Assembly (NCBI GenBank): GCA_019449635.1
Contig: JAGRPI010000004.1
Location: forward strand, 62,001-126,000
Direction: 5' to 3'
DNA from: Candidatus Ferrigenium bremense
GTDB lineage: Bacteria; Pseudomonadota; Gammaproteobacteria; Burkholderiales; Gallionellaceae
DNA length: 64,000 bases
Each line of letters begins with the position of its first letter. The stretch's first letter is position 1. The position numbers and the translations under genes were made by a program. Shown in pieces: positions 1-64,000 of the stretch. The notes beneath the pieces are model-generated. The model saw only the letters and a program-made list of their open reading frames with translations, was not told the DNA's origin and searched no databases.

Positions 1-909
1 CTGCGCCTGTGGGCGGCCCTGACCGACTACTCGGGCGAGCTGACCATCTCCGACGAAATCCTCAAGCGCGTGGTGGAGAGCTACCGGCGCATCCGCAACA
101 CCCTGCGTTTCCTGCTGGCCAACATCTCGGATTTCGAACCGCAGCGGCATGCGCTGCCGGTGGAACAATGGCTGGAGATCGACCGTTATGCGCTGGCGCT
201 GGTGGAACGGTTGCAGGATGAAGTGAAACAGGATTACGCGCGCTATGAATTCCATCTGATCGCACAAAAATTACAGACCTTCTGTTCCGAGGATCTCGGC
301 GGTTTCTATCTCGACATCCTGAAAGACCGCCTGTATACCGCCGGGGAAGATTCCCGGGCGCGCCGCTCCGCACAGAATGCGCTGTACCACATCACCCACA
401 GCCTGGTGCGCCTGATGGCGCCGATCCTCAGCTTCACGGCGGAAGAGGCGTGGGAGGTGCTGGGCGGCAGGGAGGATGGCAGTATTTTTATCGAAGAATG
501 GTATGGTTTGCCCGATGCGCAACTGGATGGCGAGGCGATTGCCGCATGGCTGAAGATCGGAGCATGGCGCGCCAAGGCGAACAAGCAACTGGAAGAGGCG
601 CGCAGCGTCGGGCTGATCGGCTCGGCGCTGGCCGCCGAGGTGGACGTGCATGTGGCCGGGCAGGACTACGACGTGCTGGCGCGCCTCGGCGATGACTTGC
701 GTTTCGTGTTCATCACCTCGCGCGCCACGGTGCATCGCGTGGCGACTGAAGCCGAACAGCACCTCGATGTTGCCGCGAGCCTGCACGACAAATGCGAACG
801 CTGCTGGCATTACCGCGAAGACGTGGGCAGGGATGCCGACCATCCGACTATCTGCGGCCGCTGCGTGAGCAACCTGTTCGGCAGCGGCGAGGCGCGAAAG
901 TATGCGTAA
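1..909 (+). CDS. ileS: Isoleucyl-tRNA synthetase, C-terminal part (5' end outside window)
   Basis: The open frame runs from the first base, so the N-terminal catalytic core is missing and this is the last 302 codons. The visible part contains the anticodon-binding helical domain (residues reading [16 protein letters not shown], typical of IleRS) and ends in a C-terminal zinc finger, CERC then CGRC about 20 residues later, a hallmark of bacterial IleRS. The enzyme charges tRNA-Ile with isoleucine in the cytoplasm. The stop codon overlaps the start of lspA, which is the usual ileS-lspA arrangement of proteobacteria, so the two are probably co-transcribed and translationally coupled. Confidence 0.97.
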
Positions 910-1465
910 AACCCCTCCCGGCCTCCCCTTGTCAGGGGAGGAGATAGGCTTCCCCACTGATAAGGGGGGAGAGCTTGCGAGGGGGCAGAGGGGGGGCAGA
1001 TTTACTCTCTTCAAATGGCTCTCCTTGAGCGCGCTGGTGATCGCGCTCGACCAGTTGAGCAAGATTTGGATCACCGGTCACTTTGTCTTCGGCGAGAGCC
1101 TCCGCGTCCTCGGCGTGTTCGATCTGGTGCTGGCGCACAACACCGGCGCGGCGTTCAGCTTCCTGCACGACGCGGGCGGGATGCAGCGCTGGCTGTTCAG
1201 CGGCATCGCCATCGTCGCGTCGCTGTGGATCGTCTGGCTGTTGCGCGGGCACGGCGCGCAAACGCTGTTTGCGCTGGCGCTGAGCCTGATCCTCGGCGGT
1301 GCGCTCGGCAACCTGATCGACCGCATCGCCTACGGCTATGTGGTGGATTTCCTGCATTTCCACTGGAACGAACATTACTTCCCGGCATTCAATATCGCCG
1401 ATTCCGCAATCACCTGCGGCGCGTTTTTATTGATCCTGGACAGCCTCACAGGCAAGGTAAAATGA
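902..1465 (+). CDS. lspA: Lipoprotein signal peptidase (signal peptidase II)
   Basis: This inner-membrane aspartyl protease removes signal peptides from prolipoproteins. The family motifs are present: DQLSK in the first membrane helix, HNTGAAFSF, and the two catalytic aspartates in NLIDR (about residue 140) and NIADS (about residue 167). Four membrane segments can be drawn. The start at 902 overlaps the ileS stop. At 187 residues the protein is some 20 longer than usual, because codons 4 to about 32 are supplied by a GC-rich short repeat (911-997). No alternative start lies between the repeat and the first helix, so the repeat appears to be translated as an N-terminal cytoplasmic extension. 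Confidence 0.96.
911..997. repeat. Short GC-rich repeat inserted in frame in lspA
   Basis: The segment is built of CCCCTCC and GGGGAGG type runs in both orientations (for example CCTCCCCTTGTCAGGGGAGG), typical of short interspersed intergenic repeats. Here it lies within lspA and is open in the lspA frame. A related G/C-run segment is found at 1538-1577. Confidence 0.6.
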
Positions 1466-1537
1466 CATTCATGATGATGCGATTACTCTTGCAGGGTTAT
1501 TGGCGTTGGGCAGTAACCTGCAAAGCTGCGCCTGTTT

Positions 1538-1577
1538 CCCCCTCCCTATCCCTCCCCCGCAAGCGGGAGAGGGGAGG
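1538..1577. repeat. Short inverted repeat between lspA and ispH
   Basis: The run CCCCTCCC...CCCGC-AAGC-GGGAGAGGGGAGG is an imperfect hairpin of the same type as the repeat inside lspA. It occupies most of the 153-bp lspA-ispH gap, where many bacteria carry fkpB; no fkpB is present here. Confidence 0.5.
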
Positions 1578-1618
1578 AAGGTTTCGCTACGCGAGCTTTA
1601 CGTTTACCGAGCGCAAGC

Positions 1619-2542
1619 ATGGATCTGCTGCTGGCTAATCCGCGCGGCTTCTGCGCCGGTGTGGATCGCGCCATTACCATCGTCGAGCGCGCGCTGGCAT
1701 TGCACGGCGCGCCGGTTTATGTGCGCCACGAGGTAGTGCACAACAAATTCGTCGTGGACGGCTTGCGCAAGAAAGGCGCGGTGTTCGTCGAAGACCTGGC
1801 CGATGTGCCGCCCGGCAGCATTCTGGTATTCAGCGCGCACGGCGTACCGCAGTCGGTGCGCCGCGAGGCCGAAGCGCGCGGTCTGACGGTGTTCGATGCG
1901 ACTTGCCCGCTGGTCACCAAGATACACATCGAAGTAGCGCGGCTGCGCAGGCAGGGCAAGGAGATCATCGTGATCGGACATGCCGGGCATCCGGAAGTGG
2001 AAGGCACGATGGGGCAGAGCGAGGGCGGCATGTATCTGGTCGAATCGCCCGGACAGGTCGCCGATCTCAAGGTGAATGACGAAGGCAATCTCGCTTTCGT
2101 CACGCAGACCACGCTGTCGGTAGACGATGCCAGCAGCATCATCGCCGCGCTCAAGGCGCGCTTCCCCAGCATCATCGGCCCGAGAAAAGACGACATCTGC
2201 TATGCCACGCAAAACCGCCAGGATGCGGTCAAACTGCTGGTCAGACAATGCGATGTGGTGATCGTGGTGGGTTCGCCGAACAGTTCCAATTCCAACCGCC
2301 TGCGCGAAGTCGCGGCGAATGTCGGCGTGCCGGCCTATCTGGTGAATGATGCCGACGGATTGCGGCCGGAGTGGATTGCCGGAAAAACGCGTGTCGGCAT
2401 CAGCGCCGGCGCATCCGCCCCGGAATTGCTGGTGCAGGGCGTGGTCGCGCGCCTGCGCGAGATGGGCGCGGACAGTGTCACCGAGTTGCAGGGCATCCGG
2501 GAGAACGTCGTGTTCCCGCTGCCCAGAGAACTGCAGCCCTGA
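1619..2542 (+). CDS. ispH: 4-hydroxy-3-methylbut-2-enyl diphosphate reductase
   Basis: IspH (LytB) performs the last step of the MEP isoprenoid pathway, converting HMBPP to IPP and DMAPP with a 4Fe-4S cluster. The 307-residue length fits the family. The three cluster cysteines are visible: Cys12 in NPRGFCAGV, Cys96 in DATCPL and Cys194 in [10 protein letters not shown]. The substrate-binding segments GHAGHPE and GSPNSSNS(N) are also present. The gene follows lspA in the same direction and may share its transcript. Confidence 0.97.
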
Positions 2543-2556
2543 ATATCCGACCTCAG

Positions 2557-2686
2557 TTAGCCACGGATTTTCACGGATAAACACGGATAGAATATTGTGC
2601 TGCGAGGAGTTGCATGCCATCCGAACGGTATGAAAAAGCTGATGCAGGCTGTTTTTCATCTGTGTCAATCCGTGTTCATCAGTGCC
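2557..2686. repeat. Interspersed repeat of CCACGGAT / ATCCGTG type
   Basis: The left arm (2558-2588) holds repeated CACGGAT words and the right arm (2653-2684) holds the complementary ATCCGTG words, so the unit can fold into a long imperfect hairpin. A second copy with the same architecture lies at 20401-20532. Such repeats are widespread in environmental bacterial genomes; the function is unknown. Confidence 0.65.
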
Positions 2687-2722
2687 TCACGCGTTTATGT
2701 TTCCTTGTTATGGCGTGTCCTT

Positions 2723-2728
2723 TATAAT
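2723..2728 (+). promoter_or_regulatory. -10 box of the tRNA-Thr promoter
   Basis: A perfect TATAAT lies 13 bp before the mature tRNA 5' end. No strong -35 hexamer is visible at the right distance; TTGTTA at 2705-2710 is too close. The spacing suggests the transcript begins only a few bases upstream of the tRNA. Confidence 0.5.
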
Positions 2729-2741
2729 CTCCCCCGTTTGC

Positions 2742-2817
2742 GCTGGAGTAGCTCAGTTGGTAGAGCAACGCACTCGTAACGCGTAGGTCGGAGGTTCGAT
2801 TCCTCTCTCCAGCACCA
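2742..2817 (+). tRNA. tRNA-Thr (anticodon CGT)
   Basis: A full 76-nt cloverleaf can be folded: acceptor GCTGGAG/CTCCAGC, D arm GCTC/GAGC, anticodon loop CTCGTAA, T arm GGAGG/CCTCT with loop TTCGATT, encoded CCA. The anticodon CGT reads ACG (Thr). The base of the anticodon stem has an A-C mismatch (position 31/39). The 3' half is duplicated at 17803-17854, marking this gene as the integration site of the element downstream. Confidence 0.96.
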
Positions 2818-2819
2818 TC
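2768..2819 (+). repeat. attL: 52-bp direct repeat within tRNA-Thr
   Basis: The sequence from the anticodon stem to two bases past the CCA end is identical to 17803-17854. It is the left attachment site of the 15-kb element and leaves the tRNA intact. Confidence 0.93.
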
Positions 2820-2821
2820 AA

Positions 2822-2855
2822 AAGCCCAGTAATCATTGGATTTCTGGGCTTTTTT
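2822..2855 (+). terminator. Terminator just inside the element, after tRNA-Thr
   Basis: AAGCCCAG and CTGGGCTT form an 8-bp stem followed by a T run. It lies beyond attL, so the element supplies the transcription terminator for the host tRNA and is insulated from it. Confidence 0.8.
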
Positions 2856-2901
2856 AATTTGCTCGGCTTTGCTTCGTTTTGCTCCTTTTTGGCACAGTGA
2901 T

Positions 2902-2920
2902 TGTGCCAAAATTGTGCCAA
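2902..2920. other. Candidate integrase arm site, left end
   Basis: TGTGCCAAAATTGTGCCAA, two direct TGTGCCAA words, occurs identically at the right end (17714-17732). Identical tandem words near both attachment sites are what tyrosine integrase or excisionase arm sites look like. The role is inferred. Confidence 0.55.
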
Positions 2921-3040
2921 GGCCTGACGGCATGGGGAGCTTGGAAAGTGGGGCTGGCACAGCGCGGCAAAAAAAAGTAGCGCACCCACTTGACAGGGAC
3001 AGCCCAAAGCAATAAATTCCGTATACGGCTTGCCGTCGCC

Positions 3041-3323
3041 AGCGCTGTGTGGGCGTAAAAGGAACGCAGACTCTCAAACTCGGCCTTACGGCCGCCCCGG
3101 TCGGCCTCGCGAAATTTGCGGGGAAGATCCCCCACCCTGAATCCGTCCGGAATTCGGGGAAACTCCCAAAACAGAACTCGCCGCACCTTTGCGGCACTCG
3201 TGTCGGCCTTCGTGCCGACCGCACGACCCCGATGGCGCATGGATCCGGGGCGAGCGAACCATCCGCCCTGTGCGCCCGCATTCGTGGGCGCGGGGTGCGC
3301 CTTTCGAAATCGAAAGGCAATCG
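3041..3323 (+). other. Hairpin-rich leader, no gene
   Basis: No convincing gene is seen. The stretch contains a series of short perfect hairpins: CGGCC-TTA-CGGCCG, CCGCA-CCTT-TGCGG, GTCGGC-CTTCGT-GCCGAC, GCGCCC...GGGCGC and CCTTTCGA-AA-TCGAAAGG, the last ending 8 bp before the next start. It could be a structured 5' leader of the first operon of the element. Confidence 0.5.
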
Positions 3324-3647
3324 ATGTTTCAACCCATTCTTGAGATAGCGGAACCGGAACCAGTGGCCGTGCTCTGGGACATCGACCAGCTTGCAGCATT
3401 CCTGCACAAGCGTCGAAGCACCATCTACAGCGATCTGATTCGCCGTCCTCACACTTTGCCGCCGCGCGTGGCGATTCCGGGTAGCAATCGGGTTCTGTTC
3501 CGCGATCCGCCGCGCTGGGCTGCCCAGTTCGTCCGCCAGCCGACGACACCTTCTGCGGATTCAGTCGCGCCTGCTCCGCAGTCACGCCGTCGCGGGGCTC
3601 CCACGAAGGCTGAGCGCCTGCGGAAGCAGGCAGGGGAGGACAAATGA
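3324..3647 (+). CDS. AlpA/excisionase-like HTH protein
   Basis: The protein has 107 residues. Its N-terminal half reads LWDIDQLAAFLHKRRSTIYS followed by IPGSNRVLFRD, the arrangement of a MerR/AlpA-type winged helix in excisionases and small regulators of integrated elements. The C-terminal third is basic and low in complexity. The start at 3324 is chosen because AAAGG lies just upstream and the upstream extension of the frame crosses the hairpin array. The stop overlaps the next start (ATGA), so it heads a tightly coupled operon of five genes. It probably controls excision or transcription of the element. Confidence 0.7.
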   Translation: MFQPILEIAEPEPVAVLWDIDQLAAFLHKRRSTIYSDLIRRPHTLPPRVAIPGSNRVLFRDPPRWAAQFVRQPTTPSADSVAPAPQSRRRGAPTKAERLRKQAGEDK

Positions 3648-4456
3648 ACCCCGATCAAGAAGTGGGTTTTGAGCTGATTCGGGAAGGGGAGATTCCTCAG
3701 GCGCGTCAGTTCCCACGCGCGCTGCTGCGGGATTCGCGGCTGACCTTTTCAGCGAAGGGGCTCTTCGTTTTCCTCTGGGACTTGCCGACAGGGTGGCGGG
3801 TCAGGGCCACCCACTTGGCGAACGTCGGCCCGCAACGGCGTGACGCCATCCGTGCCATCCTCAAGGAACTGGAGGCAGTCGGCGCATTGCGGGTGGAGGC
3901 TGTGCGCGCGGAGCGAGGGCGCCTCTCCGGGAAAAAATGGGTTTTGAGGAGCCCCCATTTGTGGGCGGTCGAGGCTCCGCTTTCGCGTCGCGAACCGATG
4001 GAGCCCGCACCAGCAAAGGATTCCACCGAAGGCCGGGAAACCCGACTTTCGGGTTCCCCGAAGATCGGGAAGTCCGCAGCTAAGGTTTTAACCAAATCCA
4101 AGGTTTCTTCTTCTTCGGCTCCTCGCGAAATTTTCGGGGTTTTCCACGGCCTCGCAACTTGGTCAGCTTCCGACCGCGCCGCTGCCGTCGCGCTCGCGGC
4201 GGAAACCTCCGCCGAAGAGCTTGCCGCGGCGATAGGGGCAGTCGAGGCGACTGGAAAAGATCCGCTCCCTGGCCGCGTTCGACGAGAGTTGGTGCGCGCC
4301 GCGCGCGCCAAAAGAGCCGCCACGCGGCTAGCAGAGGCCGCAGCCCGCCTTGCGCCCGCGCCCCTCCAGCTCGACCCTGCCGCCCAGGCTGCCGGAGCGG
4401 CCATCCTGGAAAAAATCCGAAAAAAACAATCCATCGACCAAGGAGTCACGCCATGA
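3644..4456 (+). CDS. Winged-helix protein (HTH_36-like), possible replication or transfer regulator
   Basis: The 270-residue protein has an N-terminal domain (about residues 20-95) with RDSRLTFSAKGLFVFLWD followed by RRDAIRAILKELEAVGAL, the pattern of the HTH_36 winged helix seen in plasmid and phage replication initiators. The middle is low in complexity. The C-terminal half is alanine-rich, helical and basic, consistent with a coiled region. Start and stop both overlap neighbours by 4 bp. I cannot assign an exact role; DNA binding in replication, partition or transfer of the element is the most reasonable guess. Confidence 0.6.
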   Translation: MNPDQEVGFELIREGEIPQARQFPRALLRDSRLTFSAKGLFVFLWDLPTGWRVRATHLANVGPQRRDAIRAILKELEAVGALRVEAVRAERGRLSGKKWVLRSPHLWAVEAPLSRREPMEPAPAKDSTEGRETRLSGSPKIGKSAAKVLTKSKVSSSSAPREIFGVFHGLATWSASDRAAAVALAAETSAEELAAAIGAVEATGKDPLPGRVRRELVRAARAKRAATRLAEAAARLAPAPLQLDPAAQAAGAAILEKIRKKQSIDQGVTP

Positions 4457-4752
4457 AAAAAATCATCGATCTCAAGCTGGCCCGCGATCTGCGCGCCAGC
4501 ATCAACGCGCAGATATTGCAGCTAGAAAGCATCACCGACGAACTCGCGCGATGCGACATACGGCACAACCAGGAAGATCAACTGTCTGATGCACAACTTA
4601 TAAATGACCATGTCGAGCGCGCAACTGAGGCACTTGCACGCGCCGATGCGCTGCTGGCAACTTATATCCCAGTTAGATTGATTTTCGGTTCACCTCCCGC
4701 ACCTGTCGCTTGGCTGATGCGCCAACTGCAGCGCATCCGGGAGCGCGCATGA
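4453..4752 (+). CDS. Small helical protein of the element's first operon, unknown function
   Basis: The protein has 99 residues, is mostly helical and has no recognisable domain. The start follows AAGGAG at 4439-4444 with good spacing and overlaps the preceding stop; its own stop overlaps the start of the Replic_Relax-type gene. The tight four-gene coupling suggests that it works with its neighbours in mobilisation or maintenance. Confidence 0.65.
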   Translation: MKKIIDLKLARDLRASINAQILQLESITDELARCDIRHNQEDQLSDAQLINDHVERATEALARADALLATYIPVRLIFGSPPAPVAWLMRQLQRIRERA

Positions 4753-5507
4753 GCAGCAATCTCATCCCGCACAGCCATGCTGCGCGCATGGCACGGCGCG
4801 ACGACAAGCGTCGGAAAATTCTTGGCTTCCTGCGTAGTGAAATTTGGACTATCCCGGAAATTGTTGGATTGGTGGCTGGTGTACATGACCGCCGCACGAT
4901 CGAGAGCACACTGACGGGCATGGTGCGCGATGATCTGATCGCGCGCGAGGAATGCGCGTTGCCAAGTGGCCGGTGCGTCGTTCTGGTCGGCATCACCATG
5001 GACGGGCAGGCGCAGATCGCGCAACAGCTCAGCAAGCCACTAACCGACCGCGCGTTCGAGCGTGGGCGTGCAGGCCTCACGCAAGTCGATCATCGCTGTG
5101 ACCTGCAGCGCCTGCGCATTCAGACCGCGCAGTCTGGTTGGACAGGCTGGACGTACCCTGACCGCGTGCCGGTTGCAGAAAAAACGCAACGCGACACGCA
5201 CAGGCCGGACGCTATCACAACTACGCCGGACGGCTTGGTCGTTGCGCTCGAGGTCGAACGCAACGTCAAAACCGGAAAACGCTATCGCTCCATTTTGTCG
5301 CACCACCTCAGCGCGCTCGCGCGTGGTGATTATTCACAGGTGATCTACACCTCACCGAACACTGCGACTGCGCACGCCGTGCGCAGCCTTGTGACCTCAA
5401 TCGACCGGGCAGTTGTCGCCGGACGCGACATTTCAGTTACTCCTGAAATGCTCAAAAATTTTCAATTTCTGACTTACTCCGAACTCATCGAAGGAGCCGC
5501 AAAATGA
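4749..5507 (+). CDS. Replic_Relax / MobC-type protein
   Basis: The 252-residue protein starts with a winged-helix-like region (about 20-85). It then has a nuclease-like domain with the pattern HRPDA..., ALEVERN-VKTGKRY, YSQVIYT, where D, ExE and K are spaced as in the Replic_Relax family (Pfam PF13814 type; also called MobC in mobilisable elements). Members are thought to act in plasmid replication or DNA relaxation. No HUH relaxase is present in the element, so this is the best candidate for recognising its transfer origin. The long structured non-coding region with the twin-hairpin motif follows directly. Family assignment is from motif pattern only. Confidence 0.65.
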   Translation: MSSNLIPHSHAARMARRDDKRRKILGFLRSEIWTIPEIVGLVAGVHDRRTIESTLTGMVRDDLIAREECALPSGRCVVLVGITMDGQAQIAQQLSKPLTDRAFERGRAGLTQVDHRCDLQRLRIQTAQSGWTGWTYPDRVPVAEKTQRDTHRPDAITTTPDGLVVALEVERNVKTGKRYRSILSHHLSALARGDYSQVIYTSPNTATAHAVRSLVTSIDRAVVAGRDISVTPEMLKNFQFLTYSELIEGAAK

Positions 5508-5788
5508 CCAAATCAAAAACAAAGGCCGCAGCCACCATCACAGCCGAGCGGCTAGACGAAATCGCCGCGCGTATCGTCGAAGCGCCTGCACCTGTTGCGC
5601 CGCTCAGCGTTGCCGATGCAGTGCGCAAGCTCGCGCCGACGATCGGCAAAATGCGACGTACTGGCCACACTTTAGACAGTGTCGCCACCCTGTTGCAAGC
5701 CGAGGGCTTGCAACTTTCGCCGCAGGCCTTGTCGCGCCACTTGCGACAGGCGAGCGGCAAGCGCCGCGCACCTGCCGCGAGCAAGTGA
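5504..5788 (+). CDS. Small HTH-like protein downstream of the Replic_Relax gene
   Basis: The 94-residue protein has a C-terminal segment GHTLDSVATLLQAEGLQLSPQALSRHL compatible with a helix-turn-helix, plus basic termini. The start overlaps the previous stop by 4 bp. Proteins of this size next to mobilisation genes are often accessory DNA-binding proteins of the transfer origin, but I do not recognise the family. Confidence 0.6.
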   Translation: MTKSKTKAAATITAERLDEIAARIVEAPAPVAPLSVADAVRKLAPTIGKMRRTGHTLDSVATLLQAEGLQLSPQALSRHLRQASGKRRAPAASK

Positions 5789-6648
5789 GGCACATATCGT
5801 GTGCACCTCACTTGCCATGCCGCCGACATCCGATGAGCACTCCATCGTGCACATCGGTCGTCACGCCGATTGTGCTGGCCGTTTAAGCGGCCAGCTTATG
5901 AAAACCATGCGTCCCATACAGGGCCGCATATTCCCCTCGCATAATGCGCGAGGGGCGCAGCAAAAAGACGGCCACCGGAAAATCCCTCATCGCTGCGCGA
6001 CCGCTGTACGCGGCCCTGCGGGTGGGGTTTTCCTTGCCTCGCTGAACGCGAGTCATGACCGCTTTTTCCTGCCTACATTCGCTGCGCTCATTCCGCACTT
6101 CCATAACCGCCGCGCTTATGCGCGTCGGTTATGTACGTTTGGGGCCGGCATGCGCGCCTCGCGGCGCGCGCCCCCCGGCTTTGCCGGGCTCACGCCTCCC
6201 CGGAACGGGGAGGCCCGCGCGATTGCATGCAATCGCGCGGCTGCGGTTCGGTTGCGTGGCAACTCGGGCTGGACGCCCGACCCGGAAAGCCGGGGGGCGC
6301 GCGCCGCTACGCTCTCTTGCCGGCGGGGCATTGCCCCCCACTTTCCGACCGCCGCTGGGGCGGCTGGAATCGCTGGGGCGATTCCTCGGAAGTGGCTCCC
6401 CCCGCGCCTTCGCGCCCACGCTGGGGCGTGGTCGCTGTGGCGGACTGCTGGCGCGCCTGCGCCAGCGTCCCATCGCACCATCCGTAGGCTCACCCCGCGC
6501 TTATTGCGCGGTCTCGCCAACGGCTGGGGCGACGGCTCCCCTCCGCTTGCCCCTGGCATCGCTGCGCGCTTTGCTTGCCTGCCCTCGCCGCTGCAATCGG
6601 CGAGGTGCGGAGCGCATCCTTTCCAATTTTTTTCAGTGAGGTGAAAAA
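5789..6648 (+). other. 860-bp structured non-coding region, candidate transfer origin
   Basis: No credible gene is present; frames across it are open only because of base composition. It is dense in inverted repeats: GCTGGCCG-TTTAAG-CGGCCAGC (5874-5896), CCCCTCGC...GCGAGGGG, ATAACCG...CGGTTAT, and the palindrome GCGCGATTGCATGCAATCGCGC around 6216-6237. It also holds the twin TGGG-loop motif (6338-6395) and a third TGGG hairpin (6416-6431). Its place between the Replic_Relax operon and the coupling-protein gene is where a transfer origin would be expected. The upstream segment CGGGC-TGGAC-GCCCG near 6265 recurs near 38120. Confidence 0.55.
6338..6395 (+). ncRNA. Twin TGGG-loop structured motif, copy 1
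   Basis: An outer stem (6338-6348 with 6386-6395) encloses two hairpins. Hairpin 1 is GCCGC-TGGG-GCGGC (6351-6364). Hairpin 2 is GGAATCGC-TGGG-GCGATTCC (6366-6385). The same architecture, with changed but still paired stems, is at 38011-38069. The base GTGGCTCCCCCCG following the stem is also conserved. It may be a DNA structure of a transfer origin or an RNA; strand of action is unknown. Confidence 0.6.
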
Positions 6649-8481
6649 ATGACGCTCGCAAAAAATCAAAATTCCAGTGCCGGTGCGCTGGTTTGGCTTT
6701 CCTGGACATCCGCTGCGCTGGTTGCGGCTTGGCTTCTTTGGACGTTCCCGACCTTCATGCGCTACCTGCTGGCCGACGGCTGGACCGGCGGCCAGACCGT
6801 GCTCCTTGTTTGGGCCGGCATCGTTTTCTTCAAAATCGTTAAATTCGGGTTTTGGTTTGCCTTGGCGACCGCACCCGGCATCGTCACTTTCGCGGCCAAG
6901 ACCGACTCTGCGCTGCGCGCGCCAGCCCTCGCCATCGCTGCGCTCGGCTTGCTGCCGCTGCCAGCATTTTTCCTTGGCAACTTCTGCGCCGATATGGTTT
7001 TTGTTGAACGCATGCGGCCGACGGATTTGGGCTGGTGGACTGGCGGAATGCTGGCCGCTGCCGCGGCCGCATTCTGGTGGCTTCGCCACGGCCAAGATCG
7101 CGCCGAGCGGCTGCGCGCTCGGCTGACCAAGCGGTCGTCACTCGAGCGCAATAAACGCACCGACGTTCGGGAGATCGATTCGTTCCTTCCTGCACAGATC
7201 GGCTCGTTCGATCCCCTCAATTTCGTGCAGCCGTCGCGCGGTCTTTTCGTTGGGCTCGATGAGAACCGGATGCCGGTCTACATTGATTCCGAAACTTGGC
7301 GGCTCAGCCACGTCCTGCTGAGCGGGCGCACCCGCTCGGGCAAGGGTGTGGCTGCGCAGATACTGCTGTCGCAGGCGATTGGGCGCGGCGAATTTGTGGT
7401 CGTGCTGGATCCCAAGAGCGACTCCCATATGCCGCACGTGTTCCGGGCGGCCGCGCTGCGCGCTGGCCAGCCCTACGTGTTTCTGGACCTGCGGCCGGGC
7501 AAGCCGGCGCAGGTCAATCTCTTCGCCGGGTGCGACGAAGAGACCTGCGAAAATATGCTCATTGGAGCCTTTTCCCTTGCGGAGAAGGGCGAGGCGGCAG
7601 ACTTCTATCGCCTCGCTGATCGCAAGGCCGCCCGCGAGGCGGCGGCCTTCATTGCCGCTGGCCATACTGCTGCCGAGGCTCTCGCCGAATTCGGTTCGAC
7701 CTGGCTGAACTCGGCTGTCGGCTTTCACGCCGCACTGGAAGAAATGGTCGACCTGCAGCCGGTCAATGCCGCCTCCGGCGGCATCGATATCGAGGCGCTG
7801 GCGCGCACCGGCGGGTGTTTTTACGTCGTGGGCGACATGGGGAACACGCGGGTCATCCGGATGCAGCGCATGATATTGATCCGGCTGATGATGCTCGCGA
7901 AGCAGGGGCGCGCCGAGCGGCTGATGTCGGTACTGGCCGACGAGTTCAAGGTCCACATCTCGCGCCCGTTCATGACCAGCCTGGGCGCTGCCGCAGGCTG
8001 GGGGATGCACGTCATTTTGGCCTTTCAGTCCTTGCAGGACTTGGCCGACGTGCCGGCCGATCTGGACAAGGATTCGGTTCGCGGCGCTGTGATGGAGAAC
8101 TGTGCGATCCAGCTCTCCTACCGGATCAAGGATCCGGAAACGGCGGAGTGGCTTGCAAAATCAACCGGGACGATTTTGGTCGATGACGAGACGCGGCGCG
8201 TTGAGCGGAACATCGCCTTGGCCGAGACCGTGCTGCCGGAGCGCACTATCCGTCAGGCCGAGCGTGCCTTCATCGACACCAACATGCTGATGAATCTGCC
8301 CGCCGGCTGCGGCGTGCTCACTGGCGCGACGAAGCTGCCTAGCTTTTGCTACACATCTCCAGTTATTTCGCCGAAGGACCTCAAGGCCACCGCGCCGATG
8401 CCGGCGGCGTCGGCTGCGCTAAGCGCTGCCCAGCCGGCCGCGCTAGCAGTCGTGGCCACGGCCAAAGAGGATTTCGTCTAG
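6649..8481 (+). CDS. traD: TraD-like type IV coupling protein
   Basis: This 610-residue VirD4/TraD-type ATPase delivers the relaxed DNA to the secretion channel at the inner membrane. The N-terminal 150 residues contain four hydrophobic segments. Walker A is SGRTRSGKG at about 225-233; the last residue is G rather than S/T. Walker B is VVVLDPKSD near 250-258. A further motif SVLADEF lies near 428-434. The start follows GAGGTG with good spacing. Length and membrane topology match F/SXT-type TraD rather than TraG of P-type systems. The gene lies directly after the candidate transfer origin. Confidence 0.85.
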   Translation: MTLAKNQNSSAGALVWLSWTSAALVAAWLLWTFPTFMRYLLADGWTGGQTVLLVWAGIVFFKIVKFGFWFALATAPGIVTFAAKTDSALRAPALAIAALGLLPLPAFFLGNFCADMVFVERMRPTDLGWWTGGMLAAAAAAFWWLRHGQDRAERLRARLTKRSSLERNKRTDVREIDSFLPAQIGSFDPLNFVQPSRGLFVGLDENRMPVYIDSETWRLSHVLLSGRTRSGKGVAAQILLSQAIGRGEFVVVLDPKSDSHMPHVFRAAALRAGQPYVFLDLRPGKPAQVNLFAGCDEETCENMLIGAFSLAEKGEAADFYRLADRKAAREAAAFIAAGHTAAEALAEFGSTWLNSAVGFHAALEEMVDLQPVNAASGGIDIEALARTGGCFYVVGDMGNTRVIRMQRMILIRLMMLAKQGRAERLMSVLADEFKVHISRPFMTSLGAAAGWGMHVILAFQSLQDLADVPADLDKDSVRGAVMENCAIQLSYRIKDPETAEWLAKSTGTILVDDETRRVERNIALAETVLPERTIRQAERAFIDTNMLMNLPAGCGVLTGATKLPSFCYTSPVISPKDLKATAPMPAASAALSAAQPAALAVVATAKEDFV

Positions 8482-8931
8482 GCCGCTCCCATGGATAACT
8501 TGCAGCTCCCGAAGAGGCAATCGCCGTCACGCCTGCGGCGACACGGCTCACGAATCAAAAGCGGGTTGTCATCGCCACGGCTACGCCGTCGCGATGGCTG
8601 TTTTGAAAAAGGCGTGGCGCTGCACGCAGCGCCGATTTGCTGGAAGGATTGGAAGCCGTTTGTTGTGCTCGCCCATTCGTTTGCGAACATCAGTTGCGGA
8701 GCCACCCTTGCGCCGACATGCCGGGCAGCCGGGGAAAAGCGCACAAGTCACGCCAAACCGCCTGCGGCGGGCGCAAGCGACCGTGGCAGTGCTCGCCTTC
8801 GGCTCCGCGCTGGCCGCACCACTCGCTCGCTTTTGTCATGCCTTGTGCCCCCGTCTAAACGCCCGTCAGATCGTCGCGGACAGGGTGAGGCGGCTCCGAA
8901 CCGATGTAAACCACAAACGAAAGGGCAAATC
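8482..8931 (+). other. 450-bp hairpin-rich gap, no gene supported
   Basis: Open frames exist but have no start signals or recognisable sequence. Short hairpins recur, such as CACGGCTACGCCGTCG and TGGCGCTGCACGCAGCGCC. The style matches the gaps at 3041 and 5789. Confidence 0.45.
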
Positions 8932-9228
8932 ATGAGCACAACAAACAACCAATCCATCCAGCAAATCAACACCGCCGCCCTTCGCGGCACCCGCGAGGCT
9001 CACCAACCCGATGAAATTAAACCCACCACCATGAAAGGAACGAGCATGAATGCAGACCAATTCGCAACTGAAATTAAACGTCTCCGCGATGCGATCAACA
9101 ACTCTACAGAAAATGGAGAGCTGCTTTGTGACGAGTTGGCCTGTCGGCCCGACATTGCTGAGGCTGCGATAGAACTTGCAAGTGTGTTGTGCTTGATCGC
9201 CGGCATAACGCCCAACCAACAGGCATAA
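8932..9228 (+). CDS. Small protein of the element, unknown function
   Basis: The open frame of 98 residues has a disordered, polar N-terminal third. An internal ATG at 9046, preceded by AAAGGAA, would give a compact 60-residue helical protein beginning MNADQFATEIKRLRDAI, and could be the true start. It is followed closely by two further small genes with good ribosome sites. No family is recognised. Confidence 0.55.
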   Translation: MSTTNNQSIQQINTAALRGTREAHQPDEIKPTTMKGTSMNADQFATEIKRLRDAINNSTENGELLCDELACRPDIAEAAIELASVLCLIAGITPNQQA

Positions 9229-9243
9229 AAAAAGGAAACGCAA

Positions 9244-9585
9244 ATGGAAATGAAGATCAGTGGAATAACGTTCACCCGTGACGGCTACGGCGCCGACGAT
9301 TGCTGGTCCGCGAAGGCGGAGAACCATTATATGGAGGTTTCCAGCAAACCTGACGGCGATGGGGAATGGGCATGGAGTGCCTGGGCAGATTCAGGTGCAG
9401 AAGGCGTGACAAATGGCCGTCTGGTCTGCTTTTGCGTGGATGGCAAGGCCGACTCCATCGAGGACGCTATGCGTATGGCTGCTGGCGCTCGGAAACGCTG
9501 GCTTCGTGATTTGCTGGAGCTCGCTGCGCTGGCAGAGAAAGGGAGCTGTAATGAGCCTCATTCAAAAATTCAGAGCCTGGTCTAA
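9244..9585 (+). CDS. Small cytosolic protein of the element, unknown function
   Basis: The 113-residue protein has a tryptophan-rich centre (WSAKAENHYMEV... GEWAWSAWADSG) that reads like a small beta domain, followed by a helix. The start has a strong AAAAAGGAA ribosome site. Its 3' end overlaps the next gene by 35 bp in another frame. No family is recognised. Confidence 0.6.
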   Translation: MEMKISGITFTRDGYGADDCWSAKAENHYMEVSSKPDGDGEWAWSAWADSGAEGVTNGRLVCFCVDGKADSIEDAMRMAAGARKRWLRDLLELAALAEKGSCNEPHSKIQSLV

Positions 9586-9760
9586 ACGATTTTGGTACGA
9601 GTGGTTCGTGGAGCCGCAGCCAGAGGACAACGAGCCTCGCCGACGGCGAGGCCGTCGCCGGAGGCTGCACGAGTGCCGTCATGGTCGCTATCTGGATGCC
9701 TGCCCTGTGTGTGGCAACGAGCGGCTGGACGATACGACAGGGCTCTGGAACGACTACTAG
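9551..9760 (+). CDS. Very small basic protein with a possible zinc knuckle
   Basis: The 69-residue protein has an arginine-rich stretch (about 30-38) followed by HECRHGRYLDACPVCGNE, where CxH and CxxC could bind zinc. The start follows GGGAG upstream and lies within the previous gene. It may bind nucleic acid; no family is recognised. Confidence 0.5.
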   Translation: MSLIQKFRAWSKRFWYEWFVEPQPEDNEPRRRRGRRRRLHECRHGRYLDACPVCGNERLDDTTGLWNDY

Positions 9761-9795
9761 TCGCATTCTCAATTAATTTTTTGAAAGGACCTGAA

Positions 9796-10257
9796 ATGCA
9801 ATCTTCTCTTTCCCCCAGTATTCTGTTCATGGCCCGAGGGGAGGCCCTTGATAAGTTCGAGCAGGCTTCGCGGGATTCTTTCCTGCGCACCGTTACGCTG
9901 CTCCTCCAAAGCGGTATGGAGCTCCGCGAAATCGGTAAACGGCCACATCAACCCGCGGCTGTTGCAGAGCCGCGCATTCGTCAATTGCTCGACAGCATGC
10001 TGGATGCATCAACCGTCGGAACCGGTCAGGTCTTCGAAGCCGGCGAAATCAAGTTTTCCGGCATGGTAGATGCACACTTCGCCGACGAAACTCCTGAGAT
10101 TCGCGAAATGGCCATCAAAATCGCCCGCGAAGAGTACATCTACCAGTCTCCTTCGGAAATTCAACAGATGCTGTCCGAATGGGCGAATGAGGGCTGCTGT
10201 CAACACGGCCTCGACAGCCAAACCTGCCCCCTCGGCTGTTTCGAACACCATTTCTGA
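9796..10257 (+). CDS. Small protein before traH, unknown function
   Basis: The 153-residue protein is largely helical, with a cysteine-rich C terminus (GCCQHGLDSQTCPLGCFEHH) that may bind metal. A clear GAAAGGA ribosome site precedes the start. It sits 11 bp before traH and is likely in the same transcript. I do not recognise it as a known conjugation protein. Confidence 0.6.
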   Translation: MQSSLSPSILFMARGEALDKFEQASRDSFLRTVTLLLQSGMELREIGKRPHQPAAVAEPRIRQLLDSMLDASTVGTGQVFEAGEIKFSGMVDAHFADETPEIREMAIKIAREEYIYQSPSEIQQMLSEWANEGCCQHGLDSQTCPLGCFEHHF

Positions 10258-10268
10258 AGGGGGGCGAG

Positions 10269-11807
10269 ATGAAAATCAAACTGATTGTCGCCGTACTTTG
10301 TGCCTCGCTCGCGTTTTCGCCTGTCGCACAGGCGGTGTCCATGCAACAGATGTTCAACAACAACGCAATTACCAATAGCACGCCGGCTGGCGCGTATCAC
10401 GGGCAGACGCAGAACGTATACTCCGGAGGATCCTTTTCTGTTCGCGTCCCCCAGAAAAATTACCAGATGTTCTCGTTCTCCCCGCCATCGATTTCCGGTG
10501 GCTGCGGCGGCATTGACGCATTCGCGGGTAGCTTTTCATTTATCAATTCTCAGCAGCTTGTGACCGTGCTGCAGAACATCGGCTCTGTAGCGCTTTCGCA
10601 AGCATTTTTTATGGCCATCGATGCGATGTCGCCAATGGTCGGCGTAAACCTGAAGCAGATGATGGACAAGCTCCAGAAAGCTACCAACCAACAGATAAAT
10701 TCGTGCATGGTAGGAAAGCAGCTTGCCAATACCATGATGGGCGACACCCCCAAAAAAATCCAAACCTGGGCGACGGAAAATGCCCTGGATTTCGCGGTGG
10801 GTAACGGCTCATTTGATGACCGCGAGGAGGCGCGGCTGAATATCGCGAAGAGTGACCAGGAACTGACTAACTACATCAATGCGGCGGCAGCATCCGGGGA
10901 ATTTCCCCTCGGCAACCTCATCTGGAACGCCCTGGCAGAACAAAACGCGACTGCGATCGGAGACGAAAGGGTCACGGAATTCGAGACGCGGCTGATTATC
11001 AGCTTGGTCGGGACGACCATCATCACAAACTCGCCATCGGTTGCGGCGAGTGGTCGCCAAGCCCAGAAAACCATCACCGTCACGCCATTGGTGACGACCG
11101 AGACCTTGGCCAACTTCATCGGTTTGGATCCCAGCCAAGGCACGATCCTTGCGGGATTCCAAATTTACACATGCCAAGACGGCGATGCAGACCAGCAACC
11201 GACCGGTGGCGTTAGCGGCGATCCGGATCCGGCGCGAGTCTCGAATATCGGCGCGCTCCAATGCATAAAAATGACTCCGACCGATGTTAGCACGGCCGGT
11301 GGAGCATCGCTCATGAGCATGCGCGCCCTGGTCCACGAGCGACTGATGTCTATCAACGATGCGTTGCTCGCCGATCAGCCAATCTCGCAGACCGACAAGA
11401 ATTTTATTAACTCAACCAGCGTTCCGATCTACAAGATGCTCGCAGTAGCGAATGCCCTGAGCAAGAGCGGCCTTGGCATCGTGATGATTAACAGCCATGA
11501 AACTCTCATCGCAGCCCAATATGCGGACGGCTATATCAATGGCCTGTTCGATGTTCTCAACCAAGCTCTAACGAAGTATGCGCCGAAGGCCGGCGACGGC
11601 CTAGCCAGCTCAATCAAGGACGTGCAGCACAACATGCGAGAGGTACGAAAGAGCTTGGCCCAGCAAATCGCGAATGCCAACGTGCAGCAGACCAATGTCA
11701 ACGCGATCGCGCAGCAGGTCCTCGCGATGGAGCAGTTGATGATCGCAAACCTCCCGAACAACATTTCTGGGGCGATCTCGATGCGTCGGATGAAGGGCGG
11801 CAGGTAA
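10269..11807 (+). CDS. traH: F-type conjugal transfer protein TraH
   Basis: The 512-residue protein has a signal peptide (cleavage after ...SPVAQA) and the diagnostic TraH segment SGGCGGIDAFAGSFSFIN near residues 77-95, followed by QLVTVLQNIGSVALSQAFFMAID. TraH is a periplasmic/outer-membrane-associated mating-pair and pilus-assembly protein of F-type systems. Later cysteines (NSCMVG, YTCQDG, LQCIK) could form disulfides. The ribosome site GGGGCGAG is close upstream. It stands without the other F-type genes, next to TraG, as in SGI1-like islands. Confidence 0.88.
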   Translation: MKIKLIVAVLCASLAFSPVAQAVSMQQMFNNNAITNSTPAGAYHGQTQNVYSGGSFSVRVPQKNYQMFSFSPPSISGGCGGIDAFAGSFSFINSQQLVTVLQNIGSVALSQAFFMAIDAMSPMVGVNLKQMMDKLQKATNQQINSCMVGKQLANTMMGDTPKKIQTWATENALDFAVGNGSFDDREEARLNIAKSDQELTNYINAAAASGEFPLGNLIWNALAEQNATAIGDERVTEFETRLIISLVGTTIITNSPSVAASGRQAQKTITVTPLVTTETLANFIGLDPSQGTILAGFQIYTCQDGDADQQPTGGVSGDPDPARVSNIGALQCIKMTPTDVSTAGGASLMSMRALVHERLMSINDALLADQPISQTDKNFINSTSVPIYKMLAVANALSKSGLGIVMINSHETLIAAQYADGYINGLFDVLNQALTKYAPKAGDGLASSIKDVQHNMREVRKSLAQQIANANVQQTNVNAIAQQVLAMEQLMIANLPNNISGAISMRRMKGGR

Positions 11808-11852
11808 GGGAGCGCCCAAAAAGTTGCAACATTTTTGAAGTTGGAGGGGTAG

Positions 11853-14800
11853 ATGGCTTTTGCTTACGAGGTGTACTGTTATTACAACGTGGACATGCTG
11901 GAGGCGGTCTTTAACGGCGTCGCCATGATTGTCAACGGCGGAGGATATTCCAATCTTATCAAATCCGTTTTGACGCTCGGTGTCATCATCATGGCAGCGG
12001 CTTCCTTGGCGTCGCAGCGGTTCGAAGGGATGAAATGGCTGGTTGTGGCCAGCATTTTCTACATCGGCTTCCTGGGGCCGAAAGTGAACGTCATGCTGGT
12101 CGATAGGATCGCTGCGCAGCCTCCCAAGGTTGTCGCCAACGTTCCCGTCGGTCTTGCCTTCATGGCGCACTTCACGAGCAGCGTCGGCGACTGGATGACG
12201 ACGACCATGGAAAGCGCGTTCACCGTCCTGCCGAACAGTTTGAAGTTCGGTGCGGATCCCGCCACGGCTTCGCCTGGCGAGACCCGAGGCCTGCTGTTCG
12301 GCGCTCGGCTGCTGGATGAGAGCCGCCGAGCCGTTATCAGCGATCCCGTGCTGCGGCAGGATTGGTACAGCTTTATCCGAAACTGCACCATTTACGACAT
12401 CGCGGCAGGCCGCATCGATCCGGCTGCACTCCAAACGTCCACAGACGTGATTGGTATGCTCAGCAATACGTCTGTTTCCCGCATGACCACGCAAACCGAG
12501 ACCGGCAAGCCGGCACAGGACTCCTGCAACCTGGTCTATCCGAATCTGGTCCGCCGTCTGAATCTCGATACCATCAAGGAAGCAAACGCGCTAGGTCGAT
12601 TCCTCAATCCCAACTTCAAGACCACGGATCCGAATGCGGCCGTTCTGGCCGCGTACAACACGCAGGCGGCCGATGCTACCCAGCTCATGCTGGGTGTCTC
12701 AAAAAGTGCGACCGAAACCATCACGCAGGCGATGGCGATCAACCTGATGGACTCGGCTGGCGCTGTCATCGGTCAGCAGCTCCAGGATCCTGCTGCCGCC
12801 TCAATTGCGTTAGCCCAGGCACAGGCAGAGGCATCGGCGAATTCCAGCTACGCCACCATGGCAAAGGTCGCGGAGAGCGCGATGCCGAAGATTCGCAACG
12901 TCATCGAGGTCGTGGTGTATGCGACGTTCCCGATTGTTATGCTCATCATTCTCGTGGCTGGTCATCGGGCTGGGGCGCCGCTCAAGGCGTATTTCATGAC
13001 GATGATTTGGCTGCAACTGTGGCCGCCACTCTATGCCATCCTCAATCTCGTGGTGACGATGGAGACCGCCAAGCAGACAGCGGCGATTGCCGCTGCTGCA
13101 GGCGGAGGACTCACCATCGCCTCAGCTTCCGATATTGGCTCGGTTTCGCTTTCTTCCCAGGCGATTGCTGGCTATATGGTGATGCTCATCCCAGTCATCG
13201 CCGGAGCCATCACGAAGGGGGGAGAACAGGCGATGACATCGCTGGCCAGTTCGCTTACCGCGCCATCACAGCAAGCCGCCAGCAAGGCAGGCGAGCAGGT
13301 TGCGACCGGTAATCTCAGTTATGGCAACACCAGCCTGGACAACCACTCCGCGCACAATACGTCGATGAATAAACACGACACCAATTTCGCATTTAAGTCC
13401 GGCATGATGACCACGCAGACGCCGAGCGGCGGCAGCGTTAATGTCGGCTCGGACGGTACGACTTGGGGCGCTGAGGCGAAAAACGATCTCCTGGTGCGCG
13501 GTGGCCTTGCGAAGTCGGTCAAGCAATCGCATGAGGCAGCTCACGAATCTGCGGCGCGTGTTTTGCAATCTGAGCGCGCAGCGCTCACGGATGCGACGAG
13601 CGCGGTCCTTGGCCATTCCAGCATGTTCACGATGGACGCTAAAAACGGCGTCCAGTTGAGCAATGAAGCACGCAAGGGCATGACGGCAGAGGCGGTCGAG
13701 TCGTATTCAAAGACGGCGACACTGGCCAACACCCTGCGCGAGCGCGCGGGTGTCACCCAAGAAGAGGCAGTCTCACTGTCTGGCGCGGTGGCCGCTGGCG
13801 CATCCATTGGGGATGCCAGCAAGGCTCTCCTCGGCAAGGTCGGCGGCAAGGCGTCGAAAGCGCTGCGCGGCCTGGCTGACGACGTGGACACCGGGGCGCG
13901 TATGGGGGGCTCGATCCAGGGCCGCAAATCTCTTGCCCAAGAAATCGACCAGTCCAGCGTTGCCCAGGAAGCCCGCGAGTCTGGCCAGCGCTTTGCCAAT
14001 AGCCTCAGCAAGGGCGAATCGGCCATCTATACGCACGGCAGCGGCGCTGCAGGCGATCGGAAACTGTCCGCATCGCTGGATCGCGTGAAGTCCGCGCAGC
14101 ACGGTGTCGAGGTCGCGGCAAGCAAAGAAACCTCCGCACGTGAATCAATGAAGCGGGCGGAAGAAACTGCAAACAAGTTTGAGGCCGAAATACTTGCGGA
14201 TCCGAAGAAGTTCGAGAATCTGGCTCAGGAAAATCCTTGGATCGATGCGGATGGAAGGGGGCATGAATGGACCCTCGGCACATATCTGACAACTCAGCAC
14301 GTTGGAATGAAGGAACGCATGAATGAGGCGTTGATGCGAGGCCTTGGCATCGAGACACCGAAGGCCGACGCGGCGACCGCCGGCGTGATCCAGACTCCCG
14401 ACCAGTTCCACGCCCAGGGCGTCGAACAGGTGCGTACCCAAGCAGCGAAGGACACCGCCGCCGCCACGGCGCAGGGCGGGGCGAATACCGGGGCCGTGCG
14501 AGCGGCGCAGAATGCCCACGGGGTCGAGCTTGGCGCGGCTGGCTCGGCCGACCGCAAGGAGGCGGCGGCACTGCATCGACAAGTGGGCGGCGGCCAGATC
14601 AAGATGCAGGGCGATCTCACCAACGCCGGCTTGGCCCTCGGCCAGCACCGCGAGAAGTTTGAGGCGGGCGTGCGCGAGGGTAATGCACGTTCGGCTTACG
14701 AGTCCTTCCAGGCTGGCGTTGCAGCCAATCCTGAACTGGCTGCTGCGCTTGCAGCTTCGCCGGTGCTTGCGAGCCTTAGCAGCGCCCTTGGTGAAGCCGT

Positions 14801-15125
14801 GATGGGAGGCAACAAGGATGGAGGAAAGGGAGGTGCCGGAAAGGTCGCCAAAACCGCCGCAGAAGCCGCGTCGCATGTCGATGATGCTGCTGATATAGCC
14901 AAGCTGGAAAAGGTCTTGCAGGCCGCGCGCGGCGTTCGCAATGTATCGGCAGCGGTAACCGCAGGATCTGGTGTTGGCCTGCCGGTTGCTGCTGCTGAGA
15001 TGGCGTTAACCGAAGGGCTGTTTATGCTGGCCGATAGTGTCCTCGGCAATCTTAAAGCGGAGAGGGGACTGGCTGACATGCCCCCACCTGGTGATGGGGG
15101 TAGGGGTCTGCGTCAAAACGGATAA
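11853..15125 (+). CDS. traG: F-type conjugal transfer protein TraG
   Basis: The 1090-residue protein has an N-terminal membrane domain (hydrophobic segments near 30-70 and 345-445) and a long polar, alanine-rich C-terminal region (about 480-1050) with helical repeats. This is the layout of F TraG, which acts in pilus assembly and mating-pair stabilisation and interacts with entry exclusion in F. The opening MAFAYEVYCYYNVDMLEAVFN and the PIVMLIILVAGHRAG... LQLWPPLYAILN stretch are typical. A GGAGG-like ribosome site precedes it 45 bp after traH. It is somewhat longer than F TraG (938), mostly in the C-terminal part. Confidence 0.87.
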   Translation: MAFAYEVYCYYNVDMLEAVFNGVAMIVNGGGYSNLIKSVLTLGVIIMAAASLASQRFEGMKWLVVASIFYIGFLGPKVNVMLVDRIAAQPPKVVANVPVGLAFMAHFTSSVGDWMTTTMESAFTVLPNSLKFGADPATASPGETRGLLFGARLLDESRRAVISDPVLRQDWYSFIRNCTIYDIAAGRIDPAALQTSTDVIGMLSNTSVSRMTTQTETGKPAQDSCNLVYPNLVRRLNLDTIKEANALGRFLNPNFKTTDPNAAVLAAYNTQAADATQLMLGVSKSATETITQAMAINLMDSAGAVIGQQLQDPAAASIALAQAQAEASANSSYATMAKVAESAMPKIRNVIEVVVYATFPIVMLIILVAGHRAGAPLKAYFMTMIWLQLWPPLYAILNLVVTMETAKQTAAIAAAAGGGLTIASASDIGSVSLSSQAIAGYMVMLIPVIAGAITKGGEQAMTSLASSLTAPSQQAASKAGEQVATGNLSYGNTSLDNHSAHNTSMNKHDTNFAFKSGMMTTQTPSGGSVNVGSDGTTWGAEAKNDLLVRGGLAKSVKQSHEAAHESAARVLQSERAALTDATSAVLGHSSMFTMDAKNGVQLSNEARKGMTAEAVESYSKTATLANTLRERAGVTQEEAVSLSGAVAAGASIGDASKALLGKVGGKASKALRGLADDVDTGARMGGSIQGRKSLAQEIDQSSVAQEARESGQRFANSLSKGESAIYTHGSGAAGDRKLSASLDRVKSAQHGVEVAASKETSARESMKRAEETANKFEAEILADPKKFENLAQENPWIDADGRGHEWTLGTYLTTQHVGMKERMNEALMRGLGIETPKADAATAGVIQTPDQFHAQGVEQVRTQAAKDTAAATAQGGANTGAVRAAQNAHGVELGAAGSADRKEAAALHRQVGGGQIKMQGDLTNAGLALGQHREKFEAGVREGNARSAYESFQAGVAANPELAAALAASPVLASLSSALGEAVMGGNKDGGKGGAGKVAKTAAEAASHVDDAADIAKLEKVLQAARGVRNVSAAVTAGSGVGLPVAAAEMALTEGLFMLADSVLGNLKAERGLADMPPPGDGGRGLRQNG

Positions 15126-15212
15126 GGCGACCTCATCGGAAGCGGCAAAAGCGTCTGGGATTATTGTGCTGCAACTTATGCCGCAACAACAGGTCGTTGC
15201 GCCGCTATCAAA

Positions 15213-15230
15213 GTAGTAGATATCTACTAC
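15213..15230. promoter_or_regulatory. 18-bp palindrome, candidate operator (copy 1)
   Basis: GTAGTAGAT-ATCTACTAC is a perfect palindrome. A copy with one changed base is at 15456-15473, 243 bp away, embedded in a longer shared context. This is the look of a protein binding site, possibly for a regulator of traH/traG or of the downstream genes. Confidence 0.5.
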
Positions 15231-15249
15231 TCTTTGGCGGGTTTCCGGG

Positions 15250-15412
15250 AAAAAACAGCTGAAAATGCACTTCTTTTTTTCACAAAATGCACCACCGGTA
15301 ATATGCTCGCAAAAAAGAGCTAAAAATGCAGTGCTTTTTTTGTAAAATCGTACCGGCAGGAATAAAAACGGCTACGGATGAAAAAAAAGAGCTAAAAATG
15401 CAGTGCTTTTTT
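15250..15412. repeat. Three direct repeats of about 31 bp
   Basis: Copies at 15250-15280, 15311-15341 and 15383-15412 share AAAAA-AGCT-AAAATGCA-T-CTTTTTT. Copies 2 and 3 are nearly identical. Each can fold weakly (A run with T run). The spacings of 61 and 72 bp rule out a CRISPR array. They may be iterons or tandem terminator-like units. Confidence 0.55.
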
Positions 15413-15455
15413 GTGCATCACACAAAAGGAACGCCGCACTCGCCAAGCTTGAATA

Positions 15456-15473
15456 GTAGTAGACATCTACTAC
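15456..15473. promoter_or_regulatory. 18-bp inverted repeat, candidate operator (copy 2)
   Basis: GTAGTAGA-CA-TCTACTAC differs by one base from the perfect palindrome at 15213-15230 and has the same downstream words. It lies about 120 bp before the next gene. Confidence 0.5.
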
Positions 15474-15592
15474 TCTTTGCCGAGTATCCGGGAATTTACA
15501 AAGGATTCCCTGAGCGGATCGTTTGACTGGCAATTGATGGGTGTTAAGATTTTGCGTCATTCAGACAAACCAACAAAAGGAGAATCAAGATC

Positions 15593-15910
15593 GTGCCCAA
15601 AAAATCATTACTGACCTTGTTTGTATTGGCGCTTTCAATTTCCACCGCAAATGTTCTTGCAGCAGACCTTGAGAAGATGCCCATAATCGCGCAATGGAAA
15701 GGGGGATTCAGCCAAACGATAATCACGAAGTATGCCGACTTTTCCGATGGTGTGGCTTGTTACGTTTTAAGTCCTACGGTGATGGGCACGAATTACGGGT
15801 CCGGGGATGTTAAGTTTGACGCCAATAATGCCGGTTCTATTAGCTGCGTGAAGGTTCTCGACTCAAAACAGAAAGGCGAGTCCGGCCACAAATCAGAAAA
15901 GGGGAAGTAG
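15593..15910 (+). CDS. Small exported protein, unknown function
   Basis: The 105-residue protein starts at GTG with AGGAG ten bases upstream. A clear signal peptide (KKSLLTLFVLALSISTANVLA) is followed by a mature part of about 80 residues with two cysteines (VACYVLS and GSISCVKV), suggesting a small disulfide-bonded periplasmic domain. The C terminus is charged. The pattern DGVACYVLSP...FDANNAGSISC recalls CreA-like periplasmic proteins, but the match is too weak to name. Confidence 0.65.
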   Translation: MPKKSLLTLFVLALSISTANVLAADLEKMPIIAQWKGGFSQTIITKYADFSDGVACYVLSPTVMGTNYGSGDVKFDANNAGSISCVKVLDSKQKGESGHKSEKGK

Positions 15911-16039
15911 GAGTCGCCTCAGAATTCGGAAAAAAATCGTACATACATGTTGTCGTTTTTGACAAAGTACCCCGTGCTATTTGCGGAAAGAGCGTGAGTT
16001 GATGTTCTATCAAATATGGTGCGATAATACATCACAACG

Positions 16040-16360
16040 ATGAAGCCCAACTATAAACCCCCGTTCTGCCGGTTTGTGAAGAAAGCTCACAAGCCCCTGC
16101 AGCTTGCCATCGAGGACGCTGTGAGTGAGGTTTGCGGCAACCCGGAAATTGGAGAGGCCAAAGTTGGGGACTTGGCCGGGATATGGGTCTACAAGTTCAA
16201 ATTCAATCGTCAGGAGTACCTGATCGCGTATCGCCCGCCAGCAGCGGAGGTTCGCCGGCAGGGGGTAGATGTGGAATTGTTGATTATTGATTTCTACCAG
16301 GCGGGTTCGCATGAAAATTTCTATGCCGAACTCAAGCGGTATCTGAAATCGGAGGGGTAG
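16040..16360 (+). CDS. Type II toxin, RelE/ParE family
   Basis: The 106-residue protein has the RelE/ParE layout: N-terminal helices (FVKKAHKPLQLAIEDAVSEV), GDLAGIWVYKFKFNRQEYLIAYR as the central strands, and a C-terminal strand-helix LLIIDFYQAGSHENFYAELKRYL. These toxins cleave mRNA on ribosomes or block gyrase. The antitoxin-like HTH gene starts 3 bp after its stop, a toxin-first order. In an integrated element the pair probably stabilises inheritance. Confidence 0.75.
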   Translation: MKPNYKPPFCRFVKKAHKPLQLAIEDAVSEVCGNPEIGEAKVGDLAGIWVYKFKFNRQEYLIAYRPPAAEVRRQGVDVELLIIDFYQAGSHENFYAELKRYLKSEG

Positions 16361-16362
16361 AA

Positions 16363-16686
16363 ATGGCACATGCGATGACTGCAGAGGATCTGTTCCAGGA
16401 TCTCAAGAAAATGCCGACAGTCGAGCGGCAGAAGTTTTTCGTGATCCTGTCGACCAATGCTTTCCGTGGCGATGATATGAGTCACGAGGAGCTGTTCGGC
16501 CATCTGGCCGGCGATAATTTCACGGCTCAGGAGGCAGCCGAATATCTAGAGGTCTCAATGTCAACCTTCCGGCGATTTGTTCTCGGTGGGCGTTTGACTC
16601 CAAGCTCGACAGTCGGACGCAATCAAATGTTCGCAGTTCCGGATATGAAAGCTTTCAAGAAGGCTCTGAAAGCAGCGAAGGGCTGA
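16363..16686 (+). CDS. HTH antitoxin partner of the RelE/ParE toxin
   Basis: The 107-residue protein has an excisionase-like helix-turn-helix in its C-terminal half (FTAQEAAEYLEVSMSTFRRFVLGGRLTP) followed by GRNQMFAVPDMKAFKKAL. A GGAGGGG ribosome site lies within the end of the toxin gene. The order and spacing indicate one operon. Antitoxins of this type bind their toxin and repress the operon. Confidence 0.7.
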   Translation: MAHAMTAEDLFQDLKKMPTVERQKFFVILSTNAFRGDDMSHEELFGHLAGDNFTAQEAAEYLEVSMSTFRRFVLGGRLTPSSTVGRNQMFAVPDMKAFKKALKAAKG

Positions 16687-16702
16687 TAAAAATCAAAAGC
16701 TC

Positions 16703-17695
16703 TTAACCCAGCTTACGCGCCAGATCCTCGGGCCGGGGGTGATAGTATCTTGCCAGCATTTTTGTGTCCTTGTGCCCTGTGACTTTCATCAACTCATGCA
16801 AGGCGAGTTTCTCGGCCATGCGACTCGTTGCCTCGTGGCGCAGATCGTGAAACGTCAAATCCGTAATTCTGGCACGCTTGCAGGCGCGCGCCCAGGCCTG
16901 TACAACCGCGCTTTGCGTAGTGCCAAGCACCTTACCATCAATACTGCGCGGCAACGCCTCCAAGGTGGCTTTAGCGCGGTTTGAGAGCGGCACATCTCGT
17001 GCTGTTCCGTTCTTTGTGTCGGCAAGGTGAACGTATGACTTTTTCAAGTCCACGTCTTTCCACTGGATTTTCAGCAGTTCCCCTTGCCGCATGGCCGTCT
17101 CGATCGCAAGCACAGCGAGTGGCTGCATCCAGTGGTTTGCCAGGGCGCCTTTCCCGCTGTTACTGAGCGCATCCAGCAGGCGCTGTTCCTCATCACCCTC
17201 CAGCCGTCGATCCCGCGCATTTTGGATGGACGGCTTGCGGATGTTTTGCAGTGGATTGGTAACCGCGATCCCCCATTCCTTGTTGCAGATCGAGAACAGG
17301 TGAGAAATGATGCTCAAGTCTCGATGCAGCGTGGCCGGTGAAACACTTTTCAGTCTTGCGTCGCGCCACTTGGCAAAGTCGGTGCTTTTCAAAGATGCCA
17401 GCGCACGGTTGGCCAGCGGGTCGGTCAACCATTTATTGATCCGCACAATTTCTTGGGCACACCCCTTTTTCGACGGGCTTATTTCAGCCGCATACCTGGT
17501 AAGCGCATCCCGGAGGGTTGTAGCCTCGGCTTCGGCACGGCTGACAAACACGCCGCGCCCCATTTCGCTTTCGGTCGTTTTGGCCCATAATTCGGCAGCG
17601 GCTTTTGTTTCGAACGTTTTGGTGAGCGGTGCAAAACCCTTTTTGCGGATCTGCACGTGCCACTGGTAATCGCCTTTTTTGCGTATAGCTGCCAT
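16703..17695 (-). CDS. int: Tyrosine recombinase (site-specific integrase)
   Basis: The 330-residue protein begins MAAIRKKGDYQW with an N-terminal arm-binding domain, then a SAM-like core-binding domain and a C-terminal catalytic domain. The catalytic residues are R in AMRQGELL, HDLRHEA (H-x-x-R), H in GHKD and the nucleophile Tyr in LARYYHPR near the end. The start at 17695 is preferred to the upstream in-frame ATG at 17773, because the extension crosses the arm sites. It lies about 110 bp from attR and presumably recombines the tRNA-Thr 3' half. Confidence 0.93.
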   Translation of the reverse strand: MAAIRKKGDYQWHVQIRKKGFAPLTKTFETKAAAELWAKTTESEMGRGVFVSRAEAEATTLRDALTRYAAEISPSKKGCAQEIVRINKWLTDPLANRALASLKSTDFAKWRDARLKSVSPATLHRDLSIISHLFSICNKEWGIAVTNPLQNIRKPSIQNARDRRLEGDEEQRLLDALSNSGKGALANHWMQPLAVLAIETAMRQGELLKIQWKDVDLKKSYVHLADTKNGTARDVPLSNRAKATLEALPRSIDGKVLGTTQSAVVQAWARACKRARITDLTFHDLRHEATSRMAEKLALHELMKVTGHKDTKMLARYYHPRPEDLARKLG

Positions 17696-17713
17696 GGTAT
17701 TTTTGCCTCGTAC

Positions 17714-17732
17714 TGTGCCAAAATTGTGCCAA
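17714..17732. other. Candidate integrase arm site, right end
   Basis: TGTGCCAAAATTGTGCCAA is identical, in the same orientation, to the left-end copy at 2902-2920. It overlaps the likely promoter region of int and could let the integrase or the AlpA-like protein regulate int. Confidence 0.55.
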
Positions 17733-17802
17733 AAATGTTTTTTTGCAGTGTAAATATACAGCAAAAGCCGCATAGAACAAAGGTTTGGTGATTTGGATAA
17801 TT

Positions 17803-17854
17803 ACGCACTCGTAACGCGTAGGTCGGAGGTTCGATTCCTCTCTCCAGCACCATC
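17803..17854 (+). repeat. attR: 52-bp copy of the tRNA-Thr 3' half
   Basis: The sequence is identical to 2768-2819 in the tRNA. It lacks the 5' half, so it is not a functional tRNA. It marks the right boundary of the element. Confidence 0.93.
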
Positions 17855-17919
17855 TTGTCAGGGTTGAAAGCGCCCTGATTCCCTGTCAGCACCGCTGACC
17901 CAGCACTTGGGGAATTTGC

Positions 17920-19101
17920 ATGACATTGTCCCGGCAGCGCGAACAAAACTTCTTCCTGAAATACCTCCCATATTTTGTGGTTCTGCTATCGCTGGCGGTC
18001 GCGGCCTGGTACTTCACCCGCCCCGAACCGGTTCGCGTGCAGTTGGCCAAGGTCGAGCGCGGGATGGTAGAGGCGACGGTGAGCAATACCCGCGCGGGGA
18101 CGGTCAAGGCCTGCCGCCGCGCCAAGCTGGCGCCGCCCGCGGGCGGGCAGATCGCGCATCTGCTGGTGAAGAAGGGCGAGCGGGTCAAGGCCGACCAGAT
18201 ATTGCTGGAATTGTGGAACGACGATTTGCAGGCGCAGGCGCGGCTCGCGGAGCAGCAGCTCAACACGGCCAACACCCGCGTCGAGGAAGTGTGTGCCGTC
18301 GCCGACATGAGCAGCAAGGAAGCGGTGCGCGCGCGGCAATTGCGCGAGCGCGGTTTCATTTCGCCGGAGGGGCTGGAGCGCGCCGAGGCGGACGCAAAAG
18401 CCAAACAGGCCTCCTGTATGGCGGCGCGCAGCGAGATCGCGCAAAGCCGCTCGCGCATCGCCGTGGCTCAGGCCGGCTTGCGGCGCATGGTGCTGCGCGC
18501 GCCGTTCGACGGGGTTATCGCGGACATCAGCGGCGAACTGGGCGAGTACGCCACGCCTTCGCCGCCCGGCATCCCGACGCCGCCCGCGATCGACCTGATC
18601 GATGACCGCTGCATGTTCGTCAGTGCGCCGATCGATGAGGTGGATGCGGCCAATATCAAGGCTGGGCAGGAGAGCCGCATCGTGCTGGATGCCATCAAGG
18701 GCAAGTCGTTCGCCGGCAAGGTCAAGCGCGTCGCACCGTATGTGCTGGAGCTCGAGAAGCAGGCGCGCACCGTGGAGGTGGAGGTGGACTTTATAGAACC
18801 TCCCACGCAGGAGAATCTGCTGATCGGCTACAGCGCCGATGTCGAGATCGTGCATGCCGCACATGAAAAAGTGCTGCGCATCCCCACGCAAACCTTGCTG
18901 GAAGGCAAGCGCGTGCTGCTCTACCGGGAAAGCGACGGTGTGCTGGAGGAGCGCACGGTGGCAACCGGCCTGGCCAACTGGGAATACACCGAGATCACCT
19001 CCGGGCTGAACGAAGGCGACCGGGTCGTGGTGTCGCTCGACCAGGCCGGGGTGAAGGCCGGTGTGCGCGCGCAGCCGGAAGCCGTGAAGCCCGCAAAATG
19101 A
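17920..19101 (+). CDS. Periplasmic adaptor (MacA/HlyD-like) of an ABC exporter
   Basis: The 393-residue membrane-fusion protein has one N-terminal membrane anchor ([15 protein letters not shown]). A lipoyl-type half ([23 protein letters not shown]), a coiled-coil hairpin (about 95-190) and the second lipoyl half ([12 protein letters not shown]) follow, then beta-barrel domains. It links an inner-membrane ABC pump to an outer-membrane channel. ATPase and permease genes follow at 19709-23829, with mntP inserted between. The stop overlaps the mntP start by 4 bp. Confidence 0.87.
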
Positions 19102-19631
19102 TAGAAGTGATCATCCTGGCAGTGGCGCTCAGTATGGACGCCTTTGCAGTTTCCATCGGGTTGGGTGCCAAGAAAAATACGCCCGGCCTGGCACTTAAAG
19201 CCGGCTTCTTCTTCGGTATTTTTCAGGCCTTGATGCCCTTCATCGGGTATTTGGGCGGCAAGGGCATTCTGGGCTGGATAGACGCCTATGCTCATTGGAT
19301 CGCTTCCGGGTTGCTGGCGTTGATCGGCGCAAAGATGATTTACGAAGGCATCCACGAAGGAATAGAAGAAGACATCTCCGATATCACCAACAAGATGATG
19401 CTGATACTGGCCATCGCCACCAGCATTGATGCGATGGCGGCCGGATTCAGCCTGACGCTGCTGGATGCGAATCCTTATATCGCCTGCCTCGCCATCGGGG
19501 CAATAACTTTTGCCTTCAGTTGGGTGGGCGTTTTGATCGGTAGAAAGAGCGGCACCTGGCTCGAAAGCAAAGCGGAGATTTTCGGCGGAATAGTCTTGAT
19601 ACTGATAGGTATTAAAATACTGCTTTTCTGA
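19098..19631 (+). CDS. mntP: Manganese efflux pump MntP
   Basis: The 177-residue protein has six predicted membrane helices and the two family repeats beginning [12 protein letters not shown] and [14 protein letters not shown], where the aspartates are required for Mn export in E. coli MntP. It overlaps the adaptor gene and so appears to be co-expressed with the exporter, an unusual neighbour for mntP. No yybP-ykoY riboswitch can stand directly before it, because the adaptor gene abuts. Confidence 0.9.
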
Positions 19632-19708
19632 TTCGCAAACCAAAGGGCCAGGCGGCATTGCTTGCGTCCCTCTTTTTACCAATGAATTCCAACGGGAGCG
19701 GTATTTGA

Positions 19709-20392
19709 ATGATTGCGCTTAGCCAGGTCAGCCGCATCTTCGCCGTCGGCGATCAGCAGGTTGCCGCGTTGCGCGACATCGACCTGAATATCGCGGCGGG
19801 CGATTATGTTTCGATCATGGGACCGTCCGGCTCCGGCAAATCCACGCTGCTCAATCTGATCGGGCTGCTGGACCGCCCGAGTTCCGGCACATACCGGCTG
19901 GACGGCGGCAACGTCACCGATTTGACCGACGAGCAGCAGGCCAGGGCGCGCAGCGAAAAAGTCGGCTTCGTGTTCCAGGCGTTCCATCTGGTGCCGCGCC
20001 TGACTGCCGCGATGAACATCGAACTGCCGCTGATCCTGGCGGGGATTCCCGCCGCCGAGCGCAAGGCGCGCGTCGCGCAGTTGCTGGATAACTACGGCCT
20101 GGCGGATCGCGCCGACCATCGCCCCGACCAGCTCTCCGGCGGGCAGCGCCAACGCGTGGCGATCGCACGCGCCACCAGCATGCATCCTGCCGTGCTGTTG
20201 GCCGATGAGCCGACCGGCAATCTCGATCAGGCCACCGGCAAGGAGGTGATGAACCTGCTCGAGCAACTCGTCGCGCAGCAGGTCGCGCTGATCGTCGTGA
20301 CCCATGACCCGGCCATCGGCGGGCGGGCGACGCGCCAGGTGCGCATGGTGGATGGGCAGATTATTTCCGATACGCGTGGCAGTTCTTCGTAA
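19709..20392 (+). CDS. ABC exporter ATPase (MacB/LolD type)
   Basis: The 227-residue nucleotide-binding protein has Walker [11 protein letters not shown]-loop [13 protein letters not shown], signature [14 protein letters not shown], Walker [13 protein letters not shown] and the switch histidine in VVTHDP. It belongs to the MacB/LolD/FtsE branch that works with FtsX-like permeases. The permeases follow at 20551 and 22630. Confidence 0.92.
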
Positions 20393-20400
20393 ATACATTC

Positions 20401-20532
20401 AGCCACGGATTAACACGGATGAGCACGGATGATTAAGCAGACAAAACCAGGCTCATGCATCGGCAAGGCGGATGCGGAAAGGCATCGGAATGGGCGATGG
20501 TTCAATCCGTGTCTATCCGTGTTCATCCGTGG
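20401..20532. repeat. Interspersed CCACGGAT-type repeat, second copy
   Basis: The left arm (20401-20431) carries CCACGGAT, ACACGGATGA and GCACGGATGA words. The right arm (20502-20532) carries their complements ending in TCCGTGGCC. The architecture equals 2557-2686. It separates the ATPase from its first permease. Confidence 0.7.
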
Positions 20533-20550
20533 CCAGCTGCGGTTTTCGGA

Positions 20551-21759
20551 ATGAAGCTCCCTGACATCCTGCTTTTCGCCTCGGGCAGCCTGCGCGGCAG
20601 CCGCACCCGCACCTTGCTGATGATGCTGGCGATGTCCATCGGCGTGGCGGCGGTGGTGGTGCTGACCGGCCTGGGCGAGGGGGCGCGCCGCTATGTCATC
20701 AACCAGTTCTCTTCGCTGGGCACCAACCTGGTCATCGTGTTGCCGGGGCGCACCGAAACGGCGGGGCTCGGGCCGGGCATGCTGCTCGGGCAGATCCCGC
20801 GCGAACTCAGCCTGGACGATGCGCAAGCCTTGCTGCGCAGCCGCGCCATCGGGCGCATCGCTCCGCTGACGGTGGGTTCGTCGGAAATCTCCCAAGGCGC
20901 GCTCAACCGCGAAGTGGTGGTGCTGGGTTCGACGGCGGAATTGCTGGAAATACGCCACATGAGCCTGGGGCAAGGACAATTCCTGCCGGCCGGCGATGTG
21001 CATTCCAGCGAATCGGTGTGCGTGCTGGGCGCCAAGATCAAGCGCGAGTTGTTCGGCCAGCAACAGGCCATCGGCGCCCGGGTGCGGCTGGGAGACCGGC
21101 GCTTTCGCGTGATCGGCGTGATGGCGAGCCAGGGCGAATCGATGGGCTTCAATACCGATGACCTGGTCATCATCCCGGTCGCTTCGGCGCACATGCTGTT
21201 CAACACATCCGGCCTGTTCCGCATCCTGGTGGAAGCGAAAAGCCGCGATGCCATCCAGCGTGCCGTGAGCGATGCCGAGCAGATCCTGTTCCAGCGGCAT
21301 AACGGCGAACGCGACGTGACGGTCATCACGCAGGATGCCGTGCTGGCCACTTTCGACCGCATCCTGCGCGCGCTGACGCTGGCGGTCGGCGGCATCGCCG
21401 CGATCAGCCTGGCTGTGGCCGGCATCCTGATCATGAACGTGATGCTCATCGCCGTTTCGCAGCGCGTCAAGGAAATCGGCCTGCTCAAGGCGTTGGGCGC
21501 ACCCGCCGCGCAAATCAGGAATCTGTTTTTTGCCGAAGCGATCCTGTTGTCCGGCATCGGCAGCGTGGCGGGCCTGGTGCTCGGCGAAATCGGCACAAGG
21601 GTGATCGCGCAAATCTATCCGTCGTTGCCCGTCGCCGCGCCGTGGTGGGCAGTGCTGGCGGCATTCGGCACTGCGCTTGGCACCGGCATCCTGTTCAGCG
21701 TGTGGCCGGCACGCCGCGCGGCGCGGCTCGATCCGGTGATGGCGCTGGCGCGGTCATGA
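20551..21759 (+). CDS. MacB-like ABC permease 1
   Basis: The 402-residue FtsX/MacB-type permease starts at MKLPDILLFA; the longer open frame upstream crosses the repeat and is not credible. It has one N-terminal helix (LLMMLAMSIGVAAVVVLTG), a large periplasmic MacB-PCD domain and three C-terminal helices, ending in the family tail PARRAARLDPVMALA. It pairs with the ATPase at 19709. A second permease at 22630 suggests a heterodimeric exporter. Confidence 0.9.
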   Translation: MKLPDILLFASGSLRGSRTRTLLMMLAMSIGVAAVVVLTGLGEGARRYVINQFSSLGTNLVIVLPGRTETAGLGPGMLLGQIPRELSLDDAQALLRSRAIGRIAPLTVGSSEISQGALNREVVVLGSTAELLEIRHMSLGQGQFLPAGDVHSSESVCVLGAKIKRELFGQQQAIGARVRLGDRRFRVIGVMASQGESMGFNTDDLVIIPVASAHMLFNTSGLFRILVEAKSRDAIQRAVSDAEQILFQRHNGERDVTVITQDAVLATFDRILRALTLAVGGIAAISLAVAGILIMNVMLIAVSQRVKEIGLLKALGAPAAQIRNLFFAEAILLSGIGSVAGLVLGEIGTRVIAQIYPSLPVAAPWWAVLAAFGTALGTGILFSVWPARRAARLDPVMALARS

Positions 21760-21829
21760 TGAATCCAGTGGTTTTAACTTCAGGTTATGGTACTTGACGC
21801 CATAAACAACCGGTGCCCATAATCCGGAC

Positions 21830-22120
21830 ATGAAAAAGGCCGATCTGCTCTATCGCGAGAAACGAGCCTATGCCGGGGGCATCATGGAAATGGTCGTATG
21901 GCGAGTTCCGAAACCGGTTTCGCCGTCCGAACATCCATTCAAGTACCGGCTGGTGTTTGTGCGAGACGGAAAACGGGTGGTCGGTTACGACAATGAGCGC
22001 GGCAAGGGTGACCACAGGCATGTGGGCAAAACCGAAATGCAATACATATTCGTGAATGAAAACCAACTGCTGGAAGATTTCTGGCGAGACGTGAAGGAGG
22101 CAACAAATGAAGACCGATAA
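21830..22120 (+). CDS. tumE: TumE-like toxin (DUF6516 type)
   Basis: The 96-residue protein has the pattern KADLLYREKRAY...MVVWRVPKPV..SEHPFKYRLVFV, YDNERGKGDHRH and FWRDV of the TumE toxin family. The partner HTH gene overlaps its 3' end by 14 bp, in the toxin-antitoxin order usual for TumE/TumA. The pair lies between two permease genes of an exporter, so it was probably inserted into that operon. Confidence 0.75.
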   Translation: MKKADLLYREKRAYAGGIMEMVVWRVPKPVSPSEHPFKYRLVFVRDGKRVVGYDNERGKGDHRHVGKTEMQYIFVNENQLLEDFWRDVKEATNEDR

Positions 22121-22490
22121 CACCGTGCTGCACCTGACCGTGGGCGAGCCTGTATCGGCCAGTCTTGCGCGCGCCAGCGCCGCCATGAAGGCAGCCCGGC
22201 AGGGCAAGTCTGCGCAACCCTATTTCGGCGTCGGCTTCGACGATGTCGGCGAACTGTTTTCCGTGTTCACCCCCAAGCGCTGGGAACTGATCGGTGCGCT
22301 GCGCGAAGGCGGAGCGATGACAGTTGCCGAACTCGCACGCCGACTCAGGCGCGACTACAAGAATGTGTACAACGACTGCGAGCGCCTGATCGAATGGATG
22401 GCAATCGAGAAGGACGAGAACGGCCTGGTCTTTGCGCCCTACGACGAGATTGTGGTGGACATGAAATTGCCGGACAGGCGCGCGGCGTAA
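22107..22490 (+). CDS. tumA: TumA-like HTH antitoxin
   Basis: The 127-residue protein has a winged helix near residues 52-105 (RWELIGALREGGAMTVAELARRL then YKNVYNDCERLIEWMAI). A GAAGGAGG ribosome site lies inside the toxin gene. Proteins of this kind accompany TumE toxins and neutralise them while repressing the operon. Confidence 0.72.
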   Translation: MKTDNTVLHLTVGEPVSASLARASAAMKAARQGKSAQPYFGVGFDDVGELFSVFTPKRWELIGALREGGAMTVAELARRLRRDYKNVYNDCERLIEWMAIEKDENGLVFAPYDEIVVDMKLPDRRAA

Positions 22491-22515
22491 TAAACTGAAA
22501 TGAAACCGGATTTGT

Positions 22516-22623
22516 CATTCCGGCGAAGGCCGGATCCAGCGGTTTTATCCAATATGCCTTTGAGTCTTGTTTCGTGCTGCGGGAAGTTTTTATTAACTGG
22601 ATTCCGGCCTTCGCCGGAATAAC
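22516..22623. repeat. Inverted repeat with CATTCCGGCGAAGGCCGG ends
   Basis: The left end (22516-22539) and right end (22597-22620) are complementary copies of a motif widespread in beta- and gammaproteobacteria (ATTCCGGCGAAGGCCGGAATCCAG type), spaced about 60 bp. It is probably a non-autonomous miniature element. Confidence 0.65.
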
Positions 22624-22629
22624 GCGCCC

Positions 22630-23829
22630 ATGCTCTTCCCCGACCTGATCCGCCTCACCACCTCCAGCTTCGTTGCCTACCGGCTGCGCAGCTTCCTCAC
22701 CGGCCTGGGCATCGCCGTCGGCATTGCGGCGGTGATCCTGCTGACCTCCATCGGCGAAGGCCTGCACCAGTTCGTGCTGGCCGAATTCAGCCAGTTCGGC
22801 ACCAACCTGATCGGCATCCAGCCGGGCAAGACCCAGACGCATGGCGGGAACGCCGGTATCTTCGGTTCAGTCCGTCCGCTCACGCTGGAAGACGCCGAGG
22901 CGCTGCGCCGCCTGCCCTACGTCGAATACGTCAGCCCCAGCGTGCAGGGCAATGCCGAGTTGCGTGCCGACGGCAAAACGCGCCGCACCACGGTGTACGG
23001 TGTCGGCCACGAGATGCCGCAGGCGTTGCGCATCTATGTGCGCACCGGCTCCTTCCTGCCTGACGAAGACCCGGAGCAGGCGCGCGCCTTTGTGGTGCTC
23101 GGTTCGAAGATCGTGCAGGAACTGTTCGTCGGGCAGAACCCGCTCGGCAGTTATCTGCGCGTCGGCGGGCAACGCTATCGCGTGATCGGTGTGATGGAAT
23201 CGAAAGGGCAGATACTCGGCTTCGATCTGGACGACGCGGTATACATTCCCGCCGCGCGTGCGATGGAATTGTTCAACCGTCCGGGGCTGATGGAGATTCA
23301 CGTCACTTACCGCCCCAGCGCCGAACTCAGCCGGGTCGAGGCAGGCATCCGCAGTATCCTGACGGCGCGGCACGGGCGCGAGGACTACACGCTGATCCCG
23401 CAGGAAAAGGCGCTGGAAGTGCTTGGTTCGGTGCTGGACGTGATCACTTTCGCGGTCGGGGCCTTGGGCGGCATTTCCCTGCTGGTCGGCGGCGTCGGCA
23501 TCCTGACCATCATGACCATGGCCGTCACCGAGCGCACTTCAGAGATCGGCCTGCTGCGCGCGCTGGGCGCGCGCGAACGGCAGGTGCTGGCGCTGTTCCT
23601 CGGCGAGGCGATGCTGCTTTCGGCCTTGGGTGGCCTGGGAGGACTGATGCTCGGGGTAGGCGTCGCGCAGGCGCTGCACCTGCTGTTCCCCGCACTGCCG
23701 GTGCACACGCCGTGGCTGTTCGCCGCGCTCGCCGAACTGAGTGCGGTCAGCATAGGCCTGGCGGCCGGCGTGATGCCGGCGCGGCGCGCGGCACGGCTCG
23801 ATCCGGTGGAGGCGCTGAGGACGGAATGA
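22630..23829 (+). CDS. MacB-like ABC permease 2
   Basis: The 399-residue FtsX/MacB-type permease has the N-terminal helix FLTGLGIAVGIAAVILLTS, a periplasmic domain and three C-terminal helices, with tail PARRAARLDPVEALRTE. It is a paralogue of the product of 20551. Both probably work with the ATPase at 19709 and the adaptor at 17920. Confidence 0.9.
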   Translation: MLFPDLIRLTTSSFVAYRLRSFLTGLGIAVGIAAVILLTSIGEGLHQFVLAEFSQFGTNLIGIQPGKTQTHGGNAGIFGSVRPLTLEDAEALRRLPYVEYVSPSVQGNAELRADGKTRRTTVYGVGHEMPQALRIYVRTGSFLPDEDPEQARAFVVLGSKIVQELFVGQNPLGSYLRVGGQRYRVIGVMESKGQILGFDLDDAVYIPAARAMELFNRPGLMEIHVTYRPSAELSRVEAGIRSILTARHGREDYTLIPQEKALEVLGSVLDVITFAVGALGGISLLVGGVGILTIMTMAVTERTSEIGLLRALGARERQVLALFLGEAMLLSALGGLGGLMLGVGVAQALHLLFPALPVHTPWLFAALAELSAVSIGLAAGVMPARRAARLDPVEALRTE

Positions 23830-24029
23830 AAATACGGACTCACGGAAAAGAAGGCCTGTCGCCGGGGATTCATGCAGGATTTTGCAACGGGGCGCATATG
23901 GCAATACAATCGCAACTGACAATGGCCTTGGGCGGCATGCGCCTGCTGGCGGGTTATGGTTTTGATGCGGTCGCTCCATGTTGAATGACATACAGAAGAA
24001 TAATTGAAAGCTGAAAGATTGGAAGGCTA

Positions 24030-25130
24030 ATGACTCTGGCTCAGGGCATCGCAAAACAGACGATATTCGTAGTTGATGACACACCAGCCGACATTGATGC
24101 GATCGAGGCCGCTCTTTCAGGCACTTATCTTGTCACAACCGCCGTTGACGGCGAAACGGCCTTGAAGGCCATCGAAAAGAAGAAACCGGACCTGATCCTG
24201 CTCGGCACCATGATGCACGGGTTGGATGGGTATGAGGTCTGCAGGCGCCTGAAGGCCAATGTTGATACGCGCGATATTCCGGTGGTTTTCCTGACCGCGA
24301 AATCCGCGGCTGACGATGAAGCCCGAGGGCTCGAGATAGGGGCTGTCGATTACATCACCAAGCCGGTCAGCATCCCCATCCTGCTGGCGCGTATCCGGAC
24401 TCATTTGGCCTTGCATACCGCAGTTTGCCAATTGGAAGAACTGAACCAGTCGCTTGAGCTGCACGTGGCCGAAGGTGTGGCAAGAATCGAGCGCCTTGAT
24501 CAATTGCGCAGGTTTTTTTCGCCGGCGGTAGCCGACATCCTCCTCACGGGTCAAGCCGACGTTTATCTGAAGCCGCGACGCCGGGAAATTGTCGTGGTAT
24601 TCCTCGATCTCCGCGGGTTCACGGCATTCACCGAATCCTATGGGCCGGACGACGTCATGCGCGCCCTGAATGAGTTTTACAGCGCCATGGGTGAAATCAT
24701 CATAGCCTATGACGGAACCGTGGAGCGCTTTACCGGGGATGGCATGATGATTTTTTTCAATGACCCGATCGAAATCCCGGATCCCGCCCTGCGCGCGGTC
24801 AACATGGCAGTCGACATGCAGGTGCGCATGGCCGAGATCGACAGGGATTGGCAGCAACGCGGGCACGATCTGAGAATGGGCATCGGTATTGCGCAAGGTG
24901 AAGCTACCATAGGCGCAATCGGTTTCGAGGGACGTCACGATTATGGCGCCATCGGCAGCGTGGTAAACCTTGCCGCGCGGCTATGCGGCCAGGCAAAGGG
25001 CGGCCAGGTTCTCTGTTCCGGAGCGGTCGAGGCCAACCTGCATGGCAAGTTGAAAGCAACCCCGATTCACGGCCTGGTATTGAAGGGCTTCGCTCAGCCA
25101 GTCAAGGCGTTTGAGATCAGCAAGGACTGA
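24030..25130 (+). CDS. Receiver-domain adenylate/guanylate cyclase with defective phosphosite
   Basis: The 366-residue protein has an N-terminal receiver domain (about 10-125), a short coiled linker and a class III nucleotide cyclase domain (about 185-360). The cyclase keeps both metal aspartates (VFLDLRGFTAFTE and RFTGDGMMIFF) and the transition-state region GSVVNLAARLC. The receiver keeps VVDD and the KPVS lysine, but the phospho-acceptor position in LILLGTMMHGLDGYEV is Gly59 instead of Asp. Phosphorylation control is therefore unlikely, and the domain may be a protein-binding or fixed-state module. Confidence 0.88.
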   Translation: MTLAQGIAKQTIFVVDDTPADIDAIEAALSGTYLVTTAVDGETALKAIEKKKPDLILLGTMMHGLDGYEVCRRLKANVDTRDIPVVFLTAKSAADDEARGLEIGAVDYITKPVSIPILLARIRTHLALHTAVCQLEELNQSLELHVAEGVARIERLDQLRRFFSPAVADILLTGQADVYLKPRRREIVVVFLDLRGFTAFTESYGPDDVMRALNEFYSAMGEIIIAYDGTVERFTGDGMMIFFNDPIEIPDPALRAVNMAVDMQVRMAEIDRDWQQRGHDLRMGIGIAQGEATIGAIGFEGRHDYGAIGSVVNLAARLCGQAKGGQVLCSGAVEANLHGKLKATPIHGLVLKGFAQPVKAFEISKD

Positions 25131-25306
25131 CCTGTTTCCCGACTTCAGCGCCAGTGCAAAGCCGGTGAAACAGGCTCTGCATGGGCAGCCTTGAAATGTC
25201 TGACCCGACTACACCAGAACACCCGACATGATAAAACGCAACCATGGGAGAACAAACGTGTTTTCCTGTCACTTGGCAAATGCATTGTATGCAGAGTGAG
25301 TGCGAG

Positions 25307-26494
25307 ATGCCGCGCGATTGCGATATCTTCTGCAATGTCATCGACAACTACGGCGACATCGGCGTGTGCTGGCGGCTGGCGCGGCAACTGGCGCATGAGC
25401 ATGGCATCTCAGTCCGGCTGTGGGTGGACGATCTGGGCAGTTTGGCAAAGCTGTGCCATGCGACGGATGCTGCGCAGGACACCCAGCATTGCCGGGGCGT
25501 GGAAGTGCGGCGCTGGGCCGAGCCATTTCCAGAAGTGCAGCCCGCCGAACTGGTGATCGACACGTTCGCCTGCAAGTTGCCGCAAAGCTACATCGAAGCG
25601 ATGGCCGCGCGGCAGCGATCGGTCTGGATCAGTCTCGAATATCTGAGCGCCGAAGACTGGGTGTCCGGCTGTCATGGCCTGCCTTCGCCGCATCCCAGCC
25701 TGCCGCTGACCAGATATTTCTTCTTCCCCGGCTTCACCGGGCAGACCGGCGGGCTGTTGCTGGAGCGCAATCTGTTTGCGCGGCGCGATGCGTTCCAGAT
25801 GGATACCGTGCGGCAGCGGGCATTCTGGCAGTCACTCGGCATGGAAATGCCGGGCGCAGAAACGCTGAAAATTTCGCTGTTCGGCTACGAGAATGGCGCG
25901 CTGGCACGGTTGTTCGACGTCTGGGCAAGCGGCACACAGCCGGTGCTGTGTCTCGTGCCGGAAGGGCGCATCCTGCCGCAGACCGGGCAATATTTCGGCG
26001 ATGCCGCGCCGCATGCGGGCAGCAGCTATGCGCGCGGCAACCTGCAGGTACGCGTGCTGCCGTTCGTCGAGCAGGAACGCTACGATGAACTATTATGGGC
26101 ATGCGATGTCAATTTCGTCCGTGGCGAGGACTCCTGCGTCCGGGCACAGTGGGCGGGTAAGCCGTTCGTGTGGCAGATTTACCCGCAGCACGATGCGGTG
26201 CACTGGCAAAAACTGCAAGCCTTTCTGAACCTGTACAGCGCGTCGCTCAGCACGGCGGCGAGCGAGGCGATGCAAGGCCTGTGGCTGGCATGGAACGGCG
26301 GCGGCGAGGCGGGTCAGGCCGCTTCGATAAATTCAGGACAGGCATGGTCGGCTTTCGCCGCCGTTCGCAGCGAGTTGGACCCCCGCGCCCAAGGGTGGGC
26401 GCGGGAATTGGCAGCAAACAATCTGGCGTTGAATTTACTGGATTTTTCCCAGGAAATCGGTAGAATGCGCGCCTTCAAAATTGAGGGGCAGTGA
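25307..26494 (+). CDS. earP: EF-P arginine rhamnosyltransferase EarP
   Basis: The 395-residue protein opens [24 protein letters not shown], the signature of EarP (formerly DUF2331), an inverting GT-B glycosyltransferase that attaches rhamnose from dTDP-rhamnose to Arg32 of elongation factor P. The C-terminal half contains the nucleotide-sugar region [23 protein letters not shown]. The start at 25307 fits the family; the frame is open further upstream. The efp gene follows at once and has the required arginine. Confidence 0.92.
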
Positions 26495-26496
26495 AC

Positions 26497-27051
26497 ATGA
26501 AGACAGCACAGGAACTCCGCGCAGGTAACGTGATTATGGTTGGCGCAGACCCGATGGTCATTCTGAAGGCGGACTACAGCCGTTCCGGTCGCAACGGTTC
26601 GGTGGTCAAGATGAAGATGAAGAATCTGTTGACCGAGGCCGCCAAGGAAACCGTGTATAGCGCCGATGACAAATTCGACCAGATCATCCTGGATCGCAAG
26701 GAATGTTCCTATTCCTATTTTGCCGATCCGATGTATGTGTTCATGGACGGCGAATACAACCAGTACGAGATCGAAGCGGAATGCATGGGCGATGCGATCA
26801 ATTACGTCGAAGACGGCATGCCGTGCGAAGTGGTGTTCTACAACGAAAAGGCGATCTCGGTCGAGCTGCCCAACACCATCGTGCGCGAAGTCGTATATAC
26901 CGAGCCGGCCGTGCGCGGCGACACCTCCGGCAAGGTGATGAAGCCGGCCAAGATCAACACCGGTTTCGAACTGCCCGTCGCGGCTTTCATCGAGATCGGC
27001 GACAAGATCGAGATCGACACCCGCACCAACGAGTTCAAAAAACGCGCTTGA
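26497..27051 (+). CDS. efp: Elongation factor P
   Basis: EF-P relieves ribosome stalling at polyproline. Counting from ATG 26497 gives a 184-residue protein with Arg32 in the domain I loop SRSGRNGS, the residue rhamnosylated by EarP; lysine is used in the EpmA systems. The alternative GTG at 26491 would overlap the earP stop but shift the numbering to 34. AGGGG precedes the ATG by about 9 bp. The gene ends in a strong terminator. Confidence 0.97.
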
Positions 27052-27076
27052 TCACGACGAATCATTTCAACGGAAG

Positions 27077-27102
27077 GGCCAACCGGAAGGTTGGCCTTTT
27101 TG
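27077..27102 (+). terminator. Rho-independent terminator of earP-efp
   Basis: GGCCAACC-GGAA-GGTTGGCC is a perfect 8-bp stem with a tetraloop followed by TTTTTG, 26 bp after the efp stop. Confidence 0.9.
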
Positions 27103-27246
27103 TTTGCGCGCCTATTCCGTGGTGCGCCAGACCAATTTCCGATGGTAAGATACTTGCGTGGGCGGCACGATATGCCTGCTGTGCGGATAGTGCCACACAG
27201 AGGCGGGCCACAACCTGGATAAAACGAATGACATGGCGGATTCGGA

Positions 27247-27795
27247 ATGGCGCAAGACAATGACGAACTGATCCTTGCTCAAGCGGAGCTGCTTGATTCC
27301 AGGCGCACAGTGGTTGCTTTGCGCCGGGAGTTGGAGGCTGCTCACGCGGAAACGGACGAGCGGCTGCGCGCCTCGGTCATCGCCGCCAACGCCGATATCG
27401 CGCAACTGAAAACCACCGTGGTCGCGCTGCGCGAGGAGCTGGAGAAGGCGCAAGTGGAACGCGACAAGGCGGTCCAGCAAGCCGCAGCCGCCAATCATCA
27501 CGAGCTCCTGCAGTTGAAGGAAACGGTCGTCTCGCTACGCGACGCTCTCGAAGCCGCGCATATCGACAAGGACACCGCCGTCAGGCAGGCGGTCAGCGGG
27601 GCAAGTGCCGAAATCGCCCAATTGAAAGTCATCATTGCCACCTTGCGCGAAGCCATCGAACTTGCCCATACCGAGAAGGATAACGCGCTGCGTGATCAGT
27701 TTAACCAGCACCAAGGCGAGCTCGCCCAGTTGCATGGCACGATCCGCATGCTGCGTGAACAATTCGAAATACAGCCCGCAAAAAACCTGACCTGA
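27247..27795 (+). CDS. Coiled-coil repeat protein
   Basis: The 182-residue protein is almost entirely coiled coil. It contains four to five degenerate repeats of about 38 residues with the core IAQLKTTVVALREELEKA..DKD. No signal peptide or other domain is visible. It stands 10 bp before a large nucleotide cyclase and is probably in one operon with it, perhaps as a scaffold or partner. The function is unknown. Confidence 0.7.
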   Translation: MAQDNDELILAQAELLDSRRTVVALRRELEAAHAETDERLRASVIAANADIAQLKTTVVALREELEKAQVERDKAVQQAAAANHHELLQLKETVVSLRDALEAAHIDKDTAVRQAVSGASAEIAQLKVIIATLREAIELAHTEKDNALRDQFNQHQGELAQLHGTIRMLREQFEIQPAKNLT

Positions 27796-27805
27796 ATCTG
27801 CCGGG

Positions 27806-30118
27806 ATGAAGATGGAACAGTCAAACGTCAACGCATCACGCAAGAAGCTGAAGCCGGACGCCGAGCAGAACGGCGCACTGCAACGCCGCCGTTTGCACAT
27901 GGCCGAGTTGCTGCTTGAGGTTTCGCGCAAGATGGCGGAATTCGACACGCTCGACGAGGTACTCAACGCACTGGTGGAGATGACGACTGCCCGGCTCAAT
28001 GCGGAACGCGGGTCGCTGTTCCTCAACGATCCGGAAAGCAATGAACTCTATTCCCGCGTCGCACAAGGCAACATCCAGCGCGAGATCCGCATGCTCAACA
28101 GCAGTGGTATTGCCGGTTACGTGTTCACCACCGGCGAGCCGCTGATTATCCACGATGCCTATTCCGATCCGCGCTTCAACCGCTCCATCGACGAGCAGAC
28201 CGGCTTCGTCACGCATAACATCCTGTGTGTGCCGATCAAGACGGTGAAGGGCGAGGTCATCGGTGTCGCGGAGACGATCAACAAGCGTAAAGGCAAATTC
28301 AACCGGCATGACCTGCACCTGCTCGAAGCGATGACCGGTCAGGGAACGCTCGCGCTGCAAAGCGCCCAGTTCATCGAGCGCATGAAGGTGCTGCACAAGC
28401 AGGAGATGGAATTCATCGACATCGTCTCGGAAGTCACGGCCGACATCAAGCTCGGCTCACTGTTGCAGAAAGTGATGGGCGAGGCGACGCGCATGCTCAA
28501 TGCCGAGCGTTCGACGCTGTTCCTCAACGACGAGAAGACCAGCCAGTTGTGGTCGGAAGTCGGGCAGGGGCTGGAATCAATGCAGATCCGCCTGCCCAAT
28601 CACCTCGGCATCGCGGGCGCGGTGTTCACTTCCGGAAAATCCATCAACATTCCCTATGCCTACGCCGACCTGCGCTTCAATCCGTCATTCGACAAGCAGA
28701 CCGGCTTTTTCACGCGCTCGATCCTGTGTGTGCCGATCGTCAACAAGCACGGCAAGACCATCGGCGTGACCCAGGTGCTGAACCGCCACGGCGGGCCGTT
28801 CACCGGCGACGACGAATCGCGGCTGCGCGCCTTCACCGCGCAGATTTCCATCGCGCTGGAAAATGCCAAGTTGTTCGCCGACGTGCAGGCGATGAAGAAC
28901 TACAACGAGGCTATGCTGGAATCCATGTCGAATGGCCTGATTACGCTGGACGAGAACGAGCGCATCGCCACCTGCAATGCGGCCGGCCTGCGTATCCTCA
29001 AGGCGCGCGCGGAGGAAGTGCTGCATAAAGCGGTGGCGGAATTCTTCACGGACGGCAACGCATGGGTGCTGGAAAAACTCAGGCAGGTGGCCGAAAGCGG
29101 GCAGCAGCAGACTTCCATGGATGCGCCGCTGCAAGTGGCAGGCGAGACCCTGTCGGTCAACCTCACCGTCCAGCCGCTGCTCAATGCCGACCAGAAGCGT
29201 ATCGGCTCCATGTTCGTGATCGAGGATATCAGCAGCGAGAAACGCATCAAGTCCACCATGGCGCGCTACATGGATCCCGGCATTGCCGACCGGATGGTGG
29301 CCGCCGGCGCGGAAGTGCTGGGCGGCAAGAACGTGGAGTGCACCGTATTGTTCTCCGACATACGCGGCTTTACCACGCTGACCGAGCAGCTCGGGGCGCA
29401 GGGCACGGTGGCGCTGCTCAACGAATATTTCACGCTGATGGTGGAGTGCGTCCAGCGCGAGGAAGGCATGCTGGATAAATTCATCGGCGACGCCCTCATG
29501 GCGGCATTCGGCATCCCGGAGGGGCACACGGATGATGCCGATCGCGCGGTACGCGCCGCCATCGCGATGATCCGCACGCTGGGCGAGTGGAACAGGCAGC
29601 GCCAGACGCATGGCAAGCTGCCGGTCAATATCGGTGTCGGCATGAATACCGATAACGTGGTGTCCGGCAACATCGGCTCGAAAAAACGCATGGACTTCAC
29701 CATCATCGGCGACGGCGTCAATCTGGCGTCCCGCCTGGAGTCGGCCTGCAAGCAGTACGGCACGCATATCCTGGTGAGCGAATCCACCTACAAACGCCTG
29801 CGCGGCACTTACCAGGCGCGCGAACTCGACCTGGTGGTGGTCAAGGGCAAGACCCAGCCGGTGGCCATCTACGAAATCCTCGACTACCACACTGACGAAA
29901 CCTATCCGAACCTGATCGACGCGCTCGGCCATTTCCACAACGCGTTGACCAAGTACCGCCAGCGCAAGTGGCAGGATGCGACCCGCCTGCTCAATGAGGT
30001 GCTGGCGCTCAACCCGAACGACAAACCCGCCCAACTCTATATCGAGCGCTGCCGCTATTTCATCGACAATCCGCCCGGCGACGACTGGGATGGCGTGTGG
30101 GTGATGGAATCGAAGTGA
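27806..30118 (+). CDS. GAF-GAF-PAS adenylate/guanylate cyclase
   Basis: The 770-residue cytosolic signalling protein has two GAF domains (about 45-190 and 215-365), each with an NxxLCVPI-type core, and a PAS-like region (about 375-490). A class III cyclase domain (about 510-690) carries metal aspartates in LFSDIRGFTTLTE and FIGDALMAAFG and the segment GDGVNLASRLE. A short TPR-like tail follows. It makes cAMP or cGMP in response to small ligands. The coiled-coil gene lies directly upstream. Confidence 0.92.
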   Translation: MKMEQSNVNASRKKLKPDAEQNGALQRRRLHMAELLLEVSRKMAEFDTLDEVLNALVEMTTARLNAERGSLFLNDPESNELYSRVAQGNIQREIRMLNSSGIAGYVFTTGEPLIIHDAYSDPRFNRSIDEQTGFVTHNILCVPIKTVKGEVIGVAETINKRKGKFNRHDLHLLEAMTGQGTLALQSAQFIERMKVLHKQEMEFIDIVSEVTADIKLGSLLQKVMGEATRMLNAERSTLFLNDEKTSQLWSEVGQGLESMQIRLPNHLGIAGAVFTSGKSINIPYAYADLRFNPSFDKQTGFFTRSILCVPIVNKHGKTIGVTQVLNRHGGPFTGDDESRLRAFTAQISIALENAKLFADVQAMKNYNEAMLESMSNGLITLDENERIATCNAAGLRILKARAEEVLHKAVAEFFTDGNAWVLEKLRQVAESGQQQTSMDAPLQVAGETLSVNLTVQPLLNADQKRIGSMFVIEDISSEKRIKSTMARYMDPGIADRMVAAGAEVLGGKNVECTVLFSDIRGFTTLTEQLGAQGTVALLNEYFTLMVECVQREEGMLDKFIGDALMAAFGIPEGHTDDADRAVRAAIAMIRTLGEWNRQRQTHGKLPVNIGVGMNTDNVVSGNIGSKKRMDFTIIGDGVNLASRLESACKQYGTHILVSESTYKRLRGTYQARELDLVVVKGKTQPVAIYEILDYHTDETYPNLIDALGHFHNALTKYRQRKWQDATRLLNEVLALNPNDKPAQLYIERCRYFIDNPPGDDWDGVWVMESK

Positions 30119-30273
30119 GTGGCGGATATGCCGCTACCGTTTCATGTCATGCCGTATAATTCCGTCCGCCGCAGCCACGACAACTTGAAGGCGCAATTTA
30201 TCCGCCAAGGCACCCAAGCCGATATTCGGCTTCGAGATTCAACTTGATAAAACCAACTATGAGTAACGCAACA

Positions 30274-30885
30274 ATGAAAACTTTTCTTGGCCTGATTTTC
30301 ACAGTATTTTCCCTGATGGCTGGCGCAAGCGCGCAGGCCGGTTTGCAGGAGGGGGTCTCTGCTTTCAAAAGAGGCCATTTTTCCGTTGCGCTCAAGGAGC
30401 TGACACCCCTTGCGGAGAAGGGGGATGCGAAAGCGCAGGCGATCCTCGGGCAAATGTACAGCAGCGGCAGCGGCGTACCGCAGAACCACGCGAAAGCGGC
30501 ATTCTGGTATCGCAAGGCGGCCGAGCAGGGGGATGTGAAGGCGCAGACCTCCCTGGGCGTGATGTACGAAATGGGAACCGGCGTCCCGCAGGACGAGAGG
30601 GAGGCCGCCGCGTGGTTCCACAAGGCGGCCGAGCAGGGTCATGGAGAGGCGCTGTATACCCTCGGCGGGATATATGAAAGAGGGCGAGGCGCAATACCGA
30701 ACGACCTGGTGCAGGCGCACAAGTGGTTCGAGATAGCCGTGGCGGCCGGTTTTGACATAGCCCAGGATGACCTGCATGGGATCGAAGCGAAGATGAGCCG
30801 CGAGCAGATCGAAACCGCGCGTGCCATGGCCAAGGAATGGCTGGCGACGCACAAGCTGCCCACCCATAGCGGCCCGCTGAAATAA
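30274..30885 (+). CDS. Exported Sel1-repeat protein
   Basis: The 203-residue protein has a signal peptide (KTFLGLIFTVFSLMAGASAQA) and three to four Sel1-like repeats, e.g. AKAQAILGQMYSSGSGVPQN..AAFWYRKAAEQGD. Such solenoids mediate protein-protein contact in the periplasm. The start at 30274 is chosen for the signal peptide; an in-frame ATG at 30259 is also possible. Confidence 0.85.
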   Translation: MKTFLGLIFTVFSLMAGASAQAGLQEGVSAFKRGHFSVALKELTPLAEKGDAKAQAILGQMYSSGSGVPQNHAKAAFWYRKAAEQGDVKAQTSLGVMYEMGTGVPQDEREAAAWFHKAAEQGHGEALYTLGGIYERGRGAIPNDLVQAHKWFEIAVAAGFDIAQDDLHGIEAKMSREQIETARAMAKEWLATHKLPTHSGPLK

Positions 30886-31023
30886 CTAGGGAAACACTGA
30901 ATAAGTCCGTTCGCCCTGAGCCTGTCGAAGGGCGGGCTTTACAACTTATTGATTGCATACCGTCTCCCGTTCATGGTTCGACAGGCTCACCACGAACGGA
31001 AGACTTGTTCAGCGCTTCCCTAG
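30886..31023. mobile_element. Miniature inverted-repeat element (MITE-like)
   Basis: The 138-bp unit begins CTAGGGAAACACTGAATAAGT and ends with the complement of CTAGGGAAGCGCTGAACAAGT, giving terminal inverted repeats of about 21 bp, with inner arms containing CCGTTCG and CTGTCGAA. It fills the gap between two convergent genes. Its right end supplies the stop codon of the ybaN-like gene. Confidence 0.7.
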
Positions 31024-31469
31024 GGTTTCCGCCTGTCCGGCCGGTCGCGCGACGGGATGCGGTAGAGCCAGGTGACCATCGTCAGGCCGAAGAAAGCCAG
31101 CGCCAGCTGCAGCCAGCCGTCCCGGATGAAGAAAACGATCGAGCTGCCAAAGGTCAGGGTCATCGTGGCCACTGCCACCAGCTTGATCCGCCAGGGAATG
31201 CTCCGGTGGGTGCGCCATTCGACGATCAGCGGCCCGAGAGCCGGGTGGTTCATCAGCCAGTTATAGAAACGGCGCGACGAGCGCGCATAGCAGGCAGTGG
31301 CCAGCAGCAGGAAGGGCGTGGTCGGCAGGATCGGCGTGAAGATGCCGATGATGCCGACCAGCAGGAACAGCGTCCCCAGCGCGGCGAAAGCAAGTCGCAC
31401 CAGCAAAAAGCGATGCTTGCGTACCTCGTGGCTGTAGTCTTGACGCTGCCTTGACTTGTCCCGGCTCAA
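31020..31469 (-). CDS. ybaN: YbaN-like inner-membrane protein (DUF454)
   Basis: The 149-residue protein has the family pattern LGTLFLLVGIIGIFTPILPTTPFLLLA, CYARSSRRFYNWLMNHPALGPLI and a second hydrophobic pair at the C terminus. The best start is TTG at 31469, preceded by AAGGGG; no ATG fits. The start overlaps the stop of the upstream hydrolase gene, and the stop codon TAG lies inside the MITE, so the last residues may be altered. Confidence 0.8.
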   Translation of the reverse strand: MSRDKSRQRQDYSHEVRKHRFLLVRLAFAALGTLFLLVGIIGIFTPILPTTPFLLLATACYARSSRRFYNWLMNHPALGPLIVEWRTHRSIPWRIKLVAVATMTLTFGSSIVFFIRDGWLQLALAFFGLTMVTWLYRIPSRDRPDRRKP

Positions 31470-32470
31470 TCTGTTCCCCTTAACATCCCGATGAATCGAT
31501 TGATCTCCTGGCGCGACATCTGCCGCGAGGTTTCGAATTGCGCATGGGCTTCCGGCTGTTGCATATCCAGACGGATGCCCCACAGCGGGCGCGTGCTGGT
31601 GGGCAGCATCGCGTAACGCACATCGCCGAGCAGGCCCGGGTCTTCCGGATGCAGGGCCAGATAGCCGTCCGAGAAGAAGTCGAAGCGCCGGATATCCCGG
31701 TGCAGCATCGAAGCGGGAGAAAGCGCAGGCAGGTCGCGGCTCAGGTCGAAGGCGCGCACGGTATTGCCCGGATAAATCCTCGCAGTCCCACCCAACCGCA
31801 CTGCATCGACATAATAGATGCCGCTGGAGCGGTAGATCGAGCGCCACAGCAGCAGATTGCCCATCGTCGGCTTGACGGTCAGCTTTTCGGCCTCATGCCC
31901 GCGCTGCTGGATGGTGGCGCGCATCGCCTCCTCGGCGCGCTGGTGCTGGAACCAGCCGACGGACAGGTACGCCGCCGCCAGCAACAGGCCGATGCGTGCC
32001 GGCAGCGTCTTGCGCCAGCGCAGGCCGGCCAGCAGCGCCGCGCCGAGGATCAGCGAAAGCAGCGGGTCGAAGATCGGGACGATGCTCCAGGCGATGCGCT
32101 CCCCGGTAAACGGCCACAGCAGGTGCGTGCCGTAGCTGGTGCAGGCATCGAGCAGGCCGCTCGTGGCGCAGCCCAGCAAGGCATACAGATAGATGCGCCG
32201 GAAACCGAGCGGGCGCCCGGATAGCTTGAACGCGGGCCACAGGATCAGCGAGACCAGCAGCGCCCCGACAGGGATGAAGATCAGCGCATGGGTGAACTGG
32301 CGGTGGTATTCCAGAACCAGCAGCGGGTCGGCGTCGGAGCGGATCAGGGCATCGGCATCCGCCAGCAGCGCGGCAAGGAAACCAACCGCCGTCGCGGCGC
32401 GCGTCTCGCTCTTCCGGCTGCACGATTGGGCGAGGGTTCCGCCCAACAGGCCGTGGGTCAGGATATCCAT
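31466..32470 (-). CDS. Membrane-bound metal-dependent hydrolase (YdjM-like)
   Basis: The 334-residue protein starts MDILTHGLLGGTLAQ and has LLADADALIR and EYHRQFTHALIFIPVGALL, the metal-binding His/Asp pattern of the YdjM/DUF457 family, with several membrane helices. The C-terminal half is soluble. The E. coli relative is a LexA-controlled inner-membrane protein; the substrate is unknown. The ybaN-like gene overlaps its 3' end. Confidence 0.82.
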   Translation of the reverse strand: MDILTHGLLGGTLAQSCSRKSETRAATAVGFLAALLADADALIRSDADPLLVLEYHRQFTHALIFIPVGALLVSLILWPAFKLSGRPLGFRRIYLYALLGCATSGLLDACTSYGTHLLWPFTGERIAWSIVPIFDPLLSLILGAALLAGLRWRKTLPARIGLLLAAAYLSVGWFQHQRAEEAMRATIQQRGHEAEKLTVKPTMGNLLLWRSIYRSSGIYYVDAVRLGGTARIYPGNTVRAFDLSRDLPALSPASMLHRDIRRFDFFSDGYLALHPEDPGLLGDVRYAMLPTSTRPLWGIRLDMQQPEAHAQFETSRQMSRQEINRFIGMLRGTD

Positions 32471-32904
32471 CTATTGATCCGGTGCGAATCCTTCATGAAT
32501 CCGTTCGCGCTGAGCTTGTCGAATTGTGAATGGATTCATGGCCTTCGACAAACTCAGGCCGAACGGCAGTATTTTTGTCCGCACCTGATCGATAGCCGCG
32601 TCCCGCCCATGGGGGCAATAACCCATTCCCGGTGCGGCGGCATGGGAATCGGGGCAGTGTTTCCATGGGGCATGGCCTCGATCGAGGCAGCGTTCGGCAA
32701 AGGTAAGCAGGGGCATGATTCGGCGGGTCGATGTCCGGCATGATGCCGGGGCGGCGAGTTTATCAATTGCCCGTATGCATGTCCATTAAGAGCACCGGCG
32801 TCCGCTAAATCGGGCGCCTCTGTGCGGCCACAATCCCCTGTGTGCTAGACTTAGGCACGCATTCAGTCGAGTTTCTGGCTGAATTTCACTCTTAAACCAC
32901 GGGA
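32471..32904. other. 434-bp gap with one inverted repeat
   Basis: No gene is seen. At 32501-32566 an inverted repeat begins CCGTTCGCGCTGAGCTTGTC and ends with the near complement, the same word family found inside the MITE at 30886. Upstream of 32914 an A/T-richer stretch probably holds the promoter of the DUF4124 gene. Confidence 0.5.
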
Positions 32905-32913
32905 ATGATCGTC

Positions 32914-33387
32914 ATGAAAAAATTGCTGCTGATTTTATTAGTGCTGGCCAGTGCAAATGCTTTTGCCGGACTCAGTAAATGGGTGGATGCGGACGGCAAG
33001 GTGCATTATTCCGACCAACCGCCTCCTGCCAATGTGACAGCGAAGACACTGCGTACTACCTCGGATACCGCGGCTCCCGGGATTACAGCCGGTGCGGCCG
33101 CCGCGAGCGCGCCTGCCGCGCCAAAGACCGTTGCAGAACGCGAAGCGGAATTGAAAAAAGCCCAGCAGGCGAAAAAGGAAGCCGCCGACAAGGCCGCCAA
33201 GGAACAGGCCAGGATCGAAGGGGAAAAGACCAATTGTGAAGCCGCGCAGCTGAGTTTGCGCGCCCTGCAGGAGGGGATGCGCATAGTGGAGGTCGATGCA
33301 AAGGGCGAGCGCTCCTATCTGGATGACGAGCAGCGCCGGCAACGCATGGAAAAAGCCCAACAGAACATCAAGACCTATTGTAGATAA
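32914..33387 (+). CDS. Periplasmic DUF4124-domain protein
   Basis: The 157-residue protein has a signal peptide (KKLLLILLVLASANAFA) and directly after it the DUF4124 motif GLSKWVDADGKVHYSDQPPP. A charged coiled-coil region (about 70-110) and a short C-terminal helix with two cysteines follow. The start at 32914 has GGGAA at a suitable distance; the in-frame ATG at 32905 is too close. The function is unknown. It is the last core gene before the ssrA-island debris. Confidence 0.82.
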   Translation: MKKLLLILLVLASANAFAGLSKWVDADGKVHYSDQPPPANVTAKTLRTTSDTAAPGITAGAAAASAPAAPKTVAEREAELKKAQQAKKEAADKAAKEQARIEGEKTNCEAAQLSLRALQEGMRIVEVDAKGERSYLDDEQRRQRMEKAQQNIKTYCR

Positions 33388-33437
33388 CTGGGTTCTGGTG
33401 GACTGTCCTTCAACCCCGATTTTCCGGGGGAAGGTCA

Positions 33438-33470
33438 ATTGAGACGTTCTGGAATTGAACCGGCGTCTCG
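33438..33470 (-). repeat. Degenerate copy of the ssrA 3' end (T-arm like), first
   Basis: GAGACG...TCTGGAATTGAACCGGCGTCTC resembles the tmRNA T-arm at 63864-63888 with several changes. The same degenerate version occurs at 34824-34856. It marks the start of the duplicated fic unit and is probably an old attachment site. Confidence 0.55.
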
Positions 33471-33481
33471 CAAAAGTGAAA

Positions 33482-34531
33482 TCAGCGTAGTTCGTACCAG
33501 ACACCCCGTCCGCTTCCGTGCTGGTTCAGGTGCCCGCGTTCGATCAGCGTACGGAAATGTTGCTTGAGCGTGTTGCGGCTCGCTCCAGTCAGTTTGATGG
33601 CCTCGCCGATGGTGACGCGACCATGTTCGCGGGCAAATTCGACGATTTGCAACGAGAGCTCCGGCAAGGTGGCCAGCACAAGTTTTTCGCGTTCCACTTT
33701 CTTTTCAAGCCGCCTGAGCTGTTCGGCGAGTGATCGCAGGAAGAATGCCAGCCACGGTTGCCAGTTTGGGGCATCGGTGCGGATCGTCCCTTGGGTCTGA
33801 CGCAGTGCCAGATAATAGGCTTCCTTGTTCTGCTCAATGACACTTTCCAGGGAGCTGTATGGTACGTAGGCATAACCCGCCTGTAATAACAGTAGCGTCG
33901 TAAGCGCGCGGGAGAGGCGACCGTTGCCGTCCTGGAACGGATGAATCTCCAGAAACACCACCACCCACAGTGCAATGATTAACAAGGGGTGCAAGTGCCC
34001 GACAGTGCGTTCCTCTTGTACCCAGGTGACCAACTCCGTCATCAGGCGTGGCGTATCGAAGGGCGATGCCGTCTGGAACACAATGCCGATTTGCTTGCCG
34101 CTATCATCGAAGGCGGCGACGCTATTGGATGTAGTCTTGTAGTTGCCGCGATGCCATGCATCCTTCTCGCTGTAGACGAGCAGATTCTGATGCAAGTGCT
34201 TGATGTGGTTTTCGGTGAATGTGATGTCTTGCCACGATGAAAATACCAATTCCATGACTTCCGCGTAGCCAGCCACCTCCTGCTCGTCGCGACTGGCGAG
34301 GTTCTTGATTTGCAGGTTGGATAGCAAGCGTTCGACATCGCGGTCGGATAACTTGCTTCCCTCGATTCGGGTGGATGAGCCGATGCTCTCGATGGTGGCG
34401 ACGCGAAGCAGGGCTGACAGCCGACCAGGCGCCAACGTGCCCAAGGCACGCCACGCTCCCTTGAACTCATCGATCCTGGCGATCAGTGACAGGATGTCCG
34501 GGGTGATCTGGATTGTATCGGCTCGAATCAT
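33482..34531 (-). CDS. fic: Fic family AMP-transferase, copy 1
   Basis: The 349-residue protein has an N-terminal inhibitory motif (SSTRIEG, Ser53 to Gly58, fitting [S/T]xxxE[G/N]). The Fic core is HPFQDGNGRLSR (His197, Asp201), and a C-terminal winged helix reads VTIGEAIKLTGASRNTLKQHFRTL. Fic proteins transfer AMP or other phosphate groups to target proteins; here the active site is complete. The start MIRADTIQ is chosen because the in-frame extension upstream is a repetitive low-value stretch. A 90%-identical copy follows at 34868. Confidence 0.88.
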   Translation of the reverse strand: MIRADTIQITPDILSLIARIDEFKGAWRALGTLAPGRLSALLRVATIESIGSSTRIEGSKLSDRDVERLLSNLQIKNLASRDEQEVAGYAEVMELVFSSWQDITFTENHIKHLHQNLLVYSEKDAWHRGNYKTTSNSVAAFDDSGKQIGIVFQTASPFDTPRLMTELVTWVQEERTVGHLHPLLIIALWVVVFLEIHPFQDGNGRLSRALTTLLLLQAGYAYVPYSSLESVIEQNKEAYYLALRQTQGTIRTDAPNWQPWLAFFLRSLAEQLRRLEKKVEREKLVLATLPELSLQIVEFAREHGRVTIGEAIKLTGASRNTLKQHFRTLIERGHLNQHGSGRGVWYELR

Positions 34532-34644
34532 GGAACCAATAATACACCCAATTACACCCATTTCAAGACCGTTGCCCAGAAACATACCCATTAACATCCA
34601 AAAAACAGAAGAATGGGCAATAAATGCGCCGCAACGCTAAGAAA

Positions 34645-34667
34645 AACGCCGTCTCTGGGACGGCGTT
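34645..34667 (-). terminator. Copy of the ssrA terminator, first
   Basis: AACGCCGTC-TCTGG-GACGGCGTT is a perfect 9-bp stem, with a T run on the minus strand. It equals the terminator after the real ssrA (63813-63835) except for one loop base. It was carried along with the attachment-site copy. Confidence 0.75.
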
Positions 34668-34697
34668 GTACCCCGTTGGGGAGGGTATTGTTGGTGG

Positions 34698-34722
34698 GAC
34701 GGCGGGAATTGAACCCGCGTCC
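34698..34722 (-). repeat. 25-bp direct repeat of the ssrA 3' end (left att site)
   Basis: The 25 bp are identical to 63864-63888 in the tmRNA T-arm. After position 34722 the similarity to tmRNA stops. With the terminator copy upstream, this is the expected left attachment site of an element integrated at ssrA. Confidence 0.8.
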
Positions 34723-34823
34723 AGCGAAGCCGCATTAGTGCTAGATATTAGCCACTAGATATCCGGTGCGATTTCTGCAAATACCCCCGATAATACCCCC
34801 AGCGTGATTGGATGGTAATGGAC

Positions 34824-34856
34824 ATTGAGACGTTCTGGAATTGAGCCGGCGTCTCG
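34824..34856 (-). repeat. Degenerate copy of the ssrA 3' end, second
   Basis: Nearly identical to 33438-33470 and 1386 bp away, the same offset as the two fic genes. It shows that the duplicated unit includes the att-like fragment. Confidence 0.55.
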
Positions 34857-34867
34857 CAAAAGTGAAA

Positions 34868-35917
34868 TCAGCGTAGTTCATACCAGACACCCCGTCCGCT
34901 TCCGTGCTGGTTCAGGTGCCCGCGTTCGATCAGCGCACGGAAATGTTGCTTGAGCGTGTTGCGGCTCGCTCCGGTCAGTTTGATGGCCTCGCCGATGGTG
35001 ACGCGACCATGTTCGCGGGCAAATTCGACGATTTGCAACGAGAGCTCCGGCAAGGTGGCCAGCACAAGTTTTTCACGCTCGACTTTCTTTTCAAGCCGCC
35101 TGACCTGTTCGGCGAGTGATCGCAGGAAGAACACCAGCCACGGTTGCCAGTTCGGGGCATCGCTACGGATCGTCCCTTGGGTTTGCCACAGGGCCAGGTA
35201 GTAGGCTTCCTTGCCGTGCTCAATGACACTTTCCAGGGAACTGTAGGGTACGTAGGCGTAGCCCGCCTGTAATAAAAGTAGTGTCGTAAGCGCGCGGGAG
35301 AGGCGACCATTGCCGTTCTGGAACGGATGTATCTTCAGAAACACCACCACCCACAGCGCAATGATCAGCAAAGGATGCAGATGTCCGGTAATACGCTCCT
35401 CTTGCACCCAGGTGATCAACTCCGCCATCAGGCGTGGCGTGTCGAGGGGCGAGGCCGTCTGAAACCCAACGCCGAGCTGCGCGCCGTTTTCATCGAAGGC
35501 GGCGAGGCTATTTGATCTTGTCTTGTAGTTGCCGAGATGCCATGTATCTATCTCGCTGTAGACGAGCAGATTCTGATGCAACTGCTTGATGTGGTTTTCG
35601 GTGATGGTGTTGTCTTGCCACGACGAAAACACCAATTCCATGACCTTCGCGTAGCCAGCTACCTCCTGCTCGTCGCGGCTGGTGAAATTCCGGATTTGCA
35701 GATTAGATAGCAAGCGCTCGACTTCGCGGTCGGAAAGCTTGCTGCCCTCGATTCGGGTAGATGAGCCGATGCTCTCGATGGTGGCGACGTGAAGCAGGGC
35801 TGACAGCCGATCAGGCGCCAGCGTGCCCAAGGCGCGCCATGCCCCCTTGAACTCATCGATCTTGGCGATCAGTGACAGGATGTCAGGGGTGATCTGGATT
35901 GTATTGGTTCGAATCAT
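34868..35917 (-). CDS. fic: Fic family protein, copy 2, with altered active site
   Basis: The protein is about 90% identical to copy 1 over 349 residues; the C-terminal winged helix is nearly unchanged. The Fic core reads HPFQNGNGRLSR: the acidic residue that binds the metal (Asp201 in copy 1) is Asn. The inhibitory motif SSTRIEG is kept. In studied Fic enzymes the D/E at this position binds Mg, so copy 2 may have weak or different activity, or may be a regulator. It lies in the same orientation, 1386 bp from copy 1. Confidence 0.86.
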   Translation of the reverse strand: MIRTNTIQITPDILSLIAKIDEFKGAWRALGTLAPDRLSALLHVATIESIGSSTRIEGSKLSDREVERLLSNLQIRNFTSRDEQEVAGYAKVMELVFSSWQDNTITENHIKQLHQNLLVYSEIDTWHLGNYKTRSNSLAAFDENGAQLGVGFQTASPLDTPRLMAELITWVQEERITGHLHPLLIIALWVVVFLKIHPFQNGNGRLSRALTTLLLLQAGYAYVPYSSLESVIEHGKEAYYLALWQTQGTIRSDAPNWQPWLVFFLRSLAEQVRRLEKKVEREKLVLATLPELSLQIVEFAREHGRVTIGEAIKLTGASRNTLKQHFRALIERGHLNQHGSGRGVWYELR

Positions 35918-36030
35918 GGAACCAATAATACACCCAATTACACCCATTTCAAGACAGTTGCCCAGAAACACACCCATTAACACCCAAAAAACAGAAGAAT
36001 GGGCAATAAATACGCTACGACACTAGGAAA

Positions 36031-36053
36031 AACGCCGTCTCTAGGACGGCGTT
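36031..36053 (-). terminator. Copy of the ssrA terminator, second
   Basis: AACGCCGTC-TCTAG-GACGGCGTT is identical to the real ssrA terminator stem at 63813-63835. The T-arm part that should follow is absent here; only the terminator side remains. Confidence 0.7.
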
Positions 36054-36215
36054 GGATCTCGTTGGGGTATTGTCAGGTAGATTGTTTTCGCGGCAGATCG
36101 ATTTCAATGCACTCAGTTTTTACAGCATGCGCTGCTTTTAGGGCAAACCTGCTCGCCTGTCGAAAATATATTTTTCTGCAAAATACAATACGCTGAATCG
36201 CATGACTCTCTGACA

Positions 36216-36351
36216 GGGGCGATCGAACAATCCCTTCTGTTGAAAATTATCGCGAGAGCGAGGATATGGCTCGTTTGTAAAAAACATCACATAAACAATG
36301 TGTTGTATAATAAATCCGGTCGTGGTAACGTTCTGCTTGTTCGGTCGCCCC
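36216..36351. promoter_or_regulatory. Long-spaced inverted repeat before alpA
   Basis: GGGGCGATCGAACAA (36216-36230) and TTGTTCGGTCGCCCC (36337-36351) are complementary except for one base and lie about 106 bp apart. Between them is an A/T-rich promoter-like stretch (TTGTATAATAAAT around 36303). The arms could be a DNA-loop operator or element termini. Confidence 0.45.
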
Positions 36352-36377
36352 TAGTCAATTTTTTGCACATTGACTAG
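36351..36377 (+). promoter_or_regulatory. Hairpin over the alpA ribosome site
   Basis: CTAGTCAAT (36351-36359) and ATTGACTAG (36369-36377) form a perfect 9-bp stem with a 9-nt loop. The ribosome site AGGAG at 36376-36380 begins in the 3' arm. The structure could limit alpA translation, or the palindrome could be the AlpA operator. Confidence 0.5.
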
Positions 36378-36385
36378 GAGAACTT

Positions 36386-36595
36386 ATGAGTAATTCGATA
36401 AAAATTGGCGTTTTACGCCTGCCTGCAGTGATTCAGTTGGTTGGACTGAGCCGATCGAGCATATATCTGCTTATCCAGCAAAACGCTTTTCCGAAGCCAG
36501 TTCAGTTGTCCACCCGTGCAGTTGGCTGGCGGCATTCCGATGTCGAAACTTGGCTGGATAGCCGCGCAATTGCTGGAAAGAAGGAGGGTGTATGA
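36386..36595 (+). CDS. alpA: AlpA-family regulator/excisionase
   Basis: The 69-residue protein reads LRLPAVIQLVGLSRSSIYLLIQQNAFPKPVQLSTRAVGWRHSDVETWL with typical AlpA spacing. P4-type elements use AlpA to activate or direct excision by the cognate integrase. AGGAG lies 5 bp before the start. It overlaps the next gene by 4 bp, a parallel to the AlpA-like and Replic_Relax genes of the tRNA-Thr element. Confidence 0.88.
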   Translation: MSNSIKIGVLRLPAVIQLVGLSRSSIYLLIQQNAFPKPVQLSTRAVGWRHSDVETWLDSRAIAGKKEGV

Positions 36596-37458
36596 ACAAA
36601 CCTCCGCGCACAGATGCTGCCAGCGCAGCAGCAAAAGAGCTGATTTTCATGGGCGTCAATCGGCGCAAGTTGGGAGAGAGTTCCCTGTTGCTGCTGACTG
36701 GCTGGGCGGCACTGAATGGATTGACAACGGAACCAGAAGCCAAGATTCTTCTTGGCAGGGCAGGGAGCCTGAAAAAATATTCCAAGCAGGGATATTTCAA
36801 GCAGATTTCTTTACCGCCGGGTCTGAAGTCGGCACCGCACTTCCCTCACCAGCATTACTACCATTTAACTGAAAAGGGGTTCATGTTGCTTGCCATGCAT
36901 ACTCCTGAGTTGGCTGAATGTGGGAATCTTGATTTGCGGCAGAGGACATATTTGCATGACTTCATCGGACGTATCGAGGCGGCGTACCGCGTCAGGTTTT
37001 GCAATATTCAATTCTACGTTCCGGAAATCAGGTTGCCTGACCTCGCATCACCCAACCAGAAGCAGCACGATGGCCATTATGTATTGCACAGCGGCGAGCG
37101 GGTTGGTGTTGAAGTCGAGGCGGCGGATTTTAAGAGTAGTGACAAGCTGGCACGCTTTGTGGCGCAGTGCCTGAACTCGATCACCAATAATCGCGTTCAG
37201 CAGATCCAAATTCTGGTTCAGACGGAGTCGGCACGATGCCATTACGCCAAACCATTTATGGCGGGACAGACATACTGTCCGGTATGGGTGAAGGAAAATG
37301 GCAAGTGGTATCCGCGTCAGTCGTCAAAAACTGTCATATCTCCGGGTTTGGCAACCAAGGTGAAAGTTGACCTGATTATTTCCGAGAAGGAGGTTGTGGA
37401 GAAGTTGTGTCGCGAGCCAACCATATGGCTTCCGTCCTCAGATGCATGGGAGCACTGA
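36592..37458 (+). CDS. Replic_Relax-like protein of the second element
   Basis: The 288-residue protein is not similar enough to the 4749 gene to align by eye throughout. It has the same layout: an N-terminal winged-helix-like region and a central QHDGHYV...VGVEVEAADFKSSDKL...QIQILVQT segment, where D, ExE and K are spaced as in Replic_Relax/MobC proteins. It overlaps alpA by 4 bp. The twin TGGG-loop motif lies 550 bp downstream, again as in the first element. The family call is tentative. Confidence 0.5.
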   Translation: MNKPPRTDAASAAAKELIFMGVNRRKLGESSLLLLTGWAALNGLTTEPEAKILLGRAGSLKKYSKQGYFKQISLPPGLKSAPHFPHQHYYHLTEKGFMLLAMHTPELAECGNLDLRQRTYLHDFIGRIEAAYRVRFCNIQFYVPEIRLPDLASPNQKQHDGHYVLHSGERVGVEVEAADFKSSDKLARFVAQCLNSITNNRVQQIQILVQTESARCHYAKPFMAGQTYCPVWVKENGKWYPRQSSKTVISPGLATKVKVDLIISEKEVVEKLCREPTIWLPSSDAWEH

Positions 37459-38238
37459 AATTGTTTCGCATCTGCCCAGACGAGCTCGGGTGACTCGATA
37501 CCAGGATGGCCGGTACGGATAAAGCGCATTGCAGGAGGGTGGTTTGACACAATGGATCGGATTTCTGGAATCGCTGGCAGAAGCAGGTCGGTGTGGAAAC
37601 AAGTCGGCTGCTTCGCGCACCCGTTTTGTTTTTTGCAGTATCCCTGCATTGTGCTGGCTATCGTCAACCATATCGTTATCGGTATGACGATATTCGATAA
37701 CGATATCTGATGGCGATATCTGATGTGAAAATCATATTTTGTGTTTGTCACCATCAAACACGGCGGAACGCCAGCAATGACGCCCTGTACGGGCTATTGC
37801 AGGCTCGGTGCTAGGGCACCGTCCTTGGTTTGTTGGTGGGGCGCGCCTCGCTTTGCTCGGCTAGGTGCCTTTTTGACCCCTCCCGCACTAAGCGTGCGCG
37901 ATGGGTCGGGCTGCCCCTCCATGTGCCGCTGCCGCAGCACACGGAGCCTCTGGCATCCCTCAAAAACGCACCTAGCCGAGCAAGTCGGCGCGCCGGGGTG
38001 CAAGCACCCCCCACTAATCGACCGCCGGTGGGCCGGCTGAATCCGCTGGGGCGGATTCTCGATAAGTGGCTCCCCCCGTGCCTGAGACAGGCGGCGCAAG
38101 CGTCACCTGTCTCAGTGGCTCGGGCTGGACGCCCGGCCCCACCGCTTCGCGGCGGCACCCTTTTCGCGGCGATGCCCTAGTGTGTGTGGGTCGGCCATGC
38201 AAAATATATAGGCCTTTTGATAGGCCGTTCGGCAACGA
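37459..38238. other. 780-bp structured non-coding region of the second element
   Basis: No gene is supported. It contains an A/T-rich part with the inverted repeat ATATCGTTATCG/CGATAACGATAT (37670-37706) and a tandem CGATATCTGATG (37701-37725). A GC-rich part follows with hairpins, including CTGAGACAGG/CCTGTCTCAG near 38083-38114 and CGGGC-TGGAC-GCCCG near 38120, the latter shared with the region at 6265. The twin TGGG motif lies at 38011-38069. Confidence 0.55.
38011..38069 (+). ncRNA. Twin TGGG-loop structured motif, copy 2
   Basis: The outer stem pairs 38011-38021 with 38059-38069 (one mismatch). Hairpin 1 is GCCGG-TGGG-CCGGC (38024-38037). Hairpin 2 is GAATCCGC-TGGG-GCGGATTC (38039-38058). 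Relative to copy 1 the stems differ by paired changes while both TGGG loops and the GTGGCTCCCCCCG tail are unchanged. Confidence 0.6.
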
Positions 38239-38412
38239 CTCAAGAATGAGCTGGTGCATCATCGCAAGTTCGAGACTCGGCACAAGGCAAGACAGTAGAT
38301 CAGCGAATACATCGAGGTCTTCTACAACCGGCAGCAGGAGCAGATAAGACTGGGGTATCTGTTACCAGCGAAATTTACGCAGCGATACTGTGCAACACTG
38401 CGCGCTGCTTAA
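38239..38412 (+). pseudogene. Remnant of an IS3-family transposase (C-terminal end)
   Basis: The frame reads LKNELVHHRKFETRHKARQ-stop-ISEYIEVFYNRQQ...LGYLLPAKF, the C-terminal end of an IS3-family DDE transposase with an in-frame stop. The catalytic part is gone. Confidence 0.8.
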
Positions 38413-38423
38413 CCCGTTGGACT

Positions 38424-38696
38424 CTACGATTGACAGCAAAGGTCAATTTGACTTGATTGCTTTTCAGAAGGCATTTCATCTGGGATATGTTCAACCAGCT
38501 GCTCGATGCGGCAGCCAAAGTAACTACATAGCCGGTCGAGATTCTTTGTCACAGTGCTGTAACCGCGCTGGTTGGCCATCTTTGACAACGTCACACGATT
38601 GATTTTCGTGGCTTTGGAAATCACAGTCAGGGTTACCCGTTTCCCATCCTGAAACTGTTTTTCGGCTATCAGCTCTTGTAGTCTAAATCGCAACAT
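38424..38696 (-). CDS. Small Cro/CI-type HTH protein
   Basis: The 90-residue protein begins MLRFRLQELIAEK and has a helix-turn-helix (LTVISKATKINRVTLSKMANQRGYSTVTKNLDRLCSYFGCRIEQLVEHIPDE with HTH_26 spacing). It is divergent from the HTH gene at 38824 and probably regulates the shared region. The start is set at the ATG closest to the domain. Confidence 0.75.
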   Translation of the reverse strand: MLRFRLQELIAEKQFQDGKRVTLTVISKATKINRVTLSKMANQRGYSTVTKNLDRLCSYFGCRIEQLVEHIPDEMPSEKQSSQIDLCCQS

Positions 38697-38823
38697 TGTG
38701 CGTGGATAATAACATTTGTTAAGAAATGTTTGCAATCACCTCCTTTATGTGTTAATATATATTTACGTTTGGTTCTGTGCAGGTTCAAACGAGTCATATT
38801 TATTAACACTTATGGAGGTAAGC

Positions 38824-39090
38824 ATGAATTGCAAACGCAAGCGCAACAACATGGATCTGGTCAACCTGCTTCACGGCACATTGAGGTTAAAGGGATTGAC
38901 GCTGGCTGATATTGCCCGGCACTTGAAGGTCAGCTACATCTACATGGCATCGCTCAGTAACGGTGCGCGCCCGCTCAGTGGGCTCAAGCTCGAAAAGCAA
39001 CGCAAGCTGGCGGCATTTCTCGGCATATCCATGATCGACTTCTTGCTTATGATCGGCGTACTGCGCCGGGAAGACCTGATCAACCGCTGA
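38824..39090 (+). CDS. Small HTH regulator
   Basis: The 88-residue protein has an XRE-like helix-turn-helix, LTLADIARHLKVSYIYMASLSNGARPLSGLKLEKQRKLAAFLGIS, preceded by a basic N terminus. A strong GGAGG site lies 7 bp before the ATG. It faces away from the HTH gene at 38424. The function is probably regulation of the neighbouring nuclease-like gene or the element. Confidence 0.7.
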   Translation: MNCKRKRNNMDLVNLLHGTLRLKGLTLADIARHLKVSYIYMASLSNGARPLSGLKLEKQRKLAAFLGISMIDFLLMIGVLRREDLINR

Positions 39091-39186
39091 TTCTTTCCTC
39101 GTCACATGTCGGCTGCATGCGGTCATCACTGGTGGCCGCCGCAGAATTGCCAGGAGTTCTGGAAACTAAACAGAAAGGAAGGATAA

Positions 39187-40080
39187 ATGCCATTATTCAG
39201 CAAGAAGGGCAACGTACTGACCCTCGTCAATGCCCGGCAGGCCGAGTCGGAAAAGAGCGTCCAGCGTTTGATCGAGCAAAACCTCAAGGCCGTACTCGAC
39301 ATGCATCTGCTGGCGAGCGAATACCGGACACAGGGCGGCAGGATCGATACGCTTGCCGTCGACAGCCAGGGTGCGCCGGTCGTAATCGAATACAAGCGAA
39401 AAAGGGACGACAACGTCATCAATCAATCATTGTCGTACCTCAAATGGTTGACCGGCCAGCGCCCTGAATTTTTCGAGTCGGTAATGCAGAAGCGGCTCCC
39501 GGAAGAGGTGATGGAGAACATCCGGCTCGACTGGCAGCATCCGCGCGTTGTTTGCATAGCGGAGTCGTTCAGCAAGTTCGATATCGATACGGTCGAGATG
39601 GTGCCGCTGCGCATCGAGCTATTCAAATACCGCCTTTACGAGGGAGGCCTGTTGAGCCTGGATCCGGTCCATGGCGAGAAACAGTGCGCCACCAGGGAGA
39701 CTATGTCGCAGGGTGCCGGTGATCCAGACCTTGCGGTGATCGAGGCAATGAAGGAGCAATCGCAGGCATCTCACCTGATTCGTACTCTGTTCGACGAGTT
39801 GCGGGAAAGGATCATGGCGCTGGACCAGTACATCGTCGAGAAAGCGGGCAAGCGCAGCATCTCCTATCGGCTGTCCAAGAACTTCGCCGAGATTCTCATT
39901 CGCAAGGACAGGCTGGTCATCAGCTTGCGTCCGATTATCTACAACGATCCCAGGGGCATGGTAAAGGAGATCGCCGAAGGTTATGTGGTCACCATGAATC
40001 GGCGTATCACGCTGACTTCGCCGAGTGATCTCGACTATGCGTGCGGCATTATCGAACAGTCGTACAAGAACGTGCTTTGA
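39187..40080 (+). CDS. PD-(D/E)XK nuclease-like protein with DUF5655 domain
   Basis: The 297-residue protein has an N-terminal endonuclease-like fold: GGRIDTLAVDSQGAPVVIEYKRKRDDNVINQSLSYLKWL carries D, ExK and Q in the order of PD-(D/E)XK enzymes of the NucS/RmuC-like kind. The C-terminal region (about 195-297) resembles DUF5655, a DNA-related module. A GAAAGGA ribosome site precedes it. It could be a solitary restriction or repair nuclease. Together with fic and the HTH genes it gives this end of the island a defence-like character, which is an inference. Confidence 0.72.
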   Translation: MPLFSKKGNVLTLVNARQAESEKSVQRLIEQNLKAVLDMHLLASEYRTQGGRIDTLAVDSQGAPVVIEYKRKRDDNVINQSLSYLKWLTGQRPEFFESVMQKRLPEEVMENIRLDWQHPRVVCIAESFSKFDIDTVEMVPLRIELFKYRLYEGGLLSLDPVHGEKQCATRETMSQGAGDPDLAVIEAMKEQSQASHLIRTLFDELRERIMALDQYIVEKAGKRSISYRLSKNFAEILIRKDRLVISLRPIIYNDPRGMVKEIAEGYVVTMNRRITLTSPSDLDYACGIIEQSYKNVL

Positions 40081-40103
40081 ACAGAAGTTAGAAAGGGCAG
40101 GAA

Positions 40104-40538
40104 ATGGATAAGGAATTGCTAATGGTTATGTGCGTGTTTGCCGGCCTGATCGTCAGCCTCATCGGCATCGCTAATGTTTCCACGTCTGACGTCAACACAT
40201 ACAGGCTCATGCTGACCACGGAAGGGTGCGCCTACGCCAGCTCGATCGGCCTTCCGATCGAAACAGGCGATTCATGTGCGGTCGCTGTGCGATTCAGGCC
40301 AAACCAGGTCGGCAGCGGCGGTGTCATTTTCATGGATAACGACAAGCGACTCACGATCAGCGATTCGATGCTGCTGGCCAGCGAACGAGTACCCATCGAT
40401 CTGCCATCGACGCCGGAACTCAGTGCAAAGGCGAACTGGGGATTGGTCTGGCTTGCCGTCGGCGGCCTGATGTTAATGTTTGGATTGTTTATCGGGTGCG
40501 GCAAGTCTCGTGCTGGGCAAAAGGGAGGCGGGGAGTGA
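40104..40538 (+). CDS. Membrane protein with two helices, unknown function
   Basis: The 144-residue protein has an N-terminal helix (LLMVMCVFAGLIVSLIGIA), a periplasmic domain of about 80 residues with two cysteines, and a C-terminal helix (WGLVWLAVGGLMLMFGLFIGC). It follows the nuclease gene by 23 bp with GGGCAGGAA upstream, so it is likely co-transcribed. No family is recognised. Confidence 0.65.
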   Translation: MDKELLMVMCVFAGLIVSLIGIANVSTSDVNTYRLMLTTEGCAYASSIGLPIETGDSCAVAVRFRPNQVGSGGVIFMDNDKRLTISDSMLLASERVPIDLPSTPELSAKANWGLVWLAVGGLMLMFGLFIGCGKSRAGQKGGGE

Positions 40539-40638
40539 ATTCCCGGGTATGTAATTGCCGCAAGGAAATTCCAAGCACGTTCCATGCCCGCCTTGTTGTC
40601 GATGATTGCAATCTTCTATCCGATGTACGCATATGCTT

Positions 40639-40797
40639 GCCTACAGGGGGTGAAGGAGGGGTACAGGGGAACTGCGGCCGCGAATGAGGCTGCGGTTCCC
40701 TTGTGACAAGCCCCTCAGGGGCGCGTCAGCAGGTGGTTTCCTGATTGTTCGGGCTGCCGGCTGGCGGGCACTTTCAAAGTGCCCGAGAGGCGAAGTT
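40639..40797 (+). ncRNA. Conserved structured motif (second family), copy A
   Basis: Starts with GCCTACAGGGGGTGAA. A 13-bp hairpin follows (40667-40679 with 40688-40700) with loop GCGAATGA. A late hairpin GGGCACTTT-C-AAAGTGCCC (40766-40784) is followed by AGAGGCGAAGTT. Copy B at 62246-62385 keeps both hairpins with changed stems. A short open frame also crosses it. Confidence 0.55.
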
Positions 40798-40900
40798 GAA
40801 AAGAGAACGACTTCTCTGACTGGGCTTGAAATGGCTGCTCTCATATTCGATGCTACCGAAGCTGCGGGCGCGACGATCAAATTACAATAAGGTATTTGGG

Positions 40901-41086
40901 ATGAACAATTTGCACGCTGACAGTGCAGGTGCGACCGCACAAGGCATCAGACTCGGGAGAATCGTCCGTCGCAGCATCGCTGGCTATTTCGCACCGCTGA
41001 TAGCCGCTCGCAGATTTTTCAGGAAGCCGCGATGGGGCTATGCCAAGCAATTGCGGGTCGTGTATCGGTATGCATTTGGAAGATAG
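40901..41086 (+). CDS. Small basic protein, unknown function
   Basis: The 61-residue protein is rich in arginine, with a central hydrophobic stretch (IAGYFAPLIAARRFF). The start has AAGG upstream and the gene is isolated between the structured motif and IS30. It may be real or a chance frame; no family is recognised. Confidence 0.35.
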   Translation: MNNLHADSAGATAQGIRLGRIVRRSIAGYFAPLIAARRFFRKPRWGYAKQLRVVYRYAFGR

Positions 41087-41222
41087 GTGATGCCCATATT
41101 GGGTTAGGTAGTCCTGCTGTTCCCAATGGCTGCTTGGGGGGGATGATTTTTGCGGCTTGGCTGACGGAGTTGTGCCATGAGCCGACGGTCAATGATGTAG
41201 CTGCGACAGGCAGCTATTCGGT

Positions 41223-42452
41223 GCGGATTCAACCGGTCGATGCAACACACTAGAATCTGCGTAAGCAGAATAAGGAGTGTTGCAGATGAAGCAAAGACCA
41301 CGGATCTATTACACGGAAAACCAGAAAGCACTAATGTGGGATCGCTGGCAGAAAGGTGAGTCCCTCCAGCAGATTGCCCAGTTGTTTGATCGAAACCACT
41401 CATCGATACAACGCATCCTGGCTGAAAGCGGCGGGATAAGACCGGAGCCACGATGCCGTTCGAGATTGGCGTTAACCTTGTCTGAGCGTGAAGAGATATC
41501 GCGTGCATTGGTGGCGGGTCATTCGATCCGCTCGATAGCAACGCTGCTCGGTAGGGCGCCATCCACCATCAGCCGCGAACTCAAACGCAACGGTGGCCAA
41601 GAATGCTATCGGGCGAGTCAAGCCGACCAGGCGGCCTGGGATCGGACACGCCGTCCCAAGACCTGTAAACTGGCCGATAACCGTGCGTTGGCGCACATCG
41701 TGGCAGATAAGCTCCAACGGCAGTGGGCGCCGGAGCAGATTGCCGGATGGCTGAAGCACACTTACCCAAGCGACGAGAATTACCAGGTGTCACACGAGAC
41801 AATCTATCGCAGCCTCTTCATTCAGGCCCGTGGGGTACTGAAGAAGGAGCTGGTGCAGCATTTGAGGCGCACACGAGTCATGCGCCGCTCGCGCCATCAT
41901 ACGCAGAAGACAGACAATCACGGCAGAATTACTGATGCGGTATCGATCAGCGAGCGTCCGGCCTCCGTGGCAGATCGTGCTGTACCCGGCCACTGGGAGG
42001 GGGACCTGTTGTGTGGAAGCAAGAATAGCCAGATTGCGACCCTCGTCGAACGTCATACGCGCTATGTGAAGCTGGTGAAGGTCGCCAGCAAAGACACCGA
42101 AACGGTCATCAATGCGTTGATCAAAAATGCTCGCAGATTGCCGCAGGAACTCTACAAATCGCTGACTTGGGATCGGGGCAAAGAGATGGCAGACCACAAG
42201 CGATTCACGTTGGCGACTGATATTAAGGTCTACTTCTGCGACCCTCAGAATCCCTGGCAGCGAGGGACTAATGAGAATACGAACGGGCTATTAAGGCAAT
42301 ATTTCCCCAAGGGGATAGACCTTTCCGCTTACTCGCAAGCGGAGCTAAATGCAGTAGCGAGGAAATTAAATACCCGCCCCAGGAAAACACTTAACTACGA
42401 AACACCCGCTGAACGATTCAGCCAATCCGTTGCATCGACCGGTTGAATCCGC
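41223..42452 (+). mobile_element. IS30-family insertion sequence
   Basis: The inverted repeats GCGGATTCAACCGGTCGATG... (41223-41246) and their exact complement (42429-42452) are 24 bp long and enclose one transposase gene. The right repeat overlaps the end of the gene. Target duplication could not be decided by eye. Confidence 0.88.
41286..42446 (+). CDS. IS30-family transposase
   Basis: The 386-residue protein has two N-terminal helix-turn-helix regions (EYRQ-like LQQIAQLFDRNHSSIQRIL and HSIRSIATLLGRAPSTISREL). A DDE core follows: D in PGHWEGDLL, D in SLTWDRGKEM, and E in WQRGTNENTNGLLRQYFPKG, the last being the IS30 signature. AAGGAG lies 8 bp upstream of ATG 41286; the GTG at 41277 is less likely. 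The gene is intact. Confidence 0.95.
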   Translation: MKQRPRIYYTENQKALMWDRWQKGESLQQIAQLFDRNHSSIQRILAESGGIRPEPRCRSRLALTLSEREEISRALVAGHSIRSIATLLGRAPSTISRELKRNGGQECYRASQADQAAWDRTRRPKTCKLADNRALAHIVADKLQRQWAPEQIAGWLKHTYPSDENYQVSHETIYRSLFIQARGVLKKELVQHLRRTRVMRRSRHHTQKTDNHGRITDAVSISERPASVADRAVPGHWEGDLLCGSKNSQIATLVERHTRYVKLVKVASKDTETVINALIKNARRLPQELYKSLTWDRGKEMADHKRFTLATDIKVYFCDPQNPWQRGTNENTNGLLRQYFPKGIDLSAYSQAELNAVARKLNTRPRKTLNYETPAERFSQSVASTG

Positions 42453-42692
42453 AGGCCAAAGCGGTCGTTTCAATAAATCTAATTGGCTCTATAACAAAAG
42501 GCTGCTTACGGGAGATGTCGATCTGAATTTATGAGGCTGATGAACTGATACGACTATGGATAGAGAGTGGTACACACTGTCACAATTTGATACAACACTG
42601 AAATCCCTGTGCAATGTTCACCCCTCATTATGGCCACATCAGGAACGCGACCTGATCTAGGCAACATAATCTAATTTAACTGACAGGAGTAC

Positions 42693-43013
42693 ATGATGAA
42701 CAGCAGAAACTTTTTTTATAATGCCGCACTGATTTTTGGCTTGGCCACCACGGGAATAAGTTTTGCGGATGAAGTTACTACGGTAGACCCTTCCAGCATG
42801 ACCCAGCAGGAGCGTGAAGCCTATCGCGCCGAAAGACAGGCCAGCATGACCCCCGAGCAGCGCGCCGAAAGGCAGGCCTCCCATAGCCAGGGCGGCAGCG
42901 CCCAAGGACAGGGCACAATGGCACGCGACGGTTCCGGGTCGGGTGGGCAATATGGGCGTAGCGGCGGGCAGGGCAACGGCATGGGAGGTGGTCGTGGTCG
43001 GGGCGGGCGCTGA
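42693..43013 (+). CDS. Small exported Gly/Arg-rich protein (Spy-like repeat MTPEQR)
   Basis: The 106-residue protein has a signal peptide (FFYNAALIFGLATTGISFA), then two repeats of the form MT.xER.AERQAS (SMTQQEREAYRAERQASMTPEQRAERQ) and a glycine/arginine-rich tail. The layout equals the product of 50582-50875. The MTPEQR words recall the LTxxQ motif of Spy/CpxP proteins. AGGAG precedes the start. Function unknown; periplasmic stress or metal binding is possible. Confidence 0.65.
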   Translation: MMNSRNFFYNAALIFGLATTGISFADEVTTVDPSSMTQQEREAYRAERQASMTPEQRAERQASHSQGGSAQGQGTMARDGSGSGGQYGRSGGQGNGMGGGRGRGGR

Positions 43014-43153
43014 TAGCAACCTTTGATGTGGAGATCACCCTGGTGGCGTGAGCGTGGTCTCCGTGGTTTTGTTCCAAGGCTCTAACGTAAAACTCACGAA
43101 GCGAGCCTGATACTCTCTCCCTTTGAAGGAGTATCAGGGGAAAGAAAAGCAGA

Positions 43154-43198
43154 CATGGCGTATCACCACCTCGGCTATTGAGGCAGTGATACGCCATG
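43154..43198. terminator. Large hairpin between convergent units
   Basis: CATGGCGTATCAC (43154-43166) pairs perfectly with GTGATACGCCATG (43186-43198), with an additional inner CCTC/GAGG pair. It has no clear T run, so it may be a bidirectional stop or a processed structure rather than a classical terminator. Confidence 0.45.
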
Positions 43199-43213
43199 CT
43201 CGTTAGGTTAGTG

Positions 43214-43435
43214 TCAGCCATGCCTCCGTGCCGCCGCCTTCACGCGGTAACAGCTCGTTTCCATCCATTGGCTCAGCAGTTGACGTGCAATTGCGAGCCC
43301 CAGTCCGGTACTGCCGGTGGTGGATGCTGCGCGAGGCTTCCAGACGGTAAAAGGGGCGAATACGCTTTCAAGCTGATCGGGTGACCGAGTGGGTTTTTGT
43401 CGTGTGGCATATTGCTTCCTGATTGTATGAGCCAT
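43214..43435 (-). pseudogene. Remnant of a sensor histidine kinase C terminus
   Basis: The frame reads LESVFAPFTVWKPRAASTTGSTGLGLAIARQLLSQ, the end of a HATPase domain with the G2 box GSTGLGLAIA, then continues into unrelated residues by a shift. Only about 50 codons of kinase sequence remain. It resembles the end of the intact kinase at 59841. Confidence 0.7.
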
Positions 43436-43470
43436 ACTGTTATTGAAAGCTCACTTTAAATAGTTACAGC

Positions 43471-44349
43471 CTAAGTCGCAAATCTTCTTGCACCGACTAC
43501 GCACAGCGCAACTGCCAGTGCTGAAACGATCATCATCGCGCTGACGTGTTCCCCCAACAGCAGCGCTGCCATGGCCAGCCCAAAGAACGGTTGCAGCAAT
43601 TGCAACTGGCTGATCGACGCGATGCCGCCAAGCGCCAGGCCGTGATACCAGAAAAAAAATCCAAGCAGCATGCTGAACAGCGAGACGTAGCCGAGACTTA
43701 GCAAAGCGGGCCAAGCGGCCTGCTGAAAATTGCCGGGCAGCATCCACAGGCTCAGCGGCAACATCAATGGCAGAGCCAATACCAACGCCCAGCAGATAAC
43801 CTGCCATCCGCCCATGCTGCGGGCCAGACGCGCGCCCTCGGCATAGCCCAAGCCGCACACGATAACCGCAGCCAGCATCAGCAGATCACCCGATACCGAA
43901 ACGTCGATGCCTTGCCCCATCGCAAATCCTGCCACAACGAGACTCCCCGATAAGGAGAACAGCCAGAACAAGCCGCACGGATTTTTGTCGCCGTGCAGTA
44001 CGCCGAATATTACCGTCGTCATCGGCAGCAACCCGACGAATACGGTGGCATGCGCTGCACTGACATGTCGTAGCGCCAGAGCCAGCAATAGCGGGAAGCC
44101 GATCACCACACCGAGCGCCACCAACAGCAAGGCGCGCTTGTCGCCACGCGCAGGGCGCGGCTGGCGTAAAGCCAGTAGAATCAACGCGGCGAGCACGCCG
44201 GCAATGGCTGCTCGCGCAAAAGTCACAAAGATCGGGTCGAAGGTGATGACCGCTACCCGCGTGGCGGAAATCGTTCCGCTGAAGATCAGCACGCCCAACA
44301 GCCCGCTGGCCCATCCCTTGAATGCCTTGTCCATGTCCATGCCCGCCAT
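43471..44349 (-). CDS. EamA/DMT-family transporter
   Basis: The 292-residue protein has ten hydrophobic segments in two halves of five, as in drug/metabolite transporters (GVLIFSGTISATRVAVITFDPIFVTFARAAIAG at the start). The second half begins LLMLAAVIVCGLGYAEGARLA. It is divergent from a MocR-type regulator with 54-102 bp between, so it is probably the regulated target and exports a metabolite such as an amino acid or amine. ATG 44334 or 44328 are alternative starts. Confidence 0.85.
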   Translation of the reverse strand: MAGMDMDKAFKGWASGLLGVLIFSGTISATRVAVITFDPIFVTFARAAIAGVLAALILLALRQPRPARGDKRALLLVALGVVIGFPLLLALALRHVSAAHATVFVGLLPMTTVIFGVLHGDKNPCGLFWLFSLSGSLVVAGFAMGQGIDVSVSGDLLMLAAVIVCGLGYAEGARLARSMGGWQVICWALVLALPLMLPLSLWMLPGNFQQAAWPALLSLGYVSLFSMLLGFFFWYHGLALGGIASISQLQLLQPFFGLAMAALLLGEHVSAMMIVSALAVALCVVGARRFAT

Positions 44350-44405
44350 TTCTTATGAAGAGCCTGCATCTTCCCCTGAAAGTGTCTGGACAAACAGGGA
44401 TGAAT

Positions 44406-44451
44406 GGGTACAATTAAAAGATACTGTCCAGAAAGATTGTGGGTACAAATT
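44406..44451. promoter_or_regulatory. Direct repeats GGGTACAATT, candidate MocR operator
   Basis: GGGTACAATT (44406-44415) and GGGTACAAATT (44441-44451) are spaced by about 35 bp in the divergent promoter region of the transporter and MocR genes. MocR/PdxR proteins are known to bind direct repeats with helically phased spacing. Confidence 0.5.
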
Positions 44452-45852
44452 GTGCGAAAAGCATCTGACCAAACAGACGGCACCCGCGTAAACGCGGTGA
44501 TGCAGGCCATACGCGAGCAACTGGCCTCCCGCATGCTGGTGCCGGGAGAAAGGCTGCCCTCCATCAGGCAGCAGGCCGAGCGCATGGATGTCGCAAAAAA
44601 CACCATCGTCGAGGCCTATGACCGCCTGGCTGCCGACGGCGTGATTACGGCGAAACGCGGTTCGGGGTTTTACGTGAGCGGACACCTGCCGCCGTTGTCG
44701 CTGGCAGACGTGGGTGCAACGCGGGATCGCAGCATCGATCCGCTGTGGATCATCCGCCAGTCGCTCGAAGCGGAAACAGATATGCTCAAGCCTGGCTGCG
44801 GCTGGCTTCCTCCCTCCTGGTTGCCGGACGAAGAAATCCGCCGCACCCTGCGCCGACTGGCCAGAGATCCGCAAACCGGATTGCTGGAATACGGGCATCC
44901 ATATGGGCACTTCGCCTTGCGCGAACAACTCAGCCGCCGCTTGGGCGAACGCGGCGTGGCAGCGTCAGCCTGCCAGATCATCCTGACCGATTCCGGCACA
45001 CAGGCTATCGACCTGATCTGCCGGTTTTTGCTGGAGCCGGGCGACACGGTGCTGATAGACGATCCGGGCTATTTCAATTTCCAGGCTTTGCTGCGCGCGC
45101 ATCGCGTGCAACTGGTCGCCGTTCCCTATACCGAGCAGGGGCCAGACGTGCAGGCAATGGCCGAACTGCTGGCGCAGCACAAACCACGCCTGTACCTCAC
45201 CAATACGGTTTTCCACAACCCGACTGGAGCCGTGCTGTTACCCATCGTCGCACACCGCGTGCTCAAACTGGCGGAAGACCACGATTTATTGATTATCGAG
45301 GACGACATCTATGCTGAGTTCGGGCACAACACCTCGCCCTTGCTGGCCTCATTCGACGGCCTGAACCGCGTCATCCACGTTGGCAGTTTTTCCAAGGTGC
45401 TGTCGGCCTCGGCGCGCTGCGGCTACATGGCTGTGCGGCAAGACTGGGCGGAACAAATCGTAGATATGAAACTGGCTACCACGCTGAGCAGCAACGGCTT
45501 GGGGGCCGAACTGGTTTACTCCATGCTGCGTCAAGGCGCGTATCGCCACCACGTCGAAGCACTGCGCGGCCAATTGGCCGACGCCATGGGGCGCACGTTG
45601 CACCGGCTGGAAAAACTTGGCATCACCCCCTGGATGAAACCGCAAGGCGGTATGTTCCTCTGGATGCGCCTGCCGCACGGGGTGGATTCCGCCAAAGTAT
45701 CGCGACAAGCCCTGCGCGAAGGCGTGGTGCTGGCCCCCGGCAACGTGTTCAGCCTGAGCCAGACGGCGGCGCCATTTCTGCGCTTCAACGTGGCGCAATG
45801 TCAGGCGCCAAAGATTTTTGAAGTGCTGGAAAGAGCGATGGGGAGGATGTGA
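44452..45852 (+). CDS. MocR-type regulator (GntR winged helix fused to aminotransferase-like domain)
   Basis: The protein has a GntR winged helix (LPSIRQQAERMDVAKNTIVEAYDRL) followed by a fold-type I aminotransferase-like domain with the PLP lysine in HVGSFSKVLSASARCGYM and the partner regions NPTGAVL and DDIYAEFG. MocR proteins sense PLP-related ligands and control neighbouring genes. The GTG at 44452 is chosen because direct repeats that look like the operator lie just before it; the in-frame ATG at 44404 is the alternative (482 residues). Confidence 0.85.
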   Translation: MRKASDQTDGTRVNAVMQAIREQLASRMLVPGERLPSIRQQAERMDVAKNTIVEAYDRLAADGVITAKRGSGFYVSGHLPPLSLADVGATRDRSIDPLWIIRQSLEAETDMLKPGCGWLPPSWLPDEEIRRTLRRLARDPQTGLLEYGHPYGHFALREQLSRRLGERGVAASACQIILTDSGTQAIDLICRFLLEPGDTVLIDDPGYFNFQALLRAHRVQLVAVPYTEQGPDVQAMAELLAQHKPRLYLTNTVFHNPTGAVLLPIVAHRVLKLAEDHDLLIIEDDIYAEFGHNTSPLLASFDGLNRVIHVGSFSKVLSASARCGYMAVRQDWAEQIVDMKLATTLSSNGLGAELVYSMLRQGAYRHHVEALRGQLADAMGRTLHRLEKLGITPWMKPQGGMFLWMRLPHGVDSAKVSRQALREGVVLAPGNVFSLSQTAAPFLRFNVAQCQAPKIFEVLERAMGRM

Positions 45853-45949
45853 AAAGGGAGGCTCGCTTCTTGTCAGGCTAGACCTTGGTTTTGATACCTT
45901 CTCCAAGGGTAAGGCTTGTGGATCAATGGAGCGCCTGTTGGAACAACTG

Positions 45950-46672
45950 TTACTCAAATGCCCGACCCTCTCCCTCTTCCTCAAAAGTCCGCCCGTCGCG
46001 GATGTGGTAGATCCGCTTGAAGGTGGGGATGATTTTCTCGTCATGGGTCACGACTATGATGGCGGTCTGATACTGGCGGGCCATCTGGTTGAGGATGCGC
46101 ATCACCGTCAGCGCCCGCTGGCTGTCCAGCGGCGCGGTTGGTTCGTCGGCGAGGATCACCGGCGGCCGGTTGGCCAGTGCGCGAGCAATTGAGACACGCT
46201 GTTGTTCGCCGCCGGAAAGTTCGGAAGTTTCTGCCCGGGCACGGTGTGCTACGTCGAGTGCCTGCAATAGTTCCAGTGCCCGTGTACGAGCTTCTCCGTT
46301 GGGCCGCCCCGCCAGCATGGGCAACAGCGCAACATTGTCGGTCGCATCCAGAAACGGGATCAGATAGGGAGCCTGGAAAATGAAGCCGATGCGATCCCGG
46401 CGCAGCACCCGCAGGTCGGAAATCTTCCAGCCGTTGTCGTAAATCACCTCACCGCCCAAGGTCATGCGGCCCCGCGTCGGTTCGATTACCGCTCCCAGGC
46501 ATTTGAGCAGAGTACTCTTGCCAGCGCCGCTAGGGCCGACAAGGCCGACTACTTCGCCAGGAGCAACACTCATGTTCACTTCCTTGAGCGCATCGACGGC
46601 AGTATCGCCCTCGCCGTAACGCTTGCTCAAGCCTTCGATGTGTATGCCGATGCCTTTGTCCATGTCAGCCAC
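45950..46672 (-). CDS. ABC transporter ATPase (DevA/LolD type)
   Basis: The 240-residue protein has Walker A GPSGAGKSTLLKC, Q-loop FIFQAPYLIPFLDATDN, signature ELSGGEQQRVSIARA, Walker B ILADEPTAPLD and the histidine in VVTHDEKI. It is the last gene of a minus-strand set: tolC-like, hlyD-like, permease and ATPase. Together they form a tripartite exporter like DevBCA-TolC. Confidence 0.92.
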   Translation of the reverse strand: MADMDKGIGIHIEGLSKRYGEGDTAVDALKEVNMSVAPGEVVGLVGPSGAGKSTLLKCLGAVIEPTRGRMTLGGEVIYDNGWKISDLRVLRRDRIGFIFQAPYLIPFLDATDNVALLPMLAGRPNGEARTRALELLQALDVAHRARAETSELSGGEQQRVSIARALANRPPVILADEPTAPLDSQRALTVMRILNQMARQYQTAIIVVTHDEKIIPTFKRIYHIRDGRTFEEEGEGRAFE

Positions 46673-46673
46673 C

Positions 46674-47867
46674 TCAGCCTCCTATGGCATTGGCCGGATC
46701 GACCTTGAGCGCCGCGCGTATCGCCAGCGTGCTGGCGAGGGTGCAAACCACCATCACGGCAACGAAGCCGCGCACTGCGTCACCCGGTTCGAGCAGGACA
46801 TATTTTGGGAACGCCGGCGCCCATACGGTGGCGGCAATCTTGCCGACGACGAAACCGATCAGTCCCAACCCCAGCGCCTGTTGCAGGATCATGCTGGCGA
46901 TGGTGCGGTTGCGGGTACCGATCAGCTTCAGCACAGCAATCTCCCTTATCTTGCCCAGAGTCATGGTGTAAATGATGAAAGCGACAATGGCCGCGCTGAC
47001 GATGGTCAGGATCACCAGGAACATACCGATCTGCTTGGCAGAGGTGGCAATCAGCTTGGCGACCAGAATTTCTTCCATCTGGTCTTGGGTAAAGACCTGC
47101 AAATGTTTCCAGCGGCGAATGTCCTGCGCCACGGCTTTGGCAGAGCGGCCCTCGGCCACCCGCACCAGCACGGCATTGACGTTGTGATTGCTGGACTGCG
47201 ACGCCTCGATTGCATTCAGCAGGCCCGGCACACCGGGGCGGTTGAGGGCGGGGTTGGCGGCAGTGCGGGCGCGATCGTTGACAATGGCGTCATTGTCCTT
47301 GAGAAATTGCGCCTCCTGTGCATCCTTGAGCGGAATGAATACCATCGGGTCGCCACCTGAGGAAACCATACGCCGGCTCAGGCCGACCACGGTGTAATCA
47401 TGGCGGCGTATGCGGATATGGTCGCCCAAGGCGAAGCCGGTTTTGACGTCTGCCACAGCCTCATAATGGCCGCGAGTAATACGCCGGCCTGCCACCAGAT
47501 AGCCGGGCTCGCCCGGCTGTCCGGGCTCAAAACCCACCACCATGGCGCGCACGTCGGTATTGCCTTTACGCACCTGCATGGTGAAATAAGTGACATTGGC
47601 GGCCTGTGCCACACCTGGCATGCCGAGGATACTGCGATAGACATCGTCGTGGATGCTGGACGACTCTGCATAGGGACCTTGGGTATCCTTTTGCACCACC
47701 CACATATCGGCGCCGCTATTACTGAGCAGCACTTTGGCATCATCCACCATGCCGCGATAAACCCCCGCCATGGTGAAGGTGACACCGATGAGCAGCCCGA
47801 GCCCCAGACCGGTCAGGACAAACTTGCTCCAGGCATGCAGGATGTCGCGGCCTGCCAGACTGATCAT
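46674..47867 (-). CDS. FtsX-like ABC permease (DevC type)
   Basis: The 397-residue protein has one N-terminal helix (KFVLTGLGLGLLIGVTFTMAG), a periplasmic domain and three C-terminal helices (MFLVILTIVSAAIVAFIIYTMTLGKIREIAVLKLIG...). It lies 1 bp upstream of the ATPase gene and overlaps the adaptor gene by 4 bp. DevC-type permeases work with a HlyD adaptor and TolC. Confidence 0.9.
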   Translation of the reverse strand: MISLAGRDILHAWSKFVLTGLGLGLLIGVTFTMAGVYRGMVDDAKVLLSNSGADMWVVQKDTQGPYAESSSIHDDVYRSILGMPGVAQAANVTYFTMQVRKGNTDVRAMVVGFEPGQPGEPGYLVAGRRITRGHYEAVADVKTGFALGDHIRIRRHDYTVVGLSRRMVSSGGDPMVFIPLKDAQEAQFLKDNDAIVNDRARTAANPALNRPGVPGLLNAIEASQSSNHNVNAVLVRVAEGRSAKAVAQDIRRWKHLQVFTQDQMEEILVAKLIATSAKQIGMFLVILTIVSAAIVAFIIYTMTLGKIREIAVLKLIGTRNRTIASMILQQALGLGLIGFVVGKIAATVWAPAFPKYVLLEPGDAVRGFVAVMVVCTLASTLAIRAALKVDPANAIGG

Positions 47868-49057
47868 TTTGATTTTCCAATCAATGAAGAAACTACCTTG
47901 ATGCGGCTGTCATCATCAAGGTCGCGTTCGCTGTAGACCACTATTTCATCGCTAGCTTTCAGACCTTCAATAATTTGTACCTTGCCGTCCGGATCCTCCG
48001 CTCCTGTTTTCACCGAAGCGAATCGCAGATGTCCGTCTTCGCGCAGCCAGACACCTGCTTGGGCGCCGCGATAGCGCAAGCTGGCATTGGGAATGAATAG
48101 CGTATCGTTGATGGTGGGCAAGTGCAGTGTCACCTCGGCCATCTCGCCAGTGGACACGCCTTGCGGCACGAGGTCGAAAGCCACTTGGGCGATACGCTCC
48201 TCGGTTACGCTGTCGCTGTTCGGCTCGACGCGGACGACTTTGCCCGCAATGGATTTACGGGGGTTAGATCGGAGCGTGATTTCAGCCGGCAGTCCCGCCT
48301 GGAGACCGGCGGAGCGTCCCTGATCGAGTCTCACCGTTACCCATAGACTGTCTGGCCGTATCAGTTTGAGCACCGCCTGCCCGGTCACGACGGTAGTGCC
48401 TGGTTCTGCATCGCGCGAGGTTACAACGCCGTCGGTAGGCGCAACGAGGCGGATATTCACCCGTTGTTGATTAACACCCTCGCGGTCGGCATCCAGACGC
48501 GCCAAGTCTTGCCGGGCGCTTGCCAGAGTGGACTCGGCGGCGGCAAGCTGGGCATCCGCCGACTGTTGTTGCTGCAACCTGCCATCCACAACGCTCTGGC
48601 TGACGAAACCCTTGTGCCCCAGGTCAACATAACGGCGCGCCTCGCTGGCAGCCAATGTCTGGCGGCTCTGTGCATCCCGCAACTGGGCTTGCGCCGTTGT
48701 CACGGCACTTTTGGCGCGAGCCGCAGCCGCAGCCGCAGAGTTCATCCGCGCATCGAGATCCACCGGGTCCATTTCCGCCAGCAACTGCCCTGCCTGAACC
48801 GTATCACCCACATCAACCAGCACACGCCCGACCCGACCGGCGATAGTTGGCCCGATGAGATAAGCGCGTCGTGCCTCCACCGTGCCGATGCCGAACAGGG
48901 CAGGAGAAACCTCCCCCTTGGCGACCTGGGTTACGGTCACCTGTATCGGTGCGAGCGGCCCACTCTTCAAAGCCACCCAGATTAGGGCAAACAGCAACGC
49001 AATACCGAAGACGGCAAACCAAATTTGTCGTAGCAGAATCATGGGAATCTTCATCAT
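47864..49057 (-). CDS. HlyD-family periplasmic adaptor (DevB type)
   Basis: The 397-residue protein has an N-terminal anchor (IWFAVFGIALLFALIWVAL), lipoyl half GPTIAGRVGRVLVDVGDTVQAGQ, a long alpha-hairpin (about 85-195), and the second half IRLVAPTDGVVTSR, then beta-barrel and membrane-proximal domains. It joins the DevC-like permease to TolC. The gene order HlyD-permease-ATPase is conserved in such exporters. Confidence 0.92.
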   Translation of the reverse strand: MMKIPMILLRQIWFAVFGIALLFALIWVALKSGPLAPIQVTVTQVAKGEVSPALFGIGTVEARRAYLIGPTIAGRVGRVLVDVGDTVQAGQLLAEMDPVDLDARMNSAAAAAARAKSAVTTAQAQLRDAQSRQTLAASEARRYVDLGHKGFVSQSVVDGRLQQQQSADAQLAAAESTLASARQDLARLDADREGVNQQRVNIRLVAPTDGVVTSRDAEPGTTVVTGQAVLKLIRPDSLWVTVRLDQGRSAGLQAGLPAEITLRSNPRKSIAGKVVRVEPNSDSVTEERIAQVAFDLVPQGVSTGEMAEVTLHLPTINDTLFIPNASLRYRGAQAGVWLREDGHLRFASVKTGAEDPDGKVQIIEGLKASDEIVVYSERDLDDDSRIKVVSSLIGKSK

Positions 49058-49105
49058 TTTTCTTGAATATGAGCTAGATAATAAATTTTTAGTTTAGGCA
49101 TAATG

Positions 49106-50434
49106 TTAGTGAAGTGCCTGATTAATTTTAGCCAATTCATCCTCGCCCAATGACCCCACCGCCGCCTTCAGACGCAACTGGCTGATGAGATAATCGTACT
49201 CGGCCTGATACAGATCGCGGCGTGTCGAGTAGAGTTGTTGCTGCGCATTCAGCACATCGAGGTTGGTGCGCACCCCGACATCCTGCCCCAGCTTGCTGGC
49301 CTCCAGGACGCTTTCGCTGGAGATGAGGGCTTGCTGCAACGCCTTGACCTGGGCGATGCCGCTGACTACGCCGAGATAGGCCTGGCGGGTTTGCAGCGCG
49401 ACGCTGCGGCGAATGTCTTCCAGCTCCTGTTTAGCGCGCTCATGATTAGCTTCCGCTTCGCGCCATTTGGAATTGATCGCACCGCCTTGAAACAGGGGCA
49501 TGTTCAGTTGCACACCGATACTTTTATTAGTGTTGTCGCTGCCCACGCCGAAACTGCCACCATTGGCATTGCTGTTGGAGTAGTTCGCCACCAGATCCGC
49601 TGTTGGGTAGTGTCCGCCACGGTTGCGCGCCACTTCTTTTTCAGCGATTTCCATGCCCGCTTGCGCGATGGCAAGTTGCAGGCTGTTCAATTGGGCATCG
49701 TCCACCCATTTTTCCATGTCGGCGGGTTGCGGGGGCTCCAGCTTGAATTCCTTGCCGAGGTGTTTAAGGTTCTTTGGCATCGTGTTGATCAGTTGCTGCA
49801 ATGTGCGTTTCTTGATTTCCAGTGTGTTCTGCGCGGCGATTTCCTGCGCCACGGTCAGGTCATAACGCGCCTGCGCTTCGTGGGTATCGGTAATGGTGGC
49901 GCTGCCCACCTCGAAGTTGCGCTTGGCCTGTTCCAGTTGTTCGGAGATGGCTGTCTTCTGCGCCTCGGCGAGCTGCACGCTGTCATGTGCGATCAGCACG
50001 TCGAAGTAGGCCTGCGCGACGCGCAGGATCAGGTCCTGTTCGGCAATCCTGAATTGCGCCGCTGCTTGCGCGACCTGCAATTCGGCCTCGGTATAGGACA
50101 GCCAGTTTTGTTGGCGGAACAGCGGTTGCGTCAGGCTCACGCCGTAGCCGTGGCTGTTGTAGCGGTTATTGCCGCTCGGAAATGGGGCGGTGCCTTGATA
50201 CTGCGTGGTCTGATCGTTGAAGGTGCTGTTTGCGTTGAGGCTGATGCTGGGCATCAACAGCGAGCGGCCTTGCGGCAGCTTTTCCTGTCCGGCCTGCAGT
50301 GTGGCGCGCGCAGCGGCAAACACTGGATCGTTCGCCTGAGCGGCGCGGAAGGTGTCCAGCAGGTCGGCTGCATGCGCCCAACTGCTCGCACCGAGCAGTG
50401 TTGCTAATAGAAGTGATAATGGCTTGGGCTTCAT
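49106..50434 (-). CDS. tolC: TolC-family outer-membrane channel
   Basis: The 442-residue protein has a signal peptide (PLSLLLATLLGASSWAHA) and two duplicated outer-membrane efflux domains, with the typical TolC pieces YNSHGYGVSLTQPLFRQQNW and GVQLNMPLFQGGAINSKWREA. The start at 50434 is chosen for the signal peptide; the open frame reaches back to 50536. It is the outer-membrane part of the exporter encoded downstream. Confidence 0.93.
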   Translation of the reverse strand: MKPKPLSLLLATLLGASSWAHAADLLDTFRAAQANDPVFAAARATLQAGQEKLPQGRSLLMPSISLNANSTFNDQTTQYQGTAPFPSGNNRYNSHGYGVSLTQPLFRQQNWLSYTEAELQVAQAAAQFRIAEQDLILRVAQAYFDVLIAHDSVQLAEAQKTAISEQLEQAKRNFEVGSATITDTHEAQARYDLTVAQEIAAQNTLEIKKRTLQQLINTMPKNLKHLGKEFKLEPPQPADMEKWVDDAQLNSLQLAIAQAGMEIAEKEVARNRGGHYPTADLVANYSNSNANGGSFGVGSDNTNKSIGVQLNMPLFQGGAINSKWREAEANHERAKQELEDIRRSVALQTRQAYLGVVSGIAQVKALQQALISSESVLEASKLGQDVGVRTNLDVLNAQQQLYSTRRDLYQAEYDYLISQLRLKAAVGSLGEDELAKINQALH

Positions 50435-50581
50435 CGGGTTTTTGCACGGTTTTAATATCAATTTTTCAAATGCTATTGCTCGCTCGGCAACCAAATCAGG
50501 TTTCTGTTGAAACAGAGTCAGTGTTTGTCCAGCCATGATGGCGCCGAAAATTCCCGGTGCGCATCAATATAAAACTGAAGG

Positions 50582-50875
50582 TCATTGCCCTCGCCCCATG
50601 CCACCTCTTCCCTGCATTCCCTGCCCACCCCCCTGGCTTTTTTTTTGCTCCCGCATTTGGTTGCGAAATTCCTCTTTTTCCGTAGAGCTCATGTTTGCGG
50701 TACGTTTCTGCATTTCAGCCCGAAAGGCATTGCGGTCTTCCTCATCCATCTCATTGGGCCTCATTTGCGTCAATTCCTGCAGGCTTAACGCTGAAAAATC
50801 CTGCGACGAAAATGCGTTCAAGCTAACGAGGCACAACGCCACTGTAGCCACCTGCATCAATTTTTTTACGTACAT
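50582..50875 (-). CDS. Small exported Gly-rich protein, relative of the 42693 product
   Basis: The 97-residue protein has a signal peptide (LMQVATVALCLVSLNAFS), then NEMDEEDRNAFRAEMQKRTANMSSTEKEEFRNQMREQ-type repeats and a GGGQG..GRGG.GRG tail. This layout matches the protein at 42693. AAAGGAG precedes the start. It lies between the exporter genes and a Spy-like gene, which favours a periplasmic role. Confidence 0.65.
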   Translation of the reverse strand: MYVKKLMQVATVALCLVSLNAFSSQDFSALSLQELTQMRPNEMDEEDRNAFRAEMQKRTANMSSTEKEEFRNQMREQKKSQGGGQGMQGRGGMGRGQ

Positions 50876-50954
50876 TTCGTACTCCTTTTGTTTGAAGTAA
50901 CCATCGGCCGGAGTGCTACTGCCCGGTATTTAATAATTGCTCGCCAAGCAATCT

Positions 50955-51425
50955 TCAGAACTGCATCGGCATGTTTTGGCCGAAATGGGCATCCAGTATT
51001 TCTTTTTGCTGCGATGTCAGCACGGCATACAGCTGCTTCATGGCCGCCGCCACGGTTTCCATGCCGGCCAAACGCTGCTTCATGAGCTGGGTACGCTCGC
51101 TGATCCAGTCAGGCGCGTGTTGTGTCGATTGCGCGCTGCTTGATTGTTGCATCCGTTCCTGCATCGCAGACATCATTTCCGTTTTTTGCTGCTTGATGGT
51201 TTTGGCGAATGCCGCCCATGCTGCATCCTGTTTGGAACCAATGCTCAGGTCTTTTTTCAATTGGGCAAGATGGTTATCTACCTGATTTGCGTTGGCAGTT
51301 ATATTATCTGGCATCACGCATCCATCTTTCGATTCCATACCTATGCCGGTTGCGTAGGAGGAAGCCATCGCGCCAATGCCGATGGTGGTGATAATGGCCA
51401 ATACCATTTTCTGGGTGCGTTTCAT
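50955..51425 (-). CDS. Spy/CpxP-like periplasmic protein (LTxxQ family)
   Basis: The 156-residue protein has a signal peptide (MVLAIITTIGIGAMASSYA) and a helical mature part ending in AVLTSQQKEILDAHFGQ, the LTxxQ motif of Spy and CpxP, which are chaperone-like or stress-sensing periplasmic proteins. GGAG lies 8 bp before the start. Its promoter region carries a CpxR-like site at 51521-51535 and is nearly duplicated in front of mipA. Confidence 0.8.
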   Translation of the reverse strand: MKRTQKMVLAIITTIGIGAMASSYATGIGMESKDGCVMPDNITANANQVDNHLAQLKKDLSIGSKQDAAWAAFAKTIKQQKTEMMSAMQERMQQSSSAQSTQHAPDWISERTQLMKQRLAGMETVAAAMKQLYAVLTSQQKEILDAHFGQNMPMQF

Positions 51426-51520
51426 AATTGAGTCTCCATGTAGAAGGGGTTAATTGTTTTGCAGCGAAGCGTATTTAACTCCTGTGGTGTAAACGGCTTA
51501 TGTCAAAACCGCTCTTTTTT

Positions 51521-51535
51521 GTAACTTACTGTGAC
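51521..51535. promoter_or_regulatory. CpxR-like site GTAAC-N5-GTGAC before the Spy-like gene
   Basis: GTAACTTACTGTGAC matches the GTAAA-N5-GTAAA layout of CpxR boxes. It lies about 100 bp upstream of the Spy-like start. The surrounding 120 bp (51426-51545) align with 58938-59060, where GTAACGTACTGTGAC is kept. Confidence 0.6.
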
Positions 51536-51547
51536 AAGTTGCTGGCC

Positions 51548-52462
51548 TTACCGTGACGCAAGCCCGTGAGGGCCGGTGCCCGCCCCAAAAAACTCGCGTA
51601 TCAAAAAATCTTCCAACCCTTCGTTATCTTCCATGCGCGCAGACAGGACGACCACTCGATCGAGACGCTGCGACTCCCAATTAAAATAATCTTTGTAATA
51701 TCTGCGGATTAGCGTAATCATGCTGCGCACTATTTCACGCTCCACATCACCATTTGGCCCGGCATCGACTTCGATCACTTCACGACGGGCGCTACTCGCA
51801 TCTTTTGTCCAGCCGCGAAACGAATATTTGGCCGTCCTGTCACCCACACTGATAATCTGAAACACGCCGTTCGTGCCTTGCGGCTGGAGATTGCGCATGA
51901 TTTTCGCCACCCTGATCTCGTCGGCCGAGGGTACGCGTTCTCTAGCTCTTGCCTCTGCATATTCGCGTTCGGCGGACATCTCGGCGGCACGGTGACGCTC
52001 TCTGGCGGCATTGATATAGGCCATCAAGTCTGCCGGTGCCGCCGAGTTTGGTTCGGGGGCGGGATCTGCTTGGGCCACAGGTTTGGTGGCTGCGATATCA
52101 GCACGACGTGACGCATCAGGACGAGGTGTTATTCTGGGCGGGCGGGCTGCCTTGGGCAGGGATTTGGACCGAGCTTCCGGGCTTTTGGCCGGAAGGGTTG
52201 GCGCCACTTCAGGCAATTCCACAAAGCTTGCTTCGATGGGTGCAGGCGCTGCCATTTCGACCTTGGGAGAACTCAGGAAATAGCCAAATTTCCAGATAAC
52301 CGCAAGCCAGATGATTAGCGCAAGCGGGATCGGCCACCACAGCCCGATCTCTCTGGAACGAAAATCGGGTACATGGATGCGTACGATCTCGCCACAATGA
52401 CTGCATATGGCCTGCTGAATACCCCCCGGACGGAAAACTGGCGCGCTTATGGCGTCACTCAT
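51548..52462 (-). CDS. TonB-like energy transducer with N-terminal CxxC
   Basis: The 304-residue protein has an N-terminal cytosolic part with AICSHCGEIV (CxxC), one membrane helix (WWPIPLALIIWLAVIWKFGYFL), a proline/alanine-rich spacer (about 75-145) and a C-terminal domain of about 120 residues. The spacer and the position after exbB and exbD indicate a TonB-type transducer, though the C-terminal domain is not a standard TonB domain. It overlaps exbD by 8 bp. Confidence 0.75.
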   Translation of the reverse strand: MSDAISAPVFRPGGIQQAICSHCGEIVRIHVPDFRSREIGLWWPIPLALIIWLAVIWKFGYFLSSPKVEMAAPAPIEASFVELPEVAPTLPAKSPEARSKSLPKAARPPRITPRPDASRRADIAATKPVAQADPAPEPNSAAPADLMAYINAARERHRAAEMSAEREYAEARARERVPSADEIRVAKIMRNLQPQGTNGVFQIISVGDRTAKYSFRGWTKDASSARREVIEVDAGPNGDVEREIVRSMITLIRRYYKDYFNWESQRLDRVVVLSARMEDNEGLEDFLIREFFGAGTGPHGLASR

Positions 52463-52856
52463 GTTTTACCGCGATCAGGAAATTCCTGGCGCCGGCTGCA
52501 CGGGCCTGCAACATCGCCTGCACCACGATGCCCTGTGGAGCCAAGTTGTCTGCCGACACCACCACACTTTTTTGGGTATCATTTAGCAGCGGCGCTAGCG
52601 TGGCGGCCAAGGTTTGCAAAGTCACCGGCGTGCTGTTGACCAAGATTTTGCTCTCTGCAGTCAGCGTCAGGGTGGCCGGCGTATCTGTTTTGAGCTTTTC
52701 GGCTTTTCCCTGGGGCAGGTTCACCTGTAGCGAATCGAGGTTCTGCATTGACAATGAAGATAGCATAAATGTCGCCAGCAAAAAGAACATCACATCGATC
52801 ATCGGGATGATTTCGATGCGCCCCTTGCGATACGTCCTGGGTTTACGTAGCTTCAT
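52455..52856 (-). CDS. exbD: ExbD/TolR-family protein
   Basis: The 133-residue protein has one N-terminal membrane helix with the essential aspartate (RIEIIPMIDVMFFLLATFML) and a periplasmic domain, as in ExbD/TolR. It forms the proton channel together with ExbB. The start ATG 52856 has AGGGTG upstream and overlaps the exbB stop by 14 bp. Confidence 0.92.
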   Translation of the reverse strand: MKLRKPRTYRKGRIEIIPMIDVMFFLLATFMLSSLSMQNLDSLQVNLPQGKAEKLKTDTPATLTLTAESKILVNSTPVTLQTLAATLAPLLNDTQKSVVVSADNLAPQGIVVQAMLQARAAGARNFLIAVKHE

Positions 52857-53490
52857 GGGTGTCACCCTGCTGATCCAGACGGATGTGGTCGATCATGCGT
52901 GTGCCGAGGCGCTCCATTTCGTCCATCGTTTGCGATTGCACACGCGAGAAGTAATTGAATCCGAATAAGGCAATCAGCGCGATCAATAGGCCGATTGCTG
53001 TTGCAATAAGTGCTTGCGCCACGCCGCCCGTTACCCCCGTGGGATTTACAATGCCACTGCCGCCGATGATCTTGAAGGCATCCATCATGCCGCCTATGGT
53101 TCCCATCAGCCCGAGCAAGGGCGCGGCGGTAACGATGGTTTCCAATACCCACAATCTGCGGGCAAGGGATGTTTCGATCAACTGAGCTTCGTCCGCCGCA
53201 CGGGATTCGGTCCACCATGCGGGACGTCCACGATTGGCGATGACTATCTCGAAAAACCGTCTGAAATAATGGCGGTCATTCAAGCCGTAAAGCCTTTTCT
53301 CCAGCTCTTCCCAGGCGAAACCATAAGTCTCGGCAAGTCTGAGCAAGTCAAGCGGCAGGCGGGTATAACGCCAATAGATAAACGCTTTCTCAAGCATAAT
53401 GGATAGGGCGATGATCGCAAGCAACGACAACGGCACAATGATCATCCCACCGAGTTTTATTGCGATCCAGGTTTCTTGTAGGTCTTGCAT
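52843..53490 (-). CDS. exbB: ExbB/TolQ-family proton channel protein
   Basis: The 215-residue protein has three membrane segments: IIVPLSLLAIIALSIMLE, LETIVTAAPLLGLMGTIGGMM and QALIATAIGLLIALIALFGF. The conserved GLMGTIGGM and the C-terminal helix are ExbB/TolQ signatures. First gene of an exbB-exbD-tonB-like operon. The start at 53490 follows GGAGACAAC; the frame is open further upstream without support. Confidence 0.92.
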   Translation of the reverse strand: MQDLQETWIAIKLGGMIIVPLSLLAIIALSIMLEKAFIYWRYTRLPLDLLRLAETYGFAWEELEKRLYGLNDRHYFRRFFEIVIANRGRPAWWTESRAADEAQLIETSLARRLWVLETIVTAAPLLGLMGTIGGMMDAFKIIGGSGIVNPTGVTGGVAQALIATAIGLLIALIALFGFNYFSRVQSQTMDEMERLGTRMIDHIRLDQQGDTHEAT

Positions 53491-53631
53491 GGTTGTCTCC
53501 GAATTGGGATAGGTTTGAAAATAGGGTAAGGCGCTAACTAACCTGGGAGCAGAATGGCACATCCAAAATTCGCCATCAGCACCCCAGAAGAATTTTTTAC
53601 GGGAACGAGCACATCGGTACGCAATGCGCTT

Positions 53632-54798
53632 TTAGAACTCAAGGCTCAGCGCGACAGAACCATAAGCCTGGCTTGGCCCCTGCTCCTCGAATTCCCGCGA
53701 TCGGTAAACACGCATCACGGCCAACTTGACGCCGTGTCCAGCCACCAGACCATGTGTGCTGACCCCGACAGCAGCCTGGGCAACCCATGGCCGGCGAGTG
53801 ACGCTGTGGCTTGATCGAAATAGATTGCCGTCGAGCGAAAAATCATGCGCGACGAGCTTTGTTTCCATCGTCCCAAACAGGTGAACACCTGGTCGTGGCT
53901 TGGCGACTACCGAAGGGGCATCGTCTGAACCGCTGTGAATGGAGGCTGCCGATGGTGGACGATTTTCGGCTCCAGGCCTGATCGGGTAGGTGCCGAAGTC
54001 ATTCGGTAGATTCCAACCGATACGCCCTTCGATGCCCAAGGTGGCAGAGGTTTCGATGTTGCCTAGCCGCAGCCCCAGCGAGTGAATCGAGTCAGCAGAG
54101 AAACCGGGCATGATCGCACCCGTTCCGCGATAATCCTTGAATTTGCGATCCATGGCCAATTGCAGCGCAGGCTCATTCTTCAACTGGTGTTGCCAACCGA
54201 GAAATCTATCTACGCCGATCGCATCGTGAAACAGGTTTTGTGACTGTTCCGCGAGAGACAACGGGCCGATGACGCCCAGGGTGATCTCGCGTGTATCGAG
54301 CATTTCCGAGTTGCTTTGTGGTTCATGTTTCCGGCGGTTCCACGACATGCCCACATACAGCAGACCAGCATAAGGCCGATCGTCCACGATCAGATCGGTC
54401 CTGGCAGGATCTTTCGGTGTGAACATGGATTGGCCAAACTTTACTACTACGTTCTGCGTGTGTGCGGGGTTTTCCGCATCTGACCAAAAAACGGGATCCA
54501 GAAACTTGATAAATTCCGCATGTAGTCGCGCTGGCGTGGGAAGGCACTCTGTTCGAAGCCTGCCGGCGATGTCGTGCGAAACAGCGGTGAATGCCACGCC
54601 ATTCGTGTAGTTTTGGTCGGTCCCGGTAAAAAGGTCGTTCTCCAGTCTCGCTGTACCACCACGGAATCTGACAACCTCATCTGCCTTGCAATCATTGATG
54701 CCGGAGATATTCTCATTAGCGGCTTGCGCGTTGGCAGGCACGATAAATAAGAACAGCGCGAATACCCACGCGTGTGGCCACAGGAAGGTGAGTTTCAC
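53632..54798 (-). CDS. lpxR: Outer-membrane lipid A deacylase LpxR family
   Basis: The 388-residue protein has a signal peptide (WVFALFLFIVPANAQA) and the LpxR (DUF2219) motifs ENDLFTGTDQNYTNGVAF and DDRPYAGLLYVGM, followed by beta-barrel strands and a C-terminal Phe. LpxR removes the 3'-acyloxyacyl group from lipid A. Compared with Salmonella LpxR it is longer by about 70 residues in loops. The gene overlaps the upstream amidotransferase gene by 4 bp. Confidence 0.88.
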   Translation of the reverse strand: MKLTFLWPHAWVFALFLFIVPANAQAANENISGINDCKADEVVRFRGGTARLENDLFTGTDQNYTNGVAFTAVSHDIAGRLRTECLPTPARLHAEFIKFLDPVFWSDAENPAHTQNVVVKFGQSMFTPKDPARTDLIVDDRPYAGLLYVGMSWNRRKHEPQSNSEMLDTREITLGVIGPLSLAEQSQNLFHDAIGVDRFLGWQHQLKNEPALQLAMDRKFKDYRGTGAIMPGFSADSIHSLGLRLGNIETSATLGIEGRIGWNLPNDFGTYPIRPGAENRPPSAASIHSGSDDAPSVVAKPRPGVHLFGTMETKLVAHDFSLDGNLFRSSHSVTRRPWVAQAAVGVSTHGLVAGHGVKLAVMRVYRSREFEEQGPSQAYGSVALSLEF

Positions 54799-55523
54799 GC
54801 TGCACCTACACCCGCTGTCGTTGTCTCATCAAGGGTGGCCGCCAGACGACCAAGCAGTTCCTGCATGGCGAGATTGATGGTGTCGAACCGGCGTGTGTCC
54901 GCAAGCATCACCTGTGGCGTTTGGATGTAGCGGCCTTCGACGATCTCGCCAGCGCTGTGGGCAATGATTTGCTGGGCGCTGACCGGAGTCGTTTCCAGGT
55001 GAAACTGCAAGCCGACGACCCGTTCATCGTAAACGAATGCCTGATTCGCGCAACCTGCGCTACGTGCAACGTGCAACGCGCCGGCCGGGATGTCGAAGGT
55101 ATCACCGTGCCAGTGGAAGGCATCGAGTTGCTGGGGGAATGTAGCGAACAGGCTGTTCCCGGACGCAGCTTCGGTCGTTTCGACCGGAAACCAGCCAATC
55201 TCCTTGTCGGTATTTGCATACACCTTCGCGCCAAGCGCGTCGGCGATGAGCTGCGCGCCAAGGCAAATGCCGAGTGTGCGCCGGCCGGCGGCGATGACCT
55301 GCTCGATGAAGCGTTTCTCGCCTACCAGCCACGGGTAGCTGGCCTCTTCGTAAATGTTCATGGGCCCGCCCATCACCACCAGCAGATCCAGCGTTTCAGC
55401 CGCCGGCAGGGGGTCGCCGTCGTAGAATCGCGTCACGCTAAGAGTATGCCCACCGCGTCGAACCCAGTCCTCGATGCTTCCCAGCCCTTCAAATGGTACA
55501 TGCTGCAGGTAGTGTATGTTCAT
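54795..55523 (-). CDS. Class I glutamine amidotransferase-like protein
   Basis: The 242-residue protein has the triad regions: nucleophile Cys in LGICLGAQLIADAL, His in VGLQFHLETTP and the following Glu. The opening VVMGGPMNIYEE is typical of the GMP-synthase-like subgroup found as single-domain proteins. The substrate is unknown. It lies upstream of lpxR with a 4-bp overlap. Confidence 0.88.
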   Translation of the reverse strand: MNIHYLQHVPFEGLGSIEDWVRRGGHTLSVTRFYDGDPLPAAETLDLLVVMGGPMNIYEEASYPWLVGEKRFIEQVIAAGRRTLGICLGAQLIADALGAKVYANTDKEIGWFPVETTEAASGNSLFATFPQQLDAFHWHGDTFDIPAGALHVARSAGCANQAFVYDERVVGLQFHLETTPVSAQQIIAHSAGEIVEGRYIQTPQVMLADTRRFDTINLAMQELLGRLAATLDETTTAGVGAA

Positions 55524-55571
55524 CGTGTTTCTCTTTAGCTATGTCGTTTTCGTTCATGCCATATCAGCCGC

Positions 55572-56345
55572 TCAGTGATCCCCATGCTCCGGCTCGGGCT
55601 TAAGCTGGTCGTAAACAAGGCGGAACTGAGCCGGTTGCATTTCCGTGAGATGAGCAGATGTAGAAATCATGAACTGGCCCTTTGGGGCGTCAATTTGAAA
55701 ATTCTGAATCAGCTTTGTGCCACTACTCAATGTTGTCTTGACCACCAGCACAGTACCCTCCCAGCCAGCAATGGTCACACGCTGCTGCAAATCGCCGTTG
55801 GCGGAAACACTGGCGCCGCGAAAGTCGGTGAAAATGGACTGACGTCGAGCATTTTCATCTGTGATTAGCAACAGCGGATCCTTATGGGCGATATCGAGTT
55901 TTTGCGCAGTCGCGATCAGTGAAGGCATGTCACCGGAGGGCATCTTGTTGCGCCTCTCCATCCCCTCTGGTGAACCGCGCCCCTGACGTCCGCTTCCCAT
56001 ACCACCACCACGACCCTGTCCACCAGAACCGCCTTCCACCCCGCGCCCGGCACTCCTGGCCTGCTTCATCGCTTCCTTTATCTTTTCCTGCGGGTCATCA
56101 CTTGCCTTGGTGTTGAGAATCCATAGGCCGGAAAAATCCGGCTTGGATTGCAGCTCCACAACAGGAGTCGGCGAGGCCACAGGCACATCCGTATTTATGC
56201 CCGCCGTCCCCGTAATGTGACCCTTGGCACTGCCATCGGCATGAGCTTGCACCGGGTTAGAGGACGATGCCAGTGACGGGCTGGCACTGGCTGCCAATAC
56301 CAGGAATATACAAAACAGGGGGGTAAAATACGCATTCAAGCTCAT
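55572..56345 (-). CDS. Exported protein with Gly/Arg-rich linker, unknown function
   Basis: The 257-residue protein starts MSLNAYFTPLFCIFLVLAASASPSLAS (signal peptide). A segment FSGLWILNTKASDDPQEKIKEA, found in many exported proteins of unknown role, is followed by a GGSGGQGRGGGMGSGRQGRG linker and a beta-rich C-terminal half with LLLITDENARRQSIFTDFRG. The start at 56345 overlaps the upstream gene by 4 bp. The linker resembles the Gly/Arg tails at 42693 and 50582. Confidence 0.7.
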   Translation of the reverse strand: MSLNAYFTPLFCIFLVLAASASPSLASSSNPVQAHADGSAKGHITGTAGINTDVPVASPTPVVELQSKPDFSGLWILNTKASDDPQEKIKEAMKQARSAGRGVEGGSGGQGRGGGMGSGRQGRGSPEGMERRNKMPSGDMPSLIATAQKLDIAHKDPLLLITDENARRQSIFTDFRGASVSANGDLQQRVTIAGWEGTVLVVKTTLSSGTKLIQNFQIDAPKGQFMISTSAHLTEMQPAQFRLVYDQLKPEPEHGDH

Positions 56346-56770
56346 CGTGTGGCGCCTTCTGGTCTCCCCAGCTTCGCGCGCAACACTCTGCGCCATGCAA
56401 TGGCCGCGATCATCACCCATACCAGCGATCGCAGGTTCATGGCGATCACGGTGCGCTGCTCGTAAGCACCGCCGGAATAGACGTGCACGCCGAATGCCGC
56501 GAACGTGAGAACTGTCGCCACGGCGATGGCAATGGCCAGCCAAACCGCCCAGTGCTGCTGCATCCACAGCCCGGCACCGGCGATGACATAGGCGAAACCC
56601 GCCACAAAGTTGAACCACAGCACGAACGGCACATAGTTGCCGGCTGCAGCGCGCGCCGCCTCGTTGCCAATCAGAGTCATGCCACCTTCCTTGATGGTCA
56701 GTAGTCCGAATCCGGCTGCAATCAAGGAAATTGCCCAGATAAAGGGGCCGCGTTGTTGTTGGTTCTTCAT
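56342..56770 (-). CDS. Small inner-membrane protein, four helices
   Basis: The 142-residue protein has four hydrophobic segments (FIWAISLIAAGFGLLTI, FVLWFNFVAGFAYVIAGAGLW, VWLAIAIAVATVLTFAAFGVHVY and SLVWVMIAAIAWRRVL). The start at 56770 follows AGGAG. No enzymatic motif is visible. It is co-directional with the cytochrome c' gene upstream and the exported protein downstream. Confidence 0.75.
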   Translation of the reverse strand: MKNQQQRGPFIWAISLIAAGFGLLTIKEGGMTLIGNEAARAAAGNYVPFVLWFNFVAGFAYVIAGAGLWMQQHWAVWLAIAIAVATVLTFAAFGVHVYSGGAYEQRTVIAMNLRSLVWVMIAAIAWRRVLRAKLGRPEGATR

Positions 56771-56809
56771 GAAATTACTCCTGTAATGTGGAAACGGAAC
56801 CAAACTGGA

Positions 56810-57262
56810 TCACCGGACAGCATTTTTTTTACCATAGAAATGCTCCACAAACGGTTTGCGGAACTCGCTGTGGCAGCTGTAGCAACTGGTCTGGAGTTTC
56901 TGGAATGCAAGGATGACGCCTTGGCCATCCCTGGCTTTTGCCGCATTGCCTGCCGCCTGCGCATGTTCGTGGGTTTCGCCGTCATGTGCCTTGAACTTGC
57001 CCATGTTGGTGCCCATGAAGCCCATAATGCGCATTTTCTCGGAGAAGGGTGGCTGGGGATGATCGGCGATCAGGGGCGCGGTTTTTTCCACCAGTTCCCA
57101 GTCTTCGCGGGAAATCCCGTCGATGATGACCTGCATGTTTTTGCCCAGATCCTTCATGATTTGCTGCAAGGCGAGCGGTTCGACCGCTTGCGCGCCGGTT
57201 GCAGCGAATAGCAGGCAGGAAGAGGTGAACATATTGAAGACGAAATTGCGGTTTCTTTTCAT
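56810..57262 (-). CDS. Cytochrome c'-type protein
   Basis: The 150-residue protein has a signal peptide (FNMFTSSCLLFAATGAQA), a four-helix pattern and a C-terminal haem c site CYSCHSEFRKPF, the layout of cytochrome c' and related periplasmic haem proteins that bind NO or act in electron transfer. The start at 57262 is set at the signal peptide. Neighbouring envelope genes share its direction. Confidence 0.85.
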   Translation of the reverse strand: MKRNRNFVFNMFTSSCLLFAATGAQAVEPLALQQIMKDLGKNMQVIIDGISREDWELVEKTAPLIADHPQPPFSEKMRIMGFMGTNMGKFKAHDGETHEHAQAAGNAAKARDGQGVILAFQKLQTSCYSCHSEFRKPFVEHFYGKKNAVR

Positions 57263-57323
57263 GTCGGAACATCCTTTGGTAAACAATCCAGCAAATGGGG
57301 CGCAAAACTCGCGCCCCCTTGGT

Positions 57324-57956
57324 TCAAACAGCCGTTGAGATGGCGCTGCCTCTGGTTTGCACGTCTTGGTCGAATGCCCCATAAGTTGCCATCAAATCCA
57401 TTATTCGAGCCATTACCCTAGCCTCGCTACTCTGCACATCGCTTGTGGATGAGCTGGTTTCGTTCGACGCCCGATAAGCCATTAGCTCCTGCGCACTGAC
57501 ATTTCCGTCCTGGTTGGTGTCCGCTGCATCAAAATTCTCGGCCAGATCAGTCAATTTTTGCGCTGCGCTGCCAGTGGCACTTTCTGCCATGCTACTCACA
57601 TCGCTCTTCGACATGCCACTCATACCGCCGCCCTTGCCGCTCATTCGCATATTTTGTAATTCGCCTATGAGTTGATCTGCAAGTTTCTGGACACTGTCGG
57701 ACATTTCCTGCTTGGTAACTTTGCCGTCACCATCCCCGTCCAGTGCCTTGAAGATGTCGTCCACACTGGGAGTTTTCGATGAGGCCTGATCAAACGCACC
57801 TTGAAGATCGCTTTTCTCGATATATCCCTGACCCTTGGTATCCAGCTTCGAAAATAACTTGTCGACCATTTTCGACGGATCGGGACGTTGCATCCCATTC
57901 ATTCCGCCCATCATTGCCGAAGAACATCCTCCTGCGCCACCGATTGCACTGCTCAT
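57324..57956 (-). CDS. EF-hand protein
   Basis: The 210-residue protein has a degenerate EF-hand loop (DTKGQGYIEKSDL) and two canonical ones, DGDGDGKVTKQEM and DTNQDGNVSAQEL, with a methionine/glycine-rich N terminus and middle. It lacks a clear signal peptide. GGGAG precedes ATG 57956. It probably binds calcium; partners unknown. Confidence 0.85.
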   Translation of the reverse strand: MSSAIGGAGGCSSAMMGGMNGMQRPDPSKMVDKLFSKLDTKGQGYIEKSDLQGAFDQASSKTPSVDDIFKALDGDGDGKVTKQEMSDSVQKLADQLIGELQNMRMSGKGGGMSGMSKSDVSSMAESATGSAAQKLTDLAENFDAADTNQDGNVSAQELMAYRASNETSSSTSDVQSSEARVMARIMDLMATYGAFDQDVQTRGSAISTAV

Positions 57957-58062
57957 ATCAATACTCCCTGTAAAGTTGGTGTATCCCGCCGCCGGAATAC
58001 GATTTAACCAAGCCAAGCATGGCGGCATGCCCGTTTTATCTCTATGCGGATAATGATGCCCG

Positions 58063-58872
58063 TCAAAAGCGGTATTTGATGCCGACGCTTGCTGACGCCT
58101 GGTCCCTGCTGCCGAGGCTTGCAACAATGGGGCTGTCGGCCGCGCCACCCAGAAGCTGCTTGTAACGGATGGTCGCAAAGCCTGACCAATCGCGGGTTAT
58201 CGCATAATCGGCCATGACACTCACGCCTGCATCCTTGAAGCCCGAACCGGCTTCATATTGGGTGATGCCCGATTGCGCCGATTGCAATGCGTCAATGCCG
58301 AAGAAGGTTTTCATATAGCCCGCTGATGCCCAGGTAGTTTCAAGATTGGCACGGAGCTTGAATTTTTGGCCAAGAGGTATGCCATGACCTGCGGAGAATT
58401 TCATCGTCGCACCTTGGCCGCTATTCGTGACGTTTTGCCTGATATCGACGGAAGCATGCCAACCTTGTTTGCGAAAGCGGACAAAACCGCCCGCATCAAG
58501 AGCACGATCAATATCCCCCAAGCCGTTCAGCGCAGCATTTTCATCCTGGTCGCGACCACGGCGCAGGGCCAGAAGCGGCCCGGCAGTGATGGCAATGCCC
58601 TGTTCCGTTTTGAAACGCAGGAGATTGGCGCCCGCCGTCATGCTGGTGAAAAACAGGCTGTCACCGTAGAACAGATTGATATTCGGCATGACCCTCGTCT
58701 TATGATCCTTCGAACCTTCATACTCGGGCATCACGGCTACCCCCATGACGATGCTGCCATGCAGGCCTGCGGACGGAGCCTGCATATCCTCGCTTGCTGT
58801 GGCCTGGTTTATGGCAAAACCCAGCAAGGCTATTCCCGCCACCACCGCACTCGTTATCCCGGTGAGAGTCAT
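58063..58872 (-). CDS. MipA/OmpV-family outer-membrane protein
   Basis: The 269-residue protein has a signal peptide (ITSAVVAGIALLGFAINQATA) and the MipA/OmpV features VMGVAVMPEYEGSKDHKTRVMPNINLFY and a C-terminal strand ASVGIKYRF ending in Phe. Members scaffold peptidoglycan enzymes or respond to osmotic and other stress. The start at 58872 overlaps the stop of a 23-codon leader frame (58869-58940), which suggests coupling. The two-component system is divergent from it. Confidence 0.85.
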   Translation of the reverse strand: MTLTGITSAVVAGIALLGFAINQATASEDMQAPSAGLHGSIVMGVAVMPEYEGSKDHKTRVMPNINLFYGDSLFFTSMTAGANLLRFKTEQGIAITAGPLLALRRGRDQDENAALNGLGDIDRALDAGGFVRFRKQGWHASVDIRQNVTNSGQGATMKFSAGHGIPLGQKFKLRANLETTWASAGYMKTFFGIDALQSAQSGITQYEAGSGFKDAGVSVMADYAITRDWSGFATIRYKQLLGGAADSPIVASLGSRDQASASVGIKYRF

Positions 58873-58940
58873 TTGGCGCACCCTCGGCAACAGGGTTTTG
58901 CGGTGATAATAGTCAAGGCGATTTGCCGGGCACGCTTCAT
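58869..58940 (-). CDS. 23-residue leader frame before mipA
   Basis: An ATG at 58940 with GGAGG at good distance opens a frame MKRARQIALTIITAK... of 23 codons that ends in ATGA over the mipA start. Its first 13 codons resemble the start of the Spy-like gene (MKRTQKMVLAIITT). It may be a coupling leader peptide or a leftover of a recombination that brought the Spy-type promoter. Confidence 0.5.
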   Translation of the reverse strand: MKRARQIALTIITAKPCCRGCAK

Positions 58941-59034
58941 GATTGAGCCTCCATGTAAAATGAAAAGTTGCTTTGCAGCGGAGCGTATTTAACAGCCAAG
59001 GTGTAACCGGCATATATCAAAGCTGTTCTTTTTC

Positions 59035-59049
59035 GTAACGTACTGTGAC
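59035..59049. promoter_or_regulatory. CpxR-like site between mipA and the response regulator
   Basis: GTAACGTACTGTGAC (GTAAC-N5-GTGAC) lies in the divergent gap, 73 bp before the regulator gene and about 95 bp before the leader frame. It matches the site at 51521-51535 and could serve both directions. Confidence 0.6.
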
Positions 59050-59121
59050 AAGCTGCCGAGCCGTTACACTGCTTTACAATTTTCTTGCATCCAAATTGGG
59101 TTATCGGGGTATAAAAACGTC

Positions 59122-59844
59122 ATGACAACACCAGAACATATTCTGATCGTGGACGACGATGCCGAGATACGCAGTTTGCTGAGCAATTACCTGCAGAAAA
59201 ACGGCTATCGGACCACCGCCGTGGCGGAAGGCAAGGGCATGTTGGCGGTGCTGGATAAGGTAAGAGCGGATTTGATCGTGCTCGACCTGATGCTGCCGGG
59301 AGACGATGGCCTGGTGTTGTGCCGCAATCTGCGGGCGCGCTCCGGCATCCCGGTGATCATGCTCACAGCCCGCGGCGAGGACATGGACCGCATTCTCGGT
59401 CTGGAAATGGGTGCTGATGATTACCTGCCCAAGCCATTCAATCCGCGGGAGCTGCTGGCGCGCATCAAGAGCATTTTGCGCCGGGCAAAGGCTTTGCCAG
59501 GGAACATGGAAACCGGCGATGCGGCCAGGGTTCACTTTGCCGGATGGGAGTTGGACACGATCTCTCGCCAACTGGTCTCGCCGGAAGGAGTGGTAGTTTC
59601 GCTGAGCGGCTCCGAATACCGCCTGCTCCGGATATTTCTCAATCACCCCAACCGGATTCTCAGCCGTGACCAACTCATGGATATGATGCGCGGGAGAGAA
59701 ACAGATCCTTTTGATAGAAGCATCGATGTTCAGGTAAGCCGACTCCGTCATCGCTTGGCGGACGATGCCAAGGAACCCACCATCATCAAGACGGTGCGGG
59801 GCGAAGGCTATATCCTGACAGTGCAGGTGGAAGCGGGGAAATGA
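59122..59844 (+). CDS. OmpR/CpxR-type response regulator
   Basis: The 240-residue protein has a receiver domain with acidic pair VDDDAE, phospho-acceptor Asp in LIVLDLMLPGDDG and Lys in LPKPFNP. A C-terminal OmpR winged helix follows (SEYRLLRIFLNHPNRILSRDQLMDMM ... RSIDVQVSRLRHRL ... IKTVRGEGYIL). It overlaps the kinase gene by 4 bp. From the neighbouring genes and sites it may govern mipA and the Spy-like gene. Confidence 0.95.
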   Translation: MTTPEHILIVDDDAEIRSLLSNYLQKNGYRTTAVAEGKGMLAVLDKVRADLIVLDLMLPGDDGLVLCRNLRARSGIPVIMLTARGEDMDRILGLEMGADDYLPKPFNPRELLARIKSILRRAKALPGNMETGDAARVHFAGWELDTISRQLVSPEGVVVSLSGSEYRLLRIFLNHPNRILSRDQLMDMMRGRETDPFDRSIDVQVSRLRHRLADDAKEPTIIKTVRGEGYILTVQVEAGK

Positions 59845-61220
59845 TGCGATTCCTGCCGCAATCCCTATTCAGCCGAATGGTTCTGATCCTGCTCGGCGGC
59901 CTGATTCTGGTGCAATCCATCAGCGTTATTTTCCATTTGCGCGAACGTGACCGTTTACTGTTTCGCTCAAACAGCATGGAATCGGCGCAACGCATCGCCG
60001 ATACCATCCGCCTGCTGAATTCGCTTGCCCCCGCCGATCGTCATAGGCTTGTGACAGCCCTCAATTCTCCAACCCTGCAAATTTCCCTTGGCGTATCGCC
60101 CTCAATCGCGCCCCATCATAATCCAGACAGCGCAAACCAAGAGGCTAGTTTCAATATGTTGCTGCGCGACCTGCTCGGAGAAGCGCCATCCATTGATGCC
60201 ACTGTTTCAGAAATGAGGTGGCCCACACAGCAACTCGAGGGCAATGCACCCCGTCCTGCCATAAATATCTACCCGCAGCAAAGAACCGTCTTCACCGTGT
60301 GGACACGATTGCAGGACGGTACAACGGTGTCAGTCGATGCGATCCCATCCGGTGGAGCTTTCCCTACGCCCCCCCGCCTGCTGTTCAATCTGCTGATCTT
60401 GTTCGCTGCAGTGATCTTTCTTTCACTTCTCGCCGTGCGCCTTGCCACGCGCCCCCTTAACACACTCGCCAGCGCCGCCGAAAAACTGGGCAACAATATC
60501 AACAGCCCACCCTTGGCTGAAACAGGCCCGACCGAAGTACGTCGTGCGGCACACGCCTTCAACACCATGCAATCACGCTTGGCCAACTATATACAGGAAC
60601 GTACGCGGATTCTCGCTGCCATGTCGCACGACCTGAAAACCCCCATTACCCGGTTGCGGCTGCGGGCCGAACTACTGGAGGATGACGATCTCAGGGCGAA
60701 ATTCACAAAAGACCTGGAAGAAATGGAATCCATGGTAGCCGCTACCTTGGATTTCATGCGCGGCGTGGACAATCCGGAGCAGGTGCAACCCGTGGACATC
60801 ATGGCATTGCTGGAAAGTCTCCAGGCAGATGCAGCGGAAATTGGCCAGGAAGTCAGGCTGGATGGCATCGCTGCCCGGCCTTATCCGTGCAAGCCTGCGG
60901 CCTTGAAGCGATGCCTGGGAAATCTGATCGACAACGCCGTCAAATACGGAAAAAGCGCCACCGTCATCGTGAACGATTACGACAAACAACTACAAATTCA
61001 CATTCTGGATCAAGGCCATGGCATTCCAGAAACTGAGCTTGAACGGGTATTCGAACCTTTTTATCGATTGGAAAGTTCCCGTAGCCGCGATACCGGCGGC
61101 ACCGGTTTGGGCTTGGGCATTGCGCGTAACATTGCACAAATGCACGGTGGCGACCTCTTGCTGCGCAACCGCCCGTGCGGCGGGCTTGAGGCAATCTTGA
61201 CGCTGCCACGGAGACCATAA
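59841..61220 (+). CDS. EnvZ-type sensor histidine kinase
   Basis: The 459-residue protein has two membrane helices (MVLILLGGLILVQSISVIF and LFNLLILFAAVIFLSLLAV), a periplasmic sensor of about 140 residues, a HAMP region, H box MSHDLKTPITRLRLR and ATP-binding boxes N (NLIDNAVKYG), G1 (DQGHGIP), F and G2 (GGTGLGLGIARNI). It is the partner of the response regulator upstream. The sensor domain is not one I can name. Confidence 0.95.
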   Translation: MMRFLPQSLFSRMVLILLGGLILVQSISVIFHLRERDRLLFRSNSMESAQRIADTIRLLNSLAPADRHRLVTALNSPTLQISLGVSPSIAPHHNPDSANQEASFNMLLRDLLGEAPSIDATVSEMRWPTQQLEGNAPRPAINIYPQQRTVFTVWTRLQDGTTVSVDAIPSGGAFPTPPRLLFNLLILFAAVIFLSLLAVRLATRPLNTLASAAEKLGNNINSPPLAETGPTEVRRAAHAFNTMQSRLANYIQERTRILAAMSHDLKTPITRLRLRAELLEDDDLRAKFTKDLEEMESMVAATLDFMRGVDNPEQVQPVDIMALLESLQADAAEIGQEVRLDGIAARPYPCKPAALKRCLGNLIDNAVKYGKSATVIVNDYDKQLQIHILDQGHGIPETELERVFEPFYRLESSRSRDTGGTGLGLGIARNIAQMHGGDLLLRNRPCGGLEAILTLPRRP

Positions 61221-61626
61221 GTACGTGTATGGAATGAACAAGAAACCGCAACCCAATGGTGGGTTGTCGCCATTTACAACCTGTGAAGATTGCACTCACT
61301 CGATTAGAAAAAAGGAAGGCAGGATGAGGTCGTATGCATTCCACATTTAAAGACCATGCCCACCAAAAACTCATCAGTATGTAAGTTGCATTCAACAAGA
61401 ACCAAGAAACCTTGAACACCCTGAAAATTTAGCCTTGCGACTGGCAGCGATCTGCTTTCAGGCGAGGTGAGTGACCGAAATGTGTCGGGAACAGCACTTC
61501 GATGTTCAAATAAGCAGACGCTCGTTGCCGACAGAAGATTGACCTTCCACGAGCGACCGGTATGGCCGAGTATCGGGCAGTCTGTGGAGTGAAAAATGGG
61601 GAGCCACCGAAGTAGCTCCCATAACG
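61221..61626. other. 406-bp gap, nothing recognised
   Basis: No credible gene, hairpin array or repeat was found. The minus-strand frame crossing it has no start signal or recognisable content. It may be decayed sequence near the island end. Confidence 0.4.
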
Positions 61627-61953
61627 TCAGCGAAATTCCCTGAATATCAGTCCTTGAATAAATTCCGGAAATTTCTCGACGAACCTTAGTGCAGCACGCT
61701 GTTTGGCCAGATGTTTCTCTGGAATTACGTGAGCCTTGTACCAAGCAGTAAACGATCCGGCTGCTCTAAATGCGTCGGCTGCAATCTGGGGAACTTCCAC
61801 AGTTACTAGCCCCTGTTCTTTTTTCTTTTGACGGTGTCGAGCAACGCACTCAGCATTTGATGAACGCTGCTTTTTGTTATCTCGGACATACACAGTCTTT
61901 TTGACTAGGCGGTGTTCTTCTTCCAGATGTATATCTTCATCATTTTTTTCCAT
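61627..61953 (-). CDS. Small antitoxin-like/RHH-like protein
   Basis: The 108-residue protein has an acidic N terminus and then SSNAECVARHRQKKKEQGLVTVEVP, the NAxRVxRxRxxxxxxGL pattern of small antitoxin-like DNA-binding proteins. The rest is helical. ATG 61953 is preferred because AGGAG abuts the first ATG at 61959. Two palindromes with TTACnGTAATG words lie upstream (62028-62146) and are likely its operators. No toxin partner is visible. Confidence 0.6.
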   Translation of the reverse strand: MEKNDEDIHLEEEHRLVKKTVYVRDNKKQRSSNAECVARHRQKKKEQGLVTVEVPQIAADAFRAAGSFTAWYKAHVIPEKHLAKQRAALRFVEKFPEFIQGLIFREFR

Positions 61954-62027
61954 GGGCATCTCCTTTTTGGTTGTCGTTGCACAAGGAGATGTATTTCACG
62001 GAATAATAAAATTTATGCGGATAAAGC

Positions 62028-62050
62028 ATTACCGTAATGCATACGGTAAT
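62028..62050. promoter_or_regulatory. Inverted repeat ATTACCGTA-N5-TACGGTAAT, candidate operator
   Basis: Perfect 9-bp arms separated by 5 bp. Shares the half-site TTACnGTAATG with 62127-62146, about 100 bp away. Both lie upstream of the small minus-strand gene. Confidence 0.55.
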
Positions 62051-62126
62051 GGCTGTTGCTGGTGTCTACATGGCGGCAGATGGATTTCTTGTTGTGGCAG
62101 GAATGGGGATTTCAGGGGCGTCGGCG

Positions 62127-62146
62127 TTACAGTAATGTTACTGTAA
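62127..62146. promoter_or_regulatory. Inverted repeat TTACAGTAA-TG-TTACTGTAA, candidate operator
   Basis: Perfect 9-bp arms with a 2-bp spacer, followed by TG as in the other site. Two related palindromes at this spacing suggest cooperative binding of a small dimeric repressor. Confidence 0.55.
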
Positions 62147-62245
62147 TGCGTTAGAAATACAGGGAGTTCGTGTATCGGCTCTTAATCTCGCTTCGTCGCC
62201 CCAGCGAGGGCGGCGCATGGTTGTGTTTTGCTTTTCCGGTGCCCA

Positions 62246-62385
62246 GCCTACAGGGGGTGAAAAGGGAGGGGGTATCGTAGGGGAGGGAATGCGGCCGCGA
62301 ATGAGGCTGCATGCCTTCCCCTCGGAAGTTGGATGTTGGGGCTGGCTGCCGCCGGGGCGTTTCAAACGCCCCAAGAGGCGAAGTT
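62246..62385 (+). ncRNA. Conserved structured motif (second family), copy B
   Basis: Begins with GCCTACAGGGGGTGAA as in copy A. The hairpin 62280-62321 has the same inner stem GCGGCC/GGCTGC and loop GCGAATGA, but a different outer stem that still pairs. The last hairpin GGGGCGTTT-C-AAACGCCCC (62354-62372) replaces GGGCACTTT/AAAGTGCCC of copy A. It is followed by AAGAGGCGAAGTT. It ends about 55 bp from the integrase gene. Confidence 0.55.
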
Positions 62386-62441
62386 CAGTAGTTGAGTCGC
62401 GAAATCAGGTTTCAAGTAAGCCTCGCTAGTTGCCAATTTGG

Positions 62442-63695
62442 TCAGGCTGCCTTCGATGGAAGAGGAATAACTTTTGCGCCATGTTGTGCGGCAGCAAGTT
62501 GTTTGCCCCACCAGTTGTACAATTTCACGCGTTCGTTGAATCGCTCTCCTCGGTCATAGGCGCGGGCGACCTCGTTGTCGTGGGCATGGTCAAGTGATAG
62601 TTCTACTACGTCACGCGCAAAGCCGTGATCGCGTGCCAAAGTTGAGAACGCGCTTCGCCAGCCGTGTGGACAATGCTTGCCATCCAGTTTTAAGGTTACT
62701 CGATAAGCTTTTTCGATGGACTCGCACCTGATGTGTTTGCCGCCTTGTGGCGATGGGAATACAAAGCCGCGCCCACCGAACATTTCGCGCCACTGACGTA
62801 GCTCGGAGGTAATTTCTGGTGACAGCGGAACACGATGATCTATATCACGCGTTTTGACCTTCATCTTTTTCCTGGGGATGACCCAGACGGGCTGGGCATC
62901 ATCAAGGTAAAACTCGCGCCATTCCGCGTCTACCACATTGCCGATGCGCATGGCTGTATAGGCGCAGAGGCGCTGTGCCATACGTACCGAAGGTGATAGG
63001 CGGGAAGCTTCCGCACGGCGCAATACATCTCCCAGTGACGGAAAGTCGAGCAAGGCAGGCATCCGACCGGCGTTTTTCTTGCGCGGGAGCAGCTCGCGGG
63101 CGGGAAGGGCGGGATTGTCGCGGCACAGCCCCTTGGCCTGGGCATAGCGAAAAACGCCGTTCAGGTGCTGGAGGATGCGGGTGGCGGTTTCGAGCACGTC
63201 GCGCTTGTGGATGTCTTCGATGGCTTTTGCCACGATGGCGGGGGTGATGCTGGCGATGGGCAGTTTGCCTAGGGCTGGGTAGATGTCTCGCTCAAATGCC
63301 CGCGCCGACTTGGCATAATGGCCCGCGCTCCATTCTTTCTTTTTCATGGACAACCATTCGGCTGCTACATATATAAAGGTGTTGTCGCTCGCCGCGCTGG
63401 ATTCAGCCCGGCCAATGCGGCGCTGGGTGACAGGATCCTTGTTTTCCCGGAGGAGAGCTTTGACCTCGGTCAGCACAACGCGCGCCGCTGCCAAGGAAAT
63501 GGCAGGATAGGCGCCAATGGAATAGGTCTTTTCCTTGTCTTGGATTCGGTACTTGATCCGCCAACTAGCCGAACCAGCAGGTGTGATAAGGAGATACAGC
63601 CCCCCACCGTCTGAAAGCTTTTTGCCATGCGCCTTTTGAGCCATGAACGCCTTACAAGCCTTATCTGACAAGCGATTAAAAATACCCCCAGACAT
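62442..63695 (-). CDS. int: P4-type tyrosine integrase
   Basis: The 417-residue protein starts with the DUF4102-like arm-binding domain of P4 integrases (SDKACKAFM...KKLSDGGGLYLLITPAGSASWRIKYR). A core-binding domain and a catalytic domain follow, with R in AMRIGNVV, HGWRS (H-x-x-R), H in LDHAHDN and Tyr in VARAYDRGER. The gene points away from ssrA and begins about 160 bp from the tmRNA end, as usual for ssrA-specific islands. Confidence 0.95.
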   Translation of the reverse strand: MSGGIFNRLSDKACKAFMAQKAHGKKLSDGGGLYLLITPAGSASWRIKYRIQDKEKTYSIGAYPAISLAAARVVLTEVKALLRENKDPVTQRRIGRAESSAASDNTFIYVAAEWLSMKKKEWSAGHYAKSARAFERDIYPALGKLPIASITPAIVAKAIEDIHKRDVLETATRILQHLNGVFRYAQAKGLCRDNPALPARELLPRKKNAGRMPALLDFPSLGDVLRRAEASRLSPSVRMAQRLCAYTAMRIGNVVDAEWREFYLDDAQPVWVIPRKKMKVKTRDIDHRVPLSPEITSELRQWREMFGGRGFVFPSPQGGKHIRCESIEKAYRVTLKLDGKHCPHGWRSAFSTLARDHGFARDVVELSLDHAHDNEVARAYDRGERFNERVKLYNWWGKQLAAAQHGAKVIPLPSKAA

Positions 63696-63806
63696 GATTT
63701 TTCTCCAGTTCGATTTTATCGAGATACCCCCAATAATACCCCCATTCTGGCCGGATGCAACTGGATTTTGTGAAACCTTGCTGGACTATGTAATGGCGAA
63801 AAGCCT

Positions 63807-63835
63807 AAGAAAAACGCCGTCTCTAGGACGGCGTT
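63807..63835 (-). terminator. Rho-independent terminator of ssrA
   Basis: On the minus strand AACGCCGTC-CTAGA-GACGGCGTT forms a perfect 9-bp stem followed by a T run, about 22 bp after the tmRNA end. Copies at 34645 and 36031 lie with the att-like fragments. Confidence 0.9.
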
Positions 63836-63856
63836 GGACCCCGTTGGGGGTATTAT

Positions 63857-64000
63857 TGGTGGAGACGGCGGGAATTGAACCCGCGTCCGCAAGCACTCTA
63901 CAGGCAGTTCTACATACTTAGCCTGGCTGTTTGATTTGATCCCGGACACGCCAACCGGCGGGCTGGTACGGGACGAGTCACCTTGGTTTTAGCTTCGTGC
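63857..64000 (-). ncRNA. ssrA: tmRNA (SsrA), 3' part; 5' part outside window
   Basis: Read on the minus strand, the sequence ends GCGGACGCGGGTTC..., T-arm, GTCTCCACCA, the conserved tmRNA 3' end with encoded CCA at 63857. Only about 144 nt are inside the window; the tag frame and 5' end lie beyond. tmRNA rescues stalled ribosomes. The T-arm (63864-63888) is the attachment core of the island and is copied at 34698-34722. Confidence 0.93.

Follow-up and report, generated by a model that had tools for sequence, protein, structure and literature searches.

A covarying two-hairpin motif beside MobC and coupling-protein genes that probably marks the start of transfer in plasmids and mobile islands

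Introduction

Two sites in a 64,000-nucleotide stretch of the Candidatus Ferrigenium bremense genome (the window) can each be drawn as two hairpins inside an outer stem. Are they copies of one structure, which strand carries it, and what does it do? A first-pass annotation had placed the same fold at 6338-6395 and 38011-38069, and had left its function open.

Results

The sequences and stems proposed for both sites were confirmed, and one shared folding motif accounts for both hairpin pairs. At each site the two hairpins lie inside an outer stem, ahead of which come a third, small hairpin and a long inverted repeat (Table 1); the position of the long repeat at copy 1 matches that of the GACCACCC/GGGTGGTC repeat of other loci. 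The outer stem, previously given as CCGA/TCGG against ATCGA/TCGAT, is present at both sites, but the pairing runs further than was claimed (CCACT...AGTGG).

Table 1. Features of the window. Pairing of P1 is drawn on the + strand. Covariance-model matches for both copies fall on the + strand; the cores are listed on their folding strand.
Feature	Position	Strand	Remarks
attL, tRNA-Thr(CGT) 3' end	2794..2817	+	
MobC relaxase (MOBC, replication-relaxation family), 265 aa	4710..5507	+	NF041423 207.6 bits, cutoff 200; alignment A4
Long inverted repeat 5' of copy 1	6161..6307	.	arms ~6161-6188, ~6281-6307; further hairpins inside; from fold and by eye
Copy 1 core	6320..6404	-	covariance-model match; complement is folding strand
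Copy 1 hairpin P0	6325-6337		
Copy 1 outer stem P1	6338-6348/6386-6395		one bulge
Copy 1 P2 (hairpin 1)	6351-6364		
Copy 1 P3 (hairpin 2)	6366-6385		
Copy 1 C-run	6396-6403		
Type IV coupling protein (TraD/MobB-like), 610 aa	6649..8481	+	PF02534, PF12696
TraH-like pilus assembly protein	10269..11807	+	NF010279, under curated cutoff
TraG-like mating-pair stabilization protein	11853..15125	+	NF010295, under curated cutoff
Tyrosine integrase	16703..17773	-	PF00589
attR, exact 24-bp copy of tRNA-Thr 3' end	17829..17852	+	
Distant MobC relative, 288 aa	36592..37458	+	hhalign to MobC profile: probability 77, E 2e-5
Long inverted repeat 5' of copy 2	37840..37994	.	arms ~37840-37877, ~37960-37994; from fold and by eye
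Copy 2 core	37993..38078	-	
Copy 2 hairpin P0	37995-38010		
Copy 2 outer stem P1	38011-38021/38059-38069		one A/A mismatch
Copy 2 P2 (hairpin 1)	38024-38037		
Copy 2 P3 (hairpin 2)	38039-38058		
Copy 2 C-run	38070-38077		
Variable hairpin straight after copy 2 C-run	38080..38123	.	CCTGAGACAGG...CCTGTCTCAG

In the window alone the folds are unexceptional (z of -1.1 and -1.6 against shuffles), and an unconstrained RNA fold of the 77-nt copy 1, + strand, gives a structure different from the one drawn. The tail GTGGCTCCCCCCG is by itself ordinary, with 2 matches at up to 2 mismatches where 2.4 are expected. The evidence for structure comes from homologues. The first was found on one Methylotenera contig, and the covariance-model search that had been proposed for genomes then turned up further homologues with paired changes, in other genomes and in plasmids. 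With three sequences, double changes occur in 10 of the 23 pairs; with nine (the two window copies and seven relatives) they occur in 17 of 23, in 50 cells against a shuffle mean of 14.8. In none of 500 shuffles did any of the five measures come up to that of the real alignment; slid pairings of the nine sequences score at most 0.214, compared to 0.647 for the true pairing. These values, from a MAFFT alignment that was not fitted to the structure (which was drawn from one row), bear out the view that a shared structure with paired changes is under selection in the two islands. Alignment A3, which was fitted to the model, was left out of all counts.

Scores under covariance model R2 hold by construction for all nine members of alignment A2. 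These include G090, a first-model match at E 0.0095 that was kept for its MobC-family neighbour and its fold. A first-model match in G233 (E 0.0022) was rejected as chance: it overlaps an ORF in a genome without MobC, and R2 scores it at 14.8 bits (E 2.7).

Searches with blastn of the two noncoding stretches against plasmids gave no match, and homology there is therefore visible by structure and not by sequence. An exact-pattern scan of viral contigs found none, and a like scan of 101 genomes, relatives plus that of the window itself, matched the latter alone. That the form belongs to no described family agrees with the Rfam results. At gathering score, Rfam 15 matched only tRNA, tmRNA and RNAI in the window and 21 distinct loci, all elsewhere than the fold; at E up to 1, the region 5790-6660 gave only D12-methyl at 6167-6213 (22.8 bits against 57). 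No description of this fold was found in the literature searched.

The strand on which the fold had been read was not upheld, since outer-stem mismatches, G.U counts and folding energies all favor the complement. Most outer-stem mismatches on the original strand are A.C, which become G.U on the complement. At P1 position 3, for instance, 20 of 34 cores carry A.C on top, which reads G.U on the complement; 10 carry A-T, 2 carry G-C and 2 another combination. Outer-stem G.U pairs number 33/306 on the complement and 1/195 on the original strand. The two hairpins have G.U in 4/410 on the complement and 11/309 on the original strand, where some belong to alternative folds. Over about 465 nt per locus, folding energy is lower on the complement in 30 of 30 loci, with a mean z of -8.8; this set omits L039, which is near-identical to L038, as well as L083, L098 and L101. 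For the core of copy 1 alone the strands are nearly equal (-33.1 on the complement, -33.6 on the + strand), and the whole region is lower on the complement. The A.C/G.U pattern and the energies thus disfavor the top-strand fold as the functional form. With the complement as the folding strand, CCCA/CCCC is a better reading of the conserved loops than TGGG, and the commonest loops on that strand hold CCCA. CCC is present in both loops of 20 of the 34 cores and in at least one loop of 31, and a G-run is present in 33; going by sequence, this G-run, which lies 5' of the stem on the folding strand, could pair with the CCC loops.

Twelve loci found by structure or pattern (the two window copies, L011, L021-L025, L027 and L074-L076) have a MobC-family ORF 0.2 to 3 kb away, the link being weak for copy 2, L021 and L075. 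Among 21 plasmids hand-picked from coupling-protein or MobC matches, 19 carry the element just upstream of the coupling gene; 18 of these 19 matches lie in unannotated DNA, and the one in L044 partly coincides with an ORF annotated as hypothetical. Across 399 genomes of the order, all five strong matches fall among the 22 MobC genomes (hypergeometric 3e-7), as judged with a MobC profile (A4) that includes proteins found beside the element, four from strong-match genomes and the window's own, which makes the neighbor search and the genome scan partly dependent on the element loci. In an independent check of 10 neighbors with NCBIfam, seven matched NF041423 at an E of 0.1 or less, and one of these scored above cutoff. 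Pfam Replic_Relax was above cutoff for the neighbors at L011 and L076 and not for the others tested.

MobC also occurs where no element was matched: in seven of nine MobC genomes of the class scan, and at 20 of 26 MobC loci (1.5-kb flanks) of the order scan, where L078 was missed because its flank ends too early. Of the six order-scan matches, L077, L084 and L085 were already in A2; L083, L098 and L101 are new.

Orientation of the matches to the coupling gene varies, with 3 on the plus and 16 on the minus strand among the 19 plasmid matches. The folding strand has the sense of the coupling gene in 16 of these 19; it is antisense in window copy 1, L011, L023, L025, L030, L031, L042 and, by eye, L032. 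These results show the structure, its covariation, the better-folding strand and a link to MobC and coupling genes that spans Beta- and Gammaproteobacteria. The function previously left open is here narrowed to the mobilization module of MOBC elements.

Copy 1 lies within a 15-kb island at tRNA-Thr that carries MobC and an integrase, and the att repeats, integrase and relaxase gene together are those of an integrative mobilizable element. Its core is 813 bp from the MobC gene. In the part of the island's ORFs that was searched, the type IV secretion genes recognized were those for the coupling protein, whose best plasmid matches have about 45% identity over about 70% of its length, and the TraH-like and TraG-like proteins. 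The 288-aa neighbor of copy 2 lies 535 bp from the core. A MobC HMM at E 1e-3 does not find it and NF041423 matches it only at E 0.089, but a profile of this neighbor recovers the L027 protein (E 2e-11), and the MobC HMM likewise recovers that protein (E 4e-7).

Discussion

What might the fold do? Judged from sequence, each copy probably forms part of the oriT in a mobile element that encodes a MOBC relaxase, and would act as folded single-stranded DNA. When single-stranded, the complement would fold into a three-way junction with two CCCA-type-loop hairpins in the outer stem, adjoining both a small hairpin of G/C pairs and the long inverted repeat, which in many relatives contains GACCACCC...GGGTGGTC. 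The folded strand would be the transferred strand and the fold would lie on the 5' side of the presumed nick. At the trailing end it may be held by MobC, the coupling protein or both, so that transfer stops and the ends are rejoined; the structure would then do the job of the covalent bond in other relaxases. A nick-like motif resembling GGGTGGTC is present in many relatives; GGGTGGTC is missing from both window copies and from several other loci. The motif was compared with what we take to be the CloDF13 nick motif, for which no confirming paper was found. In the seven gamma plasmids whose ArdC/zincin or antirestriction genes are in view, these genes sit on the first-entering side, provided that the folded strand is the one transferred, which is partly confirmed for their placement; in L024 they sit on the opposite side. 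Relaxase genes typically lie in the last-entering part, according to PMC11541004, and this rule would give the opposite direction of transfer in those seven plasmids.

The main rival, possible but unlikely in our view, is that MOBC mobilization needs a noncoding RNA, comparable to the sgm-sRNA of SGI1 and made from the complement strand. The fold would then work as RNA and bind MobC, the coupling protein or some other protein of the plasmid, either in trans or during transcription through oriT. Strand-specific folding with outer-stem G.U (33/306) and the mean z of -8.8 over about 465 nt speak for it, and the G.U preference, which is confined to the outer stem, suits RNA equally well. PMC9299015 provides a precedent, a mobilization module whose required RNA lies next to oriT. 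Yet G.U is rare in the two hairpins (4/410), and the long repeat with its nick-like motif is fused to the fold, which would be needless for an RNA acting in trans. Nor did scans of two regions find a promoter-like site (the window region, which also had no terminator-like site, and L033), and none is conserved by eye in ten aligned gamma plasmids. L033 does have four terminator-like sites against a shuffle mean of 1.1, one being P2 itself, which counts against a DNA site.

A single-strand initiation site or single-strand promoter of the ssi/Frpo type, starting complementary-strand synthesis or early transcription on the incoming strand, is improbable. It would share with the motif a long folded single strand within the mobilization region, near oriT, and Frpo works via secondary structure (PMC11541004). 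However, promoter hexamers were absent here from a simple double-strand consensus scan, the scope of which does not extend to mismatched hairpin promoters, and conservation falls on the CCCA loops, G-runs and paired stems. That the fold is a leader or attenuator of a mob operon mRNA would agree with its sense orientation to the downstream coupling gene in most plasmid matches (16/19). The antisense cases (copy 1, L011, L023, L025, L030, L031, L042 and, by eye, L032) make this very unlikely; a leader was rejected because orientation varies, and a DNA site acting in cis fits such variation better. Chance similarity, or a palindromic repeat without function, would explain the weak z-scores in the window and is scarcely credible, being refuted by the covariation (0/500 shuffles) and by the association with MobC over many lineages.

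As a candidate part of an oriT, the motif can be compared to known systems. In the CloDF13-type (MOBC) mobilization region it occupies the same position, immediately ahead of the coupling gene and mobC. L032, a CloDF13-like ColRNAI plasmid, has a stem around two TGGG-loop hairpins on the coupling-gene strand (CCCA on the complement) with the same topology. It folds better on the same, complement strand (-31.9 compared to -21.9 kcal/mol) and adjoins the GACCACCC/GGGTGGTC inverted repeat, but has diverged enough that R2 misses it. No paper on such a fold in this region was found in the literature searched. By eye, L050 is near-identical to L032.

SGI1, with its MpsAB module, is likewise an integrative mobilizable island with a structured stretch by oriT and a mobilization gene (PMC9299015). 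There sgm-sRNA was shown to be required, and its core excludes the oriT repeats; the motif here is known from DNA sequence alone. The SGI1 relaxase (MpsA) is of the tyrosine-recombinase type, whereas here it is MobC and the integrase of the copy 1 island is a separate end gene. The Gram-positive pAD1 oriT also has a MOBC relaxase, TraX, with a binding site about 70-120 bp from the nick and no covalent intermediate seen (PMC12857230). It is described as having five direct repeats in place of a covarying three-way junction.

MOBC relaxases are restriction-enzyme-like, and PMC12857230 reports no observed covalent DNA intermediate and states as an open question how DNA is recruited, transferred and rejoined. 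Tentatively, a nucleic acid folded on one specific strand, possibly an RNA transcribed from oriT itself, may serve MOBC conjugation as a structural cofactor. It would take the place of the covalent bond between relaxase and DNA when the transferred strand is held, delivered and rejoined. A covarying fold common to plasmids of Gammaproteobacteria and betaproteobacterial islands is a concrete test substrate for this question. The motif marks a poorly understood class of plasmids and mobile islands, probably at the start of their transfer, and the covariance model locates candidate oriTs of the MOBC class and so helps predict which elements can move.

A conserved fold with paired changes

On the + strand the element runs from hairpin P0 through the first side of outer stem P1 (11 positions), hairpins P2 and P3 and the second side of P1 to CTCCCCCC. 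P0 reads GGGGCATTGCCCC and GGGGTGCAAGCACCCC in the two window copies, and a long inverted repeat lies 5' of it in both. The fold drawn in the first-pass annotation, an outer stem enclosing two TGGG-loop hairpins, is present in both copies. In a test confined to the window, both folds were just mildly better than shuffled sequences.

A fixed-end pattern search of GTDB contigs gave one extra copy, in a Methylotenera MAG (L011), and zero copies in viral contigs. Double changes occurred at 10 of 23 pairs among these three sequences. The genome search with a covariance model that the annotation had proposed was run with model R1 on 399 genomes of the order and found further homologues with paired changes. 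Matches fell in seven genomes: the window's own, G279 (two places), G257, G306, G413, G090 (weak) and G233; the G233 match was rejected.

In A2, a MAFFT alignment of nine sequences, 17 of 23 pairs carried double changes. Paired cells reached 87.3% compared to 61.8% in shuffles, and the covariation score was 0.647 compared to 0.177, with slid pairings reaching at most 0.214. None of 500 shuffles matched the A2 value on any of five measures, which bears out the earlier claim of a selected structure. The claim that no family of this form had been described also holds for Rfam, where the element had no match at gathering score, whether in the window or at 21 other distinct loci.

Coordinates of the element and associated features (core, covariance-model match span)
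Feature	Location	Remarks
Copy 1 core	window 6320-6404	+ strand coordinates
Copy 2 core	window 37993-38078	+ strand coordinates
Copy-1 island ends	window 2794-2817 and 17829-17852	24-bp copies of tRNA-Thr 3' end
Copy-1 island	window 2794-17852	15-kb tRNA-Thr island
Fic-related proteins near copy 2	window 33482-34597 and 34868-35983	371 aa each, adjacent
Coupling-protein gene, Methylotenera copy	L011 4944-6658	two overlapping ORFs
Stem around two hairpins	L067 ~5220-5275	MobC locus
GCTGGACGC / GCTGAACGC hairpins	window 6262-6281; L032, L033, L067, L074, L011
CAATTTC...GAAATTG hairpin beside core	L033, L035, L041, L044, L045, L046, L049, L051

The complement strand is favored

The annotation had drawn the + strand, and this choice was not favored. 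In regions of ~465 nt, the complement was lower in energy in 30/30 loci, with a mean z (60 shuffles each) of -8.8 versus -6.9 and the lower z in 27/30. Among 34 cores, which form 24 clusters at 85% and are therefore not fully independent, the complement was lower in energy in 30 with RNA parameters and 33 with DNA parameters, and it adopted the stem around two hairpins in 31, compared to 23 for the + strand. G.U pairs made up 33/306 outer-stem pairs in such folds on the complement versus 1/195 on the + strand; the hairpins showed the opposite trend (4/410 versus 11/309).

When 28 cores were each folded without G.U, the 1x1 mismatches on the + strand were A.C 9, A.A 5, G.G 2, T.C 2, G.A 1, T.T 1 and G.T 1. 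P1 position 3 was A-T in 10 of the 34 cores, A.C in 20 (10/24 clusters), G-C in 2 and other in 2, a pattern that reads as a putative passage from A-T to G-C via G.U on the complement. This ungapped table of the 34 cores also contains some G.T on the + strand, in bulged or weak-stem rows (L041, L030, L042, L028, L025, L083 and L098).

Association with MOBC mobilization genes

ORF maps and family searches placed a gene of the MobC (MOBC-type relaxase) family 0.2 to 3 kb from every copy found by structure. A type IV coupling protein was also clustered at five such copies (copy 1, L011, L023, L024 and L025). At copy 1, where MobC scores above the NF041423 cutoff, the order is MobC, element, coupling protein, then TraH-like and TraG-like genes. 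These lie in a tRNA-Thr island that also holds a ParE-like toxin and, at one end, an integrase. SGI1-type islands bring their own TraG/TraH, and the TraG/TraH-like genes make the copy-1 island reminiscent of them. The L011 coupling gene, split across two overlapping ORFs, may be broken or hold a sequencing error. G279 (loci L021, L022 and L101) has two MobC loci and one with the distant MobC relative, all matched by a second covariance model, R2 (E 0.00015 for L101).

The MobC link of copy 2 is weaker than at the other copies. The neighboring 288-aa protein, 62% identical to its counterpart beside a G279 copy, is remotely MobC-like (hhalign probability 77, E 2e-5). It gives just E 0.089 against NF041423, and the MobC HMM does not pick it up at E 1e-3. 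No coupling protein was recognized among the ORFs tested there. Two Fic-related proteins nearby look like a tandem duplication.

The association was also approached from the proteins. By similarity, the coupling protein matched 1369 plasmid records and MobC 1206, from which 21 plasmids were hand-picked for diversity (L030-L050; second stretches of two, L051 and L052). R2 matched 19 of the 21 (E <=0.018), always immediately before the coupling gene and in unannotated DNA in 18; the L044 match overlaps an annotated hypothetical ORF. The two unmatched plasmids are CloDF13-like ColRNAI plasmids. One of them, L032, whose stretch matches 837 plasmid records, folds on the complement as a stem enclosing two CCCA-loop hairpins; the other, L050, looks almost the same on visual inspection, and its folding covered a stretch lacking one of the outer-stem arms.

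Among 369 genomes of the class, R2 matched four, the window's own and the new G594, G713 and G500, the latter three with a MobC-family ORF 160 to 350 bp off (HMM E 2e-12, 8e-5 and 2e-6). The MobC profile at E 1e-5 matched nine, sharing with R2 the window's genome and G594, so seven MobC genomes lack an R2 match; two R2-matched genomes have weak MobC relatives only. Within the order, MobC occurred in 22/399 genomes, including all five strong-structure genomes and excluding G090, and when R2 was run on 26 MobC loci plus a little flanking DNA, six matched at E <0.01, three of them new. The two directions together indicate that the structure is a good predictor of MobC, and that MobC predicts this form of structure only partly. 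L067 also carries MobC but gives no good match to R2; it nevertheless folds into a stem enclosing two hairpins, whose loops are TGGG and TAGG on the + strand, and the element class is therefore probably wider than the model.

Anatomy around the fold

The arrangement on the complement was traced visually in an alignment of ten gamma plasmids. Short CAATTTC...GAAATTG hairpins, one or two in number, and another hairpin lead to GGGGGGAGCC, the twin hairpin and GGGGGC..GCCCC, followed by GCACACCGTC, GCGCGACCACCCC, a variable loop, GGGGGTGGTCGCGCGTAGCGC, GACGGTGTGC and GCGTCCAGC-type hairpins. The best-conserved part looks to be the arm with GGGGGTGGTC or GGGGTTGGTC plus its 3' flank; GGGTGGTC-type motifs occur in some loci only. 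The CAATTTC...GAAATTG hairpin, followed by TTAA or CTAA, flanks the element on a single side in gamma plasmids, in one or two copies. Hairpins GCTGGACGC / GCTGAACGC, which recur around the element, are candidate binding repeats for the relaxase or coupling protein.

Termination hairpins of other oriTs (origins of transfer) lie 5' of the nick. If the CloDF13 nick falls within GGGTG/GTC, as we presume, the fold would lie likewise 5' of it on the complement.

DNA or RNA

Action as DNA is favored because the orientation to the mob genes varies, the fold is fused with a nick-like repeat, G.U pairs are few in P2 and P3, and promoter-like sites are absent from the two regions scanned, the window region and L033. 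A mobilization RNA made from the complement, with the fold acting as RNA, seems rather unlikely to us, even though folding is strand-specific, G.U pairs are present in the outer stem and SGI1 sets a precedent. Terminator-like sites numbered four in L033 versus 1.1 expected, P2 itself being one, and none was found in the window region.

If the folded strand of DNA is the one transferred, annotated ArdC/zincin genes in seven gamma plasmids (ArdC domains confirmed by Pfam in five) are on the side entering first; in L024 the gene is on the opposite side. In one survey, relaxase genes are usually in the part entering last, and no anti-defence enrichment was seen for MOBC (PMC11541004). Gene order thus gives mixed signals as to which strand is transferred.

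Significance

Structured oriTs are already known as a kind. Among the matches listed from the MOBC/CloDF13 oriT literature, the accessible text, including PMC9299015, PMC6414798, PMC7755788, PMC11389934, PMC12857230 and PMC11541004, holds no account of the fold, and an earlier description is possible. As far as searched, the cross-class covariation, strand preference and three-way junction are new. These results demonstrate that the element is real, conserved, outside Rfam and tied to MOBC mobilization, and as a candidate it is most likely a folded single-strand part of oriT.
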